DNA of 64,000 nucleotides, from the NCBI GenBank assembly GCA_017449525.1, contig JAFTFL010000006.1, forward strand, positions 62,001-126,000, given 5' to 3'. The notes below the pieces were generated by a model. That model searched no databases, was not told where the DNA came from, and was given only the letters and a program-made list of their open reading frames with translations. This document shows positions 1-64,000 of this stretch, piece by piece. The position numbers and the translations under genes are program-made. Numbering within the stretch: the stretch's first letter is position 1; each line of letters starts with the position of its first letter. This stretch comes from Bacteroidales bacterium. Lineage in GTDB: Bacteria; Bacteroidota; Bacteroidia; Bacteroidales; P3.

Positions 1-2
1 TG

Positions 3-1016
3 TGGAAAGAGAACGTCAAACTGGTGTTGCGCCGCAATCCACTCTACTTTGAACGCGACAGCAACGGGGCCCGCCTACCACGGTTGGACGCCGTGGCCAT
101 CACGTTCATAGCCGACAAGCAGACCGCCTTCCTACAATTTGTACAAGGCAAACTGGATTTCCTCAACTCGATAGATGCCAGCTACAAGGACGAGCTGCTC
201 ACGCGTACCGGCCAGTTGCGCGAGAAATATGCCCACCGCATCGTCATGCAGGCACAGGACTTCCTCAACACCGAGTACCTGGGCTTCAACATGGCCGACA
301 TTGCAGCACCGACCGCCGACCGCCGCATCCGGCAGGCCATCAGCTGCGGATTTGACCGCGCAAAAATGATGAAGTACCTGCGCAACGGAGTAGGACAACC
401 CGGCACAGGCGGTATGATTCCCCCCTCACTTCTCCCCTCGCAACAAGGCAGCCCCGACTACGGCTACACCTATGATCCCGAACACGCCAAGGACCTTCTT
501 GCAGCAGCTGGTTACCCCAATGGAGCTGGACTGCCCCCCATCCATCTGAGCACCACTGCTGGCTACCTTGACCTGTGCCGATTCATACAGCAGCAGCTCT
601 CCCTCATCGGCATTGAAGTGCGCATTGACGTAAACCCACCAGCTGCCCTACGGGAACAGATAGCGCAGGGGAAGACCAGCTGGTTTCGTGGGTCGTGGAT
701 AGCCGACTACCCAGACGCGGAAAACTACATGTCGCTATTCTACAGCCCTAACAGCGCACCCACAGGCCCCAACTACACCAGGACTCAGATACCAGCCTTA
801 GACCGACTGTACCGCAGAGCCCTGCTCAAGACCGACTTCGGCCAACGTGCCACTACCTACCGACAAATGGACAGCCTCATGATGGCCAACGCTCCCGTCA
901 TCATACTATATTACGACCAAATCCTGCACTTCACCCACCCCAATGTGCATGGGCTGAGGAGCAACGCCATGAATAGTCTTGACCTCCGATACACGACCAT
1001 CGACCCTCGACCATAA
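3..1016 (+). CDS. ABC transporter substrate-binding protein, peptide/nickel type (5' end missing)
   Basis: C-terminal 337 codons of a family 5 extracellular solute-binding protein (OppA/DppA type), which captures oligopeptides or similar solutes for an ABC importer. The reading frame is open to the left edge of the window, so the start and signal peptide lie outside. Family-typical features are the stretch RNPLYFE near the start, the AISCGFDR segment (usually AI..AIDR), and YDPEHAKDLLAAAGYPNG, the conserved lobe-two motif. The C-terminus ends normally before a TAA. No transporter subunit is adjacent here. A matching double ATPase lies at 58.1 kb and could serve the same system, but that pairing is only a guess. 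The family assignment is firm; the substrate is unknown. Confidence 0.88.
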   Translation, partial: WKENVKLVLRRNPLYFERDSNGARLPRLDAVAITFIADKQTAFLQFVQGKLDFLNSIDASYKDELLTRTGQLREKYAHRIVMQAQDFLNTEYLGFNMADIAAPTADRRIRQAISCGFDRAKMMKYLRNGVGQPGTGGMIPPSLLPSQQGSPDYGYTYDPEHAKDLLAAAGYPNGAGLPPIHLSTTAGYLDLCRFIQQQLSLIGIEVRIDVNPPAALREQIAQGKTSWFRGSWIADYPDAENYMSLFYSPNSAPTGPNYTRTQIPALDRLYRRALLKTDFGQRATTYRQMDSLMMANAPVIILYYDQILHFTHPNVHGLRSNAMNSLDLRYTTIDPRP

Positions 1017-1136
1017 GCGAAGCCCTCTCCACACCCCAAACCTGCGGCACTCGATGCCTGCACCATTCAGTGGCACAGTGTTCCCCTTAAAGACACTCGC
1101 ACAACAGCGAAGCCGTTAAAATAGAAAGAAAATGTG

Positions 1137-1144
1137 TACATTTG
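1137..1144 (+). promoter_or_regulatory. Bacteroidetes -7 promoter box before the lipoprotein/barrel operon
   Basis: TACATTTG fits the Bacteroidetes -7 consensus TAnnTTTG and lies about 88 bp before the chosen start at 1232. No clear -33 TTTG is visible at the usual spacing, so this is a partial match. Confidence 0.5.
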
Positions 1145-1231
1145 CCTCTCATATTGCATAGCAAGAGACTTGGCAAATACCCCCAAAAACACATTAGCAA
1201 CCAGAGTAATAACGCAACACCTTCCTATATC

Positions 1232-2497
1232 ATGAAGAGCCGAAAAATCATTTTATCAGCCCTTGTTGTGGTGTGCTGTCTTTGCACATCCTGTCTGAAA
1301 GACGGGTTGAAAGACTTTGACGCACTGCGCCACCCCATGCACCTCACAGGCACATTCAACCCCACTTACGGTCTCCCATTGGGCTACGCCGAAGTGGATA
1401 TGCAAGGACTGCTTACAATGTTCAAACAGTCCGACGGCTACATCAGGGCAGAAGACGGTTGGGTAACACTGGTGTTTGACTCGACTATCGTGTCGCACAT
1501 TGATATAAACAGCAGCAAAAAGGCTGAGGGAGACCGCGAGTGCTACAACTACACCGCATCGGGCAGCCTGAATATAGACATATTCAAGAACATCGAAAAC
1601 CTGCCAGATACAGGGGACATCAAGATAAAGAACCTCTACACGTCGCTGCTGGCAAATATACGAGCCAACATGGACCCCACCACGGTAGCCATGGTGCAGC
1701 GCACCGGCACTGAGATTTACTTCGACAGCATCCGACTACTATGCCGTGATAAATACGGGTCGATGCACCCCGTCGTGGCCATCGACAGCCACTTTATTGT
1801 GCATGACTTTGAATATGGAACCGACATTCCTCTGTTCAAAGACAACGATATTAAAGACGTCATAAACCTTCAACCCAATAGGCTGAGCTACTCGCTACGC
1901 GTCAACATATCCATCCCCTCCGACTCACTCACCCTGCCGCTGATGAGCTACATTGGGTCTCACCTCGGCTTTCACAGCCTTGATGTTACTACACACATAA
2001 GCCTTGACTTCCCCATCACCGCATACATCAACAATTTGTCATACAACCTCAACCTCGAGATGTCCCCAAGCGATGCATTAGAGAAGCTGACCATAGACAC
2101 CTCAGTACTGATACTCGAATTCGAGAACTCCATGCCCTTTGAATTTGACCTTTCGGGCAATATGCAAGACAGAAACGGGAACACGCTGTGCGCCCTGATT
2201 GATGATGCCTTTACACTTCAGGGCGGCAAGATAGGCTACAACAGCTCACTGAACAACTACGCCGTGGTCGCTCCTCAGACATCTACCATGACCATACCGC
2301 TGAACCGAGAGAAACTGGAAGCACTAAAACAGTGCTACAACATACAGCTATCGTCGAAACTGCGCACCTCTAAGAACATGGATACCCCACCAGCCAAGCC
2401 CGAGGTTACCGTGGGTGCAGACAATCGGTTGAAGGCAAAAGCATACGCTCGCCTTAGCCCCATTGTCGATTTGGACGTGCCTCTGCACAAGGATTGA
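1232..2497 (+). CDS. Hypothetical lipoprotein, first gene of a barrel operon
   Basis: A 421-residue protein of unknown function. I chose the ATG at 1232, not the upstream in-frame ATG at 1142, because it begins a clean lipoprotein signal: KSRK, a hydrophobic stretch, then the lipobox CTSC with the acylated cysteine near residue 20. The rest is rich in beta-type sequence with no motif I recognise. It is followed 47 bp later by a DUF5723 outer-membrane barrel and then a second small lipoprotein, so it probably works with the barrel in the outer membrane. That role is inferred from context only. Confidence 0.8.
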   Translation: MKSRKIILSALVVVCCLCTSCLKDGLKDFDALRHPMHLTGTFNPTYGLPLGYAEVDMQGLLTMFKQSDGYIRAEDGWVTLVFDSTIVSHIDINSSKKAEGDRECYNYTASGSLNIDIFKNIENLPDTGDIKIKNLYTSLLANIRANMDPTTVAMVQRTGTEIYFDSIRLLCRDKYGSMHPVVAIDSHFIVHDFEYGTDIPLFKDNDIKDVINLQPNRLSYSLRVNISIPSDSLTLPLMSYIGSHLGFHSLDVTTHISLDFPITAYINNLSYNLNLEMSPSDALEKLTIDTSVLILEFENSMPFEFDLSGNMQDRNGNTLCALIDDAFTLQGGKIGYNSSLNNYAVVAPQTSTMTIPLNREKLEALKQCYNIQLSSKLRTSKNMDTPPAKPEVTVGADNRLKAKAYARLSPIVDLDVPLHKD

Positions 2498-2515
2498 CCA
2501 CGAGACGATAGCCAT

Positions 2516-2535
2516 ACACCTTATATTATATATAC
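2516..2535 (+). repeat. Dispersed AT-rich element (ACACCTTATATTATATA)
   Basis: One of five near-identical intergenic copies of ACACCTTATATTATATA in the window (others near 11863, 33385, 53629 and 56631). Here it ends 9 bp before the ATG of the DUF5723 gene, inside an operon gap. Function unknown. Confidence 0.5.
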
Positions 2536-2544
2536 GGAGCATCG

Positions 2545-3939
2545 ATGAAGACAAACAGAATCATACTTGCACTCATGCTGCTAACCTTAGGTGCAAATGT
2601 GTGGGCTCAGAACAGCAACGTGATGTACAGTGCAGACCGCATACCACAAAACAATACGCTCAACCCCGCCTTCTTCCCCAAAGGAGATAAAAACTATGTA
2701 GCTCTGACCGCTTTCAACATCAGTTTCACTGCTCCACTATCCTACAGCGAAATATTCTATTACGATGCGTCAAAGGGTCAAACCAATATAAGAGTTGACT
2801 CCATTCTGAACGTCCTCTCCCAAGAAAGCCACATTATGTACAATGGCGACTTCTACCTATTTGGCTACGGGCACCGCTTTGGCAACACCTTTATTACTGC
2901 GTCGGCAGAGGTAAAGACAAGCGTTAAAGTTGGTATCCCCACCGGCTTATTTTCTTTCCTCAACGAAGGAAACTACAATCACCGTGGCGCAGGCAACGAA
3001 CTTTCGCTGGTTGACGGAGACCTGCTACATGTGCAAGCCTATACGGAGTATGCGCTGGGTGTTGGACACAAGTTCGGCGATTTGACGGTCGGAGCACGCT
3101 TGAAACTGATAAACGGTATTGCAGATGTGAGCACGGCGAACACCAGGTTAGACCTATACACATCGGAAGACATGCAAACACTGAAGGCCGACATGTACTA
3201 CAACCTACACACCTCGCTACCCAACTTCACACTCTCCAGCCTGCAGGCGAAAGACATCAAACAATTTATACTGGGACGTAACTTTGGCATGGCGCTCGAC
3301 TTGGGAGCCAAATACGAATGGAAAAACTTCGAATTTTCAGCAGCCCTACTCGACTTGGGCAGCATCCACTGGGTCAATGTTAAAGAGATTGTACCCAAAG
3401 ACGGTACGGGAACGCTCTCCTTCACGGGCTTAGACTTGAGTGCTCTCATTAGTGGAGGAACGATGGATACTGCGACCATAAACCGACTGACCGACACCAT
3501 CAACTCGCTCACCCAGATGGAACGCGTCGATGGCGAAGACTATTGGACCACATTGCCTACACGTTTCAACCTCGGAGCCACGATGAACATCACCAAAATG
3601 CTTAAGGTTGGAGCGCTGTTCCATGGCGAATACAACCGCAGCCTCTCGCCCAATGCCAATGTGAGGTCAGCAGTGCTGCGTCGCAACACAACGCTATTAG
3701 CACAGGTAAACTTGTTTAATTGGGTAGAGTGCATGGCGAGTGCATCCATTGTAAACGATGGAAACAAGACCGACTGGTTCAATCCAGGATTCGGGGTGAG
3801 CCTCTCCTTATTCAAAAAGGCGCAACTGTTCGTACTGCTTGACTACATCTCCAACATGTACCTTGTTGATGCGAAGTCGTTCAACATCTCTTTTGGCTTG
3901 AACGCAATACTGGACAGCAGAAAGGGAAAGAACAAGTGA
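2545..3939 (+). CDS. DUF5723 family outer-membrane beta-barrel protein
   Basis: A 464-residue predicted outer-membrane protein. It has a cleavable signal peptide (residues 1 to about 22, ending VWAQ), then a mature part made of alternating hydrophobic strands. The early segment with NPAFFP and the GYGHRF and GMALDLGAKYEW stretches are typical of the DUF5723 / PorV-like barrel group of Bacteroidetes. It sits between two lipoprotein genes, the second overlapping its stop codon, so the three probably form a surface complex. The substrate or role is not known for this family. Confidence 0.82.
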   Translation: MKTNRIILALMLLTLGANVWAQNSNVMYSADRIPQNNTLNPAFFPKGDKNYVALTAFNISFTAPLSYSEIFYYDASKGQTNIRVDSILNVLSQESHIMYNGDFYLFGYGHRFGNTFITASAEVKTSVKVGIPTGLFSFLNEGNYNHRGAGNELSLVDGDLLHVQAYTEYALGVGHKFGDLTVGARLKLINGIADVSTANTRLDLYTSEDMQTLKADMYYNLHTSLPNFTLSSLQAKDIKQFILGRNFGMALDLGAKYEWKNFEFSAALLDLGSIHWVNVKEIVPKDGTGTLSFTGLDLSALISGGTMDTATINRLTDTINSLTQMERVDGEDYWTTLPTRFNLGATMNITKMLKVGALFHGEYNRSLSPNANVRSAVLRRNTTLLAQVNLFNWVECMASASIVNDGNKTDWFNPGFGVSLSLFKKAQLFVLLDYISNMYLVDAKSFNISFGLNAILDSRKGKNK

Positions 3940-4364
3940 AAACGAACTCCAGTCGTACACACCTACTGCCACTGGTCTTGGCAGCGTACTGCATAGTACT
4001 TCTTCATGGTTGCAAACGCAACTATGAAGAGTTCTATTTTAAGGCCACCGTAGCCGAAGCAGGCCTATGCAGTGCCCTGCAGACAATGTACATATTGGAC
4101 GTTGTTGGCCCGAAAAACATAGGCGACACATTGCAGTTGTCCCCCTCCTTTCGTGTAGAGAATGGACTGTTTGCCTACAGGTCACCACGGCTGCTCTCGA
4201 TAGGCGAAACGGTATATGGCGTAGCCTATCTCACCGAAGGCTATGCTGCATTGAACTGCATAGGCCTCACCACCTACAAATTGCCCGAGATGGTACTGCT
4301 CAGCGTGGACGAGGACTCCAACAAGGTGAACCAAGCACTGAAACTATCCACTACACATAAATAA
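3936..4364 (+). CDS. Small hypothetical lipoprotein, translationally coupled to the barrel gene
   Basis: A 142-residue protein starting with GTG. Its start codon overlaps the TGA of the preceding barrel gene (GTGA), which indicates translational coupling. The signal peptide ends in the lipobox LHGC (cysteine near residue 26), so it should be lipid-anchored. I see no known domain. It is the last gene of the lipoprotein-barrel-lipoprotein operon; der follows after 31 bp. Confidence 0.78.
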   Translation: MKTNSSRTHLLPLVLAAYCIVLLHGCKRNYEEFYFKATVAEAGLCSALQTMYILDVVGPKNIGDTLQLSPSFRVENGLFAYRSPRLLSIGETVYGVAYLTEGYAALNCIGLTTYKLPEMVLLSVDEDSNKVNQALKLSTTHK

Positions 4365-4395
4365 TACGATACTACCAACACTCTAACACTATAAC

Positions 4396-5703
4396 ATGGG
4401 AAACATTGTTGCTATAGTTGGACGTCCAAACGTCGGAAAATCAACCCTGTTCAACCGCCTCATAGAGGAACGTAAGGCCATTGTAGACAAGACAAGTGGT
4501 GTTACTCGCGACCGTCAATACGGCCATTCGGACTGGAATGGCAAGCACTTTTCCGTTATTGACACGGGAGGCTACGTGATGGGAGGCGACGATGCTTTCG
4601 AGCAAGAGATTCGCAAACAAGTGCAGTTGGCCATTGACGAAGCCGACCTGATACTCTTCCTTGTAGACGCCAAAGAAGGCCTCACTCCTATGGACGAAGA
4701 CGTGGCACAAATGTTGCGCCGTTGCACCAAAAAAGTTCTGCTTGTGGTCAACAAGGTTGATACACCACAACGCATGAACGAGATTGGAGAGTTCTACAGC
4801 CTTGGGCTTGGAGAAGTCTACCCTATTGCAGGTATTTCGGGAAGCGGCACTGGAGAACTGCTTGATGCTGTCGTGGCCGACTTCGACGAAGGAGAAGAAC
4901 ACGTGGATGACAACTTGCCACGCATTACACTCGTTGGCCGCCCCAACGTAGGCAAGTCATCATTCATCAACACCATCACCAACCAAGAGCGCAACATCGT
5001 TACACCCATAGCTGGAACCACTCGTGATAGCATCTACACGCACTACAACATGTTCGGTTTTGACTTCAACTTTGTGGATACTGCCGGGCTGCGTAAGAAG
5101 CAAAAGGTAAGTGAAGACTTGGAGTTCTACTCCGTGTTACGATCCATCAGAGCAATAGAGAACTCCGATGTTTGTATCATGATGCTGGATGCATCACAAG
5201 GCATAGAGCAACAAGACCTCAATATACTTAGTCTCATTCAGCGCAACCATAAAGGCGTTGTCATTGCGGTAAATAAGTGGGATCTCATAGAGAAAGACAA
5301 TCATACGCATGCAGATTTCGAAGCTCTTATCCGCGAACGGATTGCTCCTGGCGATGATGTGCCAATCATTTTTACTTCAGTCATCAACAAGCAGCGCATC
5401 TTCAAAGTACTTGAATGTGCAAAGCAGGTATATGAGCGTCGTAGCAGAAAAATACCAACTTCCGAACTCAACGAAAAGCTACTCCCCATTGTGAAGGAGC
5501 AGAACCCGCCCCCAGCAGTCAAGGGTAAATTCATCAAGATTAAATATATCACACAACTACCCTCACCTTATCCTCAGTTCGTATTCTTCTGCAATCTTCC
5601 TCAATATATACGCGATCCTTACCGCCGTTTTGTAGAGAACCGCATGCGAGAGTTATGGGACTTCTGTGGGGTGCCTATCACCATCTACTTCCGCAACAAA
5701 TAG
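4396..5703 (+). CDS. der: Ribosome-associated double GTPase Der (EngA)
   Basis: A 435-residue essential GTPase needed for maturation of the 50S ribosomal subunit. It has two tandem G domains and a C-terminal KH-like domain, the diagnostic layout of Der. The first G1 motif (GRPNVGKST) is at residues 8-16 and the second (GRPNVGKSS) near residue 181. NKVD and NKWD guanine-specificity motifs are present in the two domains. The length matches the family. It is followed 51 bp later by an S4-domain protein also linked to ribosomes. Confidence 0.97.
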
Positions 5704-5754
5704 CAAATCGCGCGCTTTACAGAGAGTCCTATCACAACATATATTTTACATCCC

Positions 5755-6120
5755 ATGAGAATAGACAAATGGCTTTGGGCTGTCCGACTATACAAAACCC
5801 GCAGTCTCGCAGCCGATGCCTGTCACGCAGGGAAGGTCAAGCTCGACGGTGCCACACTTAAGGCCTCGCACGAGGTTGCCATTGGTGAACGTTACGAGCT
5901 ATCCATCGACCAGTTACACAGAGTAGTAGTAGTGAAGGGATTACCCGTGAGTCGAGTGGGTGCAAAATTGGTAGAGAACTACCTTATTGACCTTACCCCC
6001 CAGGAAGAATATGAGCGCATGCAGATGATTCGGCAATACGGATATGAACAGCGCGACCGCGGTGCAGGAAGACCCACCAAGCGAGACCGGCGCGAAATAG
6101 ATTCTTTCAAAGAGGTATAG
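5755..6120 (+). CDS. hslR: Hsp15-like S4-domain RNA-binding protein
   Basis: A 121-residue RNA-binding protein. The N-terminus (RIDKWLWAVRLYKTRSLA) is the typical S4 domain of heat-shock protein 15, which in E. coli binds free 50S subunits carrying nascent chains and helps recycle them. The C-terminus is a basic tail (GRPTKRDRREI), as in the family. It lies just after der, which is consistent with a ribosome-related role. The last codons are copied in an imperfect direct repeat downstream. Confidence 0.88.
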   Translation: MRIDKWLWAVRLYKTRSLAADACHAGKVKLDGATLKASHEVAIGERYELSIDQLHRVVVVKGLPVSRVGAKLVENYLIDLTPQEEYERMQMIRQYGYEQRDRGAGRPTKRDRREIDSFKEV

Positions 6121-6260
6121 CTCAGATGTTGTTCAGTCTCAGCAGTGCGCAGTTGCTGGTACTTATCCTCCGTCAAAGAGGTATAGCTCAGACATTGCTC
6201 GGCCTCAACATCGCCTCTGCCCGCTGTACTAATACGCGCAGTTGCCCAGACATTTACCCA
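6106..6260 (+). repeat. Imperfect 66-bp direct duplication at the 3' end of the S4 gene
   Basis: The stretch TCAAAGAGGTATAGCTCAGA, covering the last codons and stop of the S4-domain gene, starts near 6107 and occurs again exactly near 6173. Similarity continues after it (TTGTTCAGTCTCA against TTGCTCGGCCTCA), and a GCGCAGTTGC block recurs farther along. This looks like an aged tandem duplication. The second copy lies in the spacer before the GltS gene. Confidence 0.7.
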
Positions 6261-6320
6261 ACTCAGTTCCATTAAGACCCTGCTGTACATACATCCCTCG
6301 TCCATTAGCACTACGCTGAT

Positions 6321-7733
6321 ATGTCATCTCCCTTTGCGTCCATAGAAATCTGGAGTGCACTGAGGCCATTCATGCTCATTGCTGTAGCACTCTTGCTAAG
6401 CGTTGTGCTGCAGCGAAAGCTCGAGTGGCTACGCCGAAGCCTTGTGCCGACAGCTTTGATTGCCGGACTTCTGCTACTGATCGGCAACTGCATACCTCTC
6501 GATACGCCACTCGTTGACAAACATGCCATGGAGACCATCACCTACCATGCGTTGGGACTCGGATTTGGAGCCTTAGCCCTGAAGAAAAGTACCCGTTCTA
6601 CAGCACGCCAAAGCGCAACTATTGCACGCACTGGAGCCCTCACTGCCGCCACTTATTTAGTACAAGGCCTCTGTGGATTAGCCATCAGTATTCCACTGTT
6701 CTTCTGGTGGAAAGACGACTGTTTCTACGCGTCTGGTCTCTTACTCCCAATGGCCTATGGGCAAGGTCCTGGCCAGGCATTAAACATGGGGAACCTCTTT
6801 GCCGAGCGTTCAGCCGAACAGGGCTATGTATTTGCGGGCAGCGATTTTGGCCTCACTCTTGCTGCCACTGGTTTCGTTGCTGGTTCAGTAGTCGGGGTGA
6901 TATACCTTAACATTATGCGTCGCAAAGGAAGATTGCTACAGCGCAACGACAGTACTACACACTACACTTTGGCCGACTATGAAGCTCCTGATGAAATACC
7001 CCATAGCGAATCCATTGACAAACTGAGTATCCAATTGTGCCTTGTCTTCGCAATGTATGCAGCAGTCTACATGTTAATGAGCACAGTGGAGCATTGTAAC
7101 CTCGACACCTTTGGCCAACGCACCCTAAAGCCTCTGGTTTGGGGCTTCAATTTCTTATGGGCCACCCTGTTGGGTGTCCTAATTCGCTCTGTTTTTGAGA
7201 AATTGCAAAAGCGCAGTATCATTCATCGCACCTACATCAACAACCACATGCTTGACCGTATAGCAGGCGTGTGTTTCGACATCATGATAACAGCCGGAAC
7301 CGCCGCTATTTGCTTCGAACGGCTTCAGGGATTACTACTTCCACTCCTCTTGATGGCTATTCTTGGCGCAGTAGTTACATTCCTTTTCCTTTATCATATC
7401 AGCCGCATTCTCTTCAAAGGCTATGCAGATGAAGGCTTCTTGTCGATGTTTGGCATGCTGACAGGCACGGCTTCAAACGGCATGATATTGCTTCGGGAAG
7501 TTGACCCTCAGTTTTCCACACCAGCTGCGCGCAATCTGGTACTGCAGAGCATACCTGCTGTACTCTTTGGTGCACCCGTATTACTACTCATGGGGTATGC
7601 GCCTTTAGGTCTGCGGCAAACCCTCATCACAGCCGCCATCCTTATGGTGCTCCTTGTGGGACTAATCATTTTCATTTGCTTTACTCCTAAATCCAAACGC
7701 AAGACCACTTCCCTCAATCATGATAAACATTGA
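6321..7733 (+). CDS. Sodium/glutamate symporter family (GltS-like) permease
   Basis: A 470-residue inner-membrane protein with about eleven hydrophobic segments. The motif YGQGPGQALNMG near residues 150-160 and a second re-entrant-type stretch (GMLTGTASNGM) in the C-terminal half match the inverted-repeat pore loops of GltS-family sodium-coupled glutamate carriers. The family is assigned with good confidence; the substrate is not certain, since Bacteroidetes members are rarely characterised. Its 3' end overlaps the aldolase gene by 14 bp, so the two are co-transcribed. Confidence 0.82.
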   Translation: MSSPFASIEIWSALRPFMLIAVALLLSVVLQRKLEWLRRSLVPTALIAGLLLLIGNCIPLDTPLVDKHAMETITYHALGLGFGALALKKSTRSTARQSATIARTGALTAATYLVQGLCGLAISIPLFFWWKDDCFYASGLLLPMAYGQGPGQALNMGNLFAERSAEQGYVFAGSDFGLTLAATGFVAGSVVGVIYLNIMRRKGRLLQRNDSTTHYTLADYEAPDEIPHSESIDKLSIQLCLVFAMYAAVYMLMSTVEHCNLDTFGQRTLKPLVWGFNFLWATLLGVLIRSVFEKLQKRSIIHRTYINNHMLDRIAGVCFDIMITAGTAAICFERLQGLLLPLLLMAILGAVVTFLFLYHISRILFKGYADEGFLSMFGMLTGTASNGMILLREVDPQFSTPAARNLVLQSIPAVLFGAPVLLLMGYAPLGLRQTLITAAILMVLLVGLIIFICFTPKSKRKTTSLNHDKH

Positions 7734-8463
7734 CACTCTCACCCAACAGCAACTCGACCAATGCGCCGAAGCAGCCTCCCTGCTTTGGCAACGCGGCTGG
7801 GCCGAACGCAATGGGGGAAACCTCATGCTACGATTGGAGAGTAGCACGTCGATTGCCCACAACTTGGAGGATGCACCGTTGATTGATAGCGGCGTCTCCT
7901 CACCGCATCTTGCAGGCATGCTGTTCTATGTAAAAGGAAAATCGTGTCGTATGCGTACGCTGGCACAAGAGCCTCTCTCCGGAGGCTGTATCATTGAGAT
8001 CTGTCCAGACGGCAGACATTACCATATACTTTCAAAATCATCCATTGTGCCAACCAGCGAACTGTCCGCCCATCTTATGCTACATGAGGATATGGTATGC
8101 AACGGCAAAGGCTATCGCGCCTCACTCCACACGCACCCCACCAACCTCATCGCACTCAGCCATCTTACCGAGCAAGAGCAGCTTCAAAGTTCGCTGACCG
8201 ACATTCTTCACTCCATGCTTCCCGAAGCCCGTCTATTCTGTCCTAAAGGAATCTCTTGGGTTCCCGTGCTCGAACCGGGCAGCTTGCAACTGGCCGAATG
8301 CACTGTCCAAGCTCTGAAACAGCACGACATCTGCCTTTGGGCAAAACACGGAGTATGCGCCATCGGCCCAGACCTCATTGAGGCATTCGACACTGTCGAC
8401 ATCATGGAAAAAGCAGCCGATATATACCTGCGGCTGCGCAGTGCCATACCTCGCGGCCAATAA
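7720..8463 (+). CDS. rhaD: Rhamnulose-1-phosphate aldolase-like class II aldolase
   Basis: A 247-residue zinc-dependent class II aldolase. RhaD cleaves L-rhamnulose 1-phosphate to dihydroxyacetone phosphate and L-lactaldehyde. RhaD hallmarks are GWAERNGGNL near the N-terminus, PTSELSAH (catalytic Glu), HTHPTNLIALSH (two zinc-ligand histidines) and WAKHGV (third histidine). It is slightly shorter than the E. coli enzyme (274). No other rhamnose gene is nearby and the upstream partner is a GltS-type carrier, so a related sugar-phosphate substrate is possible. Confidence 0.85.
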   Translation: MINIDTLTQQQLDQCAEAASLLWQRGWAERNGGNLMLRLESSTSIAHNLEDAPLIDSGVSSPHLAGMLFYVKGKSCRMRTLAQEPLSGGCIIEICPDGRHYHILSKSSIVPTSELSAHLMLHEDMVCNGKGYRASLHTHPTNLIALSHLTEQEQLQSSLTDILHSMLPEARLFCPKGISWVPVLEPGSLQLAECTVQALKQHDICLWAKHGVCAIGPDLIEAFDTVDIMEKAADIYLRLRSAIPRGQ

Positions 8464-8472
8464 TCCTAAATA

Positions 8473-8508
8473 AAAGAGGGCTGCACATTCACTTGTACAG
8501 TCCTCTTT
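8473..8508. terminator. Bidirectional hairpin terminator between rhaD and ohrR
   Basis: AAAGAGG and CCTCTTT form the base of a stem continued by CTG/CAG and ACA/TGT pairs. A- and T-rich tracts on both sides serve the two converging genes. Confidence 0.75.
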
Positions 8509-8512
8509 CTAT

Positions 8513-8953
8513 CTACTCTTCCCGTAGCACACCTATCAACTTGTCCAGCGATTGAACCAGTCCGATAGCTTCAGCTTGGTCAAGTCCAGCTGAGAGCAGT
8601 TGCTCCGCCATGCAACGGGGAACATCACTCGCCTGCTTCTCCAAACCATTTCCAATCTTGGTGAGTGACACAATACGCTGTCGGCCATCGGCCTTTCCAA
8701 TGGTGCGCACTACCAACCCTTTCCGTTCCATACGTTGCAATATTGGCGTGAGCGTATTGGTATCCAGCATCAGTCGTTGAGCTATGTAACTCACCGACAC
8801 ATTGTCTCGTTCCCACAGTACCATCATCACCAAATACTGCGGATAGGTCAATCCCAGCGGTTCAAGAAGCGAATGATACCGCTGCGTCAACAATCGCGAA
8901 AGCGAATACAAGCGAAAGCAAAGCTGACTGTCTAACCTCAATCCTTCGTACAT
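8513..8953 (-). CDS. ohrR: OhrR-type MarR-family peroxide-sensing regulator
   Basis: A 146-residue winged-helix regulator. The opening LDSQLCFRLYSLSR and PLGLTYPQYLVMMVLWE are typical of OhrR, which represses peroxide-defence genes until a conserved cysteine is oxidised by organic hydroperoxide. Cys12 is that residue. A second cysteine at 114 would allow the two-cysteine (disulfide) mechanism. It begins 6 bp after the glutathione peroxidase stop, so it is the last gene of a gpx-ohrR unit. A shared palindrome before gpx and the ferritin-like gene is a candidate operator. No ohr gene is visible. Confidence 0.85.
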   Translation of the reverse strand: MYEGLRLDSQLCFRLYSLSRLLTQRYHSLLEPLGLTYPQYLVMMVLWERDNVSVSYIAQRLMLDTNTLTPILQRMERKGLVVRTIGKADGRQRIVSLTKIGNGLEKQASDVPRCMAEQLLSAGLDQAEAIGLVQSLDKLIGVLREE

Positions 8954-8959
8954 GACGAA

Positions 8960-9436
8960 CTACAGCATAGCTTCGATAGCACTCTCCAACTTCTCGGGCG
9001 TGGTCGTAGGAGAATAACGCTTAATGGTCTTTCCATCTCGTGAGATGAGGAACTTGGTGAAGTTCCATTTAATCTTACTTCCAAACAACCCACCCGTACG
9101 TCCTTTGAGATACTTAAAGATGGGGTTGGCGTTGTCGCCATTAACGTCAGTCTTCTTCATAATCTGGAACGTTACACCGTAGTTCACCTTGCAGAAAGAC
9201 TCTATCTCACCATCTGTACCTGGATCCTGATGCGCAAATTGATTGCATGGGAAGCCGATAACTACCAAGCCCCGTTCTCCATACTTCTCATGCAATTTCT
9301 CCAGTCCTTCAAACTGGGGAGTGAAACCACACTTGCTGGCCGTATTAACGATGAGTAGCACTTTCCCCTCAAACTGGGCGAAGTCCACCTCCTTACCATT
9401 GCTGGCTAATGCCTTGAATTGATAGATTGATTCCAT
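8960..9436 (-). CDS. Glutathione peroxidase family thiol peroxidase
   Basis: A 158-residue peroxidase that reduces hydroperoxides, probably with thioredoxin, as in most bacterial members. The peroxidatic cysteine is in NTASKCGFTPQ, the catalytic Gln in FPCNQF and the Trp in WNFTKF. Cysteine replaces selenocysteine. I chose the ATG at 9436 (MESIYQF) because the upstream extension is not family-like. The gene lies between a ferritin-like gene and ohrR, a coherent oxidative-stress group. Confidence 0.92.
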   Translation of the reverse strand: MESIYQFKALASNGKEVDFAQFEGKVLLIVNTASKCGFTPQFEGLEKLHEKYGERGLVVIGFPCNQFAHQDPGTDGEIESFCKVNYGVTFQIMKKTDVNGDNANPIFKYLKGRTGGLFGSKIKWNFTKFLISRDGKTIKRYSPTTTPEKLESAIEAML

Positions 9437-9451
9437 ACTCTTACCTATTAT

Positions 9452-9465
9452 ATATTGAACAATAA
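9452..9465. promoter_or_regulatory. Candidate OhrR operator before gpx
   Basis: ATATTGAACAATAA is a near-perfect palindrome (6-bp arms, 2-bp centre, one mismatch) 15 bp upstream of the gpx start. The same motif occurs at almost the same distance before the ferritin-like gene. Linking it to OhrR is an inference. Confidence 0.5.
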
Positions 9466-9497
9466 TGTATGATGTCCACAAGAAATTGGCAGCTCGA

Positions 9498-9521
9498 CCG
9501 TCAGAAAACTACATCTGACGG
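9498..9521. other. Perfect 8-bp hairpin over the ferritin-like gene stop codon
   Basis: CCGTCAGA and TCTGACGG form a perfect stem whose loop contains the TAG stop of the ferritin-like gene. No T-tract follows, so it may be a processing or attenuation structure between that gene and gpx rather than a full terminator. Confidence 0.45.
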
Positions 9522-9964
9522 ATAAGCCAATTCTGCATACCAATCTTCTCTATCAGGTCCAATTGCGTTTCGGTCCAGAACAGGTCTTCTTCTTCATCCT
9601 TCAGATAGTCCTTCAGAATGTCATAGCTAATTGGGTCGCCGCAGAACAATTGCATGATGGCTTTCAACTGTTCCACCCCACTACGTTGTATACGCAAGTC
9701 TTCTTCCAAATAGCTTTTGGGGTCGGCTATCAACTCACGTTGCTTTGTGGGGAGAACCTGCGGCTGTGCACCCAAGTCAAGCATGCGCTCCATGATTTTA
9801 TCCACCCATCCCATCTCTTCGGCATAATGGTCTTCAAATTTCTTTCCCAACTTCTCGAAACCCTGTGCCGAGAACATTTTCCCTTGTACCTTATGCACAA
9901 AAGCACCTTCTGTAAGATCCGTTACGATGGCTTGCATTGCCTCAATTGTCTGATTCTTTTCCAT
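9509..9964 (-). CDS. Bacterioferritin-like ferritin-fold protein
   Basis: A 151-residue four-helix protein. It resembles bacterioferritin: FEDHYAEEMGWVDKIMERMLDLG in the second helix and EEDLFWTETQLDLIEKIGMQNWL at the C-terminus match the Bfr patterns carrying di-iron ligands. It would store iron or detoxify iron and peroxide. I cannot say from sequence alone whether it binds haem. It has its own promoter and shares a palindromic site with gpx, so it probably belongs to the same peroxide-controlled regulon. Confidence 0.8.
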   Translation of the reverse strand: MEKNQTIEAMQAIVTDLTEGAFVHKVQGKMFSAQGFEKLGKKFEDHYAEEMGWVDKIMERMLDLGAQPQVLPTKQRELIADPKSYLEEDLRIQRSGVEQLKAIMQLFCGDPISYDILKDYLKDEEEDLFWTETQLDLIEKIGMQNWLIRQM

Positions 9965-9981
9965 GTTGTGTATTGTTTTAA

Positions 9982-9995
9982 ATATTGGACAATAT
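9982..9995. promoter_or_regulatory. Candidate OhrR operator before the ferritin-like gene
   Basis: ATATTGGACAATAT is a perfect palindrome (6-bp arms around GA) 17 bp upstream of the start codon and just downstream of the promoter. It matches the site before gpx in 12 of 14 positions. Confidence 0.55.
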
Positions 9996-10008
9996 GTCGT
10001 TCGCGATA

Positions 10009-10039
10009 CAAATATACGAACATTTATTCACTTAGCAAC
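10009..10039 (-). promoter_or_regulatory. Promoter of the ferritin-like gene
   Basis: On the minus strand a -7 box TATATTTG (10009-10016) is preceded, 19 bp upstream, by GTTG, close to the TTTG / TAnnTTTG pair used by Bacteroidetes. The candidate operator lies about 13 bp downstream of the box, where a bound repressor would block elongation. Confidence 0.65.
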
Positions 10040-10104
10040 AATTCAATACAAAATTACGGAATAATATTACATCGTGAACAACAATAATAGTATTACCAAA
10101 GAAG

Positions 10105-10137
10105 AACCCTCCTTGCGTTTTTGGAGCAGGGAGGGTT
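10105..10137. terminator. Hairpin terminator after nfo
   Basis: AACCCTCC and GGAGGGTT form a stem, extended by GC/GC pairs with a bulge, around a T-rich loop just past the nfo stop. Confidence 0.65.
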
Positions 10138-10154
10138 GATCGTTCCGTTTCGGA

Positions 10155-10994
10155 CTACAGGCTGCGGAGCCAACTTATTTCTTCTGCCCACCTCATCGGG
10201 TCAGGCGTTTCAAGAATAATGGGTATGTCGTCAAAGCGCGAATCGTGCATAAAACGACGGAAGAAGTCCTCCCCTATTGTCCCAAGTCCAAGACACTCGT
10301 GCCTATCCACATGACTTCCACACCCCTTTTTGCTATCATTCAAGTGAACAGCTTTCAGATAGTGCAGTCCCACCACATGCTCAAACTGCTCCATGGCATA
10401 CTGATATCCAATCTCCGTAGCCAAATCATAGCCAGCAGCATGGGTGTGGCAGGTGTCTATGCAGACTCCCACTCTACTCTTGTCGTCAATTCCCTCAATA
10501 ATGCGAGCCAAATGCTCGAACCGCCACCCAAGATTGGTACCTTGTCCTGCCGTATTCTCAATGACGGCCGTTACACCCTCCGTACTACTGAGGGCCGCAT
10601 TTATTTCCTGAGCTATCTGGTCCAAGCACTGCTCTTCGCTCACCTTGTTCAGGTGACTACCTGGATGAAAATTCATCAGTTTCAACCCCAATTGCTGTGC
10701 GCGCATCATCTCATCAAGAAAGGCAGCTCTACTCTTGGCGAGTGTTTCCTCGTCGGGCGAGCCCAGATTAATCAGGTAACTGTCGTGGGGTAAAACGTAT
10801 GCAGCGTCGAAACCTCGCTCCACAAGCAGTTCACGAAATGCACTAATCTCGTCGACACCGAGGGGCTTGCTCACCCAGCTCCGCTGATTGCGTGTGAACA
10901 GGGCAAACGCGTTCGCCCCTATGCTTTCAGCATGAAGTATTGCATTACACACCCCTCCACTTGCACTCACATGTGCCCCTATATACTTGGCCAT
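10155..10994 (-). CDS. nfo: Endonuclease IV (AP endonuclease)
   Basis: A 279-residue AP endonuclease that cuts DNA at abasic sites in base-excision repair, acting in the cytoplasm. It begins [11 protein letters not shown]. It carries the family signatures [35 protein letters not shown] and [16 protein letters not shown], which hold the ligands of the three-zinc site. The length is typical (about 280). It is flanked by hairpins on both sides and so is probably a single-gene transcript. Confidence 0.97.
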
Positions 10995-11034
10995 ATTGTA
11001 GTTTTCTTTAGTCTGTAGACAGTCCTATACAAAA

Positions 11035-11074
11035 CAATCCGTCATCCGAGCGTTCGGGCTTGCATGACGGATTG
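11035..11074. terminator. Hairpin terminator after pepE
   Basis: CAATCCGTCAT and ATGACGGATTG form an 11-bp stem with a partly paired loop. On the minus strand it lies about 20 bp past the pepE stop. Confidence 0.7.
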
Positions 11075-11096
11075 TGCTGTGTTGCAATTGCAGTCG

Positions 11097-11846
11097 TTAT
11101 ACCTTCAACAGGAAGTTGAGGTTATCGCCCAACCCGTGTTCTACGGTATTTTCCATCTTGGTCTTGAACACCTTCATCTTATTCGGCTTGCCAATAAGTC
11201 TGAGGTTGCCCTCTTCCAATAGCAGTGCTGTAGCCTCACGAATGGCTGCCACTGTGGCCTTAGGATTCACCATGATGTATTCCTTGAGCCGGTCATCACG
11301 GGTTTCCCCTCCATGCTTCGGATCGAAGAAGTCGGTGTAGTGAGGATTGATTTGGAAAGGCACCAGTCCCATACAGTCGAACGATGCAGGCATCACGATA
11401 GGCATGTCGTTGGTAGTGCAGAGCGTGGGGCCTGCCACATTACTGCCGGCGCTCCAGCCCATGTAGGGCATACCGTCAAAGGCGCGCTGCCTAATGGCTT
11501 GCATAAGTCCCGTGCGCTGCAACTCCCGAACCAGATGGAATGTATTGCCTCCACCCACTGCCACGCAGTCCGTGTCGTACACTGCATTGATGGGCAAAGC
11601 CTTGTGATGAACCGAGGTGAGTTTTACGCCGAACTCTTTGTAGACGGCAGCCACTTTATGTTCATAGGCATCATAGCTCTTCGTCAGGCCTCCTTCAGCA
11701 AGGCTTACTCCTGCATAGGGAACGAAGAGAACGCGCTTCACGTGGTGGCGATGGCAAAAATCTGCTATCATGTCCTTGCACCAGCCGAGGTATGCTTCGC
11801 CTCGCATCGTGCTGTTGCTAATCAGAAGAAGGTTCCTTTTATCCAT
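11097..11846 (-). CDS. pepE: Dipeptidase E (alpha-aspartyl dipeptidase)
   Basis: A 249-residue cytoplasmic serine peptidase of family S51, which hydrolyses dipeptides with N-terminal aspartate. The nucleophile is in GWSAGSN, with the preceding AVGGGNTFHL forming part of the active site. The catalytic His is in INPHYTDFFD. It starts at an ATG (MDKRNLLLISNSTM) as in other Bacteroidales PepE proteins. One copy of the dispersed ACACC-TATA element lies 16 bp upstream of the start. Confidence 0.95.
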   Translation of the reverse strand: MDKRNLLLISNSTMRGEAYLGWCKDMIADFCHRHHVKRVLFVPYAGVSLAEGGLTKSYDAYEHKVAAVYKEFGVKLTSVHHKALPINAVYDTDCVAVGGGNTFHLVRELQRTGLMQAIRQRAFDGMPYMGWSAGSNVAGPTLCTTNDMPIVMPASFDCMGLVPFQINPHYTDFFDPKHGGETRDDRLKEYIMVNPKATVAAIREATALLLEEGNLRLIGKPNKMKVFKTKMENTVEHGLGDNLNFLLKV

Positions 11847-11862
11847 GTCGGTGTGCTGTGTT

Positions 11863-11882
11863 GTATATAATATAATAGGTGT
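11863..11882 (-). repeat. Dispersed AT-rich element before pepE
   Basis: Read on the minus strand this is ACACCTATTATATTATATAC, one base-step longer than the copy at 2516. It ends 16 bp before the pepE start, in the same orientation relative to the gene as the copy before the DUF5723 gene. Confidence 0.5.
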
Positions 11883-11930
11883 ATACTCTCTCTTGCCTGC
11901 GGCCTAAGTGGTGCTGACGTTGACTGTGCA

Positions 11931-13964
<2,034 letters not shown>

Positions 13965-14091
13965 CTATTTATCAACCCCCGACTAACACCTGCCATCCCA
14001 CCGTTCAATGCCCCGATTCCTGTCGCCCGAGGATGGCCAACGCCGCCGCTCCATCTGCCCCCTGATGGCCTTAGACCACCAGGTCGGAACA

Positions 14092-14238
14092 CTGCACTCT
14101 TCCACCCCTAAGCCGTACGACAGCGCAGCACATGCCGTACAGCAGCACCGTTCCACAACAAGATGTTTTCCAACGATATTGTACAAAAGAGGCCTCCATG
14201 CTGTACGGCATGGAGGCCTAACTCTGCACTCTTCCACC
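14092..14238 (-). repeat. Phased GTAC palindrome array A (gyrB-galE gap)
   Basis: GTAC cores start at 14115, 14137, 14181 and 14203, that is 22, 44 and 22 bp apart; three sit in GYCGTACRGC-type palindromes. A 15-bp direct repeat (CTGCACTCTTCCACC) begins at 14092 and 14224, exactly 132 bp (6 x 22) apart, framing the array. The unit at 14203 lies in the loop of a perfect stem (14190-14219). A minus-strand promoter at 14334-14365 faces the array. Read from it, the last unit continues GTACGGCTTAGG. The rest of the 670-bp gap holds no convincing ORF. Confidence 0.75.
14190..14219. other. Perfect 12-bp hairpin with a GTAC loop
   Basis: AGGCCTCCATGC pairs perfectly with GCATGGAGGCCT around the 6-base loop TGTACG, which contains an array core. 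It is one of the strongest hairpins in the window and is not next to any gene end, so it is probably a structured part of an array transcript. Confidence 0.75.
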
Positions 14239-14333
14239 TCTCTTCTCTATGGAGGGGGCACCCCGAGTGCTCACGGCTGCTACAGCTAATGACGAACACC
14301 AACATGGTGGCATTCCGAACCGCATCCGCGCTG

Positions 14334-14365
14334 CAAAAGTACGCACTTTCGGCCAATCCTGCAAA
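14334..14365 (-). promoter_or_regulatory. Promoter facing array A
   Basis: On the minus strand TTTG, 20 bp, then TACTTTTG followed by CA: a full match to the Bacteroidetes promoter. It is 445 bp from gyrB, which has its own closer box, so its first target is the array. Box to first core is 128 bp. Confidence 0.7.
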
Positions 14366-14557
14366 CCACCTTGCGCACCCGCGTAGCATCGTCCACCCTT
14401 AGCGCCAAGCAAAACATGGACTTAAAAGAAGGGTGCCTCATGCAATAAAGAGCATATTAGTCCGTTAGCCACAACAAAAACAGCACCGCGATGCGCACGG
14501 CCGTACCCAGTGCAGACGCACCGCCGAAACAGCAATCATCAACACAACGGAAACACT

Positions 14558-15577
14558 ATGACTAAGATACTTGTAACTGGTGGCGCAGGATTCATCGGAT
14601 CGCACACCACCGTAGAACTGCAGCAACAGGGCTACACCGTCCTGATTGCCGATAATCTGTCAAACACCAACGCAGGGGTGGTGGACAACATTGAGAAGAT
14701 CACCTCCATTCGTCCCCTATTTGAGAAGGTCGACCTGTCGGTGCAGACCGAATGCGCTGCCCTATTCGAGCGCCATCCCGACATTGAGGGTGTCATCAAC
14801 TTTGCCGCACACAAGGCCGTGGGCGAGAGCGTGGAGAAACCGCTCATGTACTACCGCAACAACCTGTGCATCGTGCTCAACGTGCTGAACGAAATGCAGC
14901 GTCGAGGCATCAAAAACTTTGTGCAAAGCAGTTCGTGCACCGTATATGGCGAGCCCGACCAGTTGCCCATCACCGAGACTGCCCCACTCAAACCAGCCTT
15001 AGCCCCCTACGGCAACACCAAAAAGATGGTGGAGGACATCCTGCAAGACTGTGCAAAACAGGACCTCGTGCACGCCATTGCACTACGCTACTTCAACCCG
15101 ATTGGGGCTCACCCCTCAGCACTTATCGGCGAACTGCCGAACGGCGTGCCCAACAATCTTATGCCGTTCATCACCCAAACCGCAGCAGGCATACGCGAAC
15201 AGCTGAGCGTCTTCGGCAACGACTACAATACGCCCGACGGCACCTGCATCCGCGACTACATCCACGTGGTCGACCTGGCTAAGAGCCATGTAGCAGCGCT
15301 TCGTCGCCTTCTGCAGAACGAGCAGAAGGCTCACTTCGAGACATTCAATATCGGCACAGGCAACGGTTTCAGCGTGTTGCAGGTTATCCAAAGCTTCGAA
15401 AAGATGAGTGGACGCAAACTTAACTACCGCATTGCCGACCGTCGTGAAGGAGACATTGAGAAGATATGGGCTGATACATCGTATAGCAACCACGAGCTTG
15501 GATGGCATGCAGAACAAAGCCTTGACGACATGACCCGCGACGCATGGCGCTGGCAACTCCACCTCATGGAGTCGTAG
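14558..15577 (+). CDS. galE: UDP-glucose 4-epimerase
   Basis: A 339-residue cytoplasmic SDR-family enzyme that interconverts UDP-glucose and UDP-galactose. The N-terminal NAD-binding motif GGAGFIGSHT, the catalytic SSSCTVYG segment, and YGNTKKM (YxxxK) are all present, as is the ALRYFNPIGAHPS stretch typical of GalE. I chose the ATG at 14558, directly before the nucleotide-binding strand. It is a single gene with a strong terminator downstream. Confidence 0.96.
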   Translation: MTKILVTGGAGFIGSHTTVELQQQGYTVLIADNLSNTNAGVVDNIEKITSIRPLFEKVDLSVQTECAALFERHPDIEGVINFAAHKAVGESVEKPLMYYRNNLCIVLNVLNEMQRRGIKNFVQSSSCTVYGEPDQLPITETAPLKPALAPYGNTKKMVEDILQDCAKQDLVHAIALRYFNPIGAHPSALIGELPNGVPNNLMPFITQTAAGIREQLSVFGNDYNTPDGTCIRDYIHVVDLAKSHVAALRRLLQNEQKAHFETFNIGTGNGFSVLQVIQSFEKMSGRKLNYRIADRREGDIEKIWADTSYSNHELGWHAEQSLDDMTRDAWRWQLHLMES

Positions 15578-15621
15578 GTCGCACATACTGCAGCACAGAC
15601 AGCGCACTGCAAAAACACCGA

Positions 15622-15665
15622 CTGCCGACCGTAGACGGTATGGTCTACGGTCGGCAGCCGTTTTT
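15622..15665 (+). terminator. Strong intrinsic terminator after galE
   Basis: A perfect 15-bp stem (CTGCCGACCGTAGAC with its complement) around GGTATG, followed shortly by TTTTT. It lies 45 bp after the galE stop. Confidence 0.9.
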
Positions 15666-15697
15666 CAGCACCTCGTCAGCAGGGAGAATAACCTACC

Positions 15698-17287
15698 CTA
15701 TTCGGCTATCGGCTCAATGTTGTAGCCCAACTTGGAGCGCACCATGTCGAGGCCGCTCAGTTCACATTCCACAGCCGATGCTGCACGCACGGACTTGTTG
15801 CACAAGTAGAAGTCGGGCTTGCGTGTGCGACTGGTGTAGCGCACATGCAGGTCTTTGATGCGGATGTGATTCAAGTAACCCACAGGCGGTTGCTTGCGCA
15901 CCCTGCCGTCCACCTTGTAGAGATAGAACCGCTGTGTAATGCGGCTCAGCACCACCGTTACATCTTCCATCACCACGTTGGGCCAGCACTTCTGTGTCAA
16001 CTCTGGGCGACTGTTGGGCGGCGTGTCAAGACGTCCCACCTTCAGCACGCAGTCTTTCTGCGGTGTAGCATAGATAATGCAATGCCTCAGCACTACATCC
16101 ATCGGTGTATAGGCGTTGTATTCCGGACGGATAAACACAGGGTGGCACTGCTCAAAAGTGCAACTGTCGTAGACTATCTCGCCAAAGCCCGACCCATACT
16201 GCACGTGCTGTCCGCGGAAGGTACACCCACGGAAGTAGGCATTGCGCCCATAACAGTGGATGTCGAAACGGTTCACATCGCAGTGATTCAGCGTAGTGTT
16301 ACTAATATTATTGGTGCCGAACACCCCCCAAGCTCCTGTTGCCTTCAGCCGATTGAAGACCACGTTCCATGTATTATTCATCGAGATGCCGTAGCCATAC
16401 TCGTGTTGTTGAGAGTAGGTGCCATTGATGACCATATCGTTCACTTCTATATTGGTGCAGGTGCCAAAGTGAACGGCAGCGTCAGCATACTTCTTCGGGT
16501 CGTAGGGTGTATTAATAGTGATCTGCTCCAGGCGCAGCCCATTCACACCACTGAAGGAGAAACAATTCGTCTTAAATGCTGCACCCTCGGCACGGTCTAT
16601 CACCAGGTCGCGCACCCACTTGTCGTCGTCGTCGACACTCACAACTCTGGTCGTCGGGCGCGAAGGGGGTGCGGCGTAGGGCATGGCGGCGCTGTTGAGG
16701 GCATGGCCATCATGCAGTAGCAGCACGTCGGAGCGCATGGCAGCATAGCCGTAGCCAATACGCTCGGCCACCCACGGCTCCTTGTCGGAAAGCACCAGTA
16801 GCTTCCACCCCTGGCGGAGTTGCTCAACGGAGGTGAAGTCGCCACCGTCGAGCAGTGAGGCATCGACCTCCACATCCTGTGCCGCATTGCTCATCACAAA
16901 AAGGGTCATATTCTTGGCATCGTTGCTCACATGCAGCCGTGTGCCAGCAAAATCGCAGCGGTGGGGCAACGGTATGGAGACTGCATCGGGAGGCAACTCA
17001 ATCGACAGGCGCCCCACCCCTTCATAAGAGATGTCGGCACCGCGGCGCACCGCCTCTTGGTGGGTGCGGAGCAACACGCGGTAGCGCGCCGTATCTGAGC
17101 GCGCCTCGTTCAGCCCGAAATCCAAAGGCGACAACACCTCATGCCGCACCTTTTTAGTACTATCGCGCAAACTGCGCAGCATCAAAATCGACCCTTTTTG
17201 GGCAACGGCACCACACGTCGTGCAGCACACGAGGAGCAGAGCCATCGCGCACCTTAATTGCGAAAAAAGTTCTGTTTTCTTCATCAT
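15698..17287 (-). CDS. Secreted protein, probable right-handed parallel beta-helix
   Basis: A 529-residue protein of unknown specific function with an N-terminal signal peptide (about residues 1-29, ending AVAQ). From about residue 230 it is built from repeated short strands of the kind seen in pectin-lyase-like beta-helices (NGLRLEQITIN, TNIEVNDMVING, WNVVFNRLKATG, NTTLNHCDVN, AYFRGCTFRG, IVYDSCTFEQC), each turn about 22-25 residues. Such proteins often bind or cleave polysaccharides, but no catalytic motif is recognisable. It may share a transcript with the methyltransferase gene upstream (62-bp gap). Confidence 0.72.
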   Translation of the reverse strand: MMKKTELFSQLRCAMALLLVCCTTCGAVAQKGSILMLRSLRDSTKKVRHEVLSPLDFGLNEARSDTARYRVLLRTHQEAVRRGADISYEGVGRLSIELPPDAVSIPLPHRCDFAGTRLHVSNDAKNMTLFVMSNAAQDVEVDASLLDGGDFTSVEQLRQGWKLLVLSDKEPWVAERIGYGYAAMRSDVLLLHDGHALNSAAMPYAAPPSRPTTRVVSVDDDDKWVRDLVIDRAEGAAFKTNCFSFSGVNGLRLEQITINTPYDPKKYADAAVHFGTCTNIEVNDMVINGTYSQQHEYGYGISMNNTWNVVFNRLKATGAWGVFGTNNISNTTLNHCDVNRFDIHCYGRNAYFRGCTFRGQHVQYGSGFGEIVYDSCTFEQCHPVFIRPEYNAYTPMDVVLRHCIIYATPQKDCVLKVGRLDTPPNSRPELTQKCWPNVVMEDVTVVLSRITQRFYLYKVDGRVRKQPPVGYLNHIRIKDLHVRYTSRTRKPDFYLCNKSVRAASAVECELSGLDMVRSKLGYNIEPIAE

Positions 17288-17349
17288 ATCCTTGTCATGT
17301 TCTATTGATTCTGGCTCGGCAAGTGGAGGCCAAACGTGCTGTATGCAGT

Positions 17350-18081
17350 CTACGAGCCAATTAAAAATACGGTATTGCGCTTATGCAAGTTCACCTGCAA
17401 CCGTTCGCTTCGCCACTGCTCGGCGGTGAGCGTGCGCACGTATTGCGAAGGCATCGTGAGGTCGCACGCCACGCAGATGGCCGTATCGGCCCTGCACGTC
17501 TCGCTCAGACTCTGTAGCATCTGATTGTTGCGATAGGGGGCTTCGATGAAAAGTTGCGTTACGCCGTCGCGGCGTGCACGGCTCTCTAAAGTGCGAATGG
17601 TCGCAGCGCGTTGCGACTTGTCAACAGGCAAATAGCCACAAAAAGCAAACTGCTGCCCACCCAGTCCCGAGGCCATAAGAGCCAGCATCAGCGAGGAAGG
17701 CCCTACCAAAGGCCGCACCTCCACCCCCCGACGCTGCGCCATGCGTACTACCGCAGCCCCTGGGTCGGCCACACAAGGCAGGCCTGCTTCGGACAATACG
17801 CCCACGTTGCGCCCTGCCTCAATCTCGCGGAAGCACTCCTTGATGTCTTCGGGCCGACTGTGCTCATTGAGCACGTAGAACTGCGCCTGCTCTATGGCGT
17901 GAGCATAGCCCACGGCGTGCAGAAAGCGGCGCGCCGTACGCAATTCTTCCACCACAAAAACGGCGCAACTGTCAATCCACTCCTTGTTATAGGTCGGTAG
18001 CACTTGGCTCAACGACTCGCTGCCGATGCCCACTGGTATCAGAATAAGTTGACCTCGACATACGGACTTGTTATCTTTCAT
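17350..18081 (-). CDS. RsmI-like SAM-dependent methyltransferase (tetrapyrrole methylase fold)
   Basis: A 243-residue protein with the tetrapyrrole-methylase fold used by RsmI, which 2'-O-methylates 16S rRNA C1402. Family features are LILIPVGIG, VGVLSEAGLPCVADPGAAVV (the SAM-binding loop) and VGPSSLMLALMASGL. Bacteroidetes usually also have a longer canonical RsmI, so this may be the shorter paralogue with a related but unproven target. The gene ends close to the beta-helix gene. Confidence 0.83.
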   Translation of the reverse strand: MKDNKSVCRGQLILIPVGIGSESLSQVLPTYNKEWIDSCAVFVVEELRTARRFLHAVGYAHAIEQAQFYVLNEHSRPEDIKECFREIEAGRNVGVLSEAGLPCVADPGAAVVRMAQRRGVEVRPLVGPSSLMLALMASGLGGQQFAFCGYLPVDKSQRAATIRTLESRARRDGVTQLFIEAPYRNNQMLQSLSETCRADTAICVACDLTMPSQYVRTLTAEQWRSERLQVNLHKRNTVFLIGS

Positions 18082-18105
18082 ACTGCATATTCTTCATTCC
18101 TTCAC

Positions 18106-19467
18106 CTACTCGCCGTTCGTCATCACCAGACGCACACTATCGCATTCGAGGCGCTGCGCAAGCCATTGGTGCATCGAGGCCTGCTGCTTTGCGCTCAGCG
18201 CCTTTGGCTGGGTAGCCACAACCGCCACCACATATCCCTGCATGCTGTCGGCCACACCACGCGACACATAAGCCATGTCGAGCGTTGACACCTCGGGAAA
18301 GAGCGTCTGCAACTCGCGCTCGACTGGCACAGCGAGAACAGCCACCTGCTTGTACGGCTGCAGCACAGCCTGCAACGAATCACTCCGTTGCTGCTGCAAC
18401 TGCAGTGCATCACGGTAATGAGCCACACTACCTCCGGTGGTTCTGCTGCTCTGCCCAACGCCGTTATCGTCAAGGTTGAGCTGTATAAATCGCAGCTCGT
18501 ATGCCCCCAACCCGTAGTGCTCCATATTGTGGCGCGCACGGTCTATCGTCTCCTCGTCCACGATGTTACCCACCGACACCAGTTGCAAAGTGTGCTCATC
18601 CTTGCTCACCTCATGCTCTATAATACGGGAGCCTGGCAAGTCAAACTCTTCCTTAATAAACGACGTAAGGTTGTTGTTGAAGATACTGCCCCTTACGATT
18701 GACACCGTCATGAATACGGCTGGAATCAAGATGATGAACACTATGCTCACCATGATGCGATGGGCTTTGCGAGCTTTGTTCTGGTCCAGCGACACCGTAC
18801 GACGAAAGCCCATGAGCCTAACCCCAAGGGTAGTAGCCAAGGCAATGAACACCGTATTGATGCAGAACAGATAGAAAGCACCCAAGAAGAAGGACAGGTT
18901 GCCGGTGGCTATCCCAAAGCCTGCCGTGCAAAGCGGTGGCATCAGAGCGGTGGCAATGGCCACTCCAGGTATCACATTCCCTTTGCCACCAGAGGCAATG
19001 GCAACGATACCGGCACATCCGCCGAAGAACGCTATGAGCACATCGTACAGGGTAGGTGTGGTGCGAGCCAACAGTTCACTCTGCACATCACCGAGGGGCG
19101 ATATCCAAAAGTATAGGGTAGCCGTTACAATACTGATGACCGTAGCCACCAAAAAGTTCTTGAATGCACGTTTCAGCAGTTCGATATTGCCTATGCCAAT
19201 GGCCAACCCCATGCCCACTATTGGACCCATTAAGGGCGAAACCAGCATGGCACCTATGATGACTGCCGTTGAGTTGACGTTCAACCCCAGCGAGGCAATG
19301 AATATGGCAAAGATGAGCACATAGAGATTGGCTCCACGGAAGGAGACATCACTACTTACGGCATCAATGGTTGCCTGCTCGTCCATCTTGTCTTGATGTA
19401 GACTGAAGTAGCTTTTCAGTCGTTGCAGAAAATCCGTCAGCCTGTTGTGAAGGGTATTCTGGTTCAT
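18106..19467 (-). CDS. DUF389 family membrane protein
   Basis: A 453-residue inner-membrane protein. Residues about 30-260 carry several membrane segments with the conserved DUF389 core (LNVNSTAVIIGAMLVSPLMGPIVGMG; GNVIPGVAIATALMPPLCTAGFG). The C-terminal 200 residues are soluble. Function in this family is unknown. I chose the ATG at 19467, 7 bp after the upstream gene, rather than 19497, which would overlap it. It is the last gene of a cluster with a nucleotidyltransferase and a glycosyltransferase. Confidence 0.87.
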   Translation of the reverse strand: MNQNTLHNRLTDFLQRLKSYFSLHQDKMDEQATIDAVSSDVSFRGANLYVLIFAIFIASLGLNVNSTAVIIGAMLVSPLMGPIVGMGLAIGIGNIELLKRAFKNFLVATVISIVTATLYFWISPLGDVQSELLARTTPTLYDVLIAFFGGCAGIVAIASGGKGNVIPGVAIATALMPPLCTAGFGIATGNLSFFLGAFYLFCINTVFIALATTLGVRLMGFRRTVSLDQNKARKAHRIMVSIVFIILIPAVFMTVSIVRGSIFNNNLTSFIKEEFDLPGSRIIEHEVSKDEHTLQLVSVGNIVDEETIDRARHNMEHYGLGAYELRFIQLNLDDNGVGQSSRTTGGSVAHYRDALQLQQQRSDSLQAVLQPYKQVAVLAVPVERELQTLFPEVSTLDMAYVSRGVADSMQGYVVAVVATQPKALSAKQQASMHQWLAQRLECDSVRLVMTNGE

Positions 19468-19474
19468 TACTATG

Positions 19475-20518
19475 TTAGATTCTTTGTCCCTGTACACGTT
19501 GGCGCAGGGCGATGGTTAGGTTGTTCCAATAAAAACGGCGCAGCATGCCTTTCCCATACAGCCGTCGATACTGCGGTCTGAATCTTGCATACTTGCACAG
19601 CCGACGTGCCACCCTGAGCGCCGTACGGCTGGCACGTGGACGAGGGTCGCGATACATGTCGGCAAAGCACTCCACCACCGACACTGCCGTGGTGGACTTC
19701 TCATAAATATTGGTGTGAAACAGCTTATCACAATAAGCACTCAATGCCTCAGCGAATAGGCCAGCCTCGGTGCAGCTGCACAACTGAAAGAGTTTCTCTC
19801 GGTCAAAACCAGGCTGCCCTGTGAGGAGCACCCAATCCAAGAGCGCACGCATCGGTATGGCTTCGTCGAAGAAGGTGGCGTGGTAATCCGTATGTGCGGC
19901 AAGAAACAGGGCGTGCGCCACCTCATCGAATGTGCCACACTGCCGCAGGTATTGTTCCAGAAGGGCATTGTCCGCATCCTTATAGAGCAGATACCAGTGC
20001 AGTTCGGTGCTCGTGCCGTGCCACCGCAGCACGGTGTGGCGTGCATTACGCCTGTCCATCACCACTTCAGTGGGCAACTGATTCAATGCCGCAACGGTGC
20101 GATGGTGCGTCTCCTCTGACTGCGACCACACGTAGAGGTCTATATCGGAGCATTCTCTGTGCAACGGATTGGGATAAAGTGCAGCCAATGCAGCACCTTT
20201 CACCTCAACAACGGCCGACGTGTCGCCCAGCAAGGGCATTAGTTCCGTCAGCCGCGTGCGTGCTTCGCGCAGGCGAAGTTGGTGTTGTTCCACCTGGTCG
20301 GCATAGCCTGCCATGCGATATAGCAACTCGCGCCGTGGGCGTCGCTCGGTTGGTAGTGCACTTACCGCGTCATACAGCAGCGCACCAACCCGCTCGCGCA
20401 AGGCCTGCTGCCACAAGGCATCCCACTCAGCATCGGTGTGCCGCATCTCCGGCAGAGGCTGTCCCAGACAGGCAGCACCCATATAGGCAGCCAACCACAT
20501 GGTGCTATTGCTGTTCAC
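19475..20518 (-). CDS. NTP_transf_5-type nucleotidyltransferase family protein
   Basis: A 347-residue protein of the uncharacterised nucleotidyltransferase family often found in cell-surface polysaccharide loci. The signature pieces are VKGAALAALYP (residues 106-116) and RECSDIDLYV (residues 121-130), where the two aspartates of DID would bind metal. I chose the GTG at 20518, because it overlaps the TGA of the upstream glycosyltransferase gene (GTGA) and indicates coupling; a longer ORF to 20611 would overlap that gene by 97 bp. The acceptor is unknown. Confidence 0.8.
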   Translation of the reverse strand: MNSNSTMWLAAYMGAACLGQPLPEMRHTDAEWDALWQQALRERVGALLYDAVSALPTERRPRRELLYRMAGYADQVEQHQLRLREARTRLTELMPLLGDTSAVVEVKGAALAALYPNPLHRECSDIDLYVWSQSEETHHRTVAALNQLPTEVVMDRRNARHTVLRWHGTSTELHWYLLYKDADNALLEQYLRQCGTFDEVAHALFLAAHTDYHATFFDEAIPMRALLDWVLLTGQPGFDREKLFQLCSCTEAGLFAEALSAYCDKLFHTNIYEKSTTAVSVVECFADMYRDPRPRASRTALRVARRLCKYARFRPQYRRLYGKGMLRRFYWNNLTIALRQRVQGQRI

Positions 20519-21528
20519 AGCCGCGCCTCCTTTTCTGTTGAGCCCCAACTGCGCACGCGGTCGACCACAGGGCGCGCCATGCGGCATGCAAGGGTAAATA
20601 TCCAATGGCATACGCCGTTTTGCAGCAGTCGTTCCGATAGTCCCGTGCGCTGATCAAAGAATGAAGACGGGGGACGCGAGGCTTTCCGCAGGCGAGCCAC
20701 ATCGCTCCACGCGCAGCCTTTCACCGACAGCACCCTTGCATACAGGTAGCGATAGCGCAGGTAGAGCCGCTGCGCACCGCACTGGCATGCGTCGGGAGCC
20801 GAAAGGCACAATCGCTTCAAGACAGCGAAGAAAGCCACAACGTCGTCCACATGACGTGTCCGCTCAGCACGCTGCCACGCACTATGCCGCCGAGGCGAAA
20901 GTTCATAGCACCGCGCATTCGGAAGATACAGCACTCGGCTTGCCGCCATCAGCACTTCGGCCACCCACACCGAGTCCTCGAGGAGAGACATTCCTTCTGG
21001 GTAGCCGAGTCCCTGCTCCACCACGAAACCACACCTATATATATAAGTGGTGTGGTCTAAGCATCCGTTGCGCGCGTCGAGTAGCGGCCAGGGCGAGTCG
21101 AGCATACGCCCATGCGAAACGTCGCACTCGGCCTGCGCCCCACGTACCATAGCGCCCAACTTGATGAGGTCGGGTTGTTCCGCCTGCAGCGCAGCGATGG
21201 TCGAGCACAACTGCCGCACCGAGCCGCGTGCCACCCTATCGTCTGCATCCACTGGCCACACGTACTGCCCTGCAGCCACACGCAGTGCCTCATTGCGCGC
21301 CGCAGCAACCCCGCGGTGAGCGGTGTGCACGCTGCGGATAGTGAGGTCGGGATGCGCGGCTGCAAACTGCTGCACCCGCAGCAGCGAGCTGTCGGTCGAA
21401 CCGTCGTCCACCACCACCACTTCGGCCTCAGCACCTGCTGCCGCCTCAGCCACCGACTGCAGACAGCGGTCGATGGTAGCCTCGCCATTGTGGAGAGGGA
21501 TGATGATGCTCAGCAGAGGTGTGCTCAT
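20515..21528 (-). CDS. Family 2 glycosyltransferase
   Basis: A 337-residue GT-A fold glycosyltransferase. It begins LLSIIIPLHNGEATIDRCLQSV, has VVVVDDGSTDSS (nucleotide-sugar binding) and the metal-binding VDADDR at residues 93-98. It transfers a sugar from a nucleotide donor, probably to a surface glycan; donor and acceptor are unknown. It is coupled by a 4-bp overlap to the nucleotidyltransferase gene. Codons near residue 160 contain an AT-rich inverted repeat resembling the dispersed ACACC-TATA element. Confidence 0.88.
   Translation of the reverse strand: MSTPLLSIIIPLHNGEATIDRCLQSVAEAAAGAEAEVVVVDDGSTDSSLLRVQQFAAAHPDLTIRSVHTAHRGVAAARNEALRVAAGQYVWPVDADDRVARGSVRQLCSTIAALQAEQPDLIKLGAMVRGAQAECDVSHGRMLDSPWPLLDARNGCLDHTTYIYRCGFVVEQGLGYPEGMSLLEDSVWVAEVLMAASRVLYLPNARCYELSPRRHSAWQRAERTRHVDDVVAFFAVLKRLCLSAPDACQCGAQRLYLRYRYLYARVLSVKGCAWSDVARLRKASRPPSSFFDQRTGLSERLLQNGVCHWIFTLACRMARPVVDRVRSWGSTEKEARL
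21028..21056. repeat. Inverted repeat with ACACC-TATA core inside the glycosyltransferase gene
   Basis: ACCACACC and GGTGTGGT flank TATATATATAAGT within the coding sequence. The left half (ACACCTATATATATA) resembles the element found in five intergenic places. It may be coincidence, as it encodes an unremarkable TTYIYR. Confidence 0.4.
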
Positions 21529-21545
21529 GGTGCTTCGGTATGGGC

Positions 21546-21586
21546 AAAAAGAGAGAGGTTGAAGTAGCCTCCTACCTCAACCTCTC
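21546..21586 (-). terminator. Intrinsic terminator after pepD
   Basis: GAGAGGTTGA and TCAACCTCTC form a 10-bp stem with further inner pairs; on the minus strand it runs into a CTCTTTTTG tract. It lies 15 bp after the pepD stop. Confidence 0.8.
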
Positions 21587-21600
21587 ACGCTTCAATGTCG

Positions 21601-23052
21601 TTATTTCGTAGGTACAGCCTTCAACGTCTCCAGCAGATATTGCCAGAATTTCTGAACGCTCTCAATGTTGACTCTCTCGGCCGGGCTATGAGGGCTCATG
21701 ATGGTCGGGCCAAAGGAAATCATATCCCAGTTGGGGTAGATACCGCCCAACAGACCACACTCCAAACCTGCATGGATAGCCATCACCTTAGGCTCGGTTC
21801 CGAAGAGTTTGCTGTAGGTCTCTTGCATAGCCTTGAGCAGGGGCGACGCCATATTGGGCTTCCATCCTGGATAAGCACCCGTCAAGTCGCACTTGCCACC
21901 AGCCAACTCTGCGAGGCATACCAGACGCTCTGCCAGGGCTTCCTTCGACGTGTCGACCGAGCTGCGCAGCAGTGCCATAAGGGTGAAGGTGCCATTCTCA
22001 GTCTGCACGCGGGCCACGTTGAGCGACGTTTCCACCAGTCCTGCCACCTCGCTGCTCATGCGCACCACGCCATTGGGCACGCACATCATCACGTTGATGA
22101 GCTTTTGCGTATCGGCATCGGTCATTACTTGTTCGGGCAGTGCCACCTCTTCGTACTTCATGCAGTAGTCGGGCTCTACCGAGGAGAGCTCCTTGCTGAC
22201 CCATCCGCTCACCTTGTCGAACTCGGCCAATATGCACTCCTTGTGCTCGCGTGGCATCACGAACGTAGCGCTTGCCTCACGCGGTATTGCATTGCGCAGG
22301 GAGCCGCCGTCGACCTCCACGAGGCGTATGCCACACTCGGCCACCCAACGCAGATGGCGGAAGAGGAGCTTGTTGGCGTTCCCACGCCCCAGGTTGATGT
22401 CCATACCACTGTGTCCGCCCTTGAGGCCTCCGATGGTGAGCCTGCAGGCTACGTAGTCTTTCGGGCAGGCCTCCATGTTGTAGCCGATGTGCATCGTGGC
22501 ATCCACACCACCAGCGCAACCCACATAGAGTTCGCCTTCGGTCTCCGAGTCCATATTGAGCAGCAAGTCGCCCTCAAAGAGACCTGGCTTCAGGCCGAAG
22601 GCTCCGGTCATACCGGTCTCTTCGTCAATCGTGAACAGGGCCTCGATGGGACCATGCTGTATGTCGTCGGCTGCCAGCACCGTCATTGCAGCGGCGGCGC
22701 CTATGCCGTTATCGGCTCCGAGGGTAGTGCCGTTGGCCCACACCCATCCGTCTATAATACGAGTCTCTATCGGATCGTTGAGGAAGTCGTGCACCTTGTC
22801 ATTGTTCTTCTGCGGAACCATGTCGACATGAGCCTGCAATATCACACCGCGGCGGTTCTCCATGCCTGGAGTAGCAGCCTTCTTCATGATGATGTTGCCC
22901 ACCTCGTCCACGCGGCACTCGAGGTTGTGCTCTTTGGCAAATTGCACGAGCATGGCGCGCACCTTCTCCTCATGCTTAGAGGGGCGGGGCTGTTGCGTAA
23001 GGGCGTAGAAGTTGTTCCACAACGCTTTCGGTTCAAGTTCTCTTATTGTCAT
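21601..23052 (-). CDS. pepD: Aminoacyl-histidine dipeptidase (beta-Ala-His dipeptidase)
   Basis: A 483-residue M20-family metallopeptidase (PepD, peptidase C clan MH) that cleaves dipeptides such as Xaa-His in the cytoplasm. Metal-site motifs are LQAHVDMVPQKN, GADNGIGAAAAM, and DEETGMTGAFGL (catalytic Glu pair). A lid domain follows (GGHSGMDINLGRGNA). The length matches E. coli PepD (485). A plausible promoter with TAATTTCG as -7 box lies about 50 bp upstream. Confidence 0.96.
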   Translation of the reverse strand: MTIRELEPKALWNNFYALTQQPRPSKHEEKVRAMLVQFAKEHNLECRVDEVGNIIMKKAATPGMENRRGVILQAHVDMVPQKNNDKVHDFLNDPIETRIIDGWVWANGTTLGADNGIGAAAAMTVLAADDIQHGPIEALFTIDEETGMTGAFGLKPGLFEGDLLLNMDSETEGELYVGCAGGVDATMHIGYNMEACPKDYVACRLTIGGLKGGHSGMDINLGRGNANKLLFRHLRWVAECGIRLVEVDGGSLRNAIPREASATFVMPREHKECILAEFDKVSGWVSKELSSVEPDYCMKYEEVALPEQVMTDADTQKLINVMMCVPNGVVRMSSEVAGLVETSLNVARVQTENGTFTLMALLRSSVDTSKEALAERLVCLAELAGGKCDLTGAYPGWKPNMASPLLKAMQETYSKLFGTEPKVMAIHAGLECGLLGGIYPNWDMISFGPTIMSPHSPAERVNIESVQKFWQYLLETLKAVPTK

Positions 23053-23177
23053 AGTCTATATGTATTTGATGATTATACAAGGTTTCCTTTCACGACACGA
23101 AATTACGAATTTCTGCCCAAACAGCCAAATTTTAGTTCTTTTGGTCGGATAGACAGCCACCTGTGCCGAAATGTTCG

Positions 23178-23185
23178 TATCTTTG
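23178..23185 (+). promoter_or_regulatory. -7 box facing array B
   Basis: TATCTTTG followed by CACC matches TAnnTTTG. No gene starts between it and the second, nadE-proximal box at 23529, so it would transcribe array B. Box to first core is 104 bp. Confidence 0.55.
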
Positions 23186-23279
23186 CACCGTCAATCTCTG
23201 CTGGTGGTAGCGCAGAAAGGCAGCTGGCAGCGGGGTTCTTTTTCCTCACCCAACCATTGTTCAACCACGGGCCTTCGGA

Positions 23280-23450
23280 GGCACTGCCGTACGGCAGGAG
23301 GTGCTTGTGCCGTACGGTGTAGGCGTGCGCTGCGCGCTATCTGAATATAGCACACGTGGTTGCACCACTCTCATGCCGTACGGCAGGCGGGCCGATGCCG
23401 TACGGCGATGGTACCAAAGCCGTACAGCGTTGACCCTCATGCCGCACAGC
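23280..23450 (+). repeat. Phased GTAC palindrome array B (pepD-nadE gap)
   Basis: GTAC cores start at 23289, 23312, 23378, 23400 and 23422, with a degenerate GCAC at 23444: steps of 23, 66 (3 x 22), 22, 22 and 22 bp. A half-step GTAC is at 23411. Four of the cores are in the palindrome GCCGTACGGC or a one-base variant, and the 23422 unit is GCCGTACAGC. The unit at 23312 continues GTACGGTGTAGG. A promoter box lies before the array and another after it. The rest of the 608-bp gap (23053-23660) has no supported gene. Confidence 0.8.
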
Positions 23451-23528
23451 ACCCACCTCCCCGTCGTTCTCCTCGCCACCGCGCGCCTCCTCGGCTCGCC
23501 CCCCGAAGCCGATAGGCGAAAAAAGAGT

Positions 23529-23536
23529 ATCTTTGC
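23529..23536 (+). promoter_or_regulatory. -7 promoter box of nadE
   Basis: TATCTTTG followed by CACAC, 125 bp upstream of the nadE start and just after array B; a purine-rich run precedes it. Confidence 0.6.
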
Positions 23537-23660
23537 ACACCCTTGAGACCACCTGCCTGCAGCCCTACGCGTCAAGAAAAACAGACGCTTGCCCACCGCA
23601 GCAGCACCTCAAAGGCGCAACACAACGCTATATTATAAGGTATATCAAGACAACATCCCC

Positions 23661-25223
23661 ATGAACATCCGCATCGTACAGCACGACATCGTGAGCGCCA
23701 ACCCCGAAGCCAATGGGCGTTGGATAGCCGAAGAGCTGAATACCCGCGAAAGTCGCGAGGCACTACTGACCATCTTTCCGGCCTGCACCCTGTGCGGCTA
23801 CCCACTGTTTGCAGCCGCCTCCTATGAGGACCTGCAAAAGCGTGCCCAACAGGTGCTTCAGCAACTCATTGCGCAGTCAGAGCATCAGGCCTTCATCGTG
23901 GGGTTGCCCCTTCAGCTGCAGGACAGCGGCCTCTGCAACGCGCTGGTGTTTGTCCACAACGGAGCTATACGTGCCACCATCACGAAAAAGAATCTTTCGC
24001 ACCTCGAGCACCGCTATTTTGCTCGTGGCAATGGGGTGCAGGTGGTGCGCTACCAAGACCAAGAGATTGCCATAGGCTTCTATGAGGACATGAAGGAGTT
24101 GGAGCGCAGCGCCGAGCTGCAAGGGGTGGATGCTGTGGTGTGTTGCGCATGCAACATCTTTGCAGCCGACAAGCCCTACTCCGTCCGCTATCGGATGGTG
24201 AAACTGGTGGAGAAGCTCAACGCCTCTGCCGTGTACGTCAACCGCACGGGGGGCGAAGGTTCCTACCTCTTTGCGGGCGGCTCATTGGCCTTAGGGGCTG
24301 CAGGCACGGTGCTGTGCCAGATGCCCTACTTTGAAGAACAGAGCCGCAGCGTAGACCTGCAGCTGATAGAGCCCGACGCGAACGACAGCAAGCCCGAACA
24401 AGTGGAGCTGATATACAAAGCCCTCACAACCGGAGTGCGCGACTACTTTGCCAAAAACGGGCTGAAGCGTGCGGTATTGGGATTGTCGGGCGGCATCGAC
24501 TCGGCGCTTGTTGCCGCACTGGCGGTGGCTGCCCTCGGCGCCGACAATGTGCACGGCCTACTCATGCCGTCGCAGTATTCTACGGACCATTCGGTACAAG
24601 ACGCAGTGGACTTGGCTCGCAACCTCGGCATGAAGTACGACATTGTCCCGATAGCCGACATGTTCGAGACTTTGCGCGGCACCATGAAGCCGCTCTTTGG
24701 CGACCGTCCAGAAGACGTAACCGAGGAGAACATGCAGGCGCGCATACGAGGCATCATCGTGATGAGCTATGCCAACAAGTTCGGAGCATTGGCTCTCAAC
24801 ACCACCAACAAGAGCGAGGCCGCCATGGGCTACGGCACCCTCTACGGCGACAGTTGTGGCGCCCTCGGCGTAATAGCCGACCTCTACAAGACTGATGTGT
24901 ACGAGCTGTCGAACTGGATTAACCGCAACGGGGAACTGATACCCCAGCACACTATAGACAAGGCTCCCTCGGCCGAGTTGCGCCCAGGGCAGAAGGACTC
25001 TGACTCGCTGCCCGACTACGAAGTGCTGGACTCCATACTCGAGATGCACATCGAGGGCGGCCTGTCGGCCGAAGAGATAGTGGCCGAAGGGTTCGACCGC
25101 GAACTGGTGGAAACCGTGGTGCGCAAAACCAAGTCCAACGAGTGGAAACGGCTGCAATTCCCACCACAGCTGAGGGTGTCGACCGCTGCATTCGGTTTGG
25201 ACCGCCGCGTACCCATTTCCTAA
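23661..25223 (+). CDS. nadE: NAD synthetase with degenerate glutaminase domain
   Basis: A 520-residue protein with an N-terminal nitrilase-type glutaminase domain and a C-terminal NAD synthetase domain, which makes NAD from deamido-NAD, ATP and ammonia. The synthetase domain is intact (LGLSGGIDSALV, motif at 276-281; NTTNKSEAAMGYGT; GDSCGALGVIADLYKTDVY). In the glutaminase domain, FPACTLCGYP has Ala41 where the general-base Glu belongs, and GFYEDM has Tyr141 where the nucleophilic Cys of CED belongs. Only the Lys (TKKNLSH) remains. It probably uses free ammonia. I chose the ATG at 23661 by fit to the family. Confidence 0.93.
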   Translation: MNIRIVQHDIVSANPEANGRWIAEELNTRESREALLTIFPACTLCGYPLFAAASYEDLQKRAQQVLQQLIAQSEHQAFIVGLPLQLQDSGLCNALVFVHNGAIRATITKKNLSHLEHRYFARGNGVQVVRYQDQEIAIGFYEDMKELERSAELQGVDAVVCCACNIFAADKPYSVRYRMVKLVEKLNASAVYVNRTGGEGSYLFAGGSLALGAAGTVLCQMPYFEEQSRSVDLQLIEPDANDSKPEQVELIYKALTTGVRDYFAKNGLKRAVLGLSGGIDSALVAALAVAALGADNVHGLLMPSQYSTDHSVQDAVDLARNLGMKYDIVPIADMFETLRGTMKPLFGDRPEDVTEENMQARIRGIIVMSYANKFGALALNTTNKSEAAMGYGTLYGDSCGALGVIADLYKTDVYELSNWINRNGELIPQHTIDKAPSAELRPGQKDSDSLPDYEVLDSILEMHIEGGLSAEEIVAEGFDRELVETVVRKTKSNEWKRLQFPPQLRVSTAAFGLDRRVPIS

Positions 25224-25254
25224 GCCGCAGGCTCGCCGACGACATTTTCCCCAC

Positions 25255-27510
25255 ATGGCAGACCGCACAATGCTCAACACTGCCTCGCAGTTGGCTGTGG
25301 ACTTTGTGGAAACCACCCACACTTCGGTGTTCCTCACCGGCAAGGCTGGCACAGGCAAGACCACTCTGCTGCAACACATCGTGGCCACCACAGGCAAACG
25401 CAACGTGGTGCTGGCCCCCACTGGCATTGCAGCCGTCAACGCCGGAGGCATGACCATCCACTCCTTCTTCCAGCTGCCCCTATGCCCCTACCTGCCCGAT
25501 GTGCCAGAGTTCACTACTGAATACAGCGCATCGCACCGCAGACACGCACTGCGCAAGGCCAAGTTGGAGCTCATCCGCTCGCTGGAACTCCTCATCATCG
25601 ACGAGGTCTCCATGGTGCGAGCCGACCTGCTGGATGCGGTCGACATGGTGCTGCGCGAAGTACGCCGCAGCACACAGCCTTTTGGAGGGCTGCAGTTGCT
25701 CATGGTGGGCGACATTCACCAGTTGTCGCCCGTCGTAACCGACAGCGAGCGTCCCTACATAGAACGCGTTTACCCCTCACCCACCTTTTTCCATTCCAAA
25801 GCGCTGCAGAAGCTGCGCTACGCCACGGTGGAACTGAGCGAAGTGTTTCGCCAGCAGGATGCCCAGTTCGTAGCACTGCTGGACGAGGTGCGCAGCGGCA
25901 CCCTATCCCCCCACACCATCAGCACCCTCAACAGCCGACTGCAGCCACACTACAAGCAGCACTCCGACGAGACGGCCATCCGACTGACGACCCACAACCG
26001 ACAGGCCGACGCTGTCAACCTCGAAATGATGCGCCTGTTGCCCGGTCGGGAATACAGCTACGGGGCCTCGGTCGAAGGCGACTTTGCCCCCAACACTTTT
26101 CCCACCGATAAGGAACTGCACCTCAAAGTGGGTGCACAAGTGATGTTTGTCCGCAACGACCCCACGGGACGCTACTACAACGGCATGCTGGCTCGGGTAA
26201 CGGCCTGCGGCAACGGACAGGTACGGGTGGACAACCTCAAAGGCGACGAACTGGCGGTGCAACCCATCACATGGGAGAACATCCGCTACGAAATGGCTGC
26301 CAACGGCGAGGTGAAAAGCACGGTCATCGGCAGCTTCACCCAACTACCCCTACGCGCAGCTTGGGCTATCACCATCCACAAATCGCAGGGGCTCACCTTC
26401 GACCGCGTGGTGATTGATGCCGCACACGCTTTTGCTGGCGGCCAGGTGTACGTGGCCTTGAGCCGCTGCCGCACACTGCAGGGTATTACGCTCGTTTCGC
26501 CCGTGCCACAAGAGGCCATCTTCATCGACAGCGAAATAGCTGATTTTTCGCAAAGCACTCCCTCATTGGAAGAGCTGCAACAGCAGAAAACCGAAGCCCA
26601 AGAACAATACTACACCGTGCTGCTTCGCGAGTTGCTCGACACGCGTCCCTTCGAGGCTGCACTGCGTTCGCTTGAGCAACTACTCGGCTCCTCCGCCCCA
26701 CTCACCGCCAGCGAGAACCCGTTTCAACCCGTCTTCGAACTGCTGACAGCCCTGCAGCAAACACAGGAACGCTTTGTGCGCAAGCTGCTGACAGCTCAGC
26801 ACGAACTGCCTCATAACCATTTCACCACCCACCGCAACCAGCGGGTGAGCGACTGCATAGGCTACTTTCAGCAGCAGTGGGGCGAACTATCAAGGCTGCT
26901 GCACACGGCACTCAACACCCCCTCCCCCATCAAACTACGCAACAAGCAGCAACGTGCCGCAAAAGAACTGTGTGCAACCCTGCTTGGCGAGAAGCAAACG
27001 CTGCTCAGTGCCATGGCCACTGGCGGCTTCAACGTGGTGAACTACACCTCGGCAAAAGCCCACCTGCGCCACCCAAACGCGCACGCCCCCGAAGCCAACA
27101 CCCCACCACGCAGCACCACCCCTCAGCCCAATGAGCACACCGCAACCGACACCTCTCCCACAAAGCAACCCGAAGTAGATCCCCAAAAGAAAACATCGCT
27201 CCGCACACTGCGCCTGCAGCAAGTGGTCGAATTGTGGCAAGAGCATCACGACCCCAAGCTCATAGCCTCCACAATGGGCCTCGCCCTATCCACCATCGAA
27301 GGCTACCTATCCGACGCTGTGGCCAGCGGGCTGCTCAACGCCACAGAAATCATCCCTCCAGCCGACCTGCACCTGCTGACGAACTACTTCACATACACAA
27401 CCTCAACAAAACTAACCGATGCCTACAACCATTTCAACCAAGAATACCCATACCTGCAACTGAAAATAGCAAGAGAAAAAGCCCTATCTCCGCGCAAAAA
27501 ACAGGCCTAA
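25255..27510 (+). CDS. Pif1/RecD-like DNA helicase with C-terminal winged-helix-like domain
   Basis: A 751-residue superfamily 1 helicase. Motifs in order: Walker A GKAGTGKTTLL (about residue 29), APTGIAAVNAGG, Walker B LLIIDEVSMVRADLLD, VGDIHQLSPV, and the C-terminal ATPase pieces GAQVMFVRND and AITIHKSQGLTFD...YVALSRC. These match the Pif1-like helicases of Bacteroidetes, which unwind 5'-3' and may resolve DNA structures. A proline/threonine-rich linker (about 605-645) joins a final helical domain with an HTH-like stretch (KLIASTMGLALSTIEGYLSDAVASG). It starts 31 bp after nadE. Confidence 0.9.
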   Translation: MADRTMLNTASQLAVDFVETTHTSVFLTGKAGTGKTTLLQHIVATTGKRNVVLAPTGIAAVNAGGMTIHSFFQLPLCPYLPDVPEFTTEYSASHRRHALRKAKLELIRSLELLIIDEVSMVRADLLDAVDMVLREVRRSTQPFGGLQLLMVGDIHQLSPVVTDSERPYIERVYPSPTFFHSKALQKLRYATVELSEVFRQQDAQFVALLDEVRSGTLSPHTISTLNSRLQPHYKQHSDETAIRLTTHNRQADAVNLEMMRLLPGREYSYGASVEGDFAPNTFPTDKELHLKVGAQVMFVRNDPTGRYYNGMLARVTACGNGQVRVDNLKGDELAVQPITWENIRYEMAANGEVKSTVIGSFTQLPLRAAWAITIHKSQGLTFDRVVIDAAHAFAGGQVYVALSRCRTLQGITLVSPVPQEAIFIDSEIADFSQSTPSLEELQQQKTEAQEQYYTVLLRELLDTRPFEAALRSLEQLLGSSAPLTASENPFQPVFELLTALQQTQERFVRKLLTAQHELPHNHFTTHRNQRVSDCIGYFQQQWGELSRLLHTALNTPSPIKLRNKQQRAAKELCATLLGEKQTLLSAMATGGFNVVNYTSAKAHLRHPNAHAPEANTPPRSTTPQPNEHTATDTSPTKQPEVDPQKKTSLRTLRLQQVVELWQEHHDPKLIASTMGLALSTIEGYLSDAVASGLLNATEIIPPADLHLLTNYFTYTTSTKLTDAYNHFNQEYPYLQLKIAREKALSPRKKQA

Positions 27511-27612
27511 CTGCTTGAAAAACCACTGAAAATATCAGCATGTTACGCCGTTCCAAAGTACAACAATCGTTTATTTTTCATACATTTTCGCATCTATTTC
27601 CCAAAAAGTTAT

Positions 27613-27620
27613 TACCTTTG
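27613..27620 (+). promoter_or_regulatory. -7 promoter box of the HU gene
   Basis: TACCTTTG followed by CAAC, 39 bp before the HU start codon. Confidence 0.7.
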
Positions 27621-27659
27621 CAACTTGATAACGAATTTTAAACTTCAAAGAACAAAGAG

Positions 27660-27944
27660 ATGACTAAAGCAGAAATCGTATCGAGCATCGCCGAGAAAAC
27701 TGGCATTGAGAAGGTCGCCATCCAGGCTATTGTTGAAGAGTTCATGACCGTGGTGAAGGACTCCATGACCAATGGGGAAAACGTGTATCTGCGCGGATTC
27801 GGTAGCTTCATCATCAAGAGACGCGCCGACAAGATAGGTCGCAACATAACGAAGAACACCTCGCTGATGATACCAGCTCACAACATCCCCGCTTTCAAAC
27901 CCGCCAAAACGTTCATGAACGACGTGAAGAAAGGCGTTAAGTAA
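27660..27944 (+). CDS. HU family DNA-binding protein
   Basis: A 94-residue nucleoid protein that bends and compacts DNA as a dimer. MTKAEIVSSIAEKTG at the N-terminus and the arm region LRGFGSFIIKRRADKIGRN ... IPAHNIPAFKPAKTF fit HU/IHF, including the conserved proline of the DNA-intercalating arm (IPAHNIPAFKP). Its own promoter and terminator frame it. A large phased repeat array starts about 130 bp downstream; HU-type proteins bind bent DNA, but a link is speculative. Confidence 0.96.
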   Translation: MTKAEIVSSIAEKTGIEKVAIQAIVEEFMTVVKDSMTNGENVYLRGFGSFIIKRRADKIGRNITKNTSLMIPAHNIPAFKPAKTFMNDVKKGVK

Positions 27945-27965
27945 AGAGCAGCCAATAGAACAAGC

Positions 27966-28000
27966 GAGCGGGTCTCCCCCAGTGGGAGACCCGCTCTTTT
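27966..28000 (+). terminator. Intrinsic terminator after HU
   Basis: GAGCGGGTCTCCC pairs with GGGAGACCCGCTC around a short loop, followed by TTTT. Confidence 0.92.
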
Positions 28001-28074
28001 CGTCCTCTACCGATTCCTCCTTCCGCTCTGCACAACACCTCTTTTTACTCCGTATTTTCACTCATTCTCCACTA

Positions 28075-28400
28075 CAATAATGCACATTCCCCAACCTTAT
28101 AATGCGCGTCATTCAACTCAATAATGCGCATTTCCCAACCCAATAATGTACGTCATTCAACTCAACGATGTGCATTTTCCAAACTTAATAATGCGCGTCA
28201 TTCAACTCAATAATGCGCATTTCCTCAACTTAATAATGCGCGTCATTCAACTCAATAATACACATTTCCCGATGCAATAATACGCGTCATTCAACTCAAT
28301 GATGCGCATTCCCCAACCTAATAATGTACGTCATTCAACTCAATAATGCGCATTCCCTCAACTTAATAATGTGCGTCATTCAACTCAATGATACATATTT
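28075..28400. repeat. 22-bp tandem array of AATAATGCGC-type units
   Basis: Fifteen units follow each other at 22 or 23 bp from the core at 28082 to that at 28393. Cores are mostly GCGC or GTAC (28104, 28126, 28148, 28170, 28193, 28215, 28238, 28260, 28282, 28304, 28326, 28348, 28371). Two unit types alternate, giving a 44-45 bp higher period: one is close to CTCAATAATGCGCATTTCCC, the other to TTAATAATGCGCGTCATTCA. ATGCGCAT is self-complementary. The array fills most of the 588-bp gap between HU and the acyl-CoA synthetase gene. No ORF is supported, because a 22-bp period does not keep frame. Confidence 0.9.
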
Positions 28401-28425
28401 TATCTCATCATTGCACACTACACAG

Positions 28426-28472
28426 TTCAAGGCGAAAGGCTGCCCTATGCGGGTAGTGCCTTTCACCTTGAA
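28426..28472. terminator. Long hairpin downstream of the acyl-CoA synthetase gene
   Basis: TTCAAGGCGAAAGGC pairs with GCCTTTCACCTTGAA, with one mismatch, around a partly paired middle. It lies between the 22-bp array and the stop of the minus-strand synthetase gene and is probably its terminator. Confidence 0.65.
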
Positions 28473-28532
28473 GAGGTAAAATGACTGTGGTGAAGTGCTT
28501 ACGGTTTGGTGCTGTGAAGCACCGAGGCGTTG

Positions 28533-30605
28533 CTACTTCTCCAGTCGAATGCGGGCATCAACGGCAGTTACATAACGTGGATTGCCGAGGAGTGGGTTCA
28601 AGTCCATCTCTGCAATCTCGGGTGCTGCCTGCACCAGGGCGCTGACGCGTGCAATCTGGTCGGCATAGAGGTCGAGGTTGACGGCTTCTTGCCCACGGAC
28701 GCCCTGCAAAATCTTGTAGCCACGAAGGTTTGCAAGCATCGACTTGGCCTCATCGGCCGTGATGGGTGCCAGTGCCGACTGCACGTCTTTCAGCACTTCG
28801 ATGAAGATGCCACCGAGTCCAAAGAATACTTGATGACCGAACTTGGCGTCGCGAATGGCACCAATATAGACATCGGTGCCATCCAACATGGGGTACATCT
28901 CCACGGCGTAGGTTTCGGGAATGACAATCAAGCGGTCAAATTCGCGAGCCACCGTGTTGAGGTCTTTCACTCCGAGGGTTACACCGCCCACGTCGCTCTT
29001 GTGAAGGGGACCGACTACTTTCATCACCAGGGGCACGTCTTTGGAACAACCGACTTCGCGTGCGAAGGCCAGTGCATCTTCCTTCTTGCTTACCTCCACG
29101 CTCTTCTTGCGACTGATGCCAGCAGCGTCAAGCAGTTCGTTGTAGTCAGCTATGTCCATGTAGCCGTCCTTGCAACGGTCGATGGTGCGGCGTATGCGGT
29201 CTACGTCAATTTGGGGCAGCTCGACGTGCTCAGGCTGTGGTTTCGGGGTGTGATATACCTTGCAGAGTGCATTGCCGAGTACACATTCTTCGGGGAAGTT
29301 GATGCGACCTCGGTCGATGAATTCTTGTATCTCGTCCTTGACGTTGATGATGCTCGGCAGGACGGGGAAGATGGGCTTCTTGCATGTTTTCATCTTTTCA
29401 TCAAGGAGGGCGTACACTTCCCGATTGCTAAAGAGTCCCGGAGAGCCGAAGATGACCACCGAGAAATCAATGTCGGTGTAGTCATTTTCTACGGCGTCGA
29501 TGATGTAGCCCAACTGTTCGGCCGTGCCAGTGGCAAGGAAATCGATGGGATTTCCTACCGATGAGCCTGGGAAGAGCTTGGCGAGCAGGGCGGGGCTTGC
29601 GGGGTGGTCTTTCAAGCTGGGCACTTCCATGCCGCCGTTGCTGAGTACGTCGGTGAGCATAACAGCAGGACCGCCGGCGTGGGTGATGACGGCGCAGCGC
29701 TTGCCTTTCAACTCGGGGTGCATGAAGACAGCGCACACGGTGGTGAGTTCCTGCCTGTTTTGGCAACGCACGATGCCTGCTTTGCAGAACAGGGCGTCGA
29801 CGGCTGCATCATTCGTTGCCAGTGCGCCAGTGTGGCTACTGGCTGCGCGGCTGCCGGCTGCACTGCCGCCGCTCTTGATGGCGGCAATGTGGCAACCCTT
29901 GTTGATGAGCGAGCGGCTGTGCTTGAGCAGTCGTTGGGGATCGCCTATCTTTTCCATGTAGAGCATGATAACGCGGCTGGAGCGTTCGGGGTCGAACGTT
30001 TCGTCCAAGTGCTCCATCACGTCCTCTATTCCCATTTGGGCACTGTTGCCAACAGCCCAAACGCTGTTGAAGGTAAGACCGTTGGTGATACCGTATTCTT
30101 TGATGAACACTGCGGTGGCACCACTTCCCGTCACGAAGTCTACCCCGTGTGGATCAAGGGTGGGGATGGGCGCGTCAAAGGCACCGCAGTAGTTGGTGTT
30201 GAGGAAGCCGGTGCAGTTCGGGCCGATTAGAGAGCCCCCCACCTCGTTGATGGTGTTGACGATGTGCTTTTCAAGCGCAGCCCCCTCAGCGTTTTCCTCG
30301 GAGAAGCCTGCGCTGACTATGATAAAGCCGCGCGTGCCCTTGTCGTGAGCCAGCACATCCACCGTGGCTGGACAGTACTTGGCTGCAATGGCAAGAATAG
30401 CGCAGTCCACTTGGGGCAGGTCTTCCACTTTGGCGTAGCACTTCACGCCCTGCACTTCGGTCTCTTTGGGGTTGACGGCATAGACTTGGCCTTTGAAGCC
30501 ACTGGCCAAAAGGTTTTTCAGTACTTTCCCACCAGGTTTATGCACATCGCCCGATGCACCGCATACCACGATGCTCTTCGGGTCTAATAGTTCTCTTGCT
30601 ATCAT
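28533..30605 (-). CDS. ADP-forming acetyl/acyl-CoA synthetase, fused alpha-beta
   Basis: A 690-residue cytoplasmic enzyme that interconverts acyl-CoA, ADP and phosphate with acid, CoA and ATP, conserving energy from fermentation end products. The N-terminal half has the CoA-binding domain (SIVVCGASGDVHKPGGKVLKN) and ligase-type CoA domains with IGPNCTGFLN and the phosphorylated-His motif ASSHTGALA. The C-terminal half from about residue 470 is the ATP-grasp beta part (PLVMKVVGPLHKSDVGGV; VFFGLGGIFIEVLKDV). Both subunits are in one chain, as is common. The acid substrate is not determined by sequence. Confidence 0.92.
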   Translation of the reverse strand: MIARELLDPKSIVVCGASGDVHKPGGKVLKNLLASGFKGQVYAVNPKETEVQGVKCYAKVEDLPQVDCAILAIAAKYCPATVDVLAHDKGTRGFIIVSAGFSEENAEGAALEKHIVNTINEVGGSLIGPNCTGFLNTNYCGAFDAPIPTLDPHGVDFVTGSGATAVFIKEYGITNGLTFNSVWAVGNSAQMGIEDVMEHLDETFDPERSSRVIMLYMEKIGDPQRLLKHSRSLINKGCHIAAIKSGGSAAGSRAASSHTGALATNDAAVDALFCKAGIVRCQNRQELTTVCAVFMHPELKGKRCAVITHAGGPAVMLTDVLSNGGMEVPSLKDHPASPALLAKLFPGSSVGNPIDFLATGTAEQLGYIIDAVENDYTDIDFSVVIFGSPGLFSNREVYALLDEKMKTCKKPIFPVLPSIINVKDEIQEFIDRGRINFPEECVLGNALCKVYHTPKPQPEHVELPQIDVDRIRRTIDRCKDGYMDIADYNELLDAAGISRKKSVEVSKKEDALAFAREVGCSKDVPLVMKVVGPLHKSDVGGVTLGVKDLNTVAREFDRLIVIPETYAVEMYPMLDGTDVYIGAIRDAKFGHQVFFGLGGIFIEVLKDVQSALAPITADEAKSMLANLRGYKILQGVRGQEAVNLDLYADQIARVSALVQAAPEIAEMDLNPLLGNPRYVTAVDARIRLEK

Positions 30606-30642
30606 TGGTTTATTCTATTGTTATGTTTTGCTTATTTGCTTG

Positions 30643-30650
30643 CAAAGTTA
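30643..30650 (-). promoter_or_regulatory. -7 promoter box of the acyl-CoA synthetase gene
   Basis: TAACTTTG followed by CAAGC on the minus strand, 37 bp before the start codon. Confidence 0.65.
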
Positions 30651-30858
30651 CGAAAAATTAGTGGTTTCCGCCCACCTCCGTTCCACGCTCACCGTGCCGT
30701 GCCTCTTCCGTCCCCACTCCTTTGCCCCGTTCCGCACGCTTTCCCTCCCAACTTTCCCATTTGATTTGCAGCACTTATAGCGCATTATTACACCTCTTTT
30801 TGCGCATTAGCAGCGAACGAAATAGAGCCCCACAGCCCAACACATCGTGAAAAATGTG

Positions 30859-30866
30859 TACCTTTG
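30859..30866 (+). promoter_or_regulatory. -7 box facing array C
   Basis: TACCTTTG followed by CC, pointing into array C. The next genes downstream are on the opposite strand, so it has no obvious coding target. Box to first core is 84 bp. Confidence 0.55.
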
Positions 30867-30945
30867 CCTCGTCGGCTACGCACCACACGGGGTGCACCTC
30901 CCCCGCCGACCACCGCGCCTTCCTTTCGTTCTCCCCATCAACCAG

Positions 30946-31115
30946 TTCCGTACAGAGCCTGGCAGGCTGTGTCGTACGGCATTCGAGACTTCCCCATACA
31001 GCACCTGCGCCACCTCTCATGCATCCGTGTGGGGTACATCCAGTTGAAGTGGAAAGAAGTCGTACAGGAGCCACCCCCTCAGGCGTACAACCTAGACCTC
31101 TGCGCCGTACGGTAT
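30946..31115 (+). repeat. Phased GTAC array C (acyl-CoA synthetase-cysH gap), irregular
   Basis: GTAC-type cores at 30950, 30974, 30996 (ATAC), 31034, 31062, 31085 and 31107. The steps 24, 22, 38, 28, 23 and 22 show the least regular of the six arrays. Core contexts include GTCGTACGGC and GCCGTACGGT. The last unit continues GTACGGTATAGG, the shared terminal form. The 673-bp gap (30606-31278) also holds a promoter for each side and the cysH terminator, and no supported gene. Confidence 0.65.
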
Positions 31116-31167
31116 AGGTGCCTCCCTCGCACAGCAGCCACCCCACTTCCTCGTCGCGGCTACCTGC

Positions 31168-31207
31168 AAAAAAGGAAGAGCATCCCACGCTGCGGCGTGG
31201 GATGCTC
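31168..31207 (-). terminator. Intrinsic terminator after cysH
   Basis: GAGCATCCCACGC pairs perfectly with GCGTGGGATGCTC (31178-31207); on the minus strand it continues TTCCTTTTTT. Confidence 0.9.
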
Positions 31208-31278
31208 GAAGGGTGTGATGAGGTGGGCAGCAGGCCGAACACAAATACATGCAACCCTGCCCTTTAGGAAACAAAGGC

Positions 31279-32019
31279 CTAACGACTATGCAGACCGCAC
31301 TCGCGCTTGTTGGGGTCTTCCCACCACCAACGACCGCTGCGCACATCCTCCCCTGGGTCCACAGCACGTGTGCAGGGCTGGCAGCCTATGCTTGGATAAC
31401 CCCTTTTGTGCAGAGGATTATAGGCAACGGCATTGCTGCGCACGTATTGGAGCAGTTGTTCTTCACTCCACTCGATGAGGGGGTTCAACTTCAGCATACC
31501 GTCGGCCTCATCATATTCCACCATGCGCATGTCGGTGCGCGTGGTGGACTGCGAACGGCGCAGACCGCATATCCATACGTCAAGTCCTTGCATGGCGCGC
31601 TTCAGCGGCTCTATTTTACGCGTGTTGCAGCACAGGTGGCGCAGGTCAACGCTCTTGTAGAACAAGTTGATGCCATGCTCGCGCACCATCTGTTGCACTC
31701 GCTCGTGCTCGGGAAAGAACACTTCGATGTGGATGCCGTAGCGCTCATTCGTACGCTCTATGAGGTTATAGGTTTCGGGAAAGAGGCGGCCCGTGTCGAG
31801 GGTGAAGATGCGCGTCGTTTTGTCGATGGCACAAATCATGTGGGTCAACGTCTGGTCCTCGTAGCTCAGGCTCGACGACAGCGCGATGCGTCCCTTGTAA
31901 GCTTGAAGGAAATAGGCCAGCACCTCCTCGGGGGCGGCGGTGGCAAAACGGCTGTTCAGCTCGTTGGCCAGTGCCCTTCGCGCCTCAACGCTTTGGGGCA
32001 AAAGTGTGTTTGATGTCAT
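31279..32019 (-). CDS. cysH: Adenylyl-sulfate (APS) reductase, CysH family
   Basis: A 246-residue enzyme that reduces activated sulfate to sulfite in assimilation. SSSLSYEDQTLTHM is the PP-loop-like nucleotide site, TLDTGRLFPETY is typical, and the pairs LCCNTRKIEPL and GCQPCTRAV supply the four cysteines of the [4Fe-4S] cluster found in APS rather than PAPS reductases. The C-terminal KRECGLHS carries the catalytic cysteine. I chose the ATG at 32019 because AAAGGAA lies before it. It is the last gene of the importer-cysDN operon. No cysC is seen, which fits direct use of APS. Confidence 0.93.
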   Translation of the reverse strand: MTSNTLLPQSVEARRALANELNSRFATAAPEEVLAYFLQAYKGRIALSSSLSYEDQTLTHMICAIDKTTRIFTLDTGRLFPETYNLIERTNERYGIHIEVFFPEHERVQQMVREHGINLFYKSVDLRHLCCNTRKIEPLKRAMQGLDVWICGLRRSQSTTRTDMRMVEYDEADGMLKLNPLIEWSEEQLLQYVRSNAVAYNPLHKRGYPSIGCQPCTRAVDPGEDVRSGRWWWEDPNKRECGLHSR

Positions 32020-32051
32020 GATGCAATGTTCCTTTTGAGGGGCATGTGGCA

Positions 32052-33329
32052 TCAGTCCTCTGCTGGGACAATCATGCCGACGCCCACCGTATTGTTCGTT
32101 CCTGGGTCAATGAATATCAGGCTTCCCATGGTGCGGTTGTCTTTGTAGTAGTCGAAAACCACGGGTTGTGCAGTCTTCAGCCGCACACGCGCAATATCAT
32201 TCATCTCCAAGTGGTCCACTCCCGACACACGTTGCTGGGTGGAGATGTCTATCTTATATACGATATCCTTCACCACAGCCTGGGTCTCGGCGGTGGCGTG
32301 GCGCACAATGTATTTCTTGCCAGGCTGGAGCACAGGGCTCATGAACCAGCACACCTCCACGTTGATCAGTTGTTCCTCCATGGGCAACGGCAACGCGTCG
32401 GCCACCAGCACGCTGCCGCGGCTGATGTCAATCTCATCTTCCAGACATATCGTTACGGACTGAGGTGCCACGGCTTCCGATAGCTCGCGATCGGCCAGCC
32501 ACACAGATTTCACACGGCTGCTCATGCCCGAAGGGTACACTCGCACAGAGTCGCCCTTGCGCACCTGCCCACAAGCCAAGCGTCCGGCGTAGCCCCTGAA
32601 GTCGGGATAGCGGTCGCCGATGGGGCGGATGACGTACTGCACGGGCATGCGGAACGGCTGCGTCTGCTGCCGATGCAGTGGCACCGTCTCCAGATAGGTG
32701 AGCAACGCAGGCCCAGTGTACCACGGCATATTGGTGGACGGGTTGACCACATTGTCGCCCAACTTGGCTGAGATGGGCACAAAGGTTACTTGACCCAAAT
32801 CTAAATGGGCCGACATCTGGCGATAGTCTTCACATATCTTGTCGAATGTGGACTGAGCGAAATCCACCAAGTCCATCTTGTTCACGCACACCACTACTTG
32901 GGGGATGCGCAGCAGCGAGGCCACGTAGGAATGGCGGATAGTCTGCTCCATAATGCCGTGGCGCGCATCGACAAGGATAATGGCCAAGTCGGCCGTAGAG
33001 GCTCCAGTAACCATGTTGCGAGTGTACTGCACATGGCCAGGAGTGTCGGCAATGATGAACTTACGCTTAGGTGTTGCAAAGTAGCGGTAGGCCACGTCAA
33101 TGGTGATACCCTGTTCGCGCTCGGCGCGTAAGCCGTCAGTCAGCAGCGCCAAATTCACCTCGTCGTTGCCTCGGCTACGCGAGGCCTCTTCAACGGCCTC
33201 CAGTTGGTCCTCGAAAATAGATTTGCTGTCGTAGAGCAGCCGCCCTATGAGCGTGCTCTTTCCGTCGTCAACGCTGCCTGCCGTGGTGAAGCGAAGCAGC
33301 TCCATGTCTAAATATCCTTCAGTGTTCAT
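32052..33329 (-). CDS. cysN: Sulfate adenylyltransferase subunit 1 (GTPase)
   Basis: A 425-residue GTP-binding subunit of ATP sulfurylase, which drives formation of APS by the CysD subunit. G motifs are AGSVDDGKSTLIGRLL, DTPGHVQYTRNMVTGA and VNKMDLVD, followed by EF-Tu-like barrels. I chose the ATG at 33329 (MNTEGYLDMELLRFTT); the in-frame extension to 33386 is not family-like. There is no fused APS kinase domain at the C-terminus. An unusually long 224-bp spacer separates it from cysD. Confidence 0.95.
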   Translation of the reverse strand: MNTEGYLDMELLRFTTAGSVDDGKSTLIGRLLYDSKSIFEDQLEAVEEASRSRGNDEVNLALLTDGLRAEREQGITIDVAYRYFATPKRKFIIADTPGHVQYTRNMVTGASTADLAIILVDARHGIMEQTIRHSYVASLLRIPQVVVCVNKMDLVDFAQSTFDKICEDYRQMSAHLDLGQVTFVPISAKLGDNVVNPSTNMPWYTGPALLTYLETVPLHRQQTQPFRMPVQYVIRPIGDRYPDFRGYAGRLACGQVRKGDSVRVYPSGMSSRVKSVWLADRELSEAVAPQSVTICLEDEIDISRGSVLVADALPLPMEEQLINVEVCWFMSPVLQPGKKYIVRHATAETQAVVKDIVYKIDISTQQRVSGVDHLEMNDIARVRLKTAQPVVFDYYKDNRTMGSLIFIDPGTNNTVGVGMIVPAED

Positions 33330-33384
33330 TGGTGTCTTGTGTAGGTGGTGTGGCCGTGGTTCGTTGACCGTGCCATTCGATGCC

Positions 33385-33403
33385 ACACCTTATATTATAT
33401 ATG
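33385..33403 (+). repeat. Dispersed AT-rich element in the cysD-cysN spacer
   Basis: ACACCTTATATTATATATG, 56 bp upstream of the cysN start. It is inverted relative to the gene when compared with the copies before pepE and the DUF5723 gene. Confidence 0.5.
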
Positions 33404-33553
33404 TATCTCTGGGAATCCTGCCGTCTACCCTAAGCATCCAACCTTGCTGCGCCACCGCCGTTGAGCCGATGGTCTGCGAGACAAGCGTCTTCACTCCTCG
33501 CCCCCCTCAGCTGCCGACCTGCCGCCTTAGGCCGATGCCCGCACAAGGGTCGA

Positions 33554-34459
33554 CTAAAAATACCCAGCCTTTTTGCGGTCTTCCATAGCGGTTTCGGAGC
33601 GTTTGTCGTCGGATCGGCCGCCGCGCTCAGTTACGCGGGTAGCCGCAATCTCAGCAATAATCTCCTCCAACGTGTGCGCCTTCGAGAGCGTAAGGCCAGT
33701 GCATGTGATGTCGCCAATCGTACGGCAACGCACCTCCTTTTCAACCACAGTCTCCGTCGGCTTGAGCTTCATGCAGGGCTCGGCTGCGAGCCACTGGCCA
33801 TCGCGCTGAAAGACCCGACGCTTGTGGGTGTAGTACAACGAGGGCAACTCTATTTGCTCCTGATAGATGTACTGCCACACATCCATCTCCGTCCAATTAC
33901 TGATGGGGAACACCCTGAAGTGCTCTCCCATGTCTTTTTTCGCATTGAAGATGTTCCAAAGCTCTGGACGTTGATCCTTGGGGTTCCACTGTCCAAACTC
34001 GTCGCGGTGGGAGAAAATGCGTTCTTTCGCACGGGCTTTCTCCTCATCCCGACGGGCGCCGCCTATGGCAGCGTCGAACTTGTACTGCTCTATCGTATCA
34101 AGCAGCGTCGTCGTCTGCAGCATGTTGCGGCTGGCATTGTAGCCTGTTTCCTCCTTCACACGGCCGGCATCAATCGAGGCCTGAACGGAACCCACTATCA
34201 GTTGTGCACCAAGTTTTTTCACAAGTGCATCTCTGTAGTCCAGGGTCTCCTGGAAGTTGTGCCCCGTGTCGATGTGGAGAAGAGGAAACGGCAACTTGGC
34301 TGGGAAGAAAGCTTTATAAGCGAGGTAGGTGATAACTATTGAGTCTTTGCCACCTGAGAACAAGATGACAGGCTTCTCAAACTGCGCGGCCACCTCTCTC
34401 AAGATGTAGATAGACTCGGCTTCGAGTTCTTGAAGGTGGGTGATGATATTGTTTGACAT
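33554..34459 (-). CDS. cysD: Sulfate adenylyltransferase subunit 2
   Basis: A 301-residue catalytic subunit of ATP sulfurylase, making APS from ATP and sulfate. The PP-loop FSGGKDSIV near residue 34, HIDTGHNFQET, and GARRDEEKARAKERIFS are diagnostic, as is VFPISNWTEMDVWQYI. It starts 7 bp after pstB, so the importer and sulfate activation genes form one operon. Confidence 0.97.
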   Translation of the reverse strand: MSNNIITHLQELEAESIYILREVAAQFEKPVILFSGGKDSIVITYLAYKAFFPAKLPFPLLHIDTGHNFQETLDYRDALVKKLGAQLIVGSVQASIDAGRVKEETGYNASRNMLQTTTLLDTIEQYKFDAAIGGARRDEEKARAKERIFSHRDEFGQWNPKDQRPELWNIFNAKKDMGEHFRVFPISNWTEMDVWQYIYQEQIELPSLYYTHKRRVFQRDGQWLAAEPCMKLKPTETVVEKEVRCRTIGDITCTGLTLSKAHTLEEIIAEIAATRVTERGGRSDDKRSETAMEDRKKAGYF

Positions 34460-34466
34460 TGTTGTT

Positions 34467-35258
34467 TTAACTGAATATTCCTTTTAGGTAGTTCTGTGTC
34501 AGTTCGTGCTGTGGGTGGTTGAACACTTGGTCGGCTGTCCCAGTTTCGACCACCTCTCCCATGTAGATGAAGACCACGTAGTCTGCAATGCGCTGAGCCT
34601 GGCTCAGTGTGTGCGTAACCATGATGATGCTATAGTCTTCCTTCAGCTTCACAAAGAGATCTTCCACGGTGCGGCTGCTTATGGGGTCGAGTGCACTGGT
34701 GGCTTCATCGGCCAAGATGTACTCTGGTTCGACGGCCAGACTTCGAGCCAGACACAACCGCTGTTGTTGCCCAATGGACAAACGCGAGGCTGACGAGTGC
34801 AGTTTCCCTTTCACTTCGGTTACGAGGCCAACGGCATTGAGGTAACGCAACACCGACTTGTGCATTTGTCTACCTGCGCGGCTGAGCTTATGTATACGTC
34901 TGCCGTAGGCCACGTTGTCGTATATCGACATGGGTAGTGGGGTGGGTTGCTGGGGCACCAGTCCGATACGACGGCGTAGCTCGATGAGCTCTACGCCGCT
35001 TGCCTTAATGATGTCTTGGTCGCCCAGTAGGACACTTCCCTCAATGTGCACGTCGTCCGTCATGTCAGTAAGACGGTTGAGGGTCTTCAGCAGTGTACTT
35101 TTCCCACATCCAGACGGGCCTACAATACATGTTATCTTATGGGCAGGAAGCTCCAGGTTGATGTTCTTCAATATGGGGGTCCCTCCTATTGAGAGGTTGA
35201 GGTTCTTGACCACCAATGGTTGAGCCGTTCTCTTAACGGTTCGCTCTTTCATCGCCAT
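34467..35258 (-). CDS. pstB: PstB-like ABC importer ATPase
   Basis: A 263-residue ATP-binding protein that powers a Pst-type anion importer. It has Walker A GPSGCGKSTLL, signature LSIGQQQRLCLARSLA and Walker B YILADEATSALD, and closely follows PstB patterns. It lies between pstA (8-bp gap) and cysD (7-bp gap). The family name points to phosphate, but the operon context suggests that sulfate or another oxyanion may be carried. Confidence 0.92.
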   Translation of the reverse strand: MAMKERTVKRTAQPLVVKNLNLSIGGTPILKNINLELPAHKITCIVGPSGCGKSTLLKTLNRLTDMTDDVHIEGSVLLGDQDIIKASGVELIELRRRIGLVPQQPTPLPMSIYDNVAYGRRIHKLSRAGRQMHKSVLRYLNAVGLVTEVKGKLHSSASRLSIGQQQRLCLARSLAVEPEYILADEATSALDPISSRTVEDLFVKLKEDYSIIMVTHTLSQAQRIADYVVFIYMGEVVETGTADQVFNHPQHELTQNYLKGIFS

Positions 35259-35266
35259 AGGGTGCT

Positions 35267-36118
35267 TTAGATTTTGTTTTTTGATACTCTGCCGGACAGG
35301 TAGCGACCCGTCAGACTAATGATGAGGACTATAATCGTCAGGACGAGAGCGGCTGCGTAGGCCTTTTCTTGCACTTTAGCCGAAGGCATGGTGAGCAAGT
35401 TAAAGATGGAGAGGGGCAACGTAGCCGTTTGCTGTCCGAGTGTTTTCGGTATGAAGTCAGAGAAGCCTGCCGTGAACATGACAGCTGCAGTGTCGCCGAT
35501 GGCTCGGCCTACAGAGAGCAGTGTAGCCGTGGTCAACCCTGGCATGATTTGCCGCAGCACTACGCGCATAGCCTCCCAGCGTGTGGCACCCATCGAGTAG
35601 GTTACATCGAGCAGACGGCGCGGAAACTCGCGTGCCACCTCGTCCATGCTGCGAACCATGATGGGGATTATCAACATCGTGGTTACGACTATACCAGCGA
35701 GGAGTGACGGCTTCATACCGACGGCTATCATGATGATGAAGGCGAAAGCACCGTAGACTATTGAGGGTATGCCATAGAGCACGTCGAAGGTGAGCCGGCA
35801 GAAGTAGCCCAAGCGCGAGTCTTTCTTTAGATAGATGTTCAGATACACCACTATCGGCACGCTGATGAGCAGCCCCAGCACGGTGGCTGCCAGCACGATG
35901 TAGAGCGAGCCCACGATGGCATTGAGAAATCCGCCCTCACCGCTGATGAAGAAGCCGCCTTGGGGCAGTTGGGTTATCATTGCCCATGTAATGGACTGTA
36001 TGCCCTTGTGGAAGATAATGTACAGAATACTGATTACGAAGGCCACCACTGCGACAATCGACAATATCATCAACGCCCTGACGAGTACCTCCGACACATA
36101 TTTCGATTTCAACTTCAT
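35267..36118 (-). CDS. pstA: PstA-like ABC importer permease
   Basis: A 283-residue inner-membrane permease with about six membrane segments. The cytoplasmic coupling loop contains EFPRRLLDVTYSMGATRWEAMRVVLRQIMPGLTTA (EAA motif) and the PstA-typical GIPSIVYGAFAF. It pairs with the PstC-like protein encoded 4 bp upstream to form the translocation channel. Confidence 0.92.
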   Translation of the reverse strand: MKLKSKYVSEVLVRALMILSIVAVVAFVISILYIIFHKGIQSITWAMITQLPQGGFFISGEGGFLNAIVGSLYIVLAATVLGLLISVPIVVYLNIYLKKDSRLGYFCRLTFDVLYGIPSIVYGAFAFIIMIAVGMKPSLLAGIVVTTMLIIPIMVRSMDEVAREFPRRLLDVTYSMGATRWEAMRVVLRQIMPGLTTATLLSVGRAIGDTAAVMFTAGFSDFIPKTLGQQTATLPLSIFNLLTMPSAKVQEKAYAAALVLTIIVLIISLTGRYLSGRVSKNKI

Positions 36119-36122
36119 GGCT

Positions 36123-37064
36123 TTAATCCTTTGCTTTGACGCGATTGAGTATGATTCTTGAAATGAGGTTGAATAGCAGCACCACGACGAAGAGTATCAA
36201 TGCCGAGAACATCAGGGCTGCTTCGTAACGGGGCACGCTGAGCATCTCACCGTAATTGTTGGCCAACAAGGCGGGCAGTGGGTAGCAGGCGTCGAAGACC
36301 GAGTGCGGTATCTGAGGCATGTTGCCACACACCATCAGCACTGCAATGGTTTCGCCCATTGCTTTCGACACAGCCAGCACTACGGCAGCTATCATGCCGG
36401 GGATGGACGAGCGCACAACTACCCTACGGGTGGTCTGCCACGGCGTGGCACCCATGGCGGTCGAGGCCTCGCGCAGCTGGTTGGGCACCGCCGAGAAAAG
36501 CTCCACAAAGAGACTTACCATGAGGGGCAACACCATCACACACAACACCAATCCCGAAGCGAGCAGGGTGTAGCCCGACGAGAACTCCACGAAGTGGGGC
36601 GCAATGTGTTTCGATATGAGCGGTACGATGAGCAGGGTGCCCCACACACCGTAGATGACCGACGGCAGCGAGGCCAAGATGTCAAGAGCGGGGTAGACCA
36701 GCTTCTTGACCCAAGTCCGCGCATACTCGGTGAGGTACACAGCCGTGAAGAATGACAAAGGCAACGCCAGCAAAAGTGCAATGGCCGTAACGAGCAGGGT
36801 GCTCATCACAAAGGGCAGGAAGCCAAATTCATTTTGCGAGGGCTTCCACTCCCGAGCCGTAAGGAGCTGCCAGATGCTGTGGTCCGACAGCAGGGGTTGC
36901 GCCTTCAGATAGAGCCCCACTGCCATGGCTGCCACAAAGGCAAACGAGGCGATGACCATGACCATCATCACGATGGCCGAGGTCTTGTCGCGTCGCACCC
37001 GTCGGCGGTTGCGGTGTATCATCGGGCGATAGACGAGTTGTGTGTCTTGTTCCACTACGTTCAA
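36123..37064 (-). CDS. pstC: PstC-like ABC importer permease
   Basis: A 313-residue inner-membrane permease. The N-terminus has a basic cytoplasmic stretch (HRNRRRVRRDKTS), then a membrane segment and a periplasmic loop, as in PstC. The segment LDILASLPSVIYGVWG and the coupling loop REASTAMGATPWQTTRRVV are typical. It follows the binding protein gene by 22 bp. Confidence 0.92.
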   Translation of the reverse strand: MNVVEQDTQLVYRPMIHRNRRRVRRDKTSAIVMMVMVIASFAFVAAMAVGLYLKAQPLLSDHSIWQLLTAREWKPSQNEFGFLPFVMSTLLVTAIALLLALPLSFFTAVYLTEYARTWVKKLVYPALDILASLPSVIYGVWGTLLIVPLISKHIAPHFVEFSSGYTLLASGLVLCVMVLPLMVSLFVELFSAVPNQLREASTAMGATPWQTTRRVVVRSSIPGMIAAVVLAVSKAMGETIAVLMVCGNMPQIPHSVFDACYPLPALLANNYGEMLSVPRYEAALMFSALILFVVVLLFNLISRIILNRVKAKD

Positions 37065-37086
37065 TGATTAGGGGTGGGTTCCTTAT

Positions 37087-38037
37087 TTAGCGGGTGAGTT
37101 CCTCCACTATCGAGGCGGTCATTTTCTGGCTCAGTGGAATGTAGCCCGACTTGACGTTGAGCTGCTGGCCTTCGGTCAAGATGAAGCGCAGAAAATCGGT
37201 GTCGGCTGCGGTGCGCGGAGCCTGCTTCACCACCAGATAGAGCGTACGCGACGGGGGCTGGGGATAGCAGCCTGCCGCTATGGAGTCCATCAGGCGGTCC
37301 AGATTGTCGTAGAAGTTCTCGTGGTCTTCCACCGTGCCGCTTTCGTCCACGTCAATAGGCACAATGGCCAGTCCCTCGTTGGGCAGACGGGTCTCGGCCG
37401 AGTAGGCGTAGGCTATGTTGTTAAAGCCAATAGCGTTGGGGTCCTTCTGCACAGCGGCTGCTATACCTGGGTCGCCAAAGACGGCAGTGCCCTGCAAGTC
37501 TTCCTGGCGCATGTCGAAAAAGTTGGCCCAGGTCTCGGCTGCGCCACAAGCATCCGAACGGGTGTAGACGTGAACCGGTGTGGGGTCGTCCGTACCAAGC
37601 AAGGATCCCCATGTCAAACCCTCGGGCGATGACCATATAAGCTTGCACAGGTCGCGAGTGATGCCCCTCTTCACGAGCTCCATAGCCAGTGGGTTGCTGC
37701 TGTTGACATCGCACACCACGGCATCTTGAGCCACAGGGTAAATCCTGGCATCCTTCGCAAATTCGTCCTCATACACCTCGCGCGACATCATAGCAAAGTC
37801 CACCATGTCCGACAGCACGTCGGTCATGCCCTTGCCTGCTCCGCCAGCCGACACGTCAATGTGCACCTCGGGGTGCAACCTCATGTACTCGTTGGCCCAC
37901 TGCACACCCAGTGGATAGAGCGCAAAAGCACCCGACATAGAAATGTTGTTTTTCCCACTGCCTGAGCATCCAGCCAGCAGGCTTGCCGTCAAGGCGACGA
38001 GCATCATTGGCAACATGTGCCTTCTCATCTTCATCAT
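37087..38037 (-). CDS. pstS: PstS-like anion-binding lipoprotein
   Basis: A 316-residue periplasmic binding protein, lipid-anchored through the lipobox LLAGC. ISMSGAFALYPLGVQWANEY and GGAGKGMTDVLSDMVDFAMMSRE match the PstS fold. The ligand loop that reads RxxGSGT in typical PstS proteins is here RSDACGAAET, so the usual Ser/Thr contacts are changed. Together with the direct link to cysDNH, this suggests a ligand other than phosphate, most simply sulfate; that is an inference. First gene of the seven-gene operon. Confidence 0.85.
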   Translation of the reverse strand: MMKMRRHMLPMMLVALTASLLAGCSGSGKNNISMSGAFALYPLGVQWANEYMRLHPEVHIDVSAGGAGKGMTDVLSDMVDFAMMSREVYEDEFAKDARIYPVAQDAVVCDVNSSNPLAMELVKRGITRDLCKLIWSSPEGLTWGSLLGTDDPTPVHVYTRSDACGAAETWANFFDMRQEDLQGTAVFGDPGIAAAVQKDPNAIGFNNIAYAYSAETRLPNEGLAIVPIDVDESGTVEDHENFYDNLDRLMDSIAAGCYPQPPSRTLYLVVKQAPRTAADTDFLRFILTEGQQLNVKSGYIPLSQKMTASIVEELTR

Positions 38038-38105
38038 ATAATTATTGTATATACATTATTATTAACTACGTTCATTCCCCCCTTCGCCCTGCGAAAAAGG
38101 AGGTG

Positions 38106-38113
38106 CAAATATA
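38106..38113 (-). promoter_or_regulatory. -7 promoter box of the importer-cysDNH operon
   Basis: TATATTTG followed by CACC on the minus strand, 68 bp upstream of the pstS-like start codon, leaving an AT-rich leader of about 60 nt. Confidence 0.7.
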
Positions 38114-38268
38114 CAACATATTTTCGACTGTTCAAGCAGAATACAACTTGTTTAAGAAATGGACAACCACCTGCAGAGCTCAGCCGTTGCATCCCCACTC
38201 AGGCCTTTTCAGCAGCGGAATTCCACTCTTTGAAGCCTCCACCTCTTGCGCTGATACACAAAAAATCG

Positions 38269-38276
38269 TACCTTTG
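38269..38276 (+). promoter_or_regulatory. -7 box facing array D
   Basis: TACCTTTG followed by CACC, with CTTG 20 bp upstream as a weak -33 element. A second box at 38648 serves the next gene, so this one would transcribe array D. Box to first GTAC is 127 bp. Confidence 0.55.
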
Positions 38277-38374
38277 CACCACCAATTATCCTACGGCGAC
38301 GACGCGTGCAGCCATTCCCTCGTGCGCCCTGTGCTCCGCCCCAGCCACCCTCGTTCACCCCCAATCTGCAGGCT

Positions 38375-38540
38375 TCTGCCCTGCGGCATAGCCCCTTTTG
38401 CCGTACGGTAGCCAATGCTCCGCAGAACTACATCCGTATGCCTCACCTTGTTAAGTCCGCCACATGCCGTACAGCACTTCCCCTCGGTGTCGTACGGTAT
38501 TGGCCTCATTGCCGTACGGCGTAGGAGCCCATGCAGCACA
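38375..38540 (+). repeat. Phased GTAC palindrome array D (pstS-fadD gap)
   Basis: GTAC cores at 38403, 38469, 38492 and 38514: steps of 66 (3 x 22), 23 and 22 bp. Degenerate units fall on the same lattice: GCC-CTGC-GGC with core at 38381, GAAC at 38425 and GCAC at 38536. The unit at 38514 continues GTACGGCGTAGGAGC, the shared terminal form. The 658-bp gap 38038-38695 holds the promoter of the importer operon, this array and its promoter, and the fadD promoter; no ORF is supported. Confidence 0.78.
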
Positions 38541-38647
38541 GCATCCACCCCTCAAACCGAGGCATCAGTGTGCCGCCACAGAGATGTACTACACCCCCGT
38601 GTAGTACACGTGCCGCATGGACAACGAGCGGTGTGGAATAAAAATCC

Positions 38648-38655
38648 TATCTTTG
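38648..38655 (+). promoter_or_regulatory. -7 promoter box of the acyl-CoA synthetase (AMP) gene
   Basis: TATCTTTG followed by CAAAA, 41 bp before the start codon at 38696. Confidence 0.7.
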
Positions 38656-38695
38656 CAAAATATTTTATTCAAGCCACCCAGGTGGCACACGACCA

Positions 38696-40555
38696 ATGAA
38701 TATAGAAATACGCAGAACATTCGACCTGCTGGATCACCTTGTGGTGAACTATCCTAAGGACGACATCCTGGCTGGCAAAGTGGCTGGCGAATGGGTGAAA
38801 TACAGTTCACACGACTACTATAAATTCGCCCACTTCTTGGCCTACGGCTTTGTGGAACTGGGTCTGAAGCCAGGCGATAGAGTCATCACCATCTCACACA
38901 ATTGCCCCGAATGGAACTTTGTAGACATGGCTCTTGCGATGAGTGGCATCATCCACGTACCAGTCTATCCCACCCTATCGACCGCGAACTACCTGCACAT
39001 CCTGCGCCACAGCGAGGCTCGGCTGGTGCTGGTGAGCAGCAAGAAGCTGCTGATGCACATACGTCCCGCCATTGACCAACTGGAGCAAAAGCCCGATGTA
39101 TACACCATGAGCGCCATCGACGGCGAGCGTCGAATACTGGAAATTCTGAAACTCGGCATTGCAAGCCGCGACAAGCACATGGGCTTCATCGAGCAACAGA
39201 AAGAGCACATACAACCCGACGACTGGACGACCCTCATATACACCAGCGGTACGACAGGCGACCCCAAAGGCGTAATGCTCAGCCACCGCAACCTGTGCAG
39301 CAACTTTTTGGCACACGCACAGGTGCAACCCTGCGACCACACGTGCCGGTTCCTCTCGTTCTTGCCCCTCAACCACATCTATGAGCGCAGCATGAACTAC
39401 CACTACCAGTACCTGGGCATCAGTATCTACTATGCTGAAGGCCTCGGCACAATAGCACAAAACATGAACGAGATAGGGTGCGACGGCTTCTGCGCAGTGC
39501 CCCGCGTCATGGAAATGTTCTACGACAAACTCTACGCCGCAGGCAAAGACCTCAAAGGCATCAGCAAAGTGATATACAAGCACGCCTTCAGCCACGGCAT
39601 GCGCTATGACTACACACGCAAGCGGTTCAACATCGGATTCCAACTGATGCAACAATTCTATGACCGCGCCGTGTACAGAAAATGGCGTGAGAAATTTGGG
39701 GGACACCGCCTCACCGTCATCACTGGCGGCAGTTCCATCCAAGAGCGCATGGTGCGCCTCTTCGCCGCAGCAGGCATACGCATCTACGAAGGCTACGGCC
39801 TCAGCGAAACATCGCCCGTCATAGCAGTCAACAACCCCAAGGACGGCCTCGTGCGCATAGGCACCGTAGGACCAATACTGAAAGGCGTGGAAGTCAAGTT
39901 TGACGACGACGGTGAAATACTGACGCGAGGCCCACACGTAATGCTTGGCTACTTCAAAGACCCCGACTACACGGCTCAAGTCATAGACCCCGACGGTTGG
40001 TTCCACACTGGCGACATAGGCACCCTCGTAGCCAACCGCTACCTCAAGATAACTGACCGCAAGAAGGACATCTTCAAACTGAGTGCAGGTAAATACATAG
40101 CGCCGCAGCTAATAGAGAACAGGATGCGCGAATCGGAGTACATCGACCAAATCATGGTCGTAGGGGAAAACGAGAAGCAGTGTGCAGCCCTCGTCTCGCC
40201 CAACTTCAACACCCTGCACTACTGGGCACTCAAGCACCACCTGCACTACCGCGACAACGCCGAGCTCATCGAACTGCCCGAAGTGCGCACCAAATACCAA
40301 AAAGTCATTGACGAGTACAACAAGACCTTCGCACCCCATGAACAAATCAAGCGATTCCGTCTTGTGCAGGAGGAATGGACGGCCGACAACGGCCTTCTCT
40401 CCCCGACGTTGAAGCTCAAACGCGCTATTCTGATGAACAAGTACAAGGACGACATCAACGCCCTCTTCGGGAAAGACGAACCCTCACGCCCTGGACTATT
40501 GTCGGCATTTCGCTCCATCGAACTGCCCACAATCAAACTGCCCAAAAAAGAATAA
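38696..40555 (+). CDS. Long-chain fatty acid-CoA ligase (AMP-forming)
   Basis: A 619-residue adenylate-forming enzyme that activates fatty acids to acyl-CoA, probably at the inner face of the membrane. The AMP-binding motif TLIYTSGTTGDPKGVMLSH is near residues 179-197, followed by GGSSIQERM, YEGYGLSETSPV, GWFHTGDIG and KITDRKKDIFKLSAGKYIAPQ. These are typical of the FadD15-like group common in Bacteroidetes. The chain-length preference is unknown. Confidence 0.93.
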   Translation: MNIEIRRTFDLLDHLVVNYPKDDILAGKVAGEWVKYSSHDYYKFAHFLAYGFVELGLKPGDRVITISHNCPEWNFVDMALAMSGIIHVPVYPTLSTANYLHILRHSEARLVLVSSKKLLMHIRPAIDQLEQKPDVYTMSAIDGERRILEILKLGIASRDKHMGFIEQQKEHIQPDDWTTLIYTSGTTGDPKGVMLSHRNLCSNFLAHAQVQPCDHTCRFLSFLPLNHIYERSMNYHYQYLGISIYYAEGLGTIAQNMNEIGCDGFCAVPRVMEMFYDKLYAAGKDLKGISKVIYKHAFSHGMRYDYTRKRFNIGFQLMQQFYDRAVYRKWREKFGGHRLTVITGGSSIQERMVRLFAAAGIRIYEGYGLSETSPVIAVNNPKDGLVRIGTVGPILKGVEVKFDDDGEILTRGPHVMLGYFKDPDYTAQVIDPDGWFHTGDIGTLVANRYLKITDRKKDIFKLSAGKYIAPQLIENRMRESEYIDQIMVVGENEKQCAALVSPNFNTLHYWALKHHLHYRDNAELIELPEVRTKYQKVIDEYNKTFAPHEQIKRFRLVQEEWTADNGLLSPTLKLKRAILMNKYKDDINALFGKDEPSRPGLLSAFRSIELPTIKLPKKE

Positions 40556-40679
40556 AGCACTGCCATAGCCTCTCTTACTGCACAACGCAAAATGCCACGC
40601 ACAGCAACATTCGGCATTGCAAAACACGATTAATGGTCAATACCTTAAGACATAACAGCTCAGCGGCGAACAAAAAAAA

Positions 40680-40711
40680 TTTGGCCGTACAGCAAAAACG
40701 TCGTACCTTTG
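40680..40711 (+). promoter_or_regulatory. Promoter of tRNA-Gln
   Basis: TTTG, 20 bp, then TACCTTTG followed by CA: a full Bacteroidetes promoter 21 bp before the tRNA. Confidence 0.75.
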
Positions 40712-40732
40712 CAACGTAATTCGAGAGAAGAT

Positions 40733-40803
40733 TGTCCAATGGTGTAATGGTAGCACTCCAGATTTTGGTTCTGTCAGTCTAGGTTCGAATCCTGGTTGGA
40801 CAA
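40733..40803 (+). tRNA. tRNA-Gln (anticodon TTG)
   Basis: A 71-nt cloverleaf. The acceptor arms TGTCCAA and TTGGACA pair perfectly, with discriminator A at 40803. The D arm is GTGTAATGGTAGCAC. The anticodon loop TTTTGGT places TTG at positions 34-36. The T arm AGGTTCGAATCCT is canonical. CCA is not encoded. The outermost anticodon-stem pair is a C-T mismatch. It stands alone with its own promoter and terminator. Confidence 0.95.
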
Positions 40804-40806
40804 CGA

Positions 40807-40837
40807 CAAAGAAAGCCTCCTTGCGAGGCTTTCTTTG
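40807..40837 (+). terminator. Intrinsic terminator after tRNA-Gln
   Basis: AAAGAAAGCCTC and GAGGCTTTCTTT form a perfect 12-bp stem around CTTGC, ending in a T-rich tract. Confidence 0.9.
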
Positions 40838-40929
40838 TTCAGACAGCACCACAGCACACTCGACACCGAAGGAGACACCACACAACAACCTCTCATCCCC
40901 GTCGTACCGACACAACAACCACACACAAC

Positions 40930-41952
40930 GTGAACTCCAAAATACTCATCATCTACACCGGAGGAACCATCGGCATGGTGCAGGACGCCAACGGCTCACT
41001 ACACCCGTTTGCCATGGAGCGCATCTACGACGCAGTCCCCCTGCTTCACCGAGCCAACTACGAGATAGACTCCTGCCAGTTGAGCAATATCATTGACTCT
41101 TCGAACATGAAGCCTTCGTTCTGGCGCGACATAGCCGAGATAATAGAACGTGAATACGACAACTACACCGGCTTCGTCGTCCTGCACGGCACCGACACGA
41201 TGGCCTACACCGCCTCGGCACTGAGCTTTGTGTTTGAGAACTTGTCCAAGCCGATAGTGCTAACAGGTTCACAACTGCCGTTGGGCATGCTCCGCAGCGA
41301 CGGACGTGAGAACATCATCTGCGCATTGGAAATAGCCGCTCAACAAAACGTACATGTACCAGAGGTTTGCATCTTCTTCGAAAGTAGATTGTACCGAGGG
41401 AACCGCAGCACCAAGGTCAGCGCCGAAAACTTTGATGCCTTCACCTCCTTTAACTATCCCTCGCTGGCCAAGGCTGGCATCAGCATTACCTTTAAGCCGC
41501 ACCTCATCATGACAACGCCCACCGATCCGCTGCTGGTCAGGAAAGAGTTCGATTCCCACATTGCCGTACTCAAACTCTTCCCTGGAATAACCCCTGAGGT
41601 GGTGAGCGCCGTGCTCTCAGCCGAAGGACTTAAAGGCGTTGTCCTTGAAACCTACGGCTCAGGCAATGCGCCAACGGAGCCTTGGTTCCTCGACCTGTTG
41701 AACGATGCCCAACAGCGTGGCATCGTTATCCTTGATGTAACGCAGTGCAAGGCTGGGGCAGTAAAGTTGAAACAGTACGCTGCCAGCCTCGACCTCGACC
41801 GCATCGGCGTCATTGGTGGTCATGACATCACCATTGAGGCGGCCGTTACCAAGATGATGTATCTACTGGGCAACTATGCCGACCGACCAGAGTTGGTGCG
41901 CCAGCTGATGGAGCAATCGCTTCGCGGCGAGCTCACAATGCCCAACAATTGA
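40930..41952 (+). CDS. ansA: Type I (cytoplasmic) L-asparaginase
   Basis: A 340-residue enzyme hydrolysing L-asparagine to aspartate and ammonia. It starts with GTG at 40930, directly before the first strand. IIYTGGTIGMVQ carries the first catalytic Thr (residue 13) and VVLHGTDTMAYTASALSF the second. No signal peptide is present, which with the length indicates the cytoplasmic type I enzyme. VTQCKAGAVKLKQYA corresponds to the allosteric region of AnsA. Confidence 0.93.
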   Translation: MNSKILIIYTGGTIGMVQDANGSLHPFAMERIYDAVPLLHRANYEIDSCQLSNIIDSSNMKPSFWRDIAEIIEREYDNYTGFVVLHGTDTMAYTASALSFVFENLSKPIVLTGSQLPLGMLRSDGRENIICALEIAAQQNVHVPEVCIFFESRLYRGNRSTKVSAENFDAFTSFNYPSLAKAGISITFKPHLIMTTPTDPLLVRKEFDSHIAVLKLFPGITPEVVSAVLSAEGLKGVVLETYGSGNAPTEPWFLDLLNDAQQRGIVILDVTQCKAGAVKLKQYAASLDLDRIGVIGGHDITIEAAVTKMMYLLGNYADRPELVRQLMEQSLRGELTMPNN

Positions 41953-42045
41953 ACTACAACTCCCTAATTCCCCTGCACCACACTATCCTTTCCCGTCCCA
42001 ACATTCACATCGATTCCGCACACTCCCAAAATTCGCAGAGCTCTC

Positions 42046-43056
42046 ATGAACAACAATTCTGCTGCAATAGCACAGGCTTTTGCCAACAAAAACATCCTCA
42101 TTGTCGGCGACGTTATGATTGATGCCTATATGTGGGGCAACGTTACGCGCATCTCTCCAGAGGCTCCTGTTCCAATAGTGGCCATCGAACGCCGTGAGCA
42201 GCGGCTGGGTGGGGCGGCCAACGTAGCCCTAAATCTTCTATCGCTCGGGGCGAACCCCATCATCTGCTCCGTGCTGGGCAACGATGATCACGGGCGCGAA
42301 TTCGCAAGCATCATGTACTCCAAGGGCATGGACAAGCGGGGGCTTCTCCAGTCGGACGACCGCATCACCACTATTAAATCGCGCGTCATAGGCAACAACA
42401 TGCACATTGTGCGCATTGATGAAGAGGACACACACCCCTTGAATGAGTACGACGAAGGACGGCTGCTCAAACGCATTGACCGCATCATGAAGGATGTCAA
42501 GGTCGATGCAGTCATATTCCAAGACTACGACAAGGGTTGCCTCACTCCCCATCTTATAGAGCACGTTACCTCTATTGCCAACAAGGGCAACATCATCACC
42601 ACCGTCGACCCCAAGCATCGGAACTTTTCCCAATTTCGCGGCGTAACCCTGTTCAAGCCCAACCTACGCGAGATGCGCGAAGGGCTGAACTTAGACTTTG
42701 ACGAGGACAACTTTGAGGTGCTTCGTCAAACCCTTGACCAGGCCGCTACCACGTTGCACGAGCATCAGCACATCGACATCGTGCTCATCACGCTCTCAAA
42801 CAAGGGCATCTATGCCTGCGACTTCCGCAGCGATGTCCCGCAATCGCTGCTACTACCCGCCTGTGTGCGGTCGGTCAGCGACGTGTCCGGAGCGGGCGAC
42901 ACCGTTATCAGCGTGGCCTCATTGGCGCTCAGCGCAGGCCTTTCGCTCGAGGAAATAGTAACCTACGCCAACCTGGCTGGGGGCATCGTGTGCGAACAGG
43001 TGGGAGTCGTCCCCATCGACAAAGAGCGCCTGCTTTCCGAAATATCAGCTCTCTAA
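42046..43056 (+). CDS. rfaE1: D-glycero-beta-D-manno-heptose-7-phosphate kinase
   Basis: A 336-residue PfkB-family sugar kinase corresponding to the N-terminal half of E. coli HldE, which phosphorylates heptose 7-phosphate at C1 for the LPS core precursor ADP-heptose. ILIVGDVMIDAYMWGNVTRISPEAPVPIV and RLGGAANVALNLLSLGA at the N-terminus and VSDVSGAGDTVISVASLAL at the C-terminus (catalytic Asp) are characteristic. The nucleotidyltransferase half is absent, so a separate rfaE2 is expected elsewhere. It lies just before porT. Confidence 0.92.
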   Translation: MNNNSAAIAQAFANKNILIVGDVMIDAYMWGNVTRISPEAPVPIVAIERREQRLGGAANVALNLLSLGANPIICSVLGNDDHGREFASIMYSKGMDKRGLLQSDDRITTIKSRVIGNNMHIVRIDEEDTHPLNEYDEGRLLKRIDRIMKDVKVDAVIFQDYDKGCLTPHLIEHVTSIANKGNIITTVDPKHRNFSQFRGVTLFKPNLREMREGLNLDFDEDNFEVLRQTLDQAATTLHEHQHIDIVLITLSNKGIYACDFRSDVPQSLLLPACVRSVSDVSGAGDTVISVASLALSAGLSLEEIVTYANLAGGIVCEQVGVVPIDKERLLSEISAL

Positions 43057-43169
43057 CGGTGTGCTGCACCATGCACAATGCGTGTGCACCCTTCCGGTCC
43101 GCGGCGTACCGCCAGACAGGCAGGGATGTATACTAAAAGGGCGCGTGCTCCGTTATGCTTGCCATTTTG

Positions 43170-43901
43170 ATGAAACGGCAGAACTGTTCACATAGAACGC
43201 GTTTTATATGCATGGCTATTGCCATGATGGGTTGCTTCCCTGCAGTATCGCAGGTGGTAAACCTCGCCAGTTTCGACCGCCACGTAGTCCACTACGGCAT
43301 ACAGATAGGATATACCCAGTCCAAGTTCGACCTTATTTATACCGAAGACGATGAGGTGAGGGGGGCGTTGCAGGGCACCACCTCCTACTACACCCCTGGT
43401 TTCCACGTGGCCGTCATCGGCGACCTGAGGCTTACCAACTTTGTCAACGTGCGCCTACTGCCTGGCATCACCATCATCAATCGTCAACTCTCCTACAGTT
43501 GGAACAGTGCGTATGCTGCCACACATCGCAATGTGGAGGACATGCGCCAGGTGGAGTCTGTCTACGGCGAGATACCACTGGACTTCAAGCTGCGCTCTAT
43601 GCGTTGGCGCAACATGCGCCCCTACCTAACGCTCGGAGCCAGCTATGGTTTCGACTTCGCCTCAATGCGTAACAACAAAAATAACAACAACCAGTCTATT
43701 GTTCGCCTCGCGACGAGCGACTTCCGCTGTCAGACAGGAGTAGGCTTTGACTTCTACATGAGGTATGTCAAGTTCGCGATAGAGCTGAAGGTGTCGTTCG
43801 GCATCCCCGATTTACGCGTGGAGGATGACGACCTCTACACCCGCTCGGTCAAGGCCTTACGCACACGCACCTTCATCATTGGCTTCACATTCGAAGGGTA
43901 G
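43170..43901 (+). CDS. porT: PorT-family protein of the type IX secretion system
   Basis: A 243-residue predicted outer-membrane barrel with an N-terminal signal (hydrophobic FICMAIAMMGCFPAVSQ). The pattern GFHVAVIGDLRLTNFVNVRLLPGI, then VYGEIPLDFKLRSMRWRNMRPYLTLGASYGFDF, matches PorT of Porphyromonas, which is required for type IX secretion of surface proteins. The start is uncertain: ATG at 43170 gives a normal signal, while 43155 would add five residues. Its presence implies a T9SS in this organism. Confidence 0.85.
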   Translation: MKRQNCSHRTRFICMAIAMMGCFPAVSQVVNLASFDRHVVHYGIQIGYTQSKFDLIYTEDDEVRGALQGTTSYYTPGFHVAVIGDLRLTNFVNVRLLPGITIINRQLSYSWNSAYAATHRNVEDMRQVESVYGEIPLDFKLRSMRWRNMRPYLTLGASYGFDFASMRNNKNNNNQSIVRLATSDFRCQTGVGFDFYMRYVKFAIELKVSFGIPDLRVEDDDLYTRSVKALRTRTFIIGFTFEG

Positions 43902-43951
43902 CCGCCCACTCAACATCAGCCCTATTTCCCCTACACCATCCTCCTACTGCC

Positions 43952-45496
43952 ATGCCGCGCACCATAGAGATTGACCTACGCCCCGAAGTTTACCACAGTG
44001 AATCTTTGCGCCTGCAGGCCATCGCTCGGCGGCTAAGTTTGAAGGCCGAGGAGATAGACCTCGTACAGGTGCAACGTCGCAGCATTGATGCACGGCGTGG
44101 CATCCACTACCACGTGGTGGCCTCAGTCTATGTGGGTGGCGAGGCACAGCCCTCGTTTTCCGTACGTTCGCCCTACCGCATGTGCCACCAGGCTCCTCCG
44201 GTGGTCATTGTGGGTGCTGGGCCTGCTGGCCTGTTTGCCGCGCTGCACGCGCTCGAGGTCGGTCTGCGTCCAGTCATCATAGAGCGCGGACGCCCCGTCA
44301 ACGAACGTGGGCGCGACATTGCACAGCTTGGGCAATCGCGCCACGTAGACAGCGAAAGCAACTGGTGCTTCGGTGAGGGCGGAGCTGGCACCTATAGCGA
44401 TGGCAAGCTTTACACCCGCTCCACCAAGCGCGGCGACGTGGGCAATGTGCTTCGCAAGTTTGTGGAACACGGGGCCAACCCCGACATCTTGATCGACACT
44501 CACGCTCACATTGGCACCGACAAGCTCAGTGGCATCATGGCTCAGATGCGCACCACCATTGAAGGGCACGGTGGAGAATACCACTTCCGCTCGCGTGTGG
44601 TCGACCTCATTGTCGAGGGCGGTCGGGTGCAGGGCGTGCGCTGTGCCGACGGCAGCACCTATCACGGCGTGGCCACCCTGTTGGCCACTGGCCACTCCGC
44701 TCGCGACATCTACCACCTCTTCCATTCTCACGGATGGCTGCTCGAGGCCAAGCCCTTTGCGTTGGGCGTTCGGGTGGAGCATCCGCAGCCCTTGATTAAC
44801 AGCATACAGTACCACACCTCCTCCCCTTCGCCCCTACTGCCGCCAGCCGCCTACAGCCTGAAGACACAGGTGGGCAGCCACGGTGTCTTCTCCTTCTGCA
44901 TGTGTCCAGGTGGGGTCATCGTGCCGGCCGCCACAGCTGAGGGCCAACAGGTGGTGAACGGCATGAGTAATTCGCATCGCAGCTCGCCCCTCGCCAACAG
45001 CGGCATTGCCGTTACGGTGTCGGCCTCCGACGTGCCGACCACCGACGCGCTCTCCCTCATGAGGTGGCAGCAAGCCGTGGAGGAACACATGTTCCGCCTT
45101 GCAGGTGGCACCATCAGCGCGCCCGCCCAACGGCTCACCGACTTCTGCACTGGGCGCACATCGCGCAGCCTCAACGCGTCGGGCTACATCGGCCCTTTAG
45201 TGTCGGCTCCGCTCCATGAGGAGCTGCCTCCCTTCATCACCAGCAGTTTGCAAGAAGGGCTGCGACAGTTCGGCCGTAAGATGCGCGGCTTCTACACCTC
45301 CGAGGCCAACCTGCTGGCTGTGGAGAGCCGCACCTCATCGCCAGTGCGCATACCGCGACAGGCCGATGGGCAGCATCCGCAATTGCCTGGGCTGTACCCC
45401 TGCGGCGAGGGCGCTGGCTATGCTGGCGGCATTGTGAGCAGTGCCATCGACGGTATCGAAGCCATTTCGCTCATTGCACAGCAGCAGGGGCTGTAG
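43952..45496 (+). CDS. FAD-dependent oxidoreductase (uncharacterised COG2509 type)
   Basis: A 514-residue flavoprotein. An N-terminal domain of about 80 residues precedes the dinucleotide-binding motif VVIVGAGPAGLFAALHA (about 84-100). ERGRPVNERGRDI, SNWCFGEGGAGTYSDGKLYTR, LATGHSARDIY and the C-terminal PCGEGAGYAGGIVSSAIDGI are typical of the uncharacterised FAD-dependent dehydrogenase group found in many anaerobes. The reaction is not known. It starts 50 bp after porT. Confidence 0.88.
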   Translation: MPRTIEIDLRPEVYHSESLRLQAIARRLSLKAEEIDLVQVQRRSIDARRGIHYHVVASVYVGGEAQPSFSVRSPYRMCHQAPPVVIVGAGPAGLFAALHALEVGLRPVIIERGRPVNERGRDIAQLGQSRHVDSESNWCFGEGGAGTYSDGKLYTRSTKRGDVGNVLRKFVEHGANPDILIDTHAHIGTDKLSGIMAQMRTTIEGHGGEYHFRSRVVDLIVEGGRVQGVRCADGSTYHGVATLLATGHSARDIYHLFHSHGWLLEAKPFALGVRVEHPQPLINSIQYHTSSPSPLLPPAAYSLKTQVGSHGVFSFCMCPGGVIVPAATAEGQQVVNGMSNSHRSSPLANSGIAVTVSASDVPTTDALSLMRWQQAVEEHMFRLAGGTISAPAQRLTDFCTGRTSRSLNASGYIGPLVSAPLHEELPPFITSSLQEGLRQFGRKMRGFYTSEANLLAVESRTSSPVRIPRQADGQHPQLPGLYPCGEGAGYAGGIVSSAIDGIEAISLIAQQQGL

Positions 45497-45559
45497 CACT
45501 CCGTTCCGCTCGTTCCCTCCGCAGGGCAACATCTCCCCTTCTACCACATCATTCCCACC

Positions 45560-45710
45560 GCCAGTCGTAGGGCTCTTGCTCCTACGCCGTACAGCACGGC
45601 GCACCAAGCCGTACGACATCCGTCCAGATGCCGTACGGCATTTTTGCCAAATAACTACGTGTGCACCATCTCTATAGAACAAAACAAGGGCGAATGCCGT
45701 ACGACATCCG
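45560..45710 (-). repeat. Phased GTAC palindrome array E (flavoprotein-uvrB gap)
   Basis: GTAC cores at 45589, 45611, 45633 and 45699: steps of 22, 22 and 66 (3 x 22) bp. The missing positions hold degenerate cores on the lattice (CTAC at 45655, GAAC at 45677), and GTAG is at 45567. Read on the minus strand from the facing promoter, units are GTCGTACGGC, GCCGTACGGC, GTCGTACGGC and GCTGTACGGC, and the last continues GTACGGCGTAGGAGC. The 501-bp gap 45497-45997 contains this array, its promoter and the uvrB promoter; no gene is supported. Confidence 0.82.
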
Positions 45711-45826
45711 CCCCTGCTCGGCAGTCATGAACTACTTACGGTCTGATGACAAGAAAGTTGAAATACACACTTTCACGGCTCATCCACATAGAGTGTACGT
45801 GACTCCATTCTACTGCATTGCGAGTG

Positions 45827-45858
45827 CAAAGGTACACATTTTTTATGACAGCCGCAAA
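45827..45858 (-). promoter_or_regulatory. Promoter facing array E
   Basis: On the minus strand TTTG, 20 bp, then TACCTTTG followed by CAC. The gene beyond the array is convergent, so no minus-strand gene follows. Box to first core is 125 bp. Confidence 0.72.
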
Positions 45859-45956
45859 TTGTGCCACCGCCTGTACCTCGCGTCGAATGCACCAGCACCA
45901 CCATTCCGCCCCTCATACCGCTTGCATCCAAGCCCCCCTATGTCGCAAAAAAAAGG

Positions 45957-45964
45957 TAATTTTG
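45957..45964 (+). promoter_or_regulatory. -7 promoter box of uvrB
   Basis: TAATTTTG followed by CAC, 34 bp before the uvrB start codon. Confidence 0.65.
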
Positions 45965-45997
45965 CACACTATAACTGAACATATAGTTACTCCCGAC

Positions 45998-48106
45998 ATG
46001 AACTTCGATTTAGTGTCCGAATTCAGCCCCACTGGTGACCAACCACAAGCCATAGAGCAACTTGTGGCAGGCCTGCAGCAGGGCACAAAAGCCCAGGTGC
46101 TACTGGGTGTAACTGGCAGCGGCAAGACATTCACCGTGGCCAACGTCATTGCACGCGTCAACAGACCGACCCTGGTGCTGAGCCACAACAAGACGTTGGC
46201 CGCTCAACTGTACGGCGAATTCAAACAATTCTTTCCGCACAATGCGGTGGAGTACTTCGTCTCCTACTACGATTACTATCAGCCTGAGGCCTACATTCCA
46301 GCCACCAACACCTACATCGAGAAGGACCTGGCCATCAACGACGACCTGGACCGGCTGCGGCTGCGTGCTGCCTCGGCACTGCTGTCCGGCCGACGCGACG
46401 TAGTGGTCGTAAGCTCGGTGTCGTGCATCTACGGCATCGGCAACCCCGAAGAGTTCGCCAAAGGCACCATCCACCTGCGCGTAGGCGAGCGCATGCAGCG
46501 CGACCTGCTGCTTTCGCGCCTGCTCGATGCCCAGTATGTGCGCAACGAGATTGAATTCGTTAACGGACGCTTCCGCATCAAAGGCGACACGGTCGATGTC
46601 TACCCGTCGTTCAGCGACTTCTGCTATCGCATTGCGTTTTGGGACGACGAGATAGAGCGTATAGAGAGTTTTGACCCGGTGGCAGGCACCACTATCGAAC
46701 GGCTTAGCGAGGCCACCCTTTATCCTGCCAGCAACTTTCTCACCTCCAAAGACCGTATGGCCGAAGCGCTGCTCAGTATTCAGCACGACATGTACGAGCG
46801 CCGCGACCAACTCTACGAGGAGGGCAAGCGTCTTGAAGCCAAGCGGCTGGAGGAGCGCGTGAACTACGATGTAGAAATGATACAGGAGTTAGGCTATTGC
46901 AGTGGCATTGAGAACTACTCGCGCTACTTCGACGGACGCGAACCAGGTAGCCGCCCCTTCTGCTTGATAGACTACTTTCCCGACGACTTCCTGCTGGTGA
47001 TAGATGAAAGTCATGTAACCGTTCCCCAGATACACGCCATGTACGGTGGCGACCGCAGCCGCAAAACCGCCCTGGTAGACTACGGATTCCGCCTACCCAG
47101 CGCACTCGACAACCGACCGCTCAAGTACGACGAGTTCTACCAACTGACCGACCAGACCATCTATATAAGTGCCACGCCAGCCGACTACGAGTTGGCCGAA
47201 GCTGAAGGAGTGGTTGTGGAGCAGGTCATCCGCCCCACTGGGCTGCTCGACCCACTGGTGGAGGTGCGCCCCGCCACGTCGCAGGTGGACGACCTGCTGA
47301 ACGAGATAGAGAACACTGTTGACAAGGGAGAGCGCGTCCTTGTAACAACGCTCACCAAACGCATGGCCGAGGAGCTCACGGGCTATCTGCTTGGACTCGG
47401 CATCAAAACGGCCTATATCCACTCGGACGTCGACACAATGGAACGTGTCGAAATAATCCGCGACCTCCGCATGGGCGTCTACAACGTCTTGGTCGGGGTA
47501 AACCTGCTGCGCGAGGGGTTGGACATCCCTGAAGTATCACTGGTGGCCATCATGGATGCCGACAAGGAGGGTTTCCTACGCAGCGACCGGGCTCTCATCC
47601 AAACCATTGGGCGTGCTGCGCGCAATGTGCACAGCCGCGCCATTCTCTACGGGGACTCTATCACCGCCAGCATGCAGCGTGCCATAGATGAGAACAACCG
47701 CCACCGCGACAAACAAATACGCTATAATATGGAGCACGGTATTGTGCCCCGTCAGATAGTGAAGAGCACCAGCGCCATTCTGGGGCAGACCTCGGTCATA
47801 GAGCGCGCGGCCGAAGAGCACGAGGCCTCACCGTCGGCCGCCGCCAAGCGTGCTGAGCCCAAACCATACGACTTCGCCCCCTCTGACCTGCGCACCACAA
47901 GTGCCGAGGAGCAGGCGTCGGTCTATGGCACCACTACCGAACCCCACTTGGACCAACGCACCAAGGCGCAACTGCGCAAAGACATCCAAGCAGCACAGCG
48001 CAAAATGCAGCAAGCAGCCAAGCAGATGGACTTCATGCTGGCTGCCAAACTGCGCGACGAGATTAATGCCATGCAGAAAGCCTTGCCCGATGCCCGTGGC
48101 AACTAA
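45998..48106 (+). CDS. uvrB: Excinuclease ABC subunit B
   Basis: A 702-residue damage-recognition helicase of nucleotide excision repair. I chose the ATG at 45998 ([19 protein letters not shown]), preceded by a promoter; the longer ORF has no family similarity. Motifs: Walker [10 protein letters not shown], the beta-hairpin region [21 protein letters not shown], and helicase motifs [13 protein letters not shown] and [10 protein letters not shown]. The C-terminal UVR domain ([33 protein letters not shown]) that contacts UvrC is present. Confidence 0.97.
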
Positions 48107-49280
48107 GCACAACCGACTACGGACATTCCTCGGGGCTCTCCGCAACCAGATGGCACCCACCGAATGCCCACGGCAGAAACTCCGTGGGCTGATACGTCCA
48201 CCTCATCCGCTGCAACACAGCCTAAAGTCAACACAACTACTCCGCACAGTGCTGCTGACCACCGCATTGTGCACCTCAGCCCTACTGCCTGCGCAGCACA
48301 CGGCGCCCCTGCGCATCGCTTTCTGGAACGTAGAAAATCTGTTCGATGCCATAGACGACAGCACCACAGCCGACGACGAGTTCACCCCTCGGGGAACGAG
48401 GCGATGGACCACGCGCCGATTCGAAAAGAAGTGCAACGACGTAGCCAAAGTCCTGATTGCCATTGGCGGCGACCGTCTCAGTGCGACAGATCAACTGCTG
48501 CATGCCGCGCCTCCTGCCATAGTGGGGTTGGCAGAAGTGGAGAACGGCGTAGTGCTACGCAGACTGTGCAGAGCGACGCCCCTGCGCGCCTACGGCTACC
48601 GATATATTCACTACGACTCGCCCGATCCACGTGGCATTGATGTGGCCTTGCTGTATCGCCCCGCACTATTCACTCCGCTGCATGCACGCGCCATAGCCGT
48701 GGTGGACGACTCGGCCAGACGCATACACACGCGAGACATTCTCTACACCCGCGGCACCACTGCTGCAGGAGACACCCTGCAACTATTCGTCGTGCATCTG
48801 CCTTCGAAACTGGGCGGTGCCGAGGGGCAACGAAGGCGAAACATAGCCGCACACTTGCTCTACCAATCGATGATGCAAGCGGCCGACAGTTTTCCCAGAG
48901 CGCCCATAGTGGCCATGGGCGACTTCAACAGCACTCCCGATGAAGCGCCTTTGCGCAAGGCTCTTCACTTGGCGGACTGCAGCCGCAGGGATTATAGCAC
49001 ACGGTTCGTCAGCCTAATGGCTTGCGCCGAAGAGCACACAGGAAGCTATAAGTACCACGGTGCATGGCAATATATTGACCAGTTCATCGTCTCCTCTTGG
49101 CTACGACAAGACATTTCGCCCATCGGCCTCGGAGCAGCACATGTATATCGAGGCGAGGCCTGCCTTACCGACGACCCTCGATACATGGGGCAGAAGCCTT
49201 TCCGCACTTATTCTGGATGGCACTACCAGGGCGGCATCAGCGACCATCTTCCTATCTACGTCGACCTGTATCACTACTGA
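48090..49280 (+). CDS. Secreted endonuclease/exonuclease/phosphatase family protein
   Basis: An EEP-fold hydrolase, about 396 residues if it begins at 48090. The fold begins [15 protein letters not shown] and carries VGLAEVENG (catalytic Glu), [10 protein letters not shown] and the final SDHLPIY (catalytic His). A hydrophobic stretch ending LLPAQ near residue 70 from 48090 looks like a signal peptide, so a later start (ATG 48150 or GTG near 48249) is more plausible biologically. The ORF overlaps the 3' end of uvrB by 17 bp at 48090. Substrate unknown. Confidence 0.8.
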
Positions 49281-49304
49281 ACCACCCCCGACAGCAAAAC
49301 AAGA

Positions 49305-49345
49305 AGCCGACAACGGTCGGGCTACTGCCCTACCCGTTGTCGGCT
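49305..49345. terminator. Hairpin between converging genes
   Basis: AGCCGACAACGG pairs with the complementary CCGTTGTCGGCT around a 17-base loop, serving the nuclease gene and the CHU_C gene from opposite sides. Confidence 0.75.
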
Positions 49346-49380
49346 ACAACTGGCTCGATGGCTCAAGGCCACTAAGGGGA

Positions 49381-50247
49381 TTACTTCACGAGCGTAATGA
49401 CACCTTTGGCGGAATGCTGCGCCTTGTCCACATCAGTGTACTTGATGATGTACACGTACGTACCCACGGGGAGCTCTGAACCTTTGAACGTTCCGTCCCA
49501 GCCCTCGTTGATATTCTTCGTATGGAAGACTTGGCTGCCTCGCCGCGAATAGATGTACATCTCGAACGACTCAATCTTCTCTGGCGAAGCAGGCACCACC
49601 TTGAACTCGCGCACCTTCTCATTGTCATCATTAGGAGCTATGGCATTAGGAATCCACAGCAGCATATCGCCCGATGTGGACTCGGAAGCCTTAGTATGAA
49701 CAACAGACTTGGCACGTGCCGTATCGGTCGGCACACTGAGGGGCAGGGGTTCCACGTCGGCTACTGTAGGCGCATCCTGCACATCTGCAAGCGGCGTGGG
49801 TATAGGCTGCGGCGGCTGATTAGACACCTCTGCCTCATGATCCGTCTTTGCACCCATCACCTCATTGACGGCAGCCTGACGAGTTTCCCCTTGCGACTGT
49901 GGCAATGCCGACTGCAACGACTGCTCCTCGGTGTACAGGATGCGCTCGGCAGGCTCTTTCGCAACCTGCGCCACAGCCTTTCCCTCTGTAGGGCTCATAG
50001 CCACCACCTCTGCAGAAGCGACTGTCGATACCACAGCCAATTCGGTTTCACTCTGCGGCAGTGCCAGTGTAGAGTCCTCACGAGGGCCTGCCGCCAACGC
50101 TACCACGCCGACCACCGCCAACGTGGCCACGGCTGCCACTCCCGGCCAAAGCGGACGCTTGTGCAGTCCCAGACTCTTGCTCAACTTGTTCCACACAGTG
50201 GCATCGGGTTGTTGCTCATACTGGTCAAATCTTTCCTTCAGTTCCAT
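49381..50247 (-). CDS. Membrane protein with CHU_C/T9SS type B-like C-terminal domain, sigma-factor partner
   Basis: A 288-residue protein. Residues 1-33 are cytoplasmic-type (ERFDQYEQQPDATVWNKLSK), 34-53 form one membrane helix, 54-195 are low-complexity and Pro/Ala/Val-rich, and 196-288 form a domain of the gliding-motility C-terminal type (LLWIPNAIAPNDDNE, FEMYIYSRRGSQVFHT, WDGTFKGSELPVGTYVYII). Directly upstream (54 bp) is an ECF sigma factor, so the short cytoplasmic part may act as an anti-sigma segment and the periplasmic part as a sensor. This is inferred from layout. Confidence 0.8.
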   Translation of the reverse strand: MELKERFDQYEQQPDATVWNKLSKSLGLHKRPLWPGVAAVATLAVVGVVALAAGPREDSTLALPQSETELAVVSTVASAEVVAMSPTEGKAVAQVAKEPAERILYTEEQSLQSALPQSQGETRQAAVNEVMGAKTDHEAEVSNQPPQPIPTPLADVQDAPTVADVEPLPLSVPTDTARAKSVVHTKASESTSGDMLLWIPNAIAPNDDNEKVREFKVVPASPEKIESFEMYIYSRRGSQVFHTKNINEGWDGTFKGSELPVGTYVYIIKYTDVDKAQHSAKGVITLVK

Positions 50248-50301
50248 ATTATGTCTTGTTTTTATTCTGTGATATACCTGTGTAAATATATGTCTCTTCT
50301 G

Positions 50302-50844
50302 CTATTTTCGTTTCGTTCCTCCATAGATTGGTCGCAACTGGTCAACAAGATGTTTCTTGGCATGCGTCAGAATTGGGCGGACGCTCTGCGGCTGCACCCC
50401 CAGCTGCACTGCGATTTCGGCATACTCATAGCCCTCTATCTCCCTTAAGTTGAACACCAGCCGCTCTCGTGGCGGAAGGGATTGGATGGCATGCAGTATT
50501 TCATCGAGGCTGAAGTTGTCGAAATCCACCGATGGCTCACAGCACCCCTCGGTGCACTCGTCGAGCGGGTCCATGTCGTGAATGGTACGCAACGTAGTGA
50601 TGGCCGTGCGCACCATGATGGTGCGTATCCATGAGCCTAAGGCTTCTGAAGACTGCAACTTATCTAAGGAAGAGAAGACCTTCAAGAACCCGTCGTGCAG
50701 GACATCTTGTGCCTCGGCCTTGGATCGAGCATAACGCATACAGATGCCCAACATCATTGGAGCGTAGCGATTGTAGAGCTCAGCACAAGCCTTCTCATCT
50801 CGCTTCACACATGCTTCGACCAATGTTTTCTCGTCAGTCCTCAT
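50302..50844 (-). CDS. ECF-type RNA polymerase sigma factor
   Basis: A 180-residue sigma-70 family factor of the extracytoplasmic-function class. Region 2 is CAELYNRYAPMMLGICMRYARSKAEAQDVLHDGFLKVF and region 4 is ILHAIQSLPPRERLVFNLREIEGYEYAEIAVQLGVQPQSVRPILTHAKKHL. It is similar in type to SigP of Porphyromonas, which controls type IX secretion genes, but sequence alone cannot assign that role. It is followed by the membrane protein with a CHU_C domain. Confidence 0.92.
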   Translation of the reverse strand: MRTDEKTLVEACVKRDEKACAELYNRYAPMMLGICMRYARSKAEAQDVLHDGFLKVFSSLDKLQSSEALGSWIRTIMVRTAITTLRTIHDMDPLDECTEGCCEPSVDFDNFSLDEILHAIQSLPPRERLVFNLREIEGYEYAEIAVQLGVQPQSVRPILTHAKKHLVDQLRPIYGGTKRK

Positions 50845-50891
50845 TCATAGTCATAGACTACATAGCCTCAACATGTGTTGCAGGCTTAACA

Positions 50892-51557
50892 CTATTTAAC
50901 TGCAAGTACGTGTACTCCGTCGGTACCTACGGCAAACTGCACATCGAACCGTCCGAACTGCATGCCGTACACACGGCTTGCATCAGCATGGTATTGCGGG
51001 CGGGGGTCTTGAGCCAACAGGTCGCACAACACCTGCCACTGCTCGTCATCAAAACAATTCCTGACCTCAGGAGCTACATGTACGGGCAATAGGTGCTCCG
51101 ATGCCACAGGTGCAAAACCGCTGCGTGCATCGACATGTGCATCAGAATAAGGCAAATAAGGCTTGATGTCGACAATCGGTGTTCCGTCCATCATGTCCAC
51201 TCCAGCCACGTGAAGCAGTGGTCCTTGCGCAGAATGCCACTCTACAGAAAGAAGACGAACCGACGAAAGACCGATGGCATTGGGTCGATAGGGAGAGCGA
51301 GTAGCGAACACCCCCATCCGCGCATTGCCCCCCAATCGCGGTGGGCGGACGGTCGGCGACCATTCGCCATGCTTGTTGGCTGAGAAGAGCCACAGCACCC
51401 ACAGATAGTCAAACTGGTCTATACCCCTCAAGGCCTCTGCTACTCGATATTCAGGCTGGAAGACGATGGTGCCTTCGAGTCCTTGCACCACGTTGCTCTG
51501 CCGAGGCAGTCCAAATTTAGAGGGAAACGGTGTATGGATATGAGCGATAGGGGTCAT
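50892..51557 (-). CDS. trmO: tRNA (t6A37) N6-methyltransferase TrmO
   Basis: A 221-residue protein of the TsaA/YaeB family, which methylates threonylcarbamoyladenosine at position 37 of tRNA-Thr. The core ARMGVFATRSPYRPNAIGLSSVRLL and the HVAGVDMMDGTPIVDIKPYLPY segment are highly characteristic. I chose the ATG at 51557 (MTPIAHIHTPF), inside the upstream PAP2 gene's 3' end (41-bp overlap), because the longer ORF lacks family similarity. It is the last gene of a comB-PAP2-trmO unit. Confidence 0.92.
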   Translation of the reverse strand: MTPIAHIHTPFPSKFGLPRQSNVVQGLEGTIVFQPEYRVAEALRGIDQFDYLWVLWLFSANKHGEWSPTVRPPRLGGNARMGVFATRSPYRPNAIGLSSVRLLSVEWHSAQGPLLHVAGVDMMDGTPIVDIKPYLPYSDAHVDARSGFAPVASEHLLPVHVAPEVRNCFDDEQWQVLCDLLAQDPRPQYHADASRVYGMQFGRFDVQFAVGTDGVHVLAVK

Positions 51558-52248
51558 GATGTGCAATTTTCGAACCGAAAACCGTACCAGGTTTGAACAC
51601 GCGGTCGGCAAACCAATAGGCAAAATGTGCGGAAAGAATGCCCACACCCGCACCAGCAAGTACATCGCCTATCCAGTGTCGGTTGTTATAGATGCGTAGC
51701 ATACCTGTTGCGGCAGCCACAGCGTAACCACCCACTCCTATCCAGCGAGAGACATCTCTGTACTCCAGCCTGAGGAGTTCCGCACCAGTGAATGCGGTGG
51801 CGGTGTGCCCGGACATAAAAGAATTCGAACTACGCTCATCGGGACGACGCACATGGGATATAGTTTTCACGCTGAGGGTAACGGTGGCCATAGATAGATA
51901 GGCAATAGAGCCACGTGCCGCGAATGCAGGAAATGTATGTTGACCTTCCACACCACATACGCTCAAGGCCAGAGCGGCTGCCACTGGTACATATTGCAGC
52001 ACATTATCGACCTTCATACGCCTTCCTGCCATAAAACTCTCGTTGCGCCACCGTTGCACATTGCTTCTCATTCTCGTATTCAGGCTATCCATTGTCGGGG
52101 TAAAGGTAGCCAAAACGCCGAGACCAATACACACCGATGGTGCTACCACGTGGCGCACTTCCCACTTGTGCAAAATAACCTCTTGAGCACCCAACCGATG
52201 CCCAATCGCAACACTCAGTAACAACAGTGGCAACAGAAAACGTATCAT
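51517..52248 (-). CDS. PAP2-family membrane phosphatase
   Basis: A 243-residue phosphatase of the type 2 phosphatidic acid phosphatase family. The start at 52248 gives a signal peptide (IRFLLPLLLLSVAIGHRLGAQ), and its ATGA overlaps the comB stop. Active-site motifs are KTISHVRRP, SGHTATAF and RIYNNRHWIGD, which together form the phosphate site facing the periplasm. It may dephosphorylate lipid phosphates; the substrate is unknown. Confidence 0.9.
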   Translation of the reverse strand: MIRFLLPLLLLSVAIGHRLGAQEVILHKWEVRHVVAPSVCIGLGVLATFTPTMDSLNTRMRSNVQRWRNESFMAGRRMKVDNVLQYVPVAAALALSVCGVEGQHTFPAFAARGSIAYLSMATVTLSVKTISHVRRPDERSSNSFMSGHTATAFTGAELLRLEYRDVSRWIGVGGYAVAAATGMLRIYNNRHWIGDVLAGAGVGILSAHFAYWFADRVFKPGTVFGSKIAHHDPYRSYPYTVSL

Positions 52249-52970
52249 GATAGTCGTAAGGTTCGGATAGCGCCGTCCATCATGGGCACCACATTGCAAG
52301 TGTTGAGTTGCAAAGCCAGACGGACATCGCAATCGTAATTTAAACGCTGCAAGCGTTTAACATGAGTAGCCTTACTACAATACCCGTAGAGGTCAGCCTT
52401 TGCCAACCTCCACAAAGCGACAGCCATCGCAGCTGCGTCATTCACCATCTCCATGGATGAAGATATTGACACCGCACTGAGCCGCTCTACCAAGGCACCT
52501 GCAAACAAGGTATCCTCCAAGCAAGGTTCGCCTTTCCAACCTGAGCAGAGCACCACCACATCCCGACCTTCGGCCGTTAGCCTCTGGGCCAAAGAGTCCA
52601 AATTTGCAAAAGCACCGACATAGAGCCGTTCAGCCTCATGACCCAGCAAGATGGCCACCGTTCCGTTGGTCGTTGAAAACGCCAACTTCTGACCTTGTAA
52701 TTGAAGTTTGAGATACTCGGTGGGCGAGTTACCCAACGAGGCATATGGCAGTTTTTTCCCTTCGCGCTCGGCTGCCACGGTGTAGCCAAGAGCCCGATAT
52801 GTCGCTAAATCATCGACCGAATTCAGTGGGAGAACCTCTTCTGCACCCGACTGAAAGGCGGCGCATATCGCTGTCGTGGCACGCAACACATCCACGGCCA
52901 CCGTGGTGTGATGCTCTTGCAGAATCCTTCCTTTATAGAGCAGCGGACTCAGTATTACCTCTGTCTTCAT
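52245..52970 (-). CDS. comB: ComB-family 2-phosphosulfolactate phosphatase
   Basis: A 241-residue protein of the ComB family, whose archaeal member removes phosphate from 2-phosphosulfolactate in coenzyme M synthesis. VAVDVLRATTAICAAFQSGA, NSPTEY, TTNGTVAIL and VLCSGWKGEPCLEDTLFAGALV are the family motifs. Bacteroidetes do not make coenzyme M as methanogens do, so the substrate here may be sulfolactate-related or different. It is coupled to a PAP2 phosphatase gene by a 4-bp overlap. Confidence 0.9.
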   Translation of the reverse strand: MKTEVILSPLLYKGRILQEHHTTVAVDVLRATTAICAAFQSGAEEVLPLNSVDDLATYRALGYTVAAEREGKKLPYASLGNSPTEYLKLQLQGQKLAFSTTNGTVAILLGHEAERLYVGAFANLDSLAQRLTAEGRDVVVLCSGWKGEPCLEDTLFAGALVERLSAVSISSSMEMVNDAAAMAVALWRLAKADLYGYCSKATHVKRLQRLNYDCDVRLALQLNTCNVVPMMDGAIRTLRLS

Positions 52971-53034
52971 GCCTTCCTATTCTACCCTTATTCGTGCCCA
53001 ATCGTACAGCACTTTATTCTATCCCCTTATAAAA

Positions 53035-53439
53035 CAAGAATGCGACATCCTGTAAGCCGGGTTCTGTCGTGCCTCGCGACACGCTCTATCATTAATCTAC
53101 GGCAGCCGTCACCGACTACCTCTATCGACCTACCCCCCAGCAACGGGCGAGTCAACCCTCTACTGCTGGTATATTTGGTCTTTCAACCCATAAGGTTTAC
53201 CACCGTTGGCATCACTGCCAAACGTCGTGAGCTCTTACCTCGCGTTTTCACCCTTACCTGCATGCTTACAGGCGGTATATTTTCTGTGGCACTCGCTGTG
53301 GCGCAGGCCTTGCCTCCTACGCCCCTTCCTGTTAGGAAGTACGGCGACTCTGTGTTGCCCGGACTTTCCTCCCGCAGTGGTTGTTGCTGCTGTAGAACAA
53401 GAAACCACTGCCGGCGATAGAGCGGATGCCGCATTCTTG
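53035..53439 (-). ncRNA. rnpB: RNase P RNA (bacterial class A type)
   Basis: About 405 nt encoding the catalytic RNA that trims the 5' ends of tRNA precursors. On the minus strand, GGAGGAAAGTCCGGGC (near 53358-53373) is the conserved 5' core, and AGAACCCGGCTTACAGG (near 53050-53066) is the conserved 3' core. The ends CAAGAATGCG...CATC and GATG...CGCATTCTTG pair to form P1 and set the boundaries. A -7 box lies just upstream. ORFs drawn across this region are not real. Confidence 0.95.
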
Positions 53440-53444
53440 GTTTG

Positions 53445-53452
53445 CAAAAGTA
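53445..53452 (-). promoter_or_regulatory. -7 promoter box of rnpB
   Basis: TACTTTTG followed by CAAA on the minus strand, ending 6 bp before the RNA 5' end inferred from P1 pairing. Confidence 0.75.
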
Positions 53453-53507
53453 CGATTTTTCTCGCCCATGAGCGCGAGCAGGACGTAATGTCCTCATAGG
53501 CACTTCC

Positions 53508-53532
53508 TGTACGGGCGTACAATACCCGTACA
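53508..53532. other. GTAC-containing hairpin upstream of rnpB
   Basis: TGTACGGG and CCCGTACA form a perfect 8-bp stem around CGTACAATA. It contains three GTAC tetramers at 8- and 11-bp spacing. It lies in the 354-bp stretch between pfkA and the rnpB promoter, which otherwise shows one AT-rich element and one GC-rich hairpin. Confidence 0.6.
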
Positions 53533-53628
53533 GAACAACCTCTGCAGGAGCTTTACGACACTTTTTCATTGACCATTCTTCCCCACTTTTGCCACCAACT
53601 TGGTCCTCGAATCACAGGTTTCGCTCCT

Positions 53629-53645
53629 ACACCTTATATATAATG
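53629..53645 (+). repeat. Dispersed AT-rich element between pfkA and rnpB
   Basis: ACACCTTATATATAATG, a variant of the element at 2516, 33385 and elsewhere. Confidence 0.45.
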
Positions 53646-53668
53646 TAACGGCAGCTTGTATAAAGCAG

Positions 53669-53704
53669 CGGCGGCACTCGGATATAGCTTTCCAAGTGCC
53701 GCCG
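53669..53704. terminator. Hairpin downstream of pfkA
   Basis: CGGCGGCACT and AGTGCCGCCG form a 10-bp stem. It lies about 100 bp after the pfkA stop and has only a weak T-tract, so termination is plausible but not certain. Confidence 0.55.
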
Positions 53705-53806
53705 TGTGCGTCGTGCTCTTCATTTTGCCGAGAGGACTGGCGCAAAAGAGCAAACGATCCTGCAAAATCGACAATCTAACTGTTCGTCAATCTGCAACAG
53801 ACCGCG

Positions 53807-55039
53807 TCAGTCCCAGCAGAGGATCCGACGGAAATCATACTCCTCGGGCTTGGACAAATAGTGCTGAGCCCGTTCATAATCCGCCGGGGTAATGTAGTCC
53901 ATAATGTCATTTATGTACGACTGAACCTTATTAGAATTGACGTTTACGAGTCTCGGCAGTATTTTACCCGTGGTCGGGTCCTGGATATCCTTTAAGTAGA
54001 GCGGTGCAAGGTTGCCCTGGTGGTCGATGTACACCATACAACCTGTACAACCCTCTTTGAAAAGTTTGTGAACACCCATACCCATCAGAGAGCAGTAGGT
54101 CAAATCAAATGCTATAGGAGTATGGCACCGTATCTCGTAGCCTATCTCCACCGGACGACTTTTCACTTCGAGGTGAAGTTCTTGAAGTTTGCGTTCCAAC
54201 ATGGTGTTGAAGATATGCGCCTTCGAAACCTTTCCGAGTTCAGGGTGTCCGTGTGCATCGTAACTGAAGTTGACTCCAGTCTTCTGCAGTTCTTCGGTAG
54301 TGAGGCTGTGAAACACGCCTTCCGAAATCATGGCAGCACCGTAGTTGATACCCATCAGTTTGCGTTTCACTATACTGGACACCACTAAGTTGATAATCTT
54401 GTCAAAGGTAATACCCGTGCGATTGAACATCTCGGGTATGATTACCATAGGGTAATGGCATGCTCCAGCAATGCCCAGTGCCAGGTGGCCTGCAGAGCGT
54501 CCCATCGCACTCACCACAAACCAGTTCTCGCTGGTCCGCGCATCCTCCATTACGGCCGTGCCGATGATACAGCCTTGCGACTTGGCCGAATTGTATCCAA
54601 ACGTAGGACTGCTGTTGGGCAAGGGCAAGTCGTTGTCTATCGTCTTCGGCACATGTATATTGGCTATAGGGTAGTGCTTACTCTCCAGGAACTTTGCAAT
54701 GCGATTGGCTGTAGAGGCGGTGTCGTCGCCTCCCACCGTTACGAGTAGCTTAATGTTGTTCTCGGTAAAGAGCGGCAGGTTGAAGCGTTTCTCGAAATCT
54801 TCATCAGTGGGTTTGAACCTACTCATCTTGAGAATTGAGCCTCCCTTGTTGAATATTTCGTCGGCAGTCAAGAAGTCCAATTCCTGCATGCGTGGGGTAT
54901 CGGTAAACAAGGCCGAGTATCCACCGTGCAGACCCAAAACACGGTAGCCATCACGCAGAAAGGTTTTTGCCACCGAGGCGATGACTGTATTCATTCCTGG
55001 CGCTGGGCCGCCACCCGTAAGAATTGCTATTGTGTCCAT
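53807..55039 (-). CDS. 6-phosphofructokinase, probably pyrophosphate-dependent
   Basis: A 410-residue phosphofructokinase that makes fructose 1,6-bisphosphate. VTVGGDDTAST and VPKTIDNDLP replace the GGDGS and PGTIDND of ATP-dependent E. coli PfkA; Asp in GGDD and Lys in PKTID are the residues that favour pyrophosphate. The glycine-rich start LTGGGPAPGMN and MGRSAGHLAL are conserved. The predicted enzyme is PPi-fructose-6-phosphate phosphotransferase, which works reversibly in glycolysis. Confidence 0.88.
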   Translation of the reverse strand: MDTIAILTGGGPAPGMNTVIASVAKTFLRDGYRVLGLHGGYSALFTDTPRMQELDFLTADEIFNKGGSILKMSRFKPTDEDFEKRFNLPLFTENNIKLLVTVGGDDTASTANRIAKFLESKHYPIANIHVPKTIDNDLPLPNSSPTFGYNSAKSQGCIIGTAVMEDARTSENWFVVSAMGRSAGHLALGIAGACHYPMVIIPEMFNRTGITFDKIINLVVSSIVKRKLMGINYGAAMISEGVFHSLTTEELQKTGVNFSYDAHGHPELGKVSKAHIFNTMLERKLQELHLEVKSRPVEIGYEIRCHTPIAFDLTYCSLMGMGVHKLFKEGCTGCMVYIDHQGNLAPLYLKDIQDPTTGKILPRLVNVNSNKVQSYINDIMDYITPADYERAQHYLSKPEEYDFRRILCWD

Positions 55040-55115
55040 GTTTGTGTTGTGTTTATTATTGTTTGATTAAAGACTCTTCTTTCTGTATGTCCTCACTTCT
55101 TACGCATAAGCCGCA

Positions 55116-56546
55116 CTACTCCATAACAACCACCACTGCATAATCCTTCTTCTTGCCAGGGCGGATGTAAAGGCTATATCCACTACCATCTGGGCGCACG
55201 TCCACCTTCCCACCTCCCAATATCTTAGCCTTAGATGGGCTAATGGGCAAGTGGGGAAGCGACAATACCTCGGGAATAGACTCTCCTTCATCCACAAGAT
55301 AAATGGCATAAGTCTTGCGCTTGTCCTTACTTTGCGTAAAGCACCAATGGTCTTGGGTGTAGGGACGTACCGGGCGTGTTGCATAGATGGCATCTCCATT
55401 CACTTTGAGCCAATCGCCCAACTCCTTGAGACAGTTTACCGCACATTCAGGTAATCGACCGCTCTCGTCTGGACCCAAACCAAGCAGCAAGTTACCACCT
55501 CGAGCCACGGTAAGTGCAAGTGTATGCACCAGTTCGCGAGGGCTGTGGCATCTATCCTCTTTGCTGTAGGCAAAGTCAGCCCCCACGCTCATGGCATATT
55601 CCCAAGCCTCCTCTGGATAGGCCTCGTTGGGCAAATCATAGACAACGCGGTAATTCTCATATCGACCACCAACATTTTGGTCGGAGATGAGCAAGTCTGG
55701 AATCTTCTCACGCGCGGTACGAGCCAATGTCGGCACATCGACATCCTGCACATAGCCTCTACATCCCAGCATGTCCACATTGCTGGAGTCAACACTCCAC
55801 TCTGGTCGCACCCACTCAGCTCCCAACCACAGCATGTCGATACCTCCATAATTATGTGTCAGCTCGCGCACCTGATTGTTGACAAAAGTGCAGTAGCGTT
55901 GCCAGCGCTGCGGGTCTTCTGCAGGATTGTAGTTGACGTTGCGGTCGGGCGTAGCCCATTCAGGCGCCCAATAGTCGGGGTGATGCCAATCTGCTTTCGA
56001 GAAGTAGAACCCAGTCCAAAAAGCCTTGGAGCGGAAAGCCTCCACCACAGCGCGGGAAATATCACGGTCCGAGTGTTTGGAGTTTGGACAGCTCTTATCC
56101 GTACAGGTGTAGTTTGTCTCTTTCGAATCAAACAGGCAGAACCCATCGTGGTGTTTTGCCGTGAAGATGACGTACTTCACACCTCCATCGCGAGCATTCT
56201 TAGCCCAGCGCGAAGGGTCAAACTTCTTTGCCTTAAAGGTAGTATTCAGTTTGCGATAACTCTGCACATACTCCATGTAGTCCACGCCTCCACGGTCTAC
56301 CCACGGCTCGCTACAGAGCGTCCACGAGGCTGGTACCGCCCACTGCGAATACAGCCCCCATTGAAAAAGAACCCCCAACTTCAAGTCGCGCCATTCCTCT
56401 ATGCGTTCGCGTATGATGATGTTGTCCTCAGCCTGCAAAGTTGGATTCATCGGAGGCCGAAGCGCACTACTGTCCGCCACGGTTACTTGTGCCCCTATCG
56501 TCTGCGTCAGCACCAGCAGTGCCGCTATCAATAATCTGTATTTCAT
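55116..56546 (-). CDS. GH29 alpha-L-fucosidase-like secreted protein, nucleophile missing
   Basis: A 476-residue secreted protein; the signal peptide (KYRLLIAALLVLTQTIGAQ) fixes the start at 56546. It has the GH29 fold: GVLFQWGLYSQWA, YVIFTAKHHDGFCLF and IDMLWLGAEWV. In active fucosidases the last motif reads LWxDGxW, with Asp as nucleophile; here Gly242 stands in that place. The conserved His of FHWGLYS is Gln62. It therefore may not hydrolyse fucosides normally and could be a binding protein or have changed activity. No other glycoside hydrolase gene is nearby. Confidence 0.85.
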   Translation of the reverse strand: MKYRLLIAALLVLTQTIGAQVTVADSSALRPPMNPTLQAEDNIIIRERIEEWRDLKLGVLFQWGLYSQWAVPASWTLCSEPWVDRGGVDYMEYVQSYRKLNTTFKAKKFDPSRWAKNARDGGVKYVIFTAKHHDGFCLFDSKETNYTCTDKSCPNSKHSDRDISRAVVEAFRSKAFWTGFYFSKADWHHPDYWAPEWATPDRNVNYNPAEDPQRWQRYCTFVNNQVRELTHNYGGIDMLWLGAEWVRPEWSVDSSNVDMLGCRGYVQDVDVPTLARTAREKIPDLLISDQNVGGRYENYRVVYDLPNEAYPEEAWEYAMSVGADFAYSKEDRCHSPRELVHTLALTVARGGNLLLGLGPDESGRLPECAVNCLKELGDWLKVNGDAIYATRPVRPYTQDHWCFTQSKDKRKTYAIYLVDEGESIPEVLSLPHLPISPSKAKILGGGKVDVRPDGSGYSLYIRPGKKKDYAVVVVME

Positions 56547-56630
56547 ATCCTGCAGATGTGTACAGAGTCGATCATAGCTTGACATGGGCAAGAGGCCACA
56601 CTGTCCAGTGGCACCTGCCGATTCGTTGCT

Positions 56631-56648
56631 ATATATAATATAAGGTGT
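56631..56648 (-). repeat. Dispersed AT-rich element before the GH29 gene
   Basis: On the minus strand ACACCTTATATTATATAT, 84 bp upstream of the GH29 start and in the same orientation relative to the gene as the copies before pepE and the DUF5723 gene. Confidence 0.5.
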
Positions 56649-56671
56649 AGTTCACGTCCTTCTACAAAAGC

Positions 56672-56709
56672 AGGTGGATGCCACCTCCAGTATGGGGCGG
56701 CATCCACCT
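56672..56709 (-). terminator. Intrinsic terminator after rocD
   Basis: AGGTGGATGCC and GGCATCCACCT form an 11-bp stem around a 16-base loop; on the minus strand it is followed by GCTTTTG. Confidence 0.8.
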
Positions 56710-56743
56710 TTCTATTCTTGATGTCCAAGACAGGTCATCTGCT

Positions 56744-57967
56744 CTATTCGAACGAAAGTATTGCATCCTTGATGATGGCGATGGCCTCTCGGAGCTGCTC
56801 TTCCGTAATGACCAGTGGTGGTGCGAAGCGGATGATGTGCTGGTGGGTCGGTTTGGCCAATACACCCATGTCGCGCATCTTGAGGCACACATCCCAAGCC
56901 TCCTTGCCATCCTTCGGACGAATAATGACCGCGTTCAACAAGCCTTTACCCCTCACCTTCTCTATCATGGGGCTCTTCACCCGTTCCATTTCCTCACGGA
57001 AGATGCGGCCCAGACGGTCTGCATTCTCCATCAAGTGCTCGTCTTTCACCACTTGCAGTGCGGCGATACTCACCTTTGCAGCTATAGGATTCCCACCGAA
57101 AGTGGAGCCATGCTCACCAGGTTTGATATTAAGCATGATGTCGTCATCGGCCAATACACAACTGACTGGAACCACTCCTCCACCGAGGGCTTTGCCCAAG
57201 ATAAGGATATCGGGGCGGACGCCCTCGTGGTCGCATGCCAACATCCTACCGGTACGGGCTATACCACACTGGACTTCGTCGGCCATGAACAACACGTTGT
57301 GGCGTTTGCAGATGTCATAGCACTTCTTCAGATAACCCTCATCGGGCACATATACACCGGCCTCACCCTGGATGGGCTCGAGTAGGAAGCCAGCCACCCT
57401 ACTGCCATGCTCTTCAAGCACTTTTTCCAGTGCATCCGCATCGTTGTAGGGTATGCGCAAGAAACCAGGGGTCATAGGTCCATAGTTTGCATAACTCTCT
57501 GGGTCGTTGCTCATGGTAATGATGGTTATCGTACGGCCGTGGAAGTTTCCTTCACAGCATACAATCATCACCTCTTCATTCTTGATGCCTTTCTTCATGA
57601 CTCCCCAGCGGCGAGCCAGCTTCAAGGCGGTCTCATCTGCTTCGGCGCCACTGTTCATGGGCAACACCTTGTCGTAGCCAAAATACTCGGTTACATACTT
57701 CTCCCATTCGCCAAGACAGTTGTTGTAGAACGCCCGGCTACTGAGTGTCAACTGCTGTGCCTGGTCGCACAGTACTTTGACGATTTTGGGATGGCAGTGT
57801 CCCTGGTTCACGGCACTGTAGGCCGAGAGGAAATCAAAGTAGCGTTTTCCCTCGCAGTCCCACACAAAGGGGCCTTCTCCCTTTGCCAATACGACTGGCA
57901 GTGGATGATAATTGTGGGCACCGTAGCGGGCCTCCATCTCCATGAATTGTTCGGATTGTGTCTTCAT
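56744..57967 (-). CDS. rocD: Ornithine aminotransferase
   Basis: A 407-residue PLP enzyme that converts ornithine and 2-oxoglutarate to glutamate semialdehyde and glutamate, linking arginine breakdown to proline. PLP-site motifs are [58 protein letters not shown] and the Schiff-base lysine in [13 protein letters not shown]. These match ornithine aminotransferase better than acetylornithine aminotransferase. I chose the ATG at 57967 over the TTG six bases upstream. Confidence 0.94.
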
Positions 57968-58026
57968 GAGCAACTCGATTTTTTAAAAGGTTGTAATTGT
58001 AAACTACGCAATGTTCAATTTTTTTG

Positions 58027-58055
58027 CAAAGTTACTCGCTCTACCAAGACGCAAA
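58027..58055 (-). promoter_or_regulatory. Promoter of rocD
   Basis: On the minus strand TTTG, 17 bp, then TAACTTTG followed by CA. It is divergent from the ABC ATPase promoter that overlaps the same region. Confidence 0.65.
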
Positions 58056-58060
58056 GGACG

Positions 58061-58068
58061 TACTTTTG
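58061..58068 (+). promoter_or_regulatory. -7 promoter box of the ABC ATPase gene
   Basis: TACTTTTG followed by CAAAG, 24 bp before the start at 58093. Confidence 0.65.
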
Positions 58069-58092
58069 CAAAGTTATACACTCTTTATCAAC

Positions 58093-59832
58093 ATGCCCAC
58101 TTCTCCTCTGCTCAGCGTGTCAGACCTTACGGTAGAGTTTCGTCGCGACGACGGTTTCCACCCTGCAGTACAAGGTGTTTCGTTCGAAGTGGAGCGCGGC
58201 AAAACGCTCGGTATCGTGGGAGAGTCAGGCTCTGGCAAGACGGTGAGCACCCTGGCGCTGATGGGGCTACTTCCCAAAGCGCAAACGCGCATCACCTCGG
58301 GTCATGCACTGTTTACCTGCAAGCACAACGAATCGGACGACCGTCCGACTACGACGGATTTGCTCACGCTGAGCGAGGCAGACATGCAGCACGTACGAGG
58401 CAGACACATCTCCATGATATTTCAAGAGCCGATGACCAGTCTGAACCCAGTGCAACGCTGTGGTGCACAGGTGGCTGAGATGTTGCAGCTGCACAGTGCT
58501 CTGCCTCAGTCGGAGGTTCGTAGCCGTGTGCTGTCGCTGCTCGACGAGGTGCGGCTACCCAATCCCGAGCGTGTCTACAGGGCTTACCCTCACGAACTGT
58601 CCGGAGGCCAAAAGCAGCGGGTAATGATAGCCATGGCCTTGATGTGCCACCCCGACCTCATTGTGGCTGACGAGCCCACGACGGCACTCGACGTTACGGT
58701 GCAGCGCAGCATTCTCGAACTGCTGCAACAGATGCAGGAGCGCTACGGCATGAGTATGATTTTCATTTCGCACGACTTGGGCGTCATTTCGCAAGTGGCG
58801 CACACGGTGGCCGTGATGTACCGCGGACGCATTGTCGAACAGGGCGAGGTCAGCAGCATACTGCATGCTCCTCGCGAGGCCTACACCCAAGGGCTCATTG
58901 CCTGTCGACCGCCGCTCGACAGCCGTCCACGCCGCCTACCCACCGTCGACGACTTCCTGCGAAACGCTGAGGCATCCTCCACCGAAGTTCCCCTCGAGAC
59001 AAACGACGAACGCACCGCGCGGCTGCACGCCCTCCAGCAGCAAAAGCCACTTCTGAGCGTGCGCAACCTGAGTGTGGATTACGTGGCGAAACGCAACCTT
59101 TTCGGCCGGCCCACACGCCGCTTCACCGCCGTTGACGACATCAGCTTCGACGTCTTTCCAGGCGAAACGCTGGGATTAGTGGGCGAATCAGGTTGCGGCA
59201 AAACCACTCTCGGCCGCACCCTGCTGCGACTAATTGAAGCACGCAGCGGCTCCATCACCTTCGACGGCACCCCCATCGACCAACTGTCGGAGCACACCTT
59301 CCGACGGCTACGTCCCTCGCTGCAGATTGTGTTCCAAGACCCCTACTCTTCGCTCAACCCGCGCAAGCCCATCGGCGAAACCATTCGAGAGCCGCTGACG
59401 GTGCACCAGCGCGAACTGTCGAAAGCCGAAGGTCGCGCACGCGTGGTGCAACTCATGCAGCGCGTTGGTCTCGACCCCGAATGGTACAACCGCTATCCGC
59501 ACGAGTTCTCAGGCGGCCAACGCCAACGGGTGTGCATAGCCCGCGCCCTGATTATGAACCCACGGCTCGTTATCTGCGACGAGTCGGTGTCAGCACTTGA
59601 TGTGTCGGTGCAGGCGCAGGTCCTGAACCTGCTTGCGGAGCTAAAGCAGAGCTTCGGTTACACCTATGTGTTCATCTCGCACGACCTGTCGGTTGTGCGC
59701 TTTGTGAGCGACCGCATCATGGTGATGCGCAACGGCCGCATTGTCGAACAGGGCGAAGCCGACAGCCTCTTTGCCAACCCGCAGCAGCCCTACACACGCT
59801 CACTCATCGACGCACTGCCCCACATCGGCTGA
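58093..59832 (+). CDS. Double ABC ATPase of a peptide-type importer (DppD-DppF fusion)
   Basis: A 579-residue protein with two complete nucleotide-binding domains, as in YejF/GsiA. The first has [48 protein letters not shown] and [12 protein letters not shown]; the second has [44 protein letters not shown] and [19 protein letters not shown] and [10 protein letters not shown] at the ends of the domains are typical of dipeptide/oligopeptide systems. I chose the ATG at 58093. The permeases are not adjacent; the binding protein at the left edge of the window belongs to the same broad system type. Confidence 0.93.
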
Positions 59833-59914
59833 ACCACAACCCGACACTTTCCCTCCCCCGCCTCACCCCATCCTCACCTATGAGGGTGGAAGTTCCACTC
59901 TTGCCCCCCGAGCA

Positions 59915-60065
59915 CTCGTGCCGTACGCGTGCCGCACCTACGCCGTACGGCACACACGGAGAAGGCGTACGGCATCGAGCCCGATGCCGTACGCCTTTAA
60001 TCATGCACAACAACATGATTCCCACCCTCGTTCCAGAAAGCAAGCATCTACGCCGTACGACAGAA
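59915..60065 (-). repeat. Phased GTAC palindrome array F (ABC ATPase-SDR gap)
   Basis: GTAC cores at 59923, 59945, 59967, 59989 and 60055: exactly 22, 22, 22 and 66 (3 x 22) bp apart, the most regular of the set. A half-step GCAC is at 59934. Read on the minus strand from the facing promoter, units include GTCGTACGGC, GGCGTACGGC and GCCGTACGGC, and the unit at 59945 continues GTACGGCGTAGGTGC. The 439-bp gap 59833-60271 has no supported gene. Confidence 0.85.
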
Positions 60066-60176
60066 AGGCCTACACACCTGGGCTTCCTACCTTTTGCCCA
60101 TCTGTGCCCTTCCAAAATCTCCTAAAGAAAACAATTGCTGTCCGCACATGCCAGTACCGATTGCACCAGCACGTTT

Positions 60177-60209
60177 GTCGGTGCAAAGGTACGACCTTTG
60201 CACCGACAA
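60177..60209 (-). promoter_or_regulatory. Palindromic promoter facing array F
   Basis: TGTCGGTGCAAAGGT and its complement ACCTTTGCACCGACA form perfect 15-bp arms around ACG. On the minus strand the arm carries the -7 box TACCTTTG (60184-60191), with CTTG 20 bp upstream. Box to first core is 126 bp. The SDR gene beyond it ends at 60272 and converges from the right. Confidence 0.65.
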
Positions 60210-60271
60210 CGCAAGAAAAAAGTGGCAGGCGGCGTGGGCTACTGGCTCACCGCTACCTGCACATCAATCCG

Positions 60272-61072
60272 TTACACCTTGTAATAGGAACGTAAAATAC
60301 CTACAAACCAACGCCCAGGCAGTACGCGCTTGATGGCCACGGAGAGCCACTGCTCGAGGTTGGAGACCACGTATCGCATACGCGGATGCCTACTACGCAC
60401 GATGCGTTCCACCACGCACGCCACCTGCTCGGGCTTGCCCCCACCGTTTTCTTCCTGCTCAATCAAGCCGAGCGAACGCTTGAAACTTTCGGCATAGGCC
60501 TCATGAGTCATCGTGCCTTGCGAGTTGCGACGGCTGGCGGTGAACCCAGTAGCAAAATCGCCCGGCTCCACGAGGCTCACACTGATGCCGAAGCCTCTGA
60601 CTTCGGCAGCCAAAGCCTCGCTGAAGCCCTCCACAGCAAACTTGGAGGCCGAATAGAAGCCTTGATAGGGCAACCCCATCACGCCTCCTATCGAGCTGAT
60701 GTTCACGATGCGTCCCCGCCCTTGGGAGCGCATGTACGGCAGGACAGCCTGACACATGTTGACACAGCCCATGAAGTTGGTGCCCATCTGCAGGTCAATC
60801 TCCTCGGGAGTGGCCAATTCCAAGGCGCCCCCAATACCCATGCCCGCATTGTTCACCAGCACATCCACACGCCCCTCGCGCTGCATCACAGTCTCTACGG
60901 CTGCCTGCACCGCCTGTGGAGAGCGCACATCGCACGTCAGATACGACACGGTGGGATGCTCCACCTCGCGCCGGCACAAGCCGTACACCCTGTGGCCGGC
61001 CGTGGCCAACCGTTCGGCTATGGCCTTGCCAAAGCCCGACGAGGCACCCGTTACGATAACTACTTGCTGCAT
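60272..61072 (-). CDS. Short-chain dehydrogenase/reductase
   Basis: A 266-residue classical SDR. The cofactor motif VTGASSGFGKAIAE, NNAGMGIGG, the catalytic Ser in VNISSIGG and YSASKFAVEG (Tyr and Lys) are intact. The short N-terminal loop (LCRREVE) has an Arg that usually indicates NADPH. The substrate is unknown; the PGDFATGFTASR segment resembles retinol/steroid-like SDRs of bacteria. It is separated from the DUF3857 gene upstream by 70 bp. Confidence 0.9.
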   Translation of the reverse strand: MQQVVIVTGASSGFGKAIAERLATAGHRVYGLCRREVEHPTVSYLTCDVRSPQAVQAAVETVMQREGRVDVLVNNAGMGIGGALELATPEEIDLQMGTNFMGCVNMCQAVLPYMRSQGRGRIVNISSIGGVMGLPYQGFYSASKFAVEGFSEALAAEVRGFGISVSLVEPGDFATGFTASRRNSQGTMTHEAYAESFKRSLGLIEQEENGGGKPEQVACVVERIVRSRHPRMRYVVSNLEQWLSVAIKRVLPGRWFVGILRSYYKV

Positions 61073-61142
61073 AATCCTGTTGTCATTAACCCACTGTGTA
61101 CTGCCGCACTACGGCTTGCAGTGCATGTGGAATTTCTTTTCC

Positions 61143-62717
61143 CTACTTGCGCTTCGTGTATATGTCCAGTTGGCCAACCCACTCGGCCAGCATACTGCGC
61201 AGCCGCTGATAGTCCTTGCCCTTATAGGTGCCGGGCTCAACTACCAATCGTGCCATCACATTGATATGGCCACCCTCTTCTCTGATGCTGAGGTAGGCCG
61301 ACCCCACGCCAGACTCCTGCCGGTTGAGAGAAACTGGCGCACCCACCAGATGTCCATTGTCCTCTACAGAGCAGGATATCGTATCGGTCAGTTCTCGACG
61401 CGACGCAATGTAGAGTGGCGTCTTGCGGTCAGAAGCGAGCTGCTTCATATCTAATCCCACCAGCGCCAGATCAAGTCGGTTCAAGTGCCAATGACTGTAT
61501 CCATCGGCGAGTTCGGCATGTTGGTCACCGATCTTCTTCATCTTTTTCCACGACGTGCCACTCTTCACCTCGGTGTAATAGGGATCCTTCGCACCGACGA
61601 TGGTTTCGATGTGCGGCGCCTCGTCGGTGCGTAGCAGTTCTTTCTTGTCCAATCGGCATACGTAGGTGTGTCCAGCACCATCGGTAGCCGTAACCGTGGG
61701 CACCTGCGAAGCAAAAAGGTCGTCGCGGTCAATCTGCTCCACGTATGCAGAGAGGTTCTCCTTTGCCTGTTCGCCGTGCAGCAGTGTGCCGGCCTGATTG
61801 ATGAGCGTGGCCAACAGCACCGCCTTGTCCTGCGCAGTGCCACAACCCGAAGAGAGTGTGGCATCGGCCGTGGAGACCTGGAAGTTCAGCCTGGTTGGCT
61901 CAATAGTTTGGGTGCGGACCACATCCATCACGTAGTTGTATATCTTGACCAAATAGGCTTCTGCACTATTCTCAAACAGCTCGGCCAGCAGCGGTTGAGC
62001 CAGCAACACGGGCTGGTGGCAGCTGGGCATCGGCACATTGCCACCTCGGCGCACAGCGCAACGATAGCTGCTTTCGGGCCGATAGGCATCGGCAGGTCGT
62101 TGCTCGATGTTCGTCAGCAGTACACGTCCGTCGGCGTCGGGCTTGAGATTGGGGTGCTTAGTTGCAAACTCAAACCCCTTGCCTATCACCAGCTCATAGC
62201 GCTCCACTGGGCAGTCTTGCTGCAAATCGAACACGTCGAGCAGTTCTTCACCCTGGTGATGGAGCGTGTAGTCCAACACGATGGTGGCCTTCGGCTCAAG
62301 GGCAGTGTGGATGATGGCCAACTCGCGCAGGTGGTTGTAGCGTCCGCAGTCAGCACAGCCAGCGGGCAGCTGGTGCAGCACTGCATTGGCGGGCGTGAGC
62401 ACATGCTTACCGTCGGCACGCACGGTGTAGCTCTCATTGATGGTTACCTGCTCCGAAGCAGGGTTGTACACGATGAAGGTCTCCCCTTTGTCGGCATAGG
62501 CAGTGATGGCGCGGTTGCGATAGAGCGTGAGCTCTTTGCGCACACGCACGTCGATACTGCCGTCGGCAGCCTGACTGTAGGTACGCCGCAGCAGGCGGTA
62601 CACCGCATCGGGGTCTTGAGCCTGCGCCCCGACACCTATCGAGGCAGCCATCAAGAGTATAACACATGAAATGCGGAGGCCTGTGCGGCTATGGAGTGGA
62701 TGATTGAACTTTTGCAT
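61143..62717 (-). CDS. DUF3857-type secreted protein
   Basis: A 524-residue protein with a signal peptide (start at 62717; LRISCVILLMAASIGVGAQAQ). The N-terminal half follows the DUF3857 pattern (KELTLYRNRAITAYADKGETFIVYNPASEQVTINESYTVRADGK ... ALEPKATIVLDYTLHH). A middle segment (SGCGTAQDKAVLLATLINQAG) resembles the cysteine region of transglutaminase-like proteins, with Cys in GCGTAQDKA. It starts 11 bp after a related gene, so the two are an operon of paralogues. The function of such proteins is unknown. Confidence 0.82.
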   Translation of the reverse strand: MQKFNHPLHSRTGLRISCVILLMAASIGVGAQAQDPDAVYRLLRRTYSQAADGSIDVRVRKELTLYRNRAITAYADKGETFIVYNPASEQVTINESYTVRADGKHVLTPANAVLHQLPAGCADCGRYNHLRELAIIHTALEPKATIVLDYTLHHQGEELLDVFDLQQDCPVERYELVIGKGFEFATKHPNLKPDADGRVLLTNIEQRPADAYRPESSYRCAVRRGGNVPMPSCHQPVLLAQPLLAELFENSAEAYLVKIYNYVMDVVRTQTIEPTRLNFQVSTADATLSSGCGTAQDKAVLLATLINQAGTLLHGEQAKENLSAYVEQIDRDDLFASQVPTVTATDGAGHTYVCRLDKKELLRTDEAPHIETIVGAKDPYYTEVKSGTSWKKMKKIGDQHAELADGYSHWHLNRLDLALVGLDMKQLASDRKTPLYIASRRELTDTISCSVEDNGHLVGAPVSLNRQESGVGSAYLSIREEGGHINVMARLVVEPGTYKGKDYQRLRSMLAEWVGQLDIYTKRK

Positions 62718-62728
62718 GATGAGAAGAG

Positions 62729-64000
62729 TTATTTGGTGAGTATTACAGGAGTGCCAGCTATCGACAGCTGGTTCTTGACGGCCATACGGAAGGCAGGCCA
62801 ATCGGCCGCATCGTACACCCGCTTGTTGTACATGGCACTCTGGCCAAAGCGCAGCACATTGCCGTCAAGTTCGAAACCACAGCCGTAGTTGACAGCAGGG
62901 TGCGTGATGCCCCGCACCTGGGTAGAATAGTGCATGCGCGTGTACTTGGCTGGCAGGGTTATGGTCTCTTCTATCTCCACCAGTCGCGAACAGCGGTCGT
63001 GGAACGGGTATTTGCGCTCGGCTATCGAGGTGTCGAAATTCAGATGGGGCTGTGCACTGCGAAACAGGTCGCGCGCCAACAGGGGCGTAAATATAAGTTC
63101 TTCCTTCGTAACCACAGCGAAATGAGGGATGCGGTAGCGGTACGTGAGCTTTACAGTCTGGTCCAAGTAGTGGTCGGGCGAGGTGTATTCCACGCCGAGC
63201 AGTTCGGCCTGTGGTGCCACCCGAAGGAGCTCACGCTCCAGGTTGTTGCGCCACTCGCTCATCCGAGCACTAAAGACGCGTCGCACCGCAGCATCGCTCT
63301 GTCCTTCGGCCGTGACCGTGAAGGTACCTTCCAAAGTGCCGTCCTTCTTAATCCGCGAAGTACCCGTGATGCGCAGGTAGTGCTTGTCGGCTGGCGACGT
63401 GGGAGTATACATCAAGTCTGCCCCGTTGGGAAGCCCCATGAGGTAGCCCTGTTGCTGTTCGGCACTTGACCATAGCTCGCGCACACCAGGTACCCAGGTC
63501 GGATCCAGTAGTTCATAGCGCCCGTCGCGGTGCTGCACAACGCATACGCTGTGGTTGAACTGGTCGGCAGGCGTACGGTCTATGCGCTCACCCGCCATGG
63601 TCATGGCAGCGTAGGCGCGGAACCCAGCAGCCCGCAGCATTGCAACCAGCATTCCAGCCTTATCTTTGCAGACCCCGCACATGTCGGCCATATTCATCTT
63701 GGCACTATGGAGCGTGTAGCCCTCGCCTTCGCCCATCGAGATACCACAGTAACGCATATTGTCCGCCACCCAGTGGGTAAGACGGCTGATGGTGTCCATT
63801 TCGGAGGTGGCACCCGCGAGGATTTCGCGCACTTTCTGCACGAGTTCGGGTGTGGAGTTGAAGCTGCCATAGTCCTCGTTGACTTGATAGAACCAACGCG
63901 ACTTGGCCTTCCAATCGGCGGCAGTACTAAGGAGCAACTTGCACTGCACATCGTTGTCGGCCACCATGCCCTGCTCCCGATGGATGGGTTCTATGTCGCG
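62729..64000 (-). CDS. DUF3857/transglutaminase-like protein (5' end outside the window)
   Basis: The C-terminal 423 codons of a larger protein; the frame is open through the right edge, so the ATG at 63967 is not the start. The transglutaminase-like triad is visible: Cys in MCGVCKDKAGMLVAML, His in FNHSVCVV and Asp in LLDPTWVPG. The C-terminal part (VEIEETITLPAKYTRMHYSTQVRGI) is of DUF3858 type. The cysteine-protease-like fold could cross-link or cleave surface polymers; no substrate is known. Confidence 0.88.
   Translation of the reverse strand, partial: RDIEPIHREQGMVADNDVQCKLLLSTAADWKAKSRWFYQVNEDYGSFNSTPELVQKVREILAGATSEMDTISRLTHWVADNMRYCGISMGEGEGYTLHSAKMNMADMCGVCKDKAGMLVAMLRAAGFRAYAAMTMAGERIDRTPADQFNHSVCVVQHRDGRYELLDPTWVPGVRELWSSAEQQQGYLMGLPNGADLMYTPTSPADKHYLRITGTSRIKKDGTLEGTFTVTAEGQSDAAVRRVFSARMSEWRNNLERELLRVAPQAELLGVEYTSPDHYLDQTVKLTYRYRIPHFAVVTKEELIFTPLLARDLFRSAQPHLNFDTSIAERKYPFHDRCSRLVEIEETITLPAKYTRMHYSTQVRGITHPAVNYGCGFELDGNVLRFGQSAMYNKRVYDAADWPAFRMAVKNQLSIAGTPVILTK

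Follow-up and report, generated by a model that had tools for sequence, protein, structure and literature searches.

The window analysed here, a 64,000-nucleotide stretch of a Bacteroidales genome, carries six intergenic arrays of the dyad site GCCGTACGGC, each of which belongs to an oriented module of ~300 bp that joins the array to a predicted promoter and recurs, evenly dispersed, along the chromosome. The best explanation overall, with a probability of roughly 45%, is that these modules are docking platforms for a promoter-coupled nucleoprotein lattice that organises the chromosome. A dimeric, sequence-specific DNA-binding protein would fill the dyads of each platform cooperatively along a single helical face, and the filament so formed would contact RNA polymerase, or control it, at the promoter of the same module. 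The lattice would then serve chromosome organisation rather than a regulon, for example as transcription-coupled insulators or as borders of supercoil domains about every 17 kb. That the GCCGTACGGC dyads form a protein lattice on duplex DNA is probable from their sequence pattern; the chromosome-organising role is the weaker step and is put forward tentatively. The promoter-plus-palindrome modules suggest an undescribed way to organise or control a bacterial genome and, if the explanation is true, the bacterium sets transcription-coupled protein lattices at even chromosomal intervals.

The initial annotation had described clusters of the palindrome GYCGTACRGC in six gaps, with spacings of 22, 44 or 66 bp, and a lattice scan of the window returns exactly these six. 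With at most one mismatch the motif has 71 strand-matches in the window against 15.2 ± 4.2 expected (0 of 100 shuffles reach 71), and across the whole genome it has 221 + 240 strand matches against 37 + 39 for the reversed control. There are 193 GCCGTACGGC sites (at most one mismatch) in 857 kb, whose pair distances peak at 22/23, 44/45, 66-68, 88-90, 110-113 and 132-134 bp, while the reversed control has 54 sites and a single pair within 400 bp. The excess of 22-bp distances, chosen beforehand as the point on which the claim could fail, is present across the sampled half of the genome. A lattice scan of 1.257 Mb (about half of the genome) gives 71 arrays, 60 of them with one inward predicted promoter, both counts being made with matrices trained partly on the same sequences; the mean lattice spacing is 22.13 bp over 462 units, and the genome is extrapolated to hold ~143 module copies. 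The hold-out contigs C6 and C4 reproduce the lattice with 21 arrays, all intergenic. Likewise, the clusters are absent from coding genes as had been claimed, since all 146 sites of multi-site clusters and all 71 lattice arrays are intergenic by the gene calls of a purpose-written hexamer gene finder. Single GCCGTACGGC-type sites lie inside genes in 31 of 47 cases, a density close to that expected by chance. A pair of sites separated by 17 bp at position 198683 of contig C15, 0.4 kb from an array, is off the lattice and is excluded from the 71.

The typical sense order of the module is promoter, ~100 bp, R1, R0, M3, M2, L0, L1, L2 and L3, in which R1, R0 and L0 to L3 are dyad sites and the lattice positions M3 (CTAT) and M2 (CACACCTTGTTGTG) form the core. 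The promoter, a prediction from sequence, is of the Bacteroidetes type with a weak TTTG near -33 and a -7 box TACCTTTGCA. No array has promoters on both sides and 11 of the 71 have no recognisable one; in other intergenic DNA the promoter-match rate is 0.355 per kb-strand. The recurring 66-bp gap is the conserved oriented core occupying two lattice positions, and the fit of this core over 37 gaps reaches 859.6 against 214-251 for 12 shuffled sets. Fitted with the flanking sites included, the model assigns a core to 56 of the 60 promoter-bearing arrays, and leave-one-out scoring puts only 26 of the 60 above the 99% null threshold. Core and promoter have the same orientation in all 26 arrays where both pass the strict test. 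The earlier description of the sequence between cores as not conserved is thus right for the spacers, which are divergent (identity 0.315 vs 0.270 from composition over 60 modules), apart from a weak GGG.CC, and wrong for the 66-bp gap with its conserved core.

Each of the six arrays of the window has a core and a predicted promoter pointing into it. Array 1 (14112..14209, minus strand, sense minus) lies between a GyrB-domain gene (-) and an epimerase-family gene (+), with its core at 14153..14181 (-) and a predicted promoter whose -7 box TACTTTTG at 14334..14341 (-) is 132 bp from R0. Between an M20 peptidase gene (-) and an NAD synthase gene (+) is array 2 (23286..23450, +), which has its core at 23337..23365 (+) and a predicted -7 box TATCTTTG at 23178..23185 (+), 131 bp from R0. 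The remaining four share the predicted -7 box TACCTTTG. In array 3, which is degenerate (30971..31135, +; between a succinyl-CoA-ligase-like gene (-) and a PAPS reductase gene (-)), this box is at 30859..30866 (+), 134 bp from R0, and the core at 31021..31049 (+) is weak. For array 4 (38378..38542, +), between a PBP-like gene (-) and an AMP-binding enzyme gene (+), the box is at 38269..38276 (+), 131 bp from R0, and the core at 38428..38456 (+). Array 5 (45518..45705, -) separates the gene of an FAD-dependent protein (+) from uvrB (+), with the box at 45827..45834 (-), 129 bp from R0, and the core at 45649..45677 (-). Array 6 (59920..60061, -) occupies a convergent gap, its box being at 60184..60191 (-), 130 bp from R0, and its core at 60005..60033 (-).

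The promoter-to-array distances vary in steps of 11.1 bp. Of 56 distances anchored on the core, 23 depart from the main mode; these follow 131 + n x 11.1 bp (R = 0.76), with a mean residual of 1.10 vs 2.78 expected, which none of 20,000 uniform draws equals. Because their distances change in such steps, promoter and lattice would lie on a common face of the DNA; the original proposal of sites on one face every two turns is well supported by these steps and by the mean lattice spacing. For the helical repeat in vivo, E. coli lac looping gave a fitted value of 11.08 ± 0.04 in one data set and of 11.60 and 10.95 in two others, as reported in PMC1762422. Even on a cautious reading, the modules would be natural sequence evidence that the helical register in vivo is 11.1 bp in a bacterium other than Escherichia coli, and the even spacing together with the phase leads to testable predictions on supercoiling, insulation and folding. 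The promoter and its helical phasing had been missed in the first reading of the window.

A protein on duplex DNA is favoured over RNA because the site variants have neither a compensatory nor a strand-biased excess. Complementary double changes within sites number 13 vs 26.4 ± 4.7 expected, a deficit that may be an artefact of selecting sites by score. Among 307 sense-oriented sites, C-to-T and G-to-A changes are nearly equal (120 vs 116), without a strand bias of the G-U type, and a pairing signal in the core is absent (top z 2.3 over all column pairs). The Rfam gathering scan of the window returned only RNase P and a tRNA, and a scan of one module at E<=1 had no match. The initial suggestion of an RNA whose self-complementary elements recur at regular distances is hence mostly unsupported, and RNA hairpins were dropped as the main reading, with two exceptions. 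Long inverted repeats occur at 10 of 267 sites, where ~1 would be expected; all ten are in the half nearest the promoter, with 0 of 184 sites further on, a hint that RNA or a cruciform plays a part in some copies. In addition, the L0-R0 pairs have a mild compensatory excess (7 vs 3.8 ± 1.7). These exceptions, along with the inward consensus promoter of most arrays, would fit a multigene regulatory RNA family in which the functional product would be the non-coding transcript of each promoter, ~260-290 nt long, with palindromes that bind a protein or each other. Such a family is nevertheless decidedly unlikely, as a compensatory excess is seen neither within sites overall nor, L0-R0 aside, between them, terminator-like signals past the array are not in excess (5 of 60 vs 4 of 60 for the opposite strand), and the promoter distance follows the pitch of the DNA helix.

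Along the chromosome, module spacing is more even than expected by chance: for 62 spacings the CV is 0.48 vs 0.82 ± 0.09 under a null model that retains gap class, and 2 spacings fall below 7 kb vs 16.0 expected. Taken by themselves, the hold-out contigs show weaker over-dispersion (CV P = 0.009; 2 spacings below 7 kb). Among gaps of at least 200 bp, arrays occupy 38 of 78 divergent, 22 of 180 tandem and 4 of 38 convergent ones, the preference for divergent over tandem gaps having P = 1.3e-9. Module orientation has no bias with GC skew (23 of 60), and no replication polarity is seen. The 20 annotated flanking genes are mixed and mostly housekeeping, without an evident theme, and at tandem gaps the module is sense to the gene downstream in 12 cases and antisense to it in 10. 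A coding product is not indicated either, the longest ATG frame of the sense transcript having a median of 49 aa vs 58 in the reversed control. Because the modules are evenly dispersed, without a flanking-gene theme and without a coding product, chromosome organisation is preferred over a regulon. Operator arrays of one large regulon, through which one transcription factor would govern ~140 promoters and the flanking genes, could explain the fixed helical phase of the promoters and the preference for divergent gaps; they do not predict even spacing, the flanking genes offer no theme or consistent sense, and an AsnC/Lrp-type domain was not found in the host genome, which leaves this explanation improbable. 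An Lrp/AsnC operator array was rejected as such, with 0 matches to PF01037 (AsnC_trans_reg) in the host genome and in each of 12 same-genus genomes. In arrays of the Lrp/BarR type, as described in PMC10201364, a divergent intergenic region holds several semi-palindromic sites at a regular distance of two helical turns, with the DNA wrapped on an octamer; unlike the modules, they have 15-bp sites at one locus.

Even spacing would also suit target immunity, and the modules could be a domesticated MITE-like mobile repeat that spread with such immunity setting a minimum distance and later lost its mobility. Arrays were sought in 966 other genomes with only two single pair matches, at chance level, and apart from these nothing was found in relatives. 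The gap between the FAD-dependent protein gene and uvrB is 465 bp in the host genome, and in eight relatives with the same order and orientation the alignment ends are -5 to 51 bp apart in seven (genome G002, with a 49-bp gap, was left out of this comparison as its gene order is reversed). In some modules similarity extends over short stretches outside the sites (93% over 45 bp at best), and 200 module pairs among the 60 compared are similar at E<1e-3. Against mobility, no near-identical whole copies occur among the 60 modules, conserved columns are almost absent in the 70 bp outside L3 and upstream of the promoter, terminal repeats or conserved borders were not seen, and spacer identity is near that of composition. 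Y1_Tnp, the sole transposase family searched, was not found in the host genome either, and a mobile origin is unlikely. REP/BIME elements with RAYT transposases are likewise dispersed intergenic palindromes, and they are not known to have a 22-bp lattice or phased promoter. RAYT/REP was rejected with 0 matches to PF01797 (Y1_Tnp) in the host genome (94.65% complete), 16 of 20 other genomes having one.

BrickBuilt, a minisatellite/MITE of Porphyromonas gingivalis, is described with a conserved 23-nt tandem unit AGAYCATARTATCCTCTCRTRTG, a leader and a tail with terminal inverted repeats like those of IS5-family elements, and 19 copies in ATCC 33277 (PMC4596501). As described there, it shares with the modules a restriction to one species, a purely intergenic location, many dispersed copies and a unit of about two helical turns. 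BrickBuilt has promoter activity, and in the modules (intergenic in 71 of 71) a promoter is predicted from sequence in 60 of 71. Unlike the AGAYCATARTATCCTCTCRTRTG tandem unit, the module unit is a GCCGTACGGC dyad with divergent spacers, such that mainly the dyad cores, the core motif and the promoter are kept. The modules also differ in having fixed positions, even chromosomal spacing, an extrapolated copy number of ~143 and no terminal repeats seen.

Among 18 sampled genomes of the same genus, seven have other cores repeating every 10-12 bp, mostly in divergent gaps; the presence of such arrays in part of the genus suggests a DNA-recognition system with rapid turnover. Other palindromic 22-bp arrays were not seen in relatives, with 0 pairs at 22/23 bp in nine of ten sampled genomes (the tenth, G031, is uncounted as an N run fills its counts), and no GCCGTAC lattice scoring 20 occurs in 395 kb of the ten. 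Lag-11 tests outside the genus were negative. It is conceivable, if rather doubtful, that fast-evolving, genome-wide sets of intergenic docking arrays in an 11- or 22-bp register, recognised by a co-evolving architectural protein, extend across the genus and were fixed here as evenly placed modules marking chromosome domains; if true, this would amount to a chromosome-folding code dispersed along the DNA, with no counterpart among the bacterial systems described. The 11-bp repeats of several relatives, and other 22n-bp tandem repeats present in the host genome, would fit neutral mutational duplication of intergenic DNA in helical-pitch steps, with functionless lattices. This is very improbable, as duplication alone would neither give a common core, a fixed eight-position plan and a promoter at many sites nor preserve sites while spacers diverge.

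For the promoter-coupled docking platforms preferred here, a binder gene was sought near lone sites and promoterless arrays, and no DNA-binding regulator was present among 19 annotated proteins, one of which has no Pfam match. An extra ParB, with ParB/parS or Noc-like sites, was rejected because the host genome has a single PF02195 match, as have most relatives. The parC centromeres of plasmids, bound by ParR, resemble the modules in their two repeat blocks in an 11-bp register around a central segment, and differ in being one site per plasmid, with direct repeats and adjacent segregation genes. Mycobacteriophage stoperators, as described, are dispersed like the modules and are repressor sites acting on transcription elongation, but unlike the dyads they are asymmetric and lie in phage genomes. 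Literature searches over open-licence PMC papers returned no bacterial element with the module plan, and none of the tested families fits it. Sixteen stretches in viral contigs have a single match each. Lastly, the window holds a separate 22/44-bp lattice at 28075..28389 (no strand), which has a different dyad core, AATGCGCATT, and stands outside the GCCGTACGGC family.

The palindrome GYCGTACRGC, reported in the initial annotation as six intergenic clusters on a 22-bp lattice, has 71 strand-counted matches with at most one mismatch in the window (62001-126000 of contig C16) against 15.2 expected, and 461 exact strand-counted matches across the genome (2.53 Mb, 26 contigs) against 76 for a reversed control. 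Both the pattern count and a lattice scan of the window place the six clusters where they had been described. The excess of 22-bp multiples among core distances also holds beyond the window. In an 857-kb sample chosen irrespective of array content (contigs C14, C15 and C22 plus the window), the dyad site of the family, GCCGTACGGC, occurs within one mismatch at 193 sites, separated by 22/23, 44/45, 66-68, 88-90, 110-113 and 132-134 bp, and the reversed control yields 1 pair. Scores of the 50 arrays that the lattice scan detects in this sample run from 29.8 to 76.6; reversed sequence peaks at 19. With parameters frozen, a hold-out of 400 kb (contigs C6 and C4) gave 21 arrays, the weakest having two sites and a score of 23.8 (C6 43797), and reversed sequence topped at 15.7. 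The arrays had been taken to lie outside genes, and they do: coding overlap is zero for all 50 sample arrays, and all 21 hold-out arrays are intergenic. The mean lattice spacing is 22.132 bp (462 units), and 71 arrays per 1.257 Mb extrapolate to 143 for the genome.

Many arrays contain an exact 66-bp gap in which two further elements keep to the same lattice: M3, around ATAG, and M2, an imperfect dyad (ACAACAAGGTGT) whose centre coincides with a lattice point. The orientation fit over 37 such gaps was 859.6 versus 214-251 for twelve shuffled sets. In the sense order of the module, dyad sites R1 and R0 precede this core and L0 to L3 follow it. An outward walk from 31 of the 37 gaps (score at least 16; sites accepted at no more than two mismatches) found L1 in 19, L2 in 29, L3 in 10 and R1 in 16; past L3 and R1 the sites end, with 1 and 1 at the next positions on the left and 0 on the right. 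The spacers carry a weak GGG.CC signal and are otherwise near composition identity (0.315 vs 0.270), and longer stretches are shared among some of 60 modules (200 pairs at E<1e-3; the best 93% over 45 bp).

The modules appear to carry their own promoter. Across 46 arrays oriented from the core alone, a Bacteroidetes -7 box (TA[CT]NTTTG) is recurrent on the opposite strand at a fixed R-side position, directed into the array. A matrix built from 30 boxes predicts one inward promoter in 60 of 71 arrays and promoters on both sides in none, on a background of 0.355 per kb-strand. The core has the expected sense in 56 of the 60 promoter-oriented modules under the fitted model; a stricter leave-one-out test is passed by 26 of the 60, with agreeing orientation in all 26, versus 1 of 11 promoterless arrays (Fisher P = 0.043). 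Of 56 promoter-to-R0 distances, 33 are 129-134 bp, and the remaining 23 fit 131 + n x 11.1 bp with a mean residual of 1.10 versus 2.78 expected; a period of 11.1 bp gives R = 0.76 and one of 10.5 bp gives R = 0.37. In-vivo helical repeats fitted to three sets of E. coli lac looping data are 11.08, 10.95 and 11.60 (PMC1762422). We read the 11.1-bp phasing of promoter and lattice as a DNA-level constraint, and the best-supported reading of the sequence is that the dyad sites would act as a lattice on duplex DNA that keeps phase with the promoter of its own module.

The initial annotation also considered an RNA with regularly spaced self-complementary elements. Complementary double changes in the dyads of 364 array sites number 13 versus 26.4 ± 4.7 by chance, which is taken only as absence of an excess because choosing sites by score disfavours double changes. 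No consistent compensation was found between paired lattice sites (the largest, L0-R0, being 7 vs 3.8 ± 1.7), no pairing signal was seen in the core, and no Rfam family matched the arrays. Over 307 sense-oriented sites, C-to-T and G-to-A changes number 120 and 116; on the arbitrary contig strand, with fewer columns, they number 99 and 140. Against a DNA-only reading, 10 of 267 sites lie inside long inverted repeats where about 1 is expected, all 10 in the promoter-proximal half and 0 of 184 beyond it. A minority of modules may have an RNA or cruciform role, beside the duplex-DNA lattice preferred for the family.

Of the gaps of at least 200 bp, 78 are divergent and 38 of these hold arrays; tandem gaps do so in 22 of 180 cases and convergent gaps in 4 of 38 (divergent versus tandem, P = 1.3e-9). 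Under a null that preserves gap class, the 62 spacings between 68 array-bearing gaps are unusually even (CV 0.48 vs 0.82 ± 0.09), with 2 below 7 kb versus 16.0 expected and 0 below 5 kb versus 11.0. The minimum in the discovery set alone was 7.1 kb, but the hold-out includes 5.7 and 6.6 kb, so there is no hard 7-kb limit. Module orientation follows neither GC skew (23/60) nor, in tandem gaps, the adjacent gene, which is sense in 12 cases and antisense in 10. The 20 flanking genes annotated, none of them from beside array 6 (the convergent gap near 60.0 kb), are of mixed kinds, including GyrB-domain, NAD synthase, UvrB, GidA, histidyl-tRNA synthetase and exchanger genes. From the even spacing, the absent gene theme and the absent coding product, we infer a role of the lattice in chromosome organisation. 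Among candidate binders, no AsnC/Lrp domain was found in this genome, and its one ParB is ordinary. An array without a recognisable promoter adjoins each of two giant frames (L028:572-12754 and L152:4071-16253), which are both exactly 4060 aa long and are unrelated to one another. One of them combines fn3 repeats with a Por secretion tail, and the other has Ig_7 together with CHU_C type IX secretion signals.

The GCCGTACGGC pair pattern is abundant in this genome and absent or at control level in the 966 others sampled. It was found in 0 of 60 relatives, 0 of 392 other genomes in a sample of the order and 0 of 394 in a sample of the phylum; a looser pattern had one match each in 2 of 189 others of the family, not above the reversed control. 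All four samples overlap, and the 966 are their combined number. A lattice scan of 395 kb from ten relatives gave no score as high as 20. The window's AMP-binding gene has 64-73% identity to relatives in five MAG records, including rumen and horse-faeces Bacteroidales. The gap between the FAD-dependent protein gene and uvrB, which holds array 5, is 465 bp here; 8 of 29 relatives' uvrB loci keep the gene order and orientation. The alignment ends are -5 to 51 bp apart in seven of those eight (about 1.3 kb in the other), so at this place the module was either gained here or lost in the relatives. No RAYT (Y1_Tnp, RAYT/IS200-type) was matched in this genome, whereas a match is present in 16 of the 20 genomes compared with it. 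The nearest described element met, BrickBuilt of P. gingivalis, shares the habit of the modules but not their plan (PMC4596501).

Some members of the genus have a comparable habit built on different sequences. Intergenic sequence from ten genomes (59.7 kb) has 16.5 4-mer self-matches per thousand at lag 11, 12.2 at lag 22 and 10.6 at lag 33, versus 4.5-8.9 at the remaining lags between 8 and 49. When three or more identical 6-mers in a run are counted as a cluster, 18 same-genus genomes hold 15 clusters at 10-12 bp, spread over 7 genomes, and 11 at 21-23 bp, spread over 6, with 9, 1 and 4 at the control spacings of 14-16, 17-19 and 26-28 bp; a single genome with 7-bp repeats contributes five of the nine at 14-16 bp. 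For nine genomes of other genera of the family the counts are 1 and 5 (controls 0, 1, 1), for nine of the order's other families they are 3 and 3 (controls none), and for three of other orders 0 and 0 (one in controls). Of the 14 clusters at 10-12 bp whose context is known, 9 lie in divergent gaps, a preference with P = 0.001. Against generality of the 11-bp habit stand a further sample of eight genomes from the genus, with a weaker lag-11 excess (12.2 vs 8.0 ± 3.0) and a larger excess at lag 21 (19.0), its absence at lag 11 in other genera of the family (8.1 vs 7.7) and in other families (6.6 vs 6.9), and the lack of a 10-12-bp cluster in 11 of the 18 same-genus genomes.

Intergenic 11-bp repeats with species-specific cores occur at loci L092-L094 (genome G012), L095-L096 (G146), L106 (G010) and L099-L100 (G029). 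Cores such as AAGAAC (G012), ACCGTA (G146) and GGTCCG (G010) are not alike between species and occur at least twice in a genome, and several of the repeats at these loci come back at two or three places per genome. In a genome from another family of the order (L224, G054), two places carry a repeat of 23 bp built on ACAAGCTTGT-like dyads. The present genome counts 35 clusters in the 21-23 bp class, of which 9 lie outside GCCGTACGGC arrays, and 2, 2, 1 and 1 at 10-12, 14-16, 17-19 and 26-28 bp. A separate 22/44-bp tandem lattice of the dyad AATGCGCATT occupies window positions 28075-28389; further copies of this dyad, spaced 23 bp apart, lie at C14 250280-250335 and C22 112045-112077. Longer intergenic tandem repeats have periods near multiples of 22.2 bp: 67 bp (C14 21250-21626), 66 bp (C4 157899-158208) and 179 bp (C22 1-570). 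A lone GCCGTACAGC (window 40684-40693) is followed closely downstream by the -7 box, at 40704, of the likely tRNA-Gln promoter.
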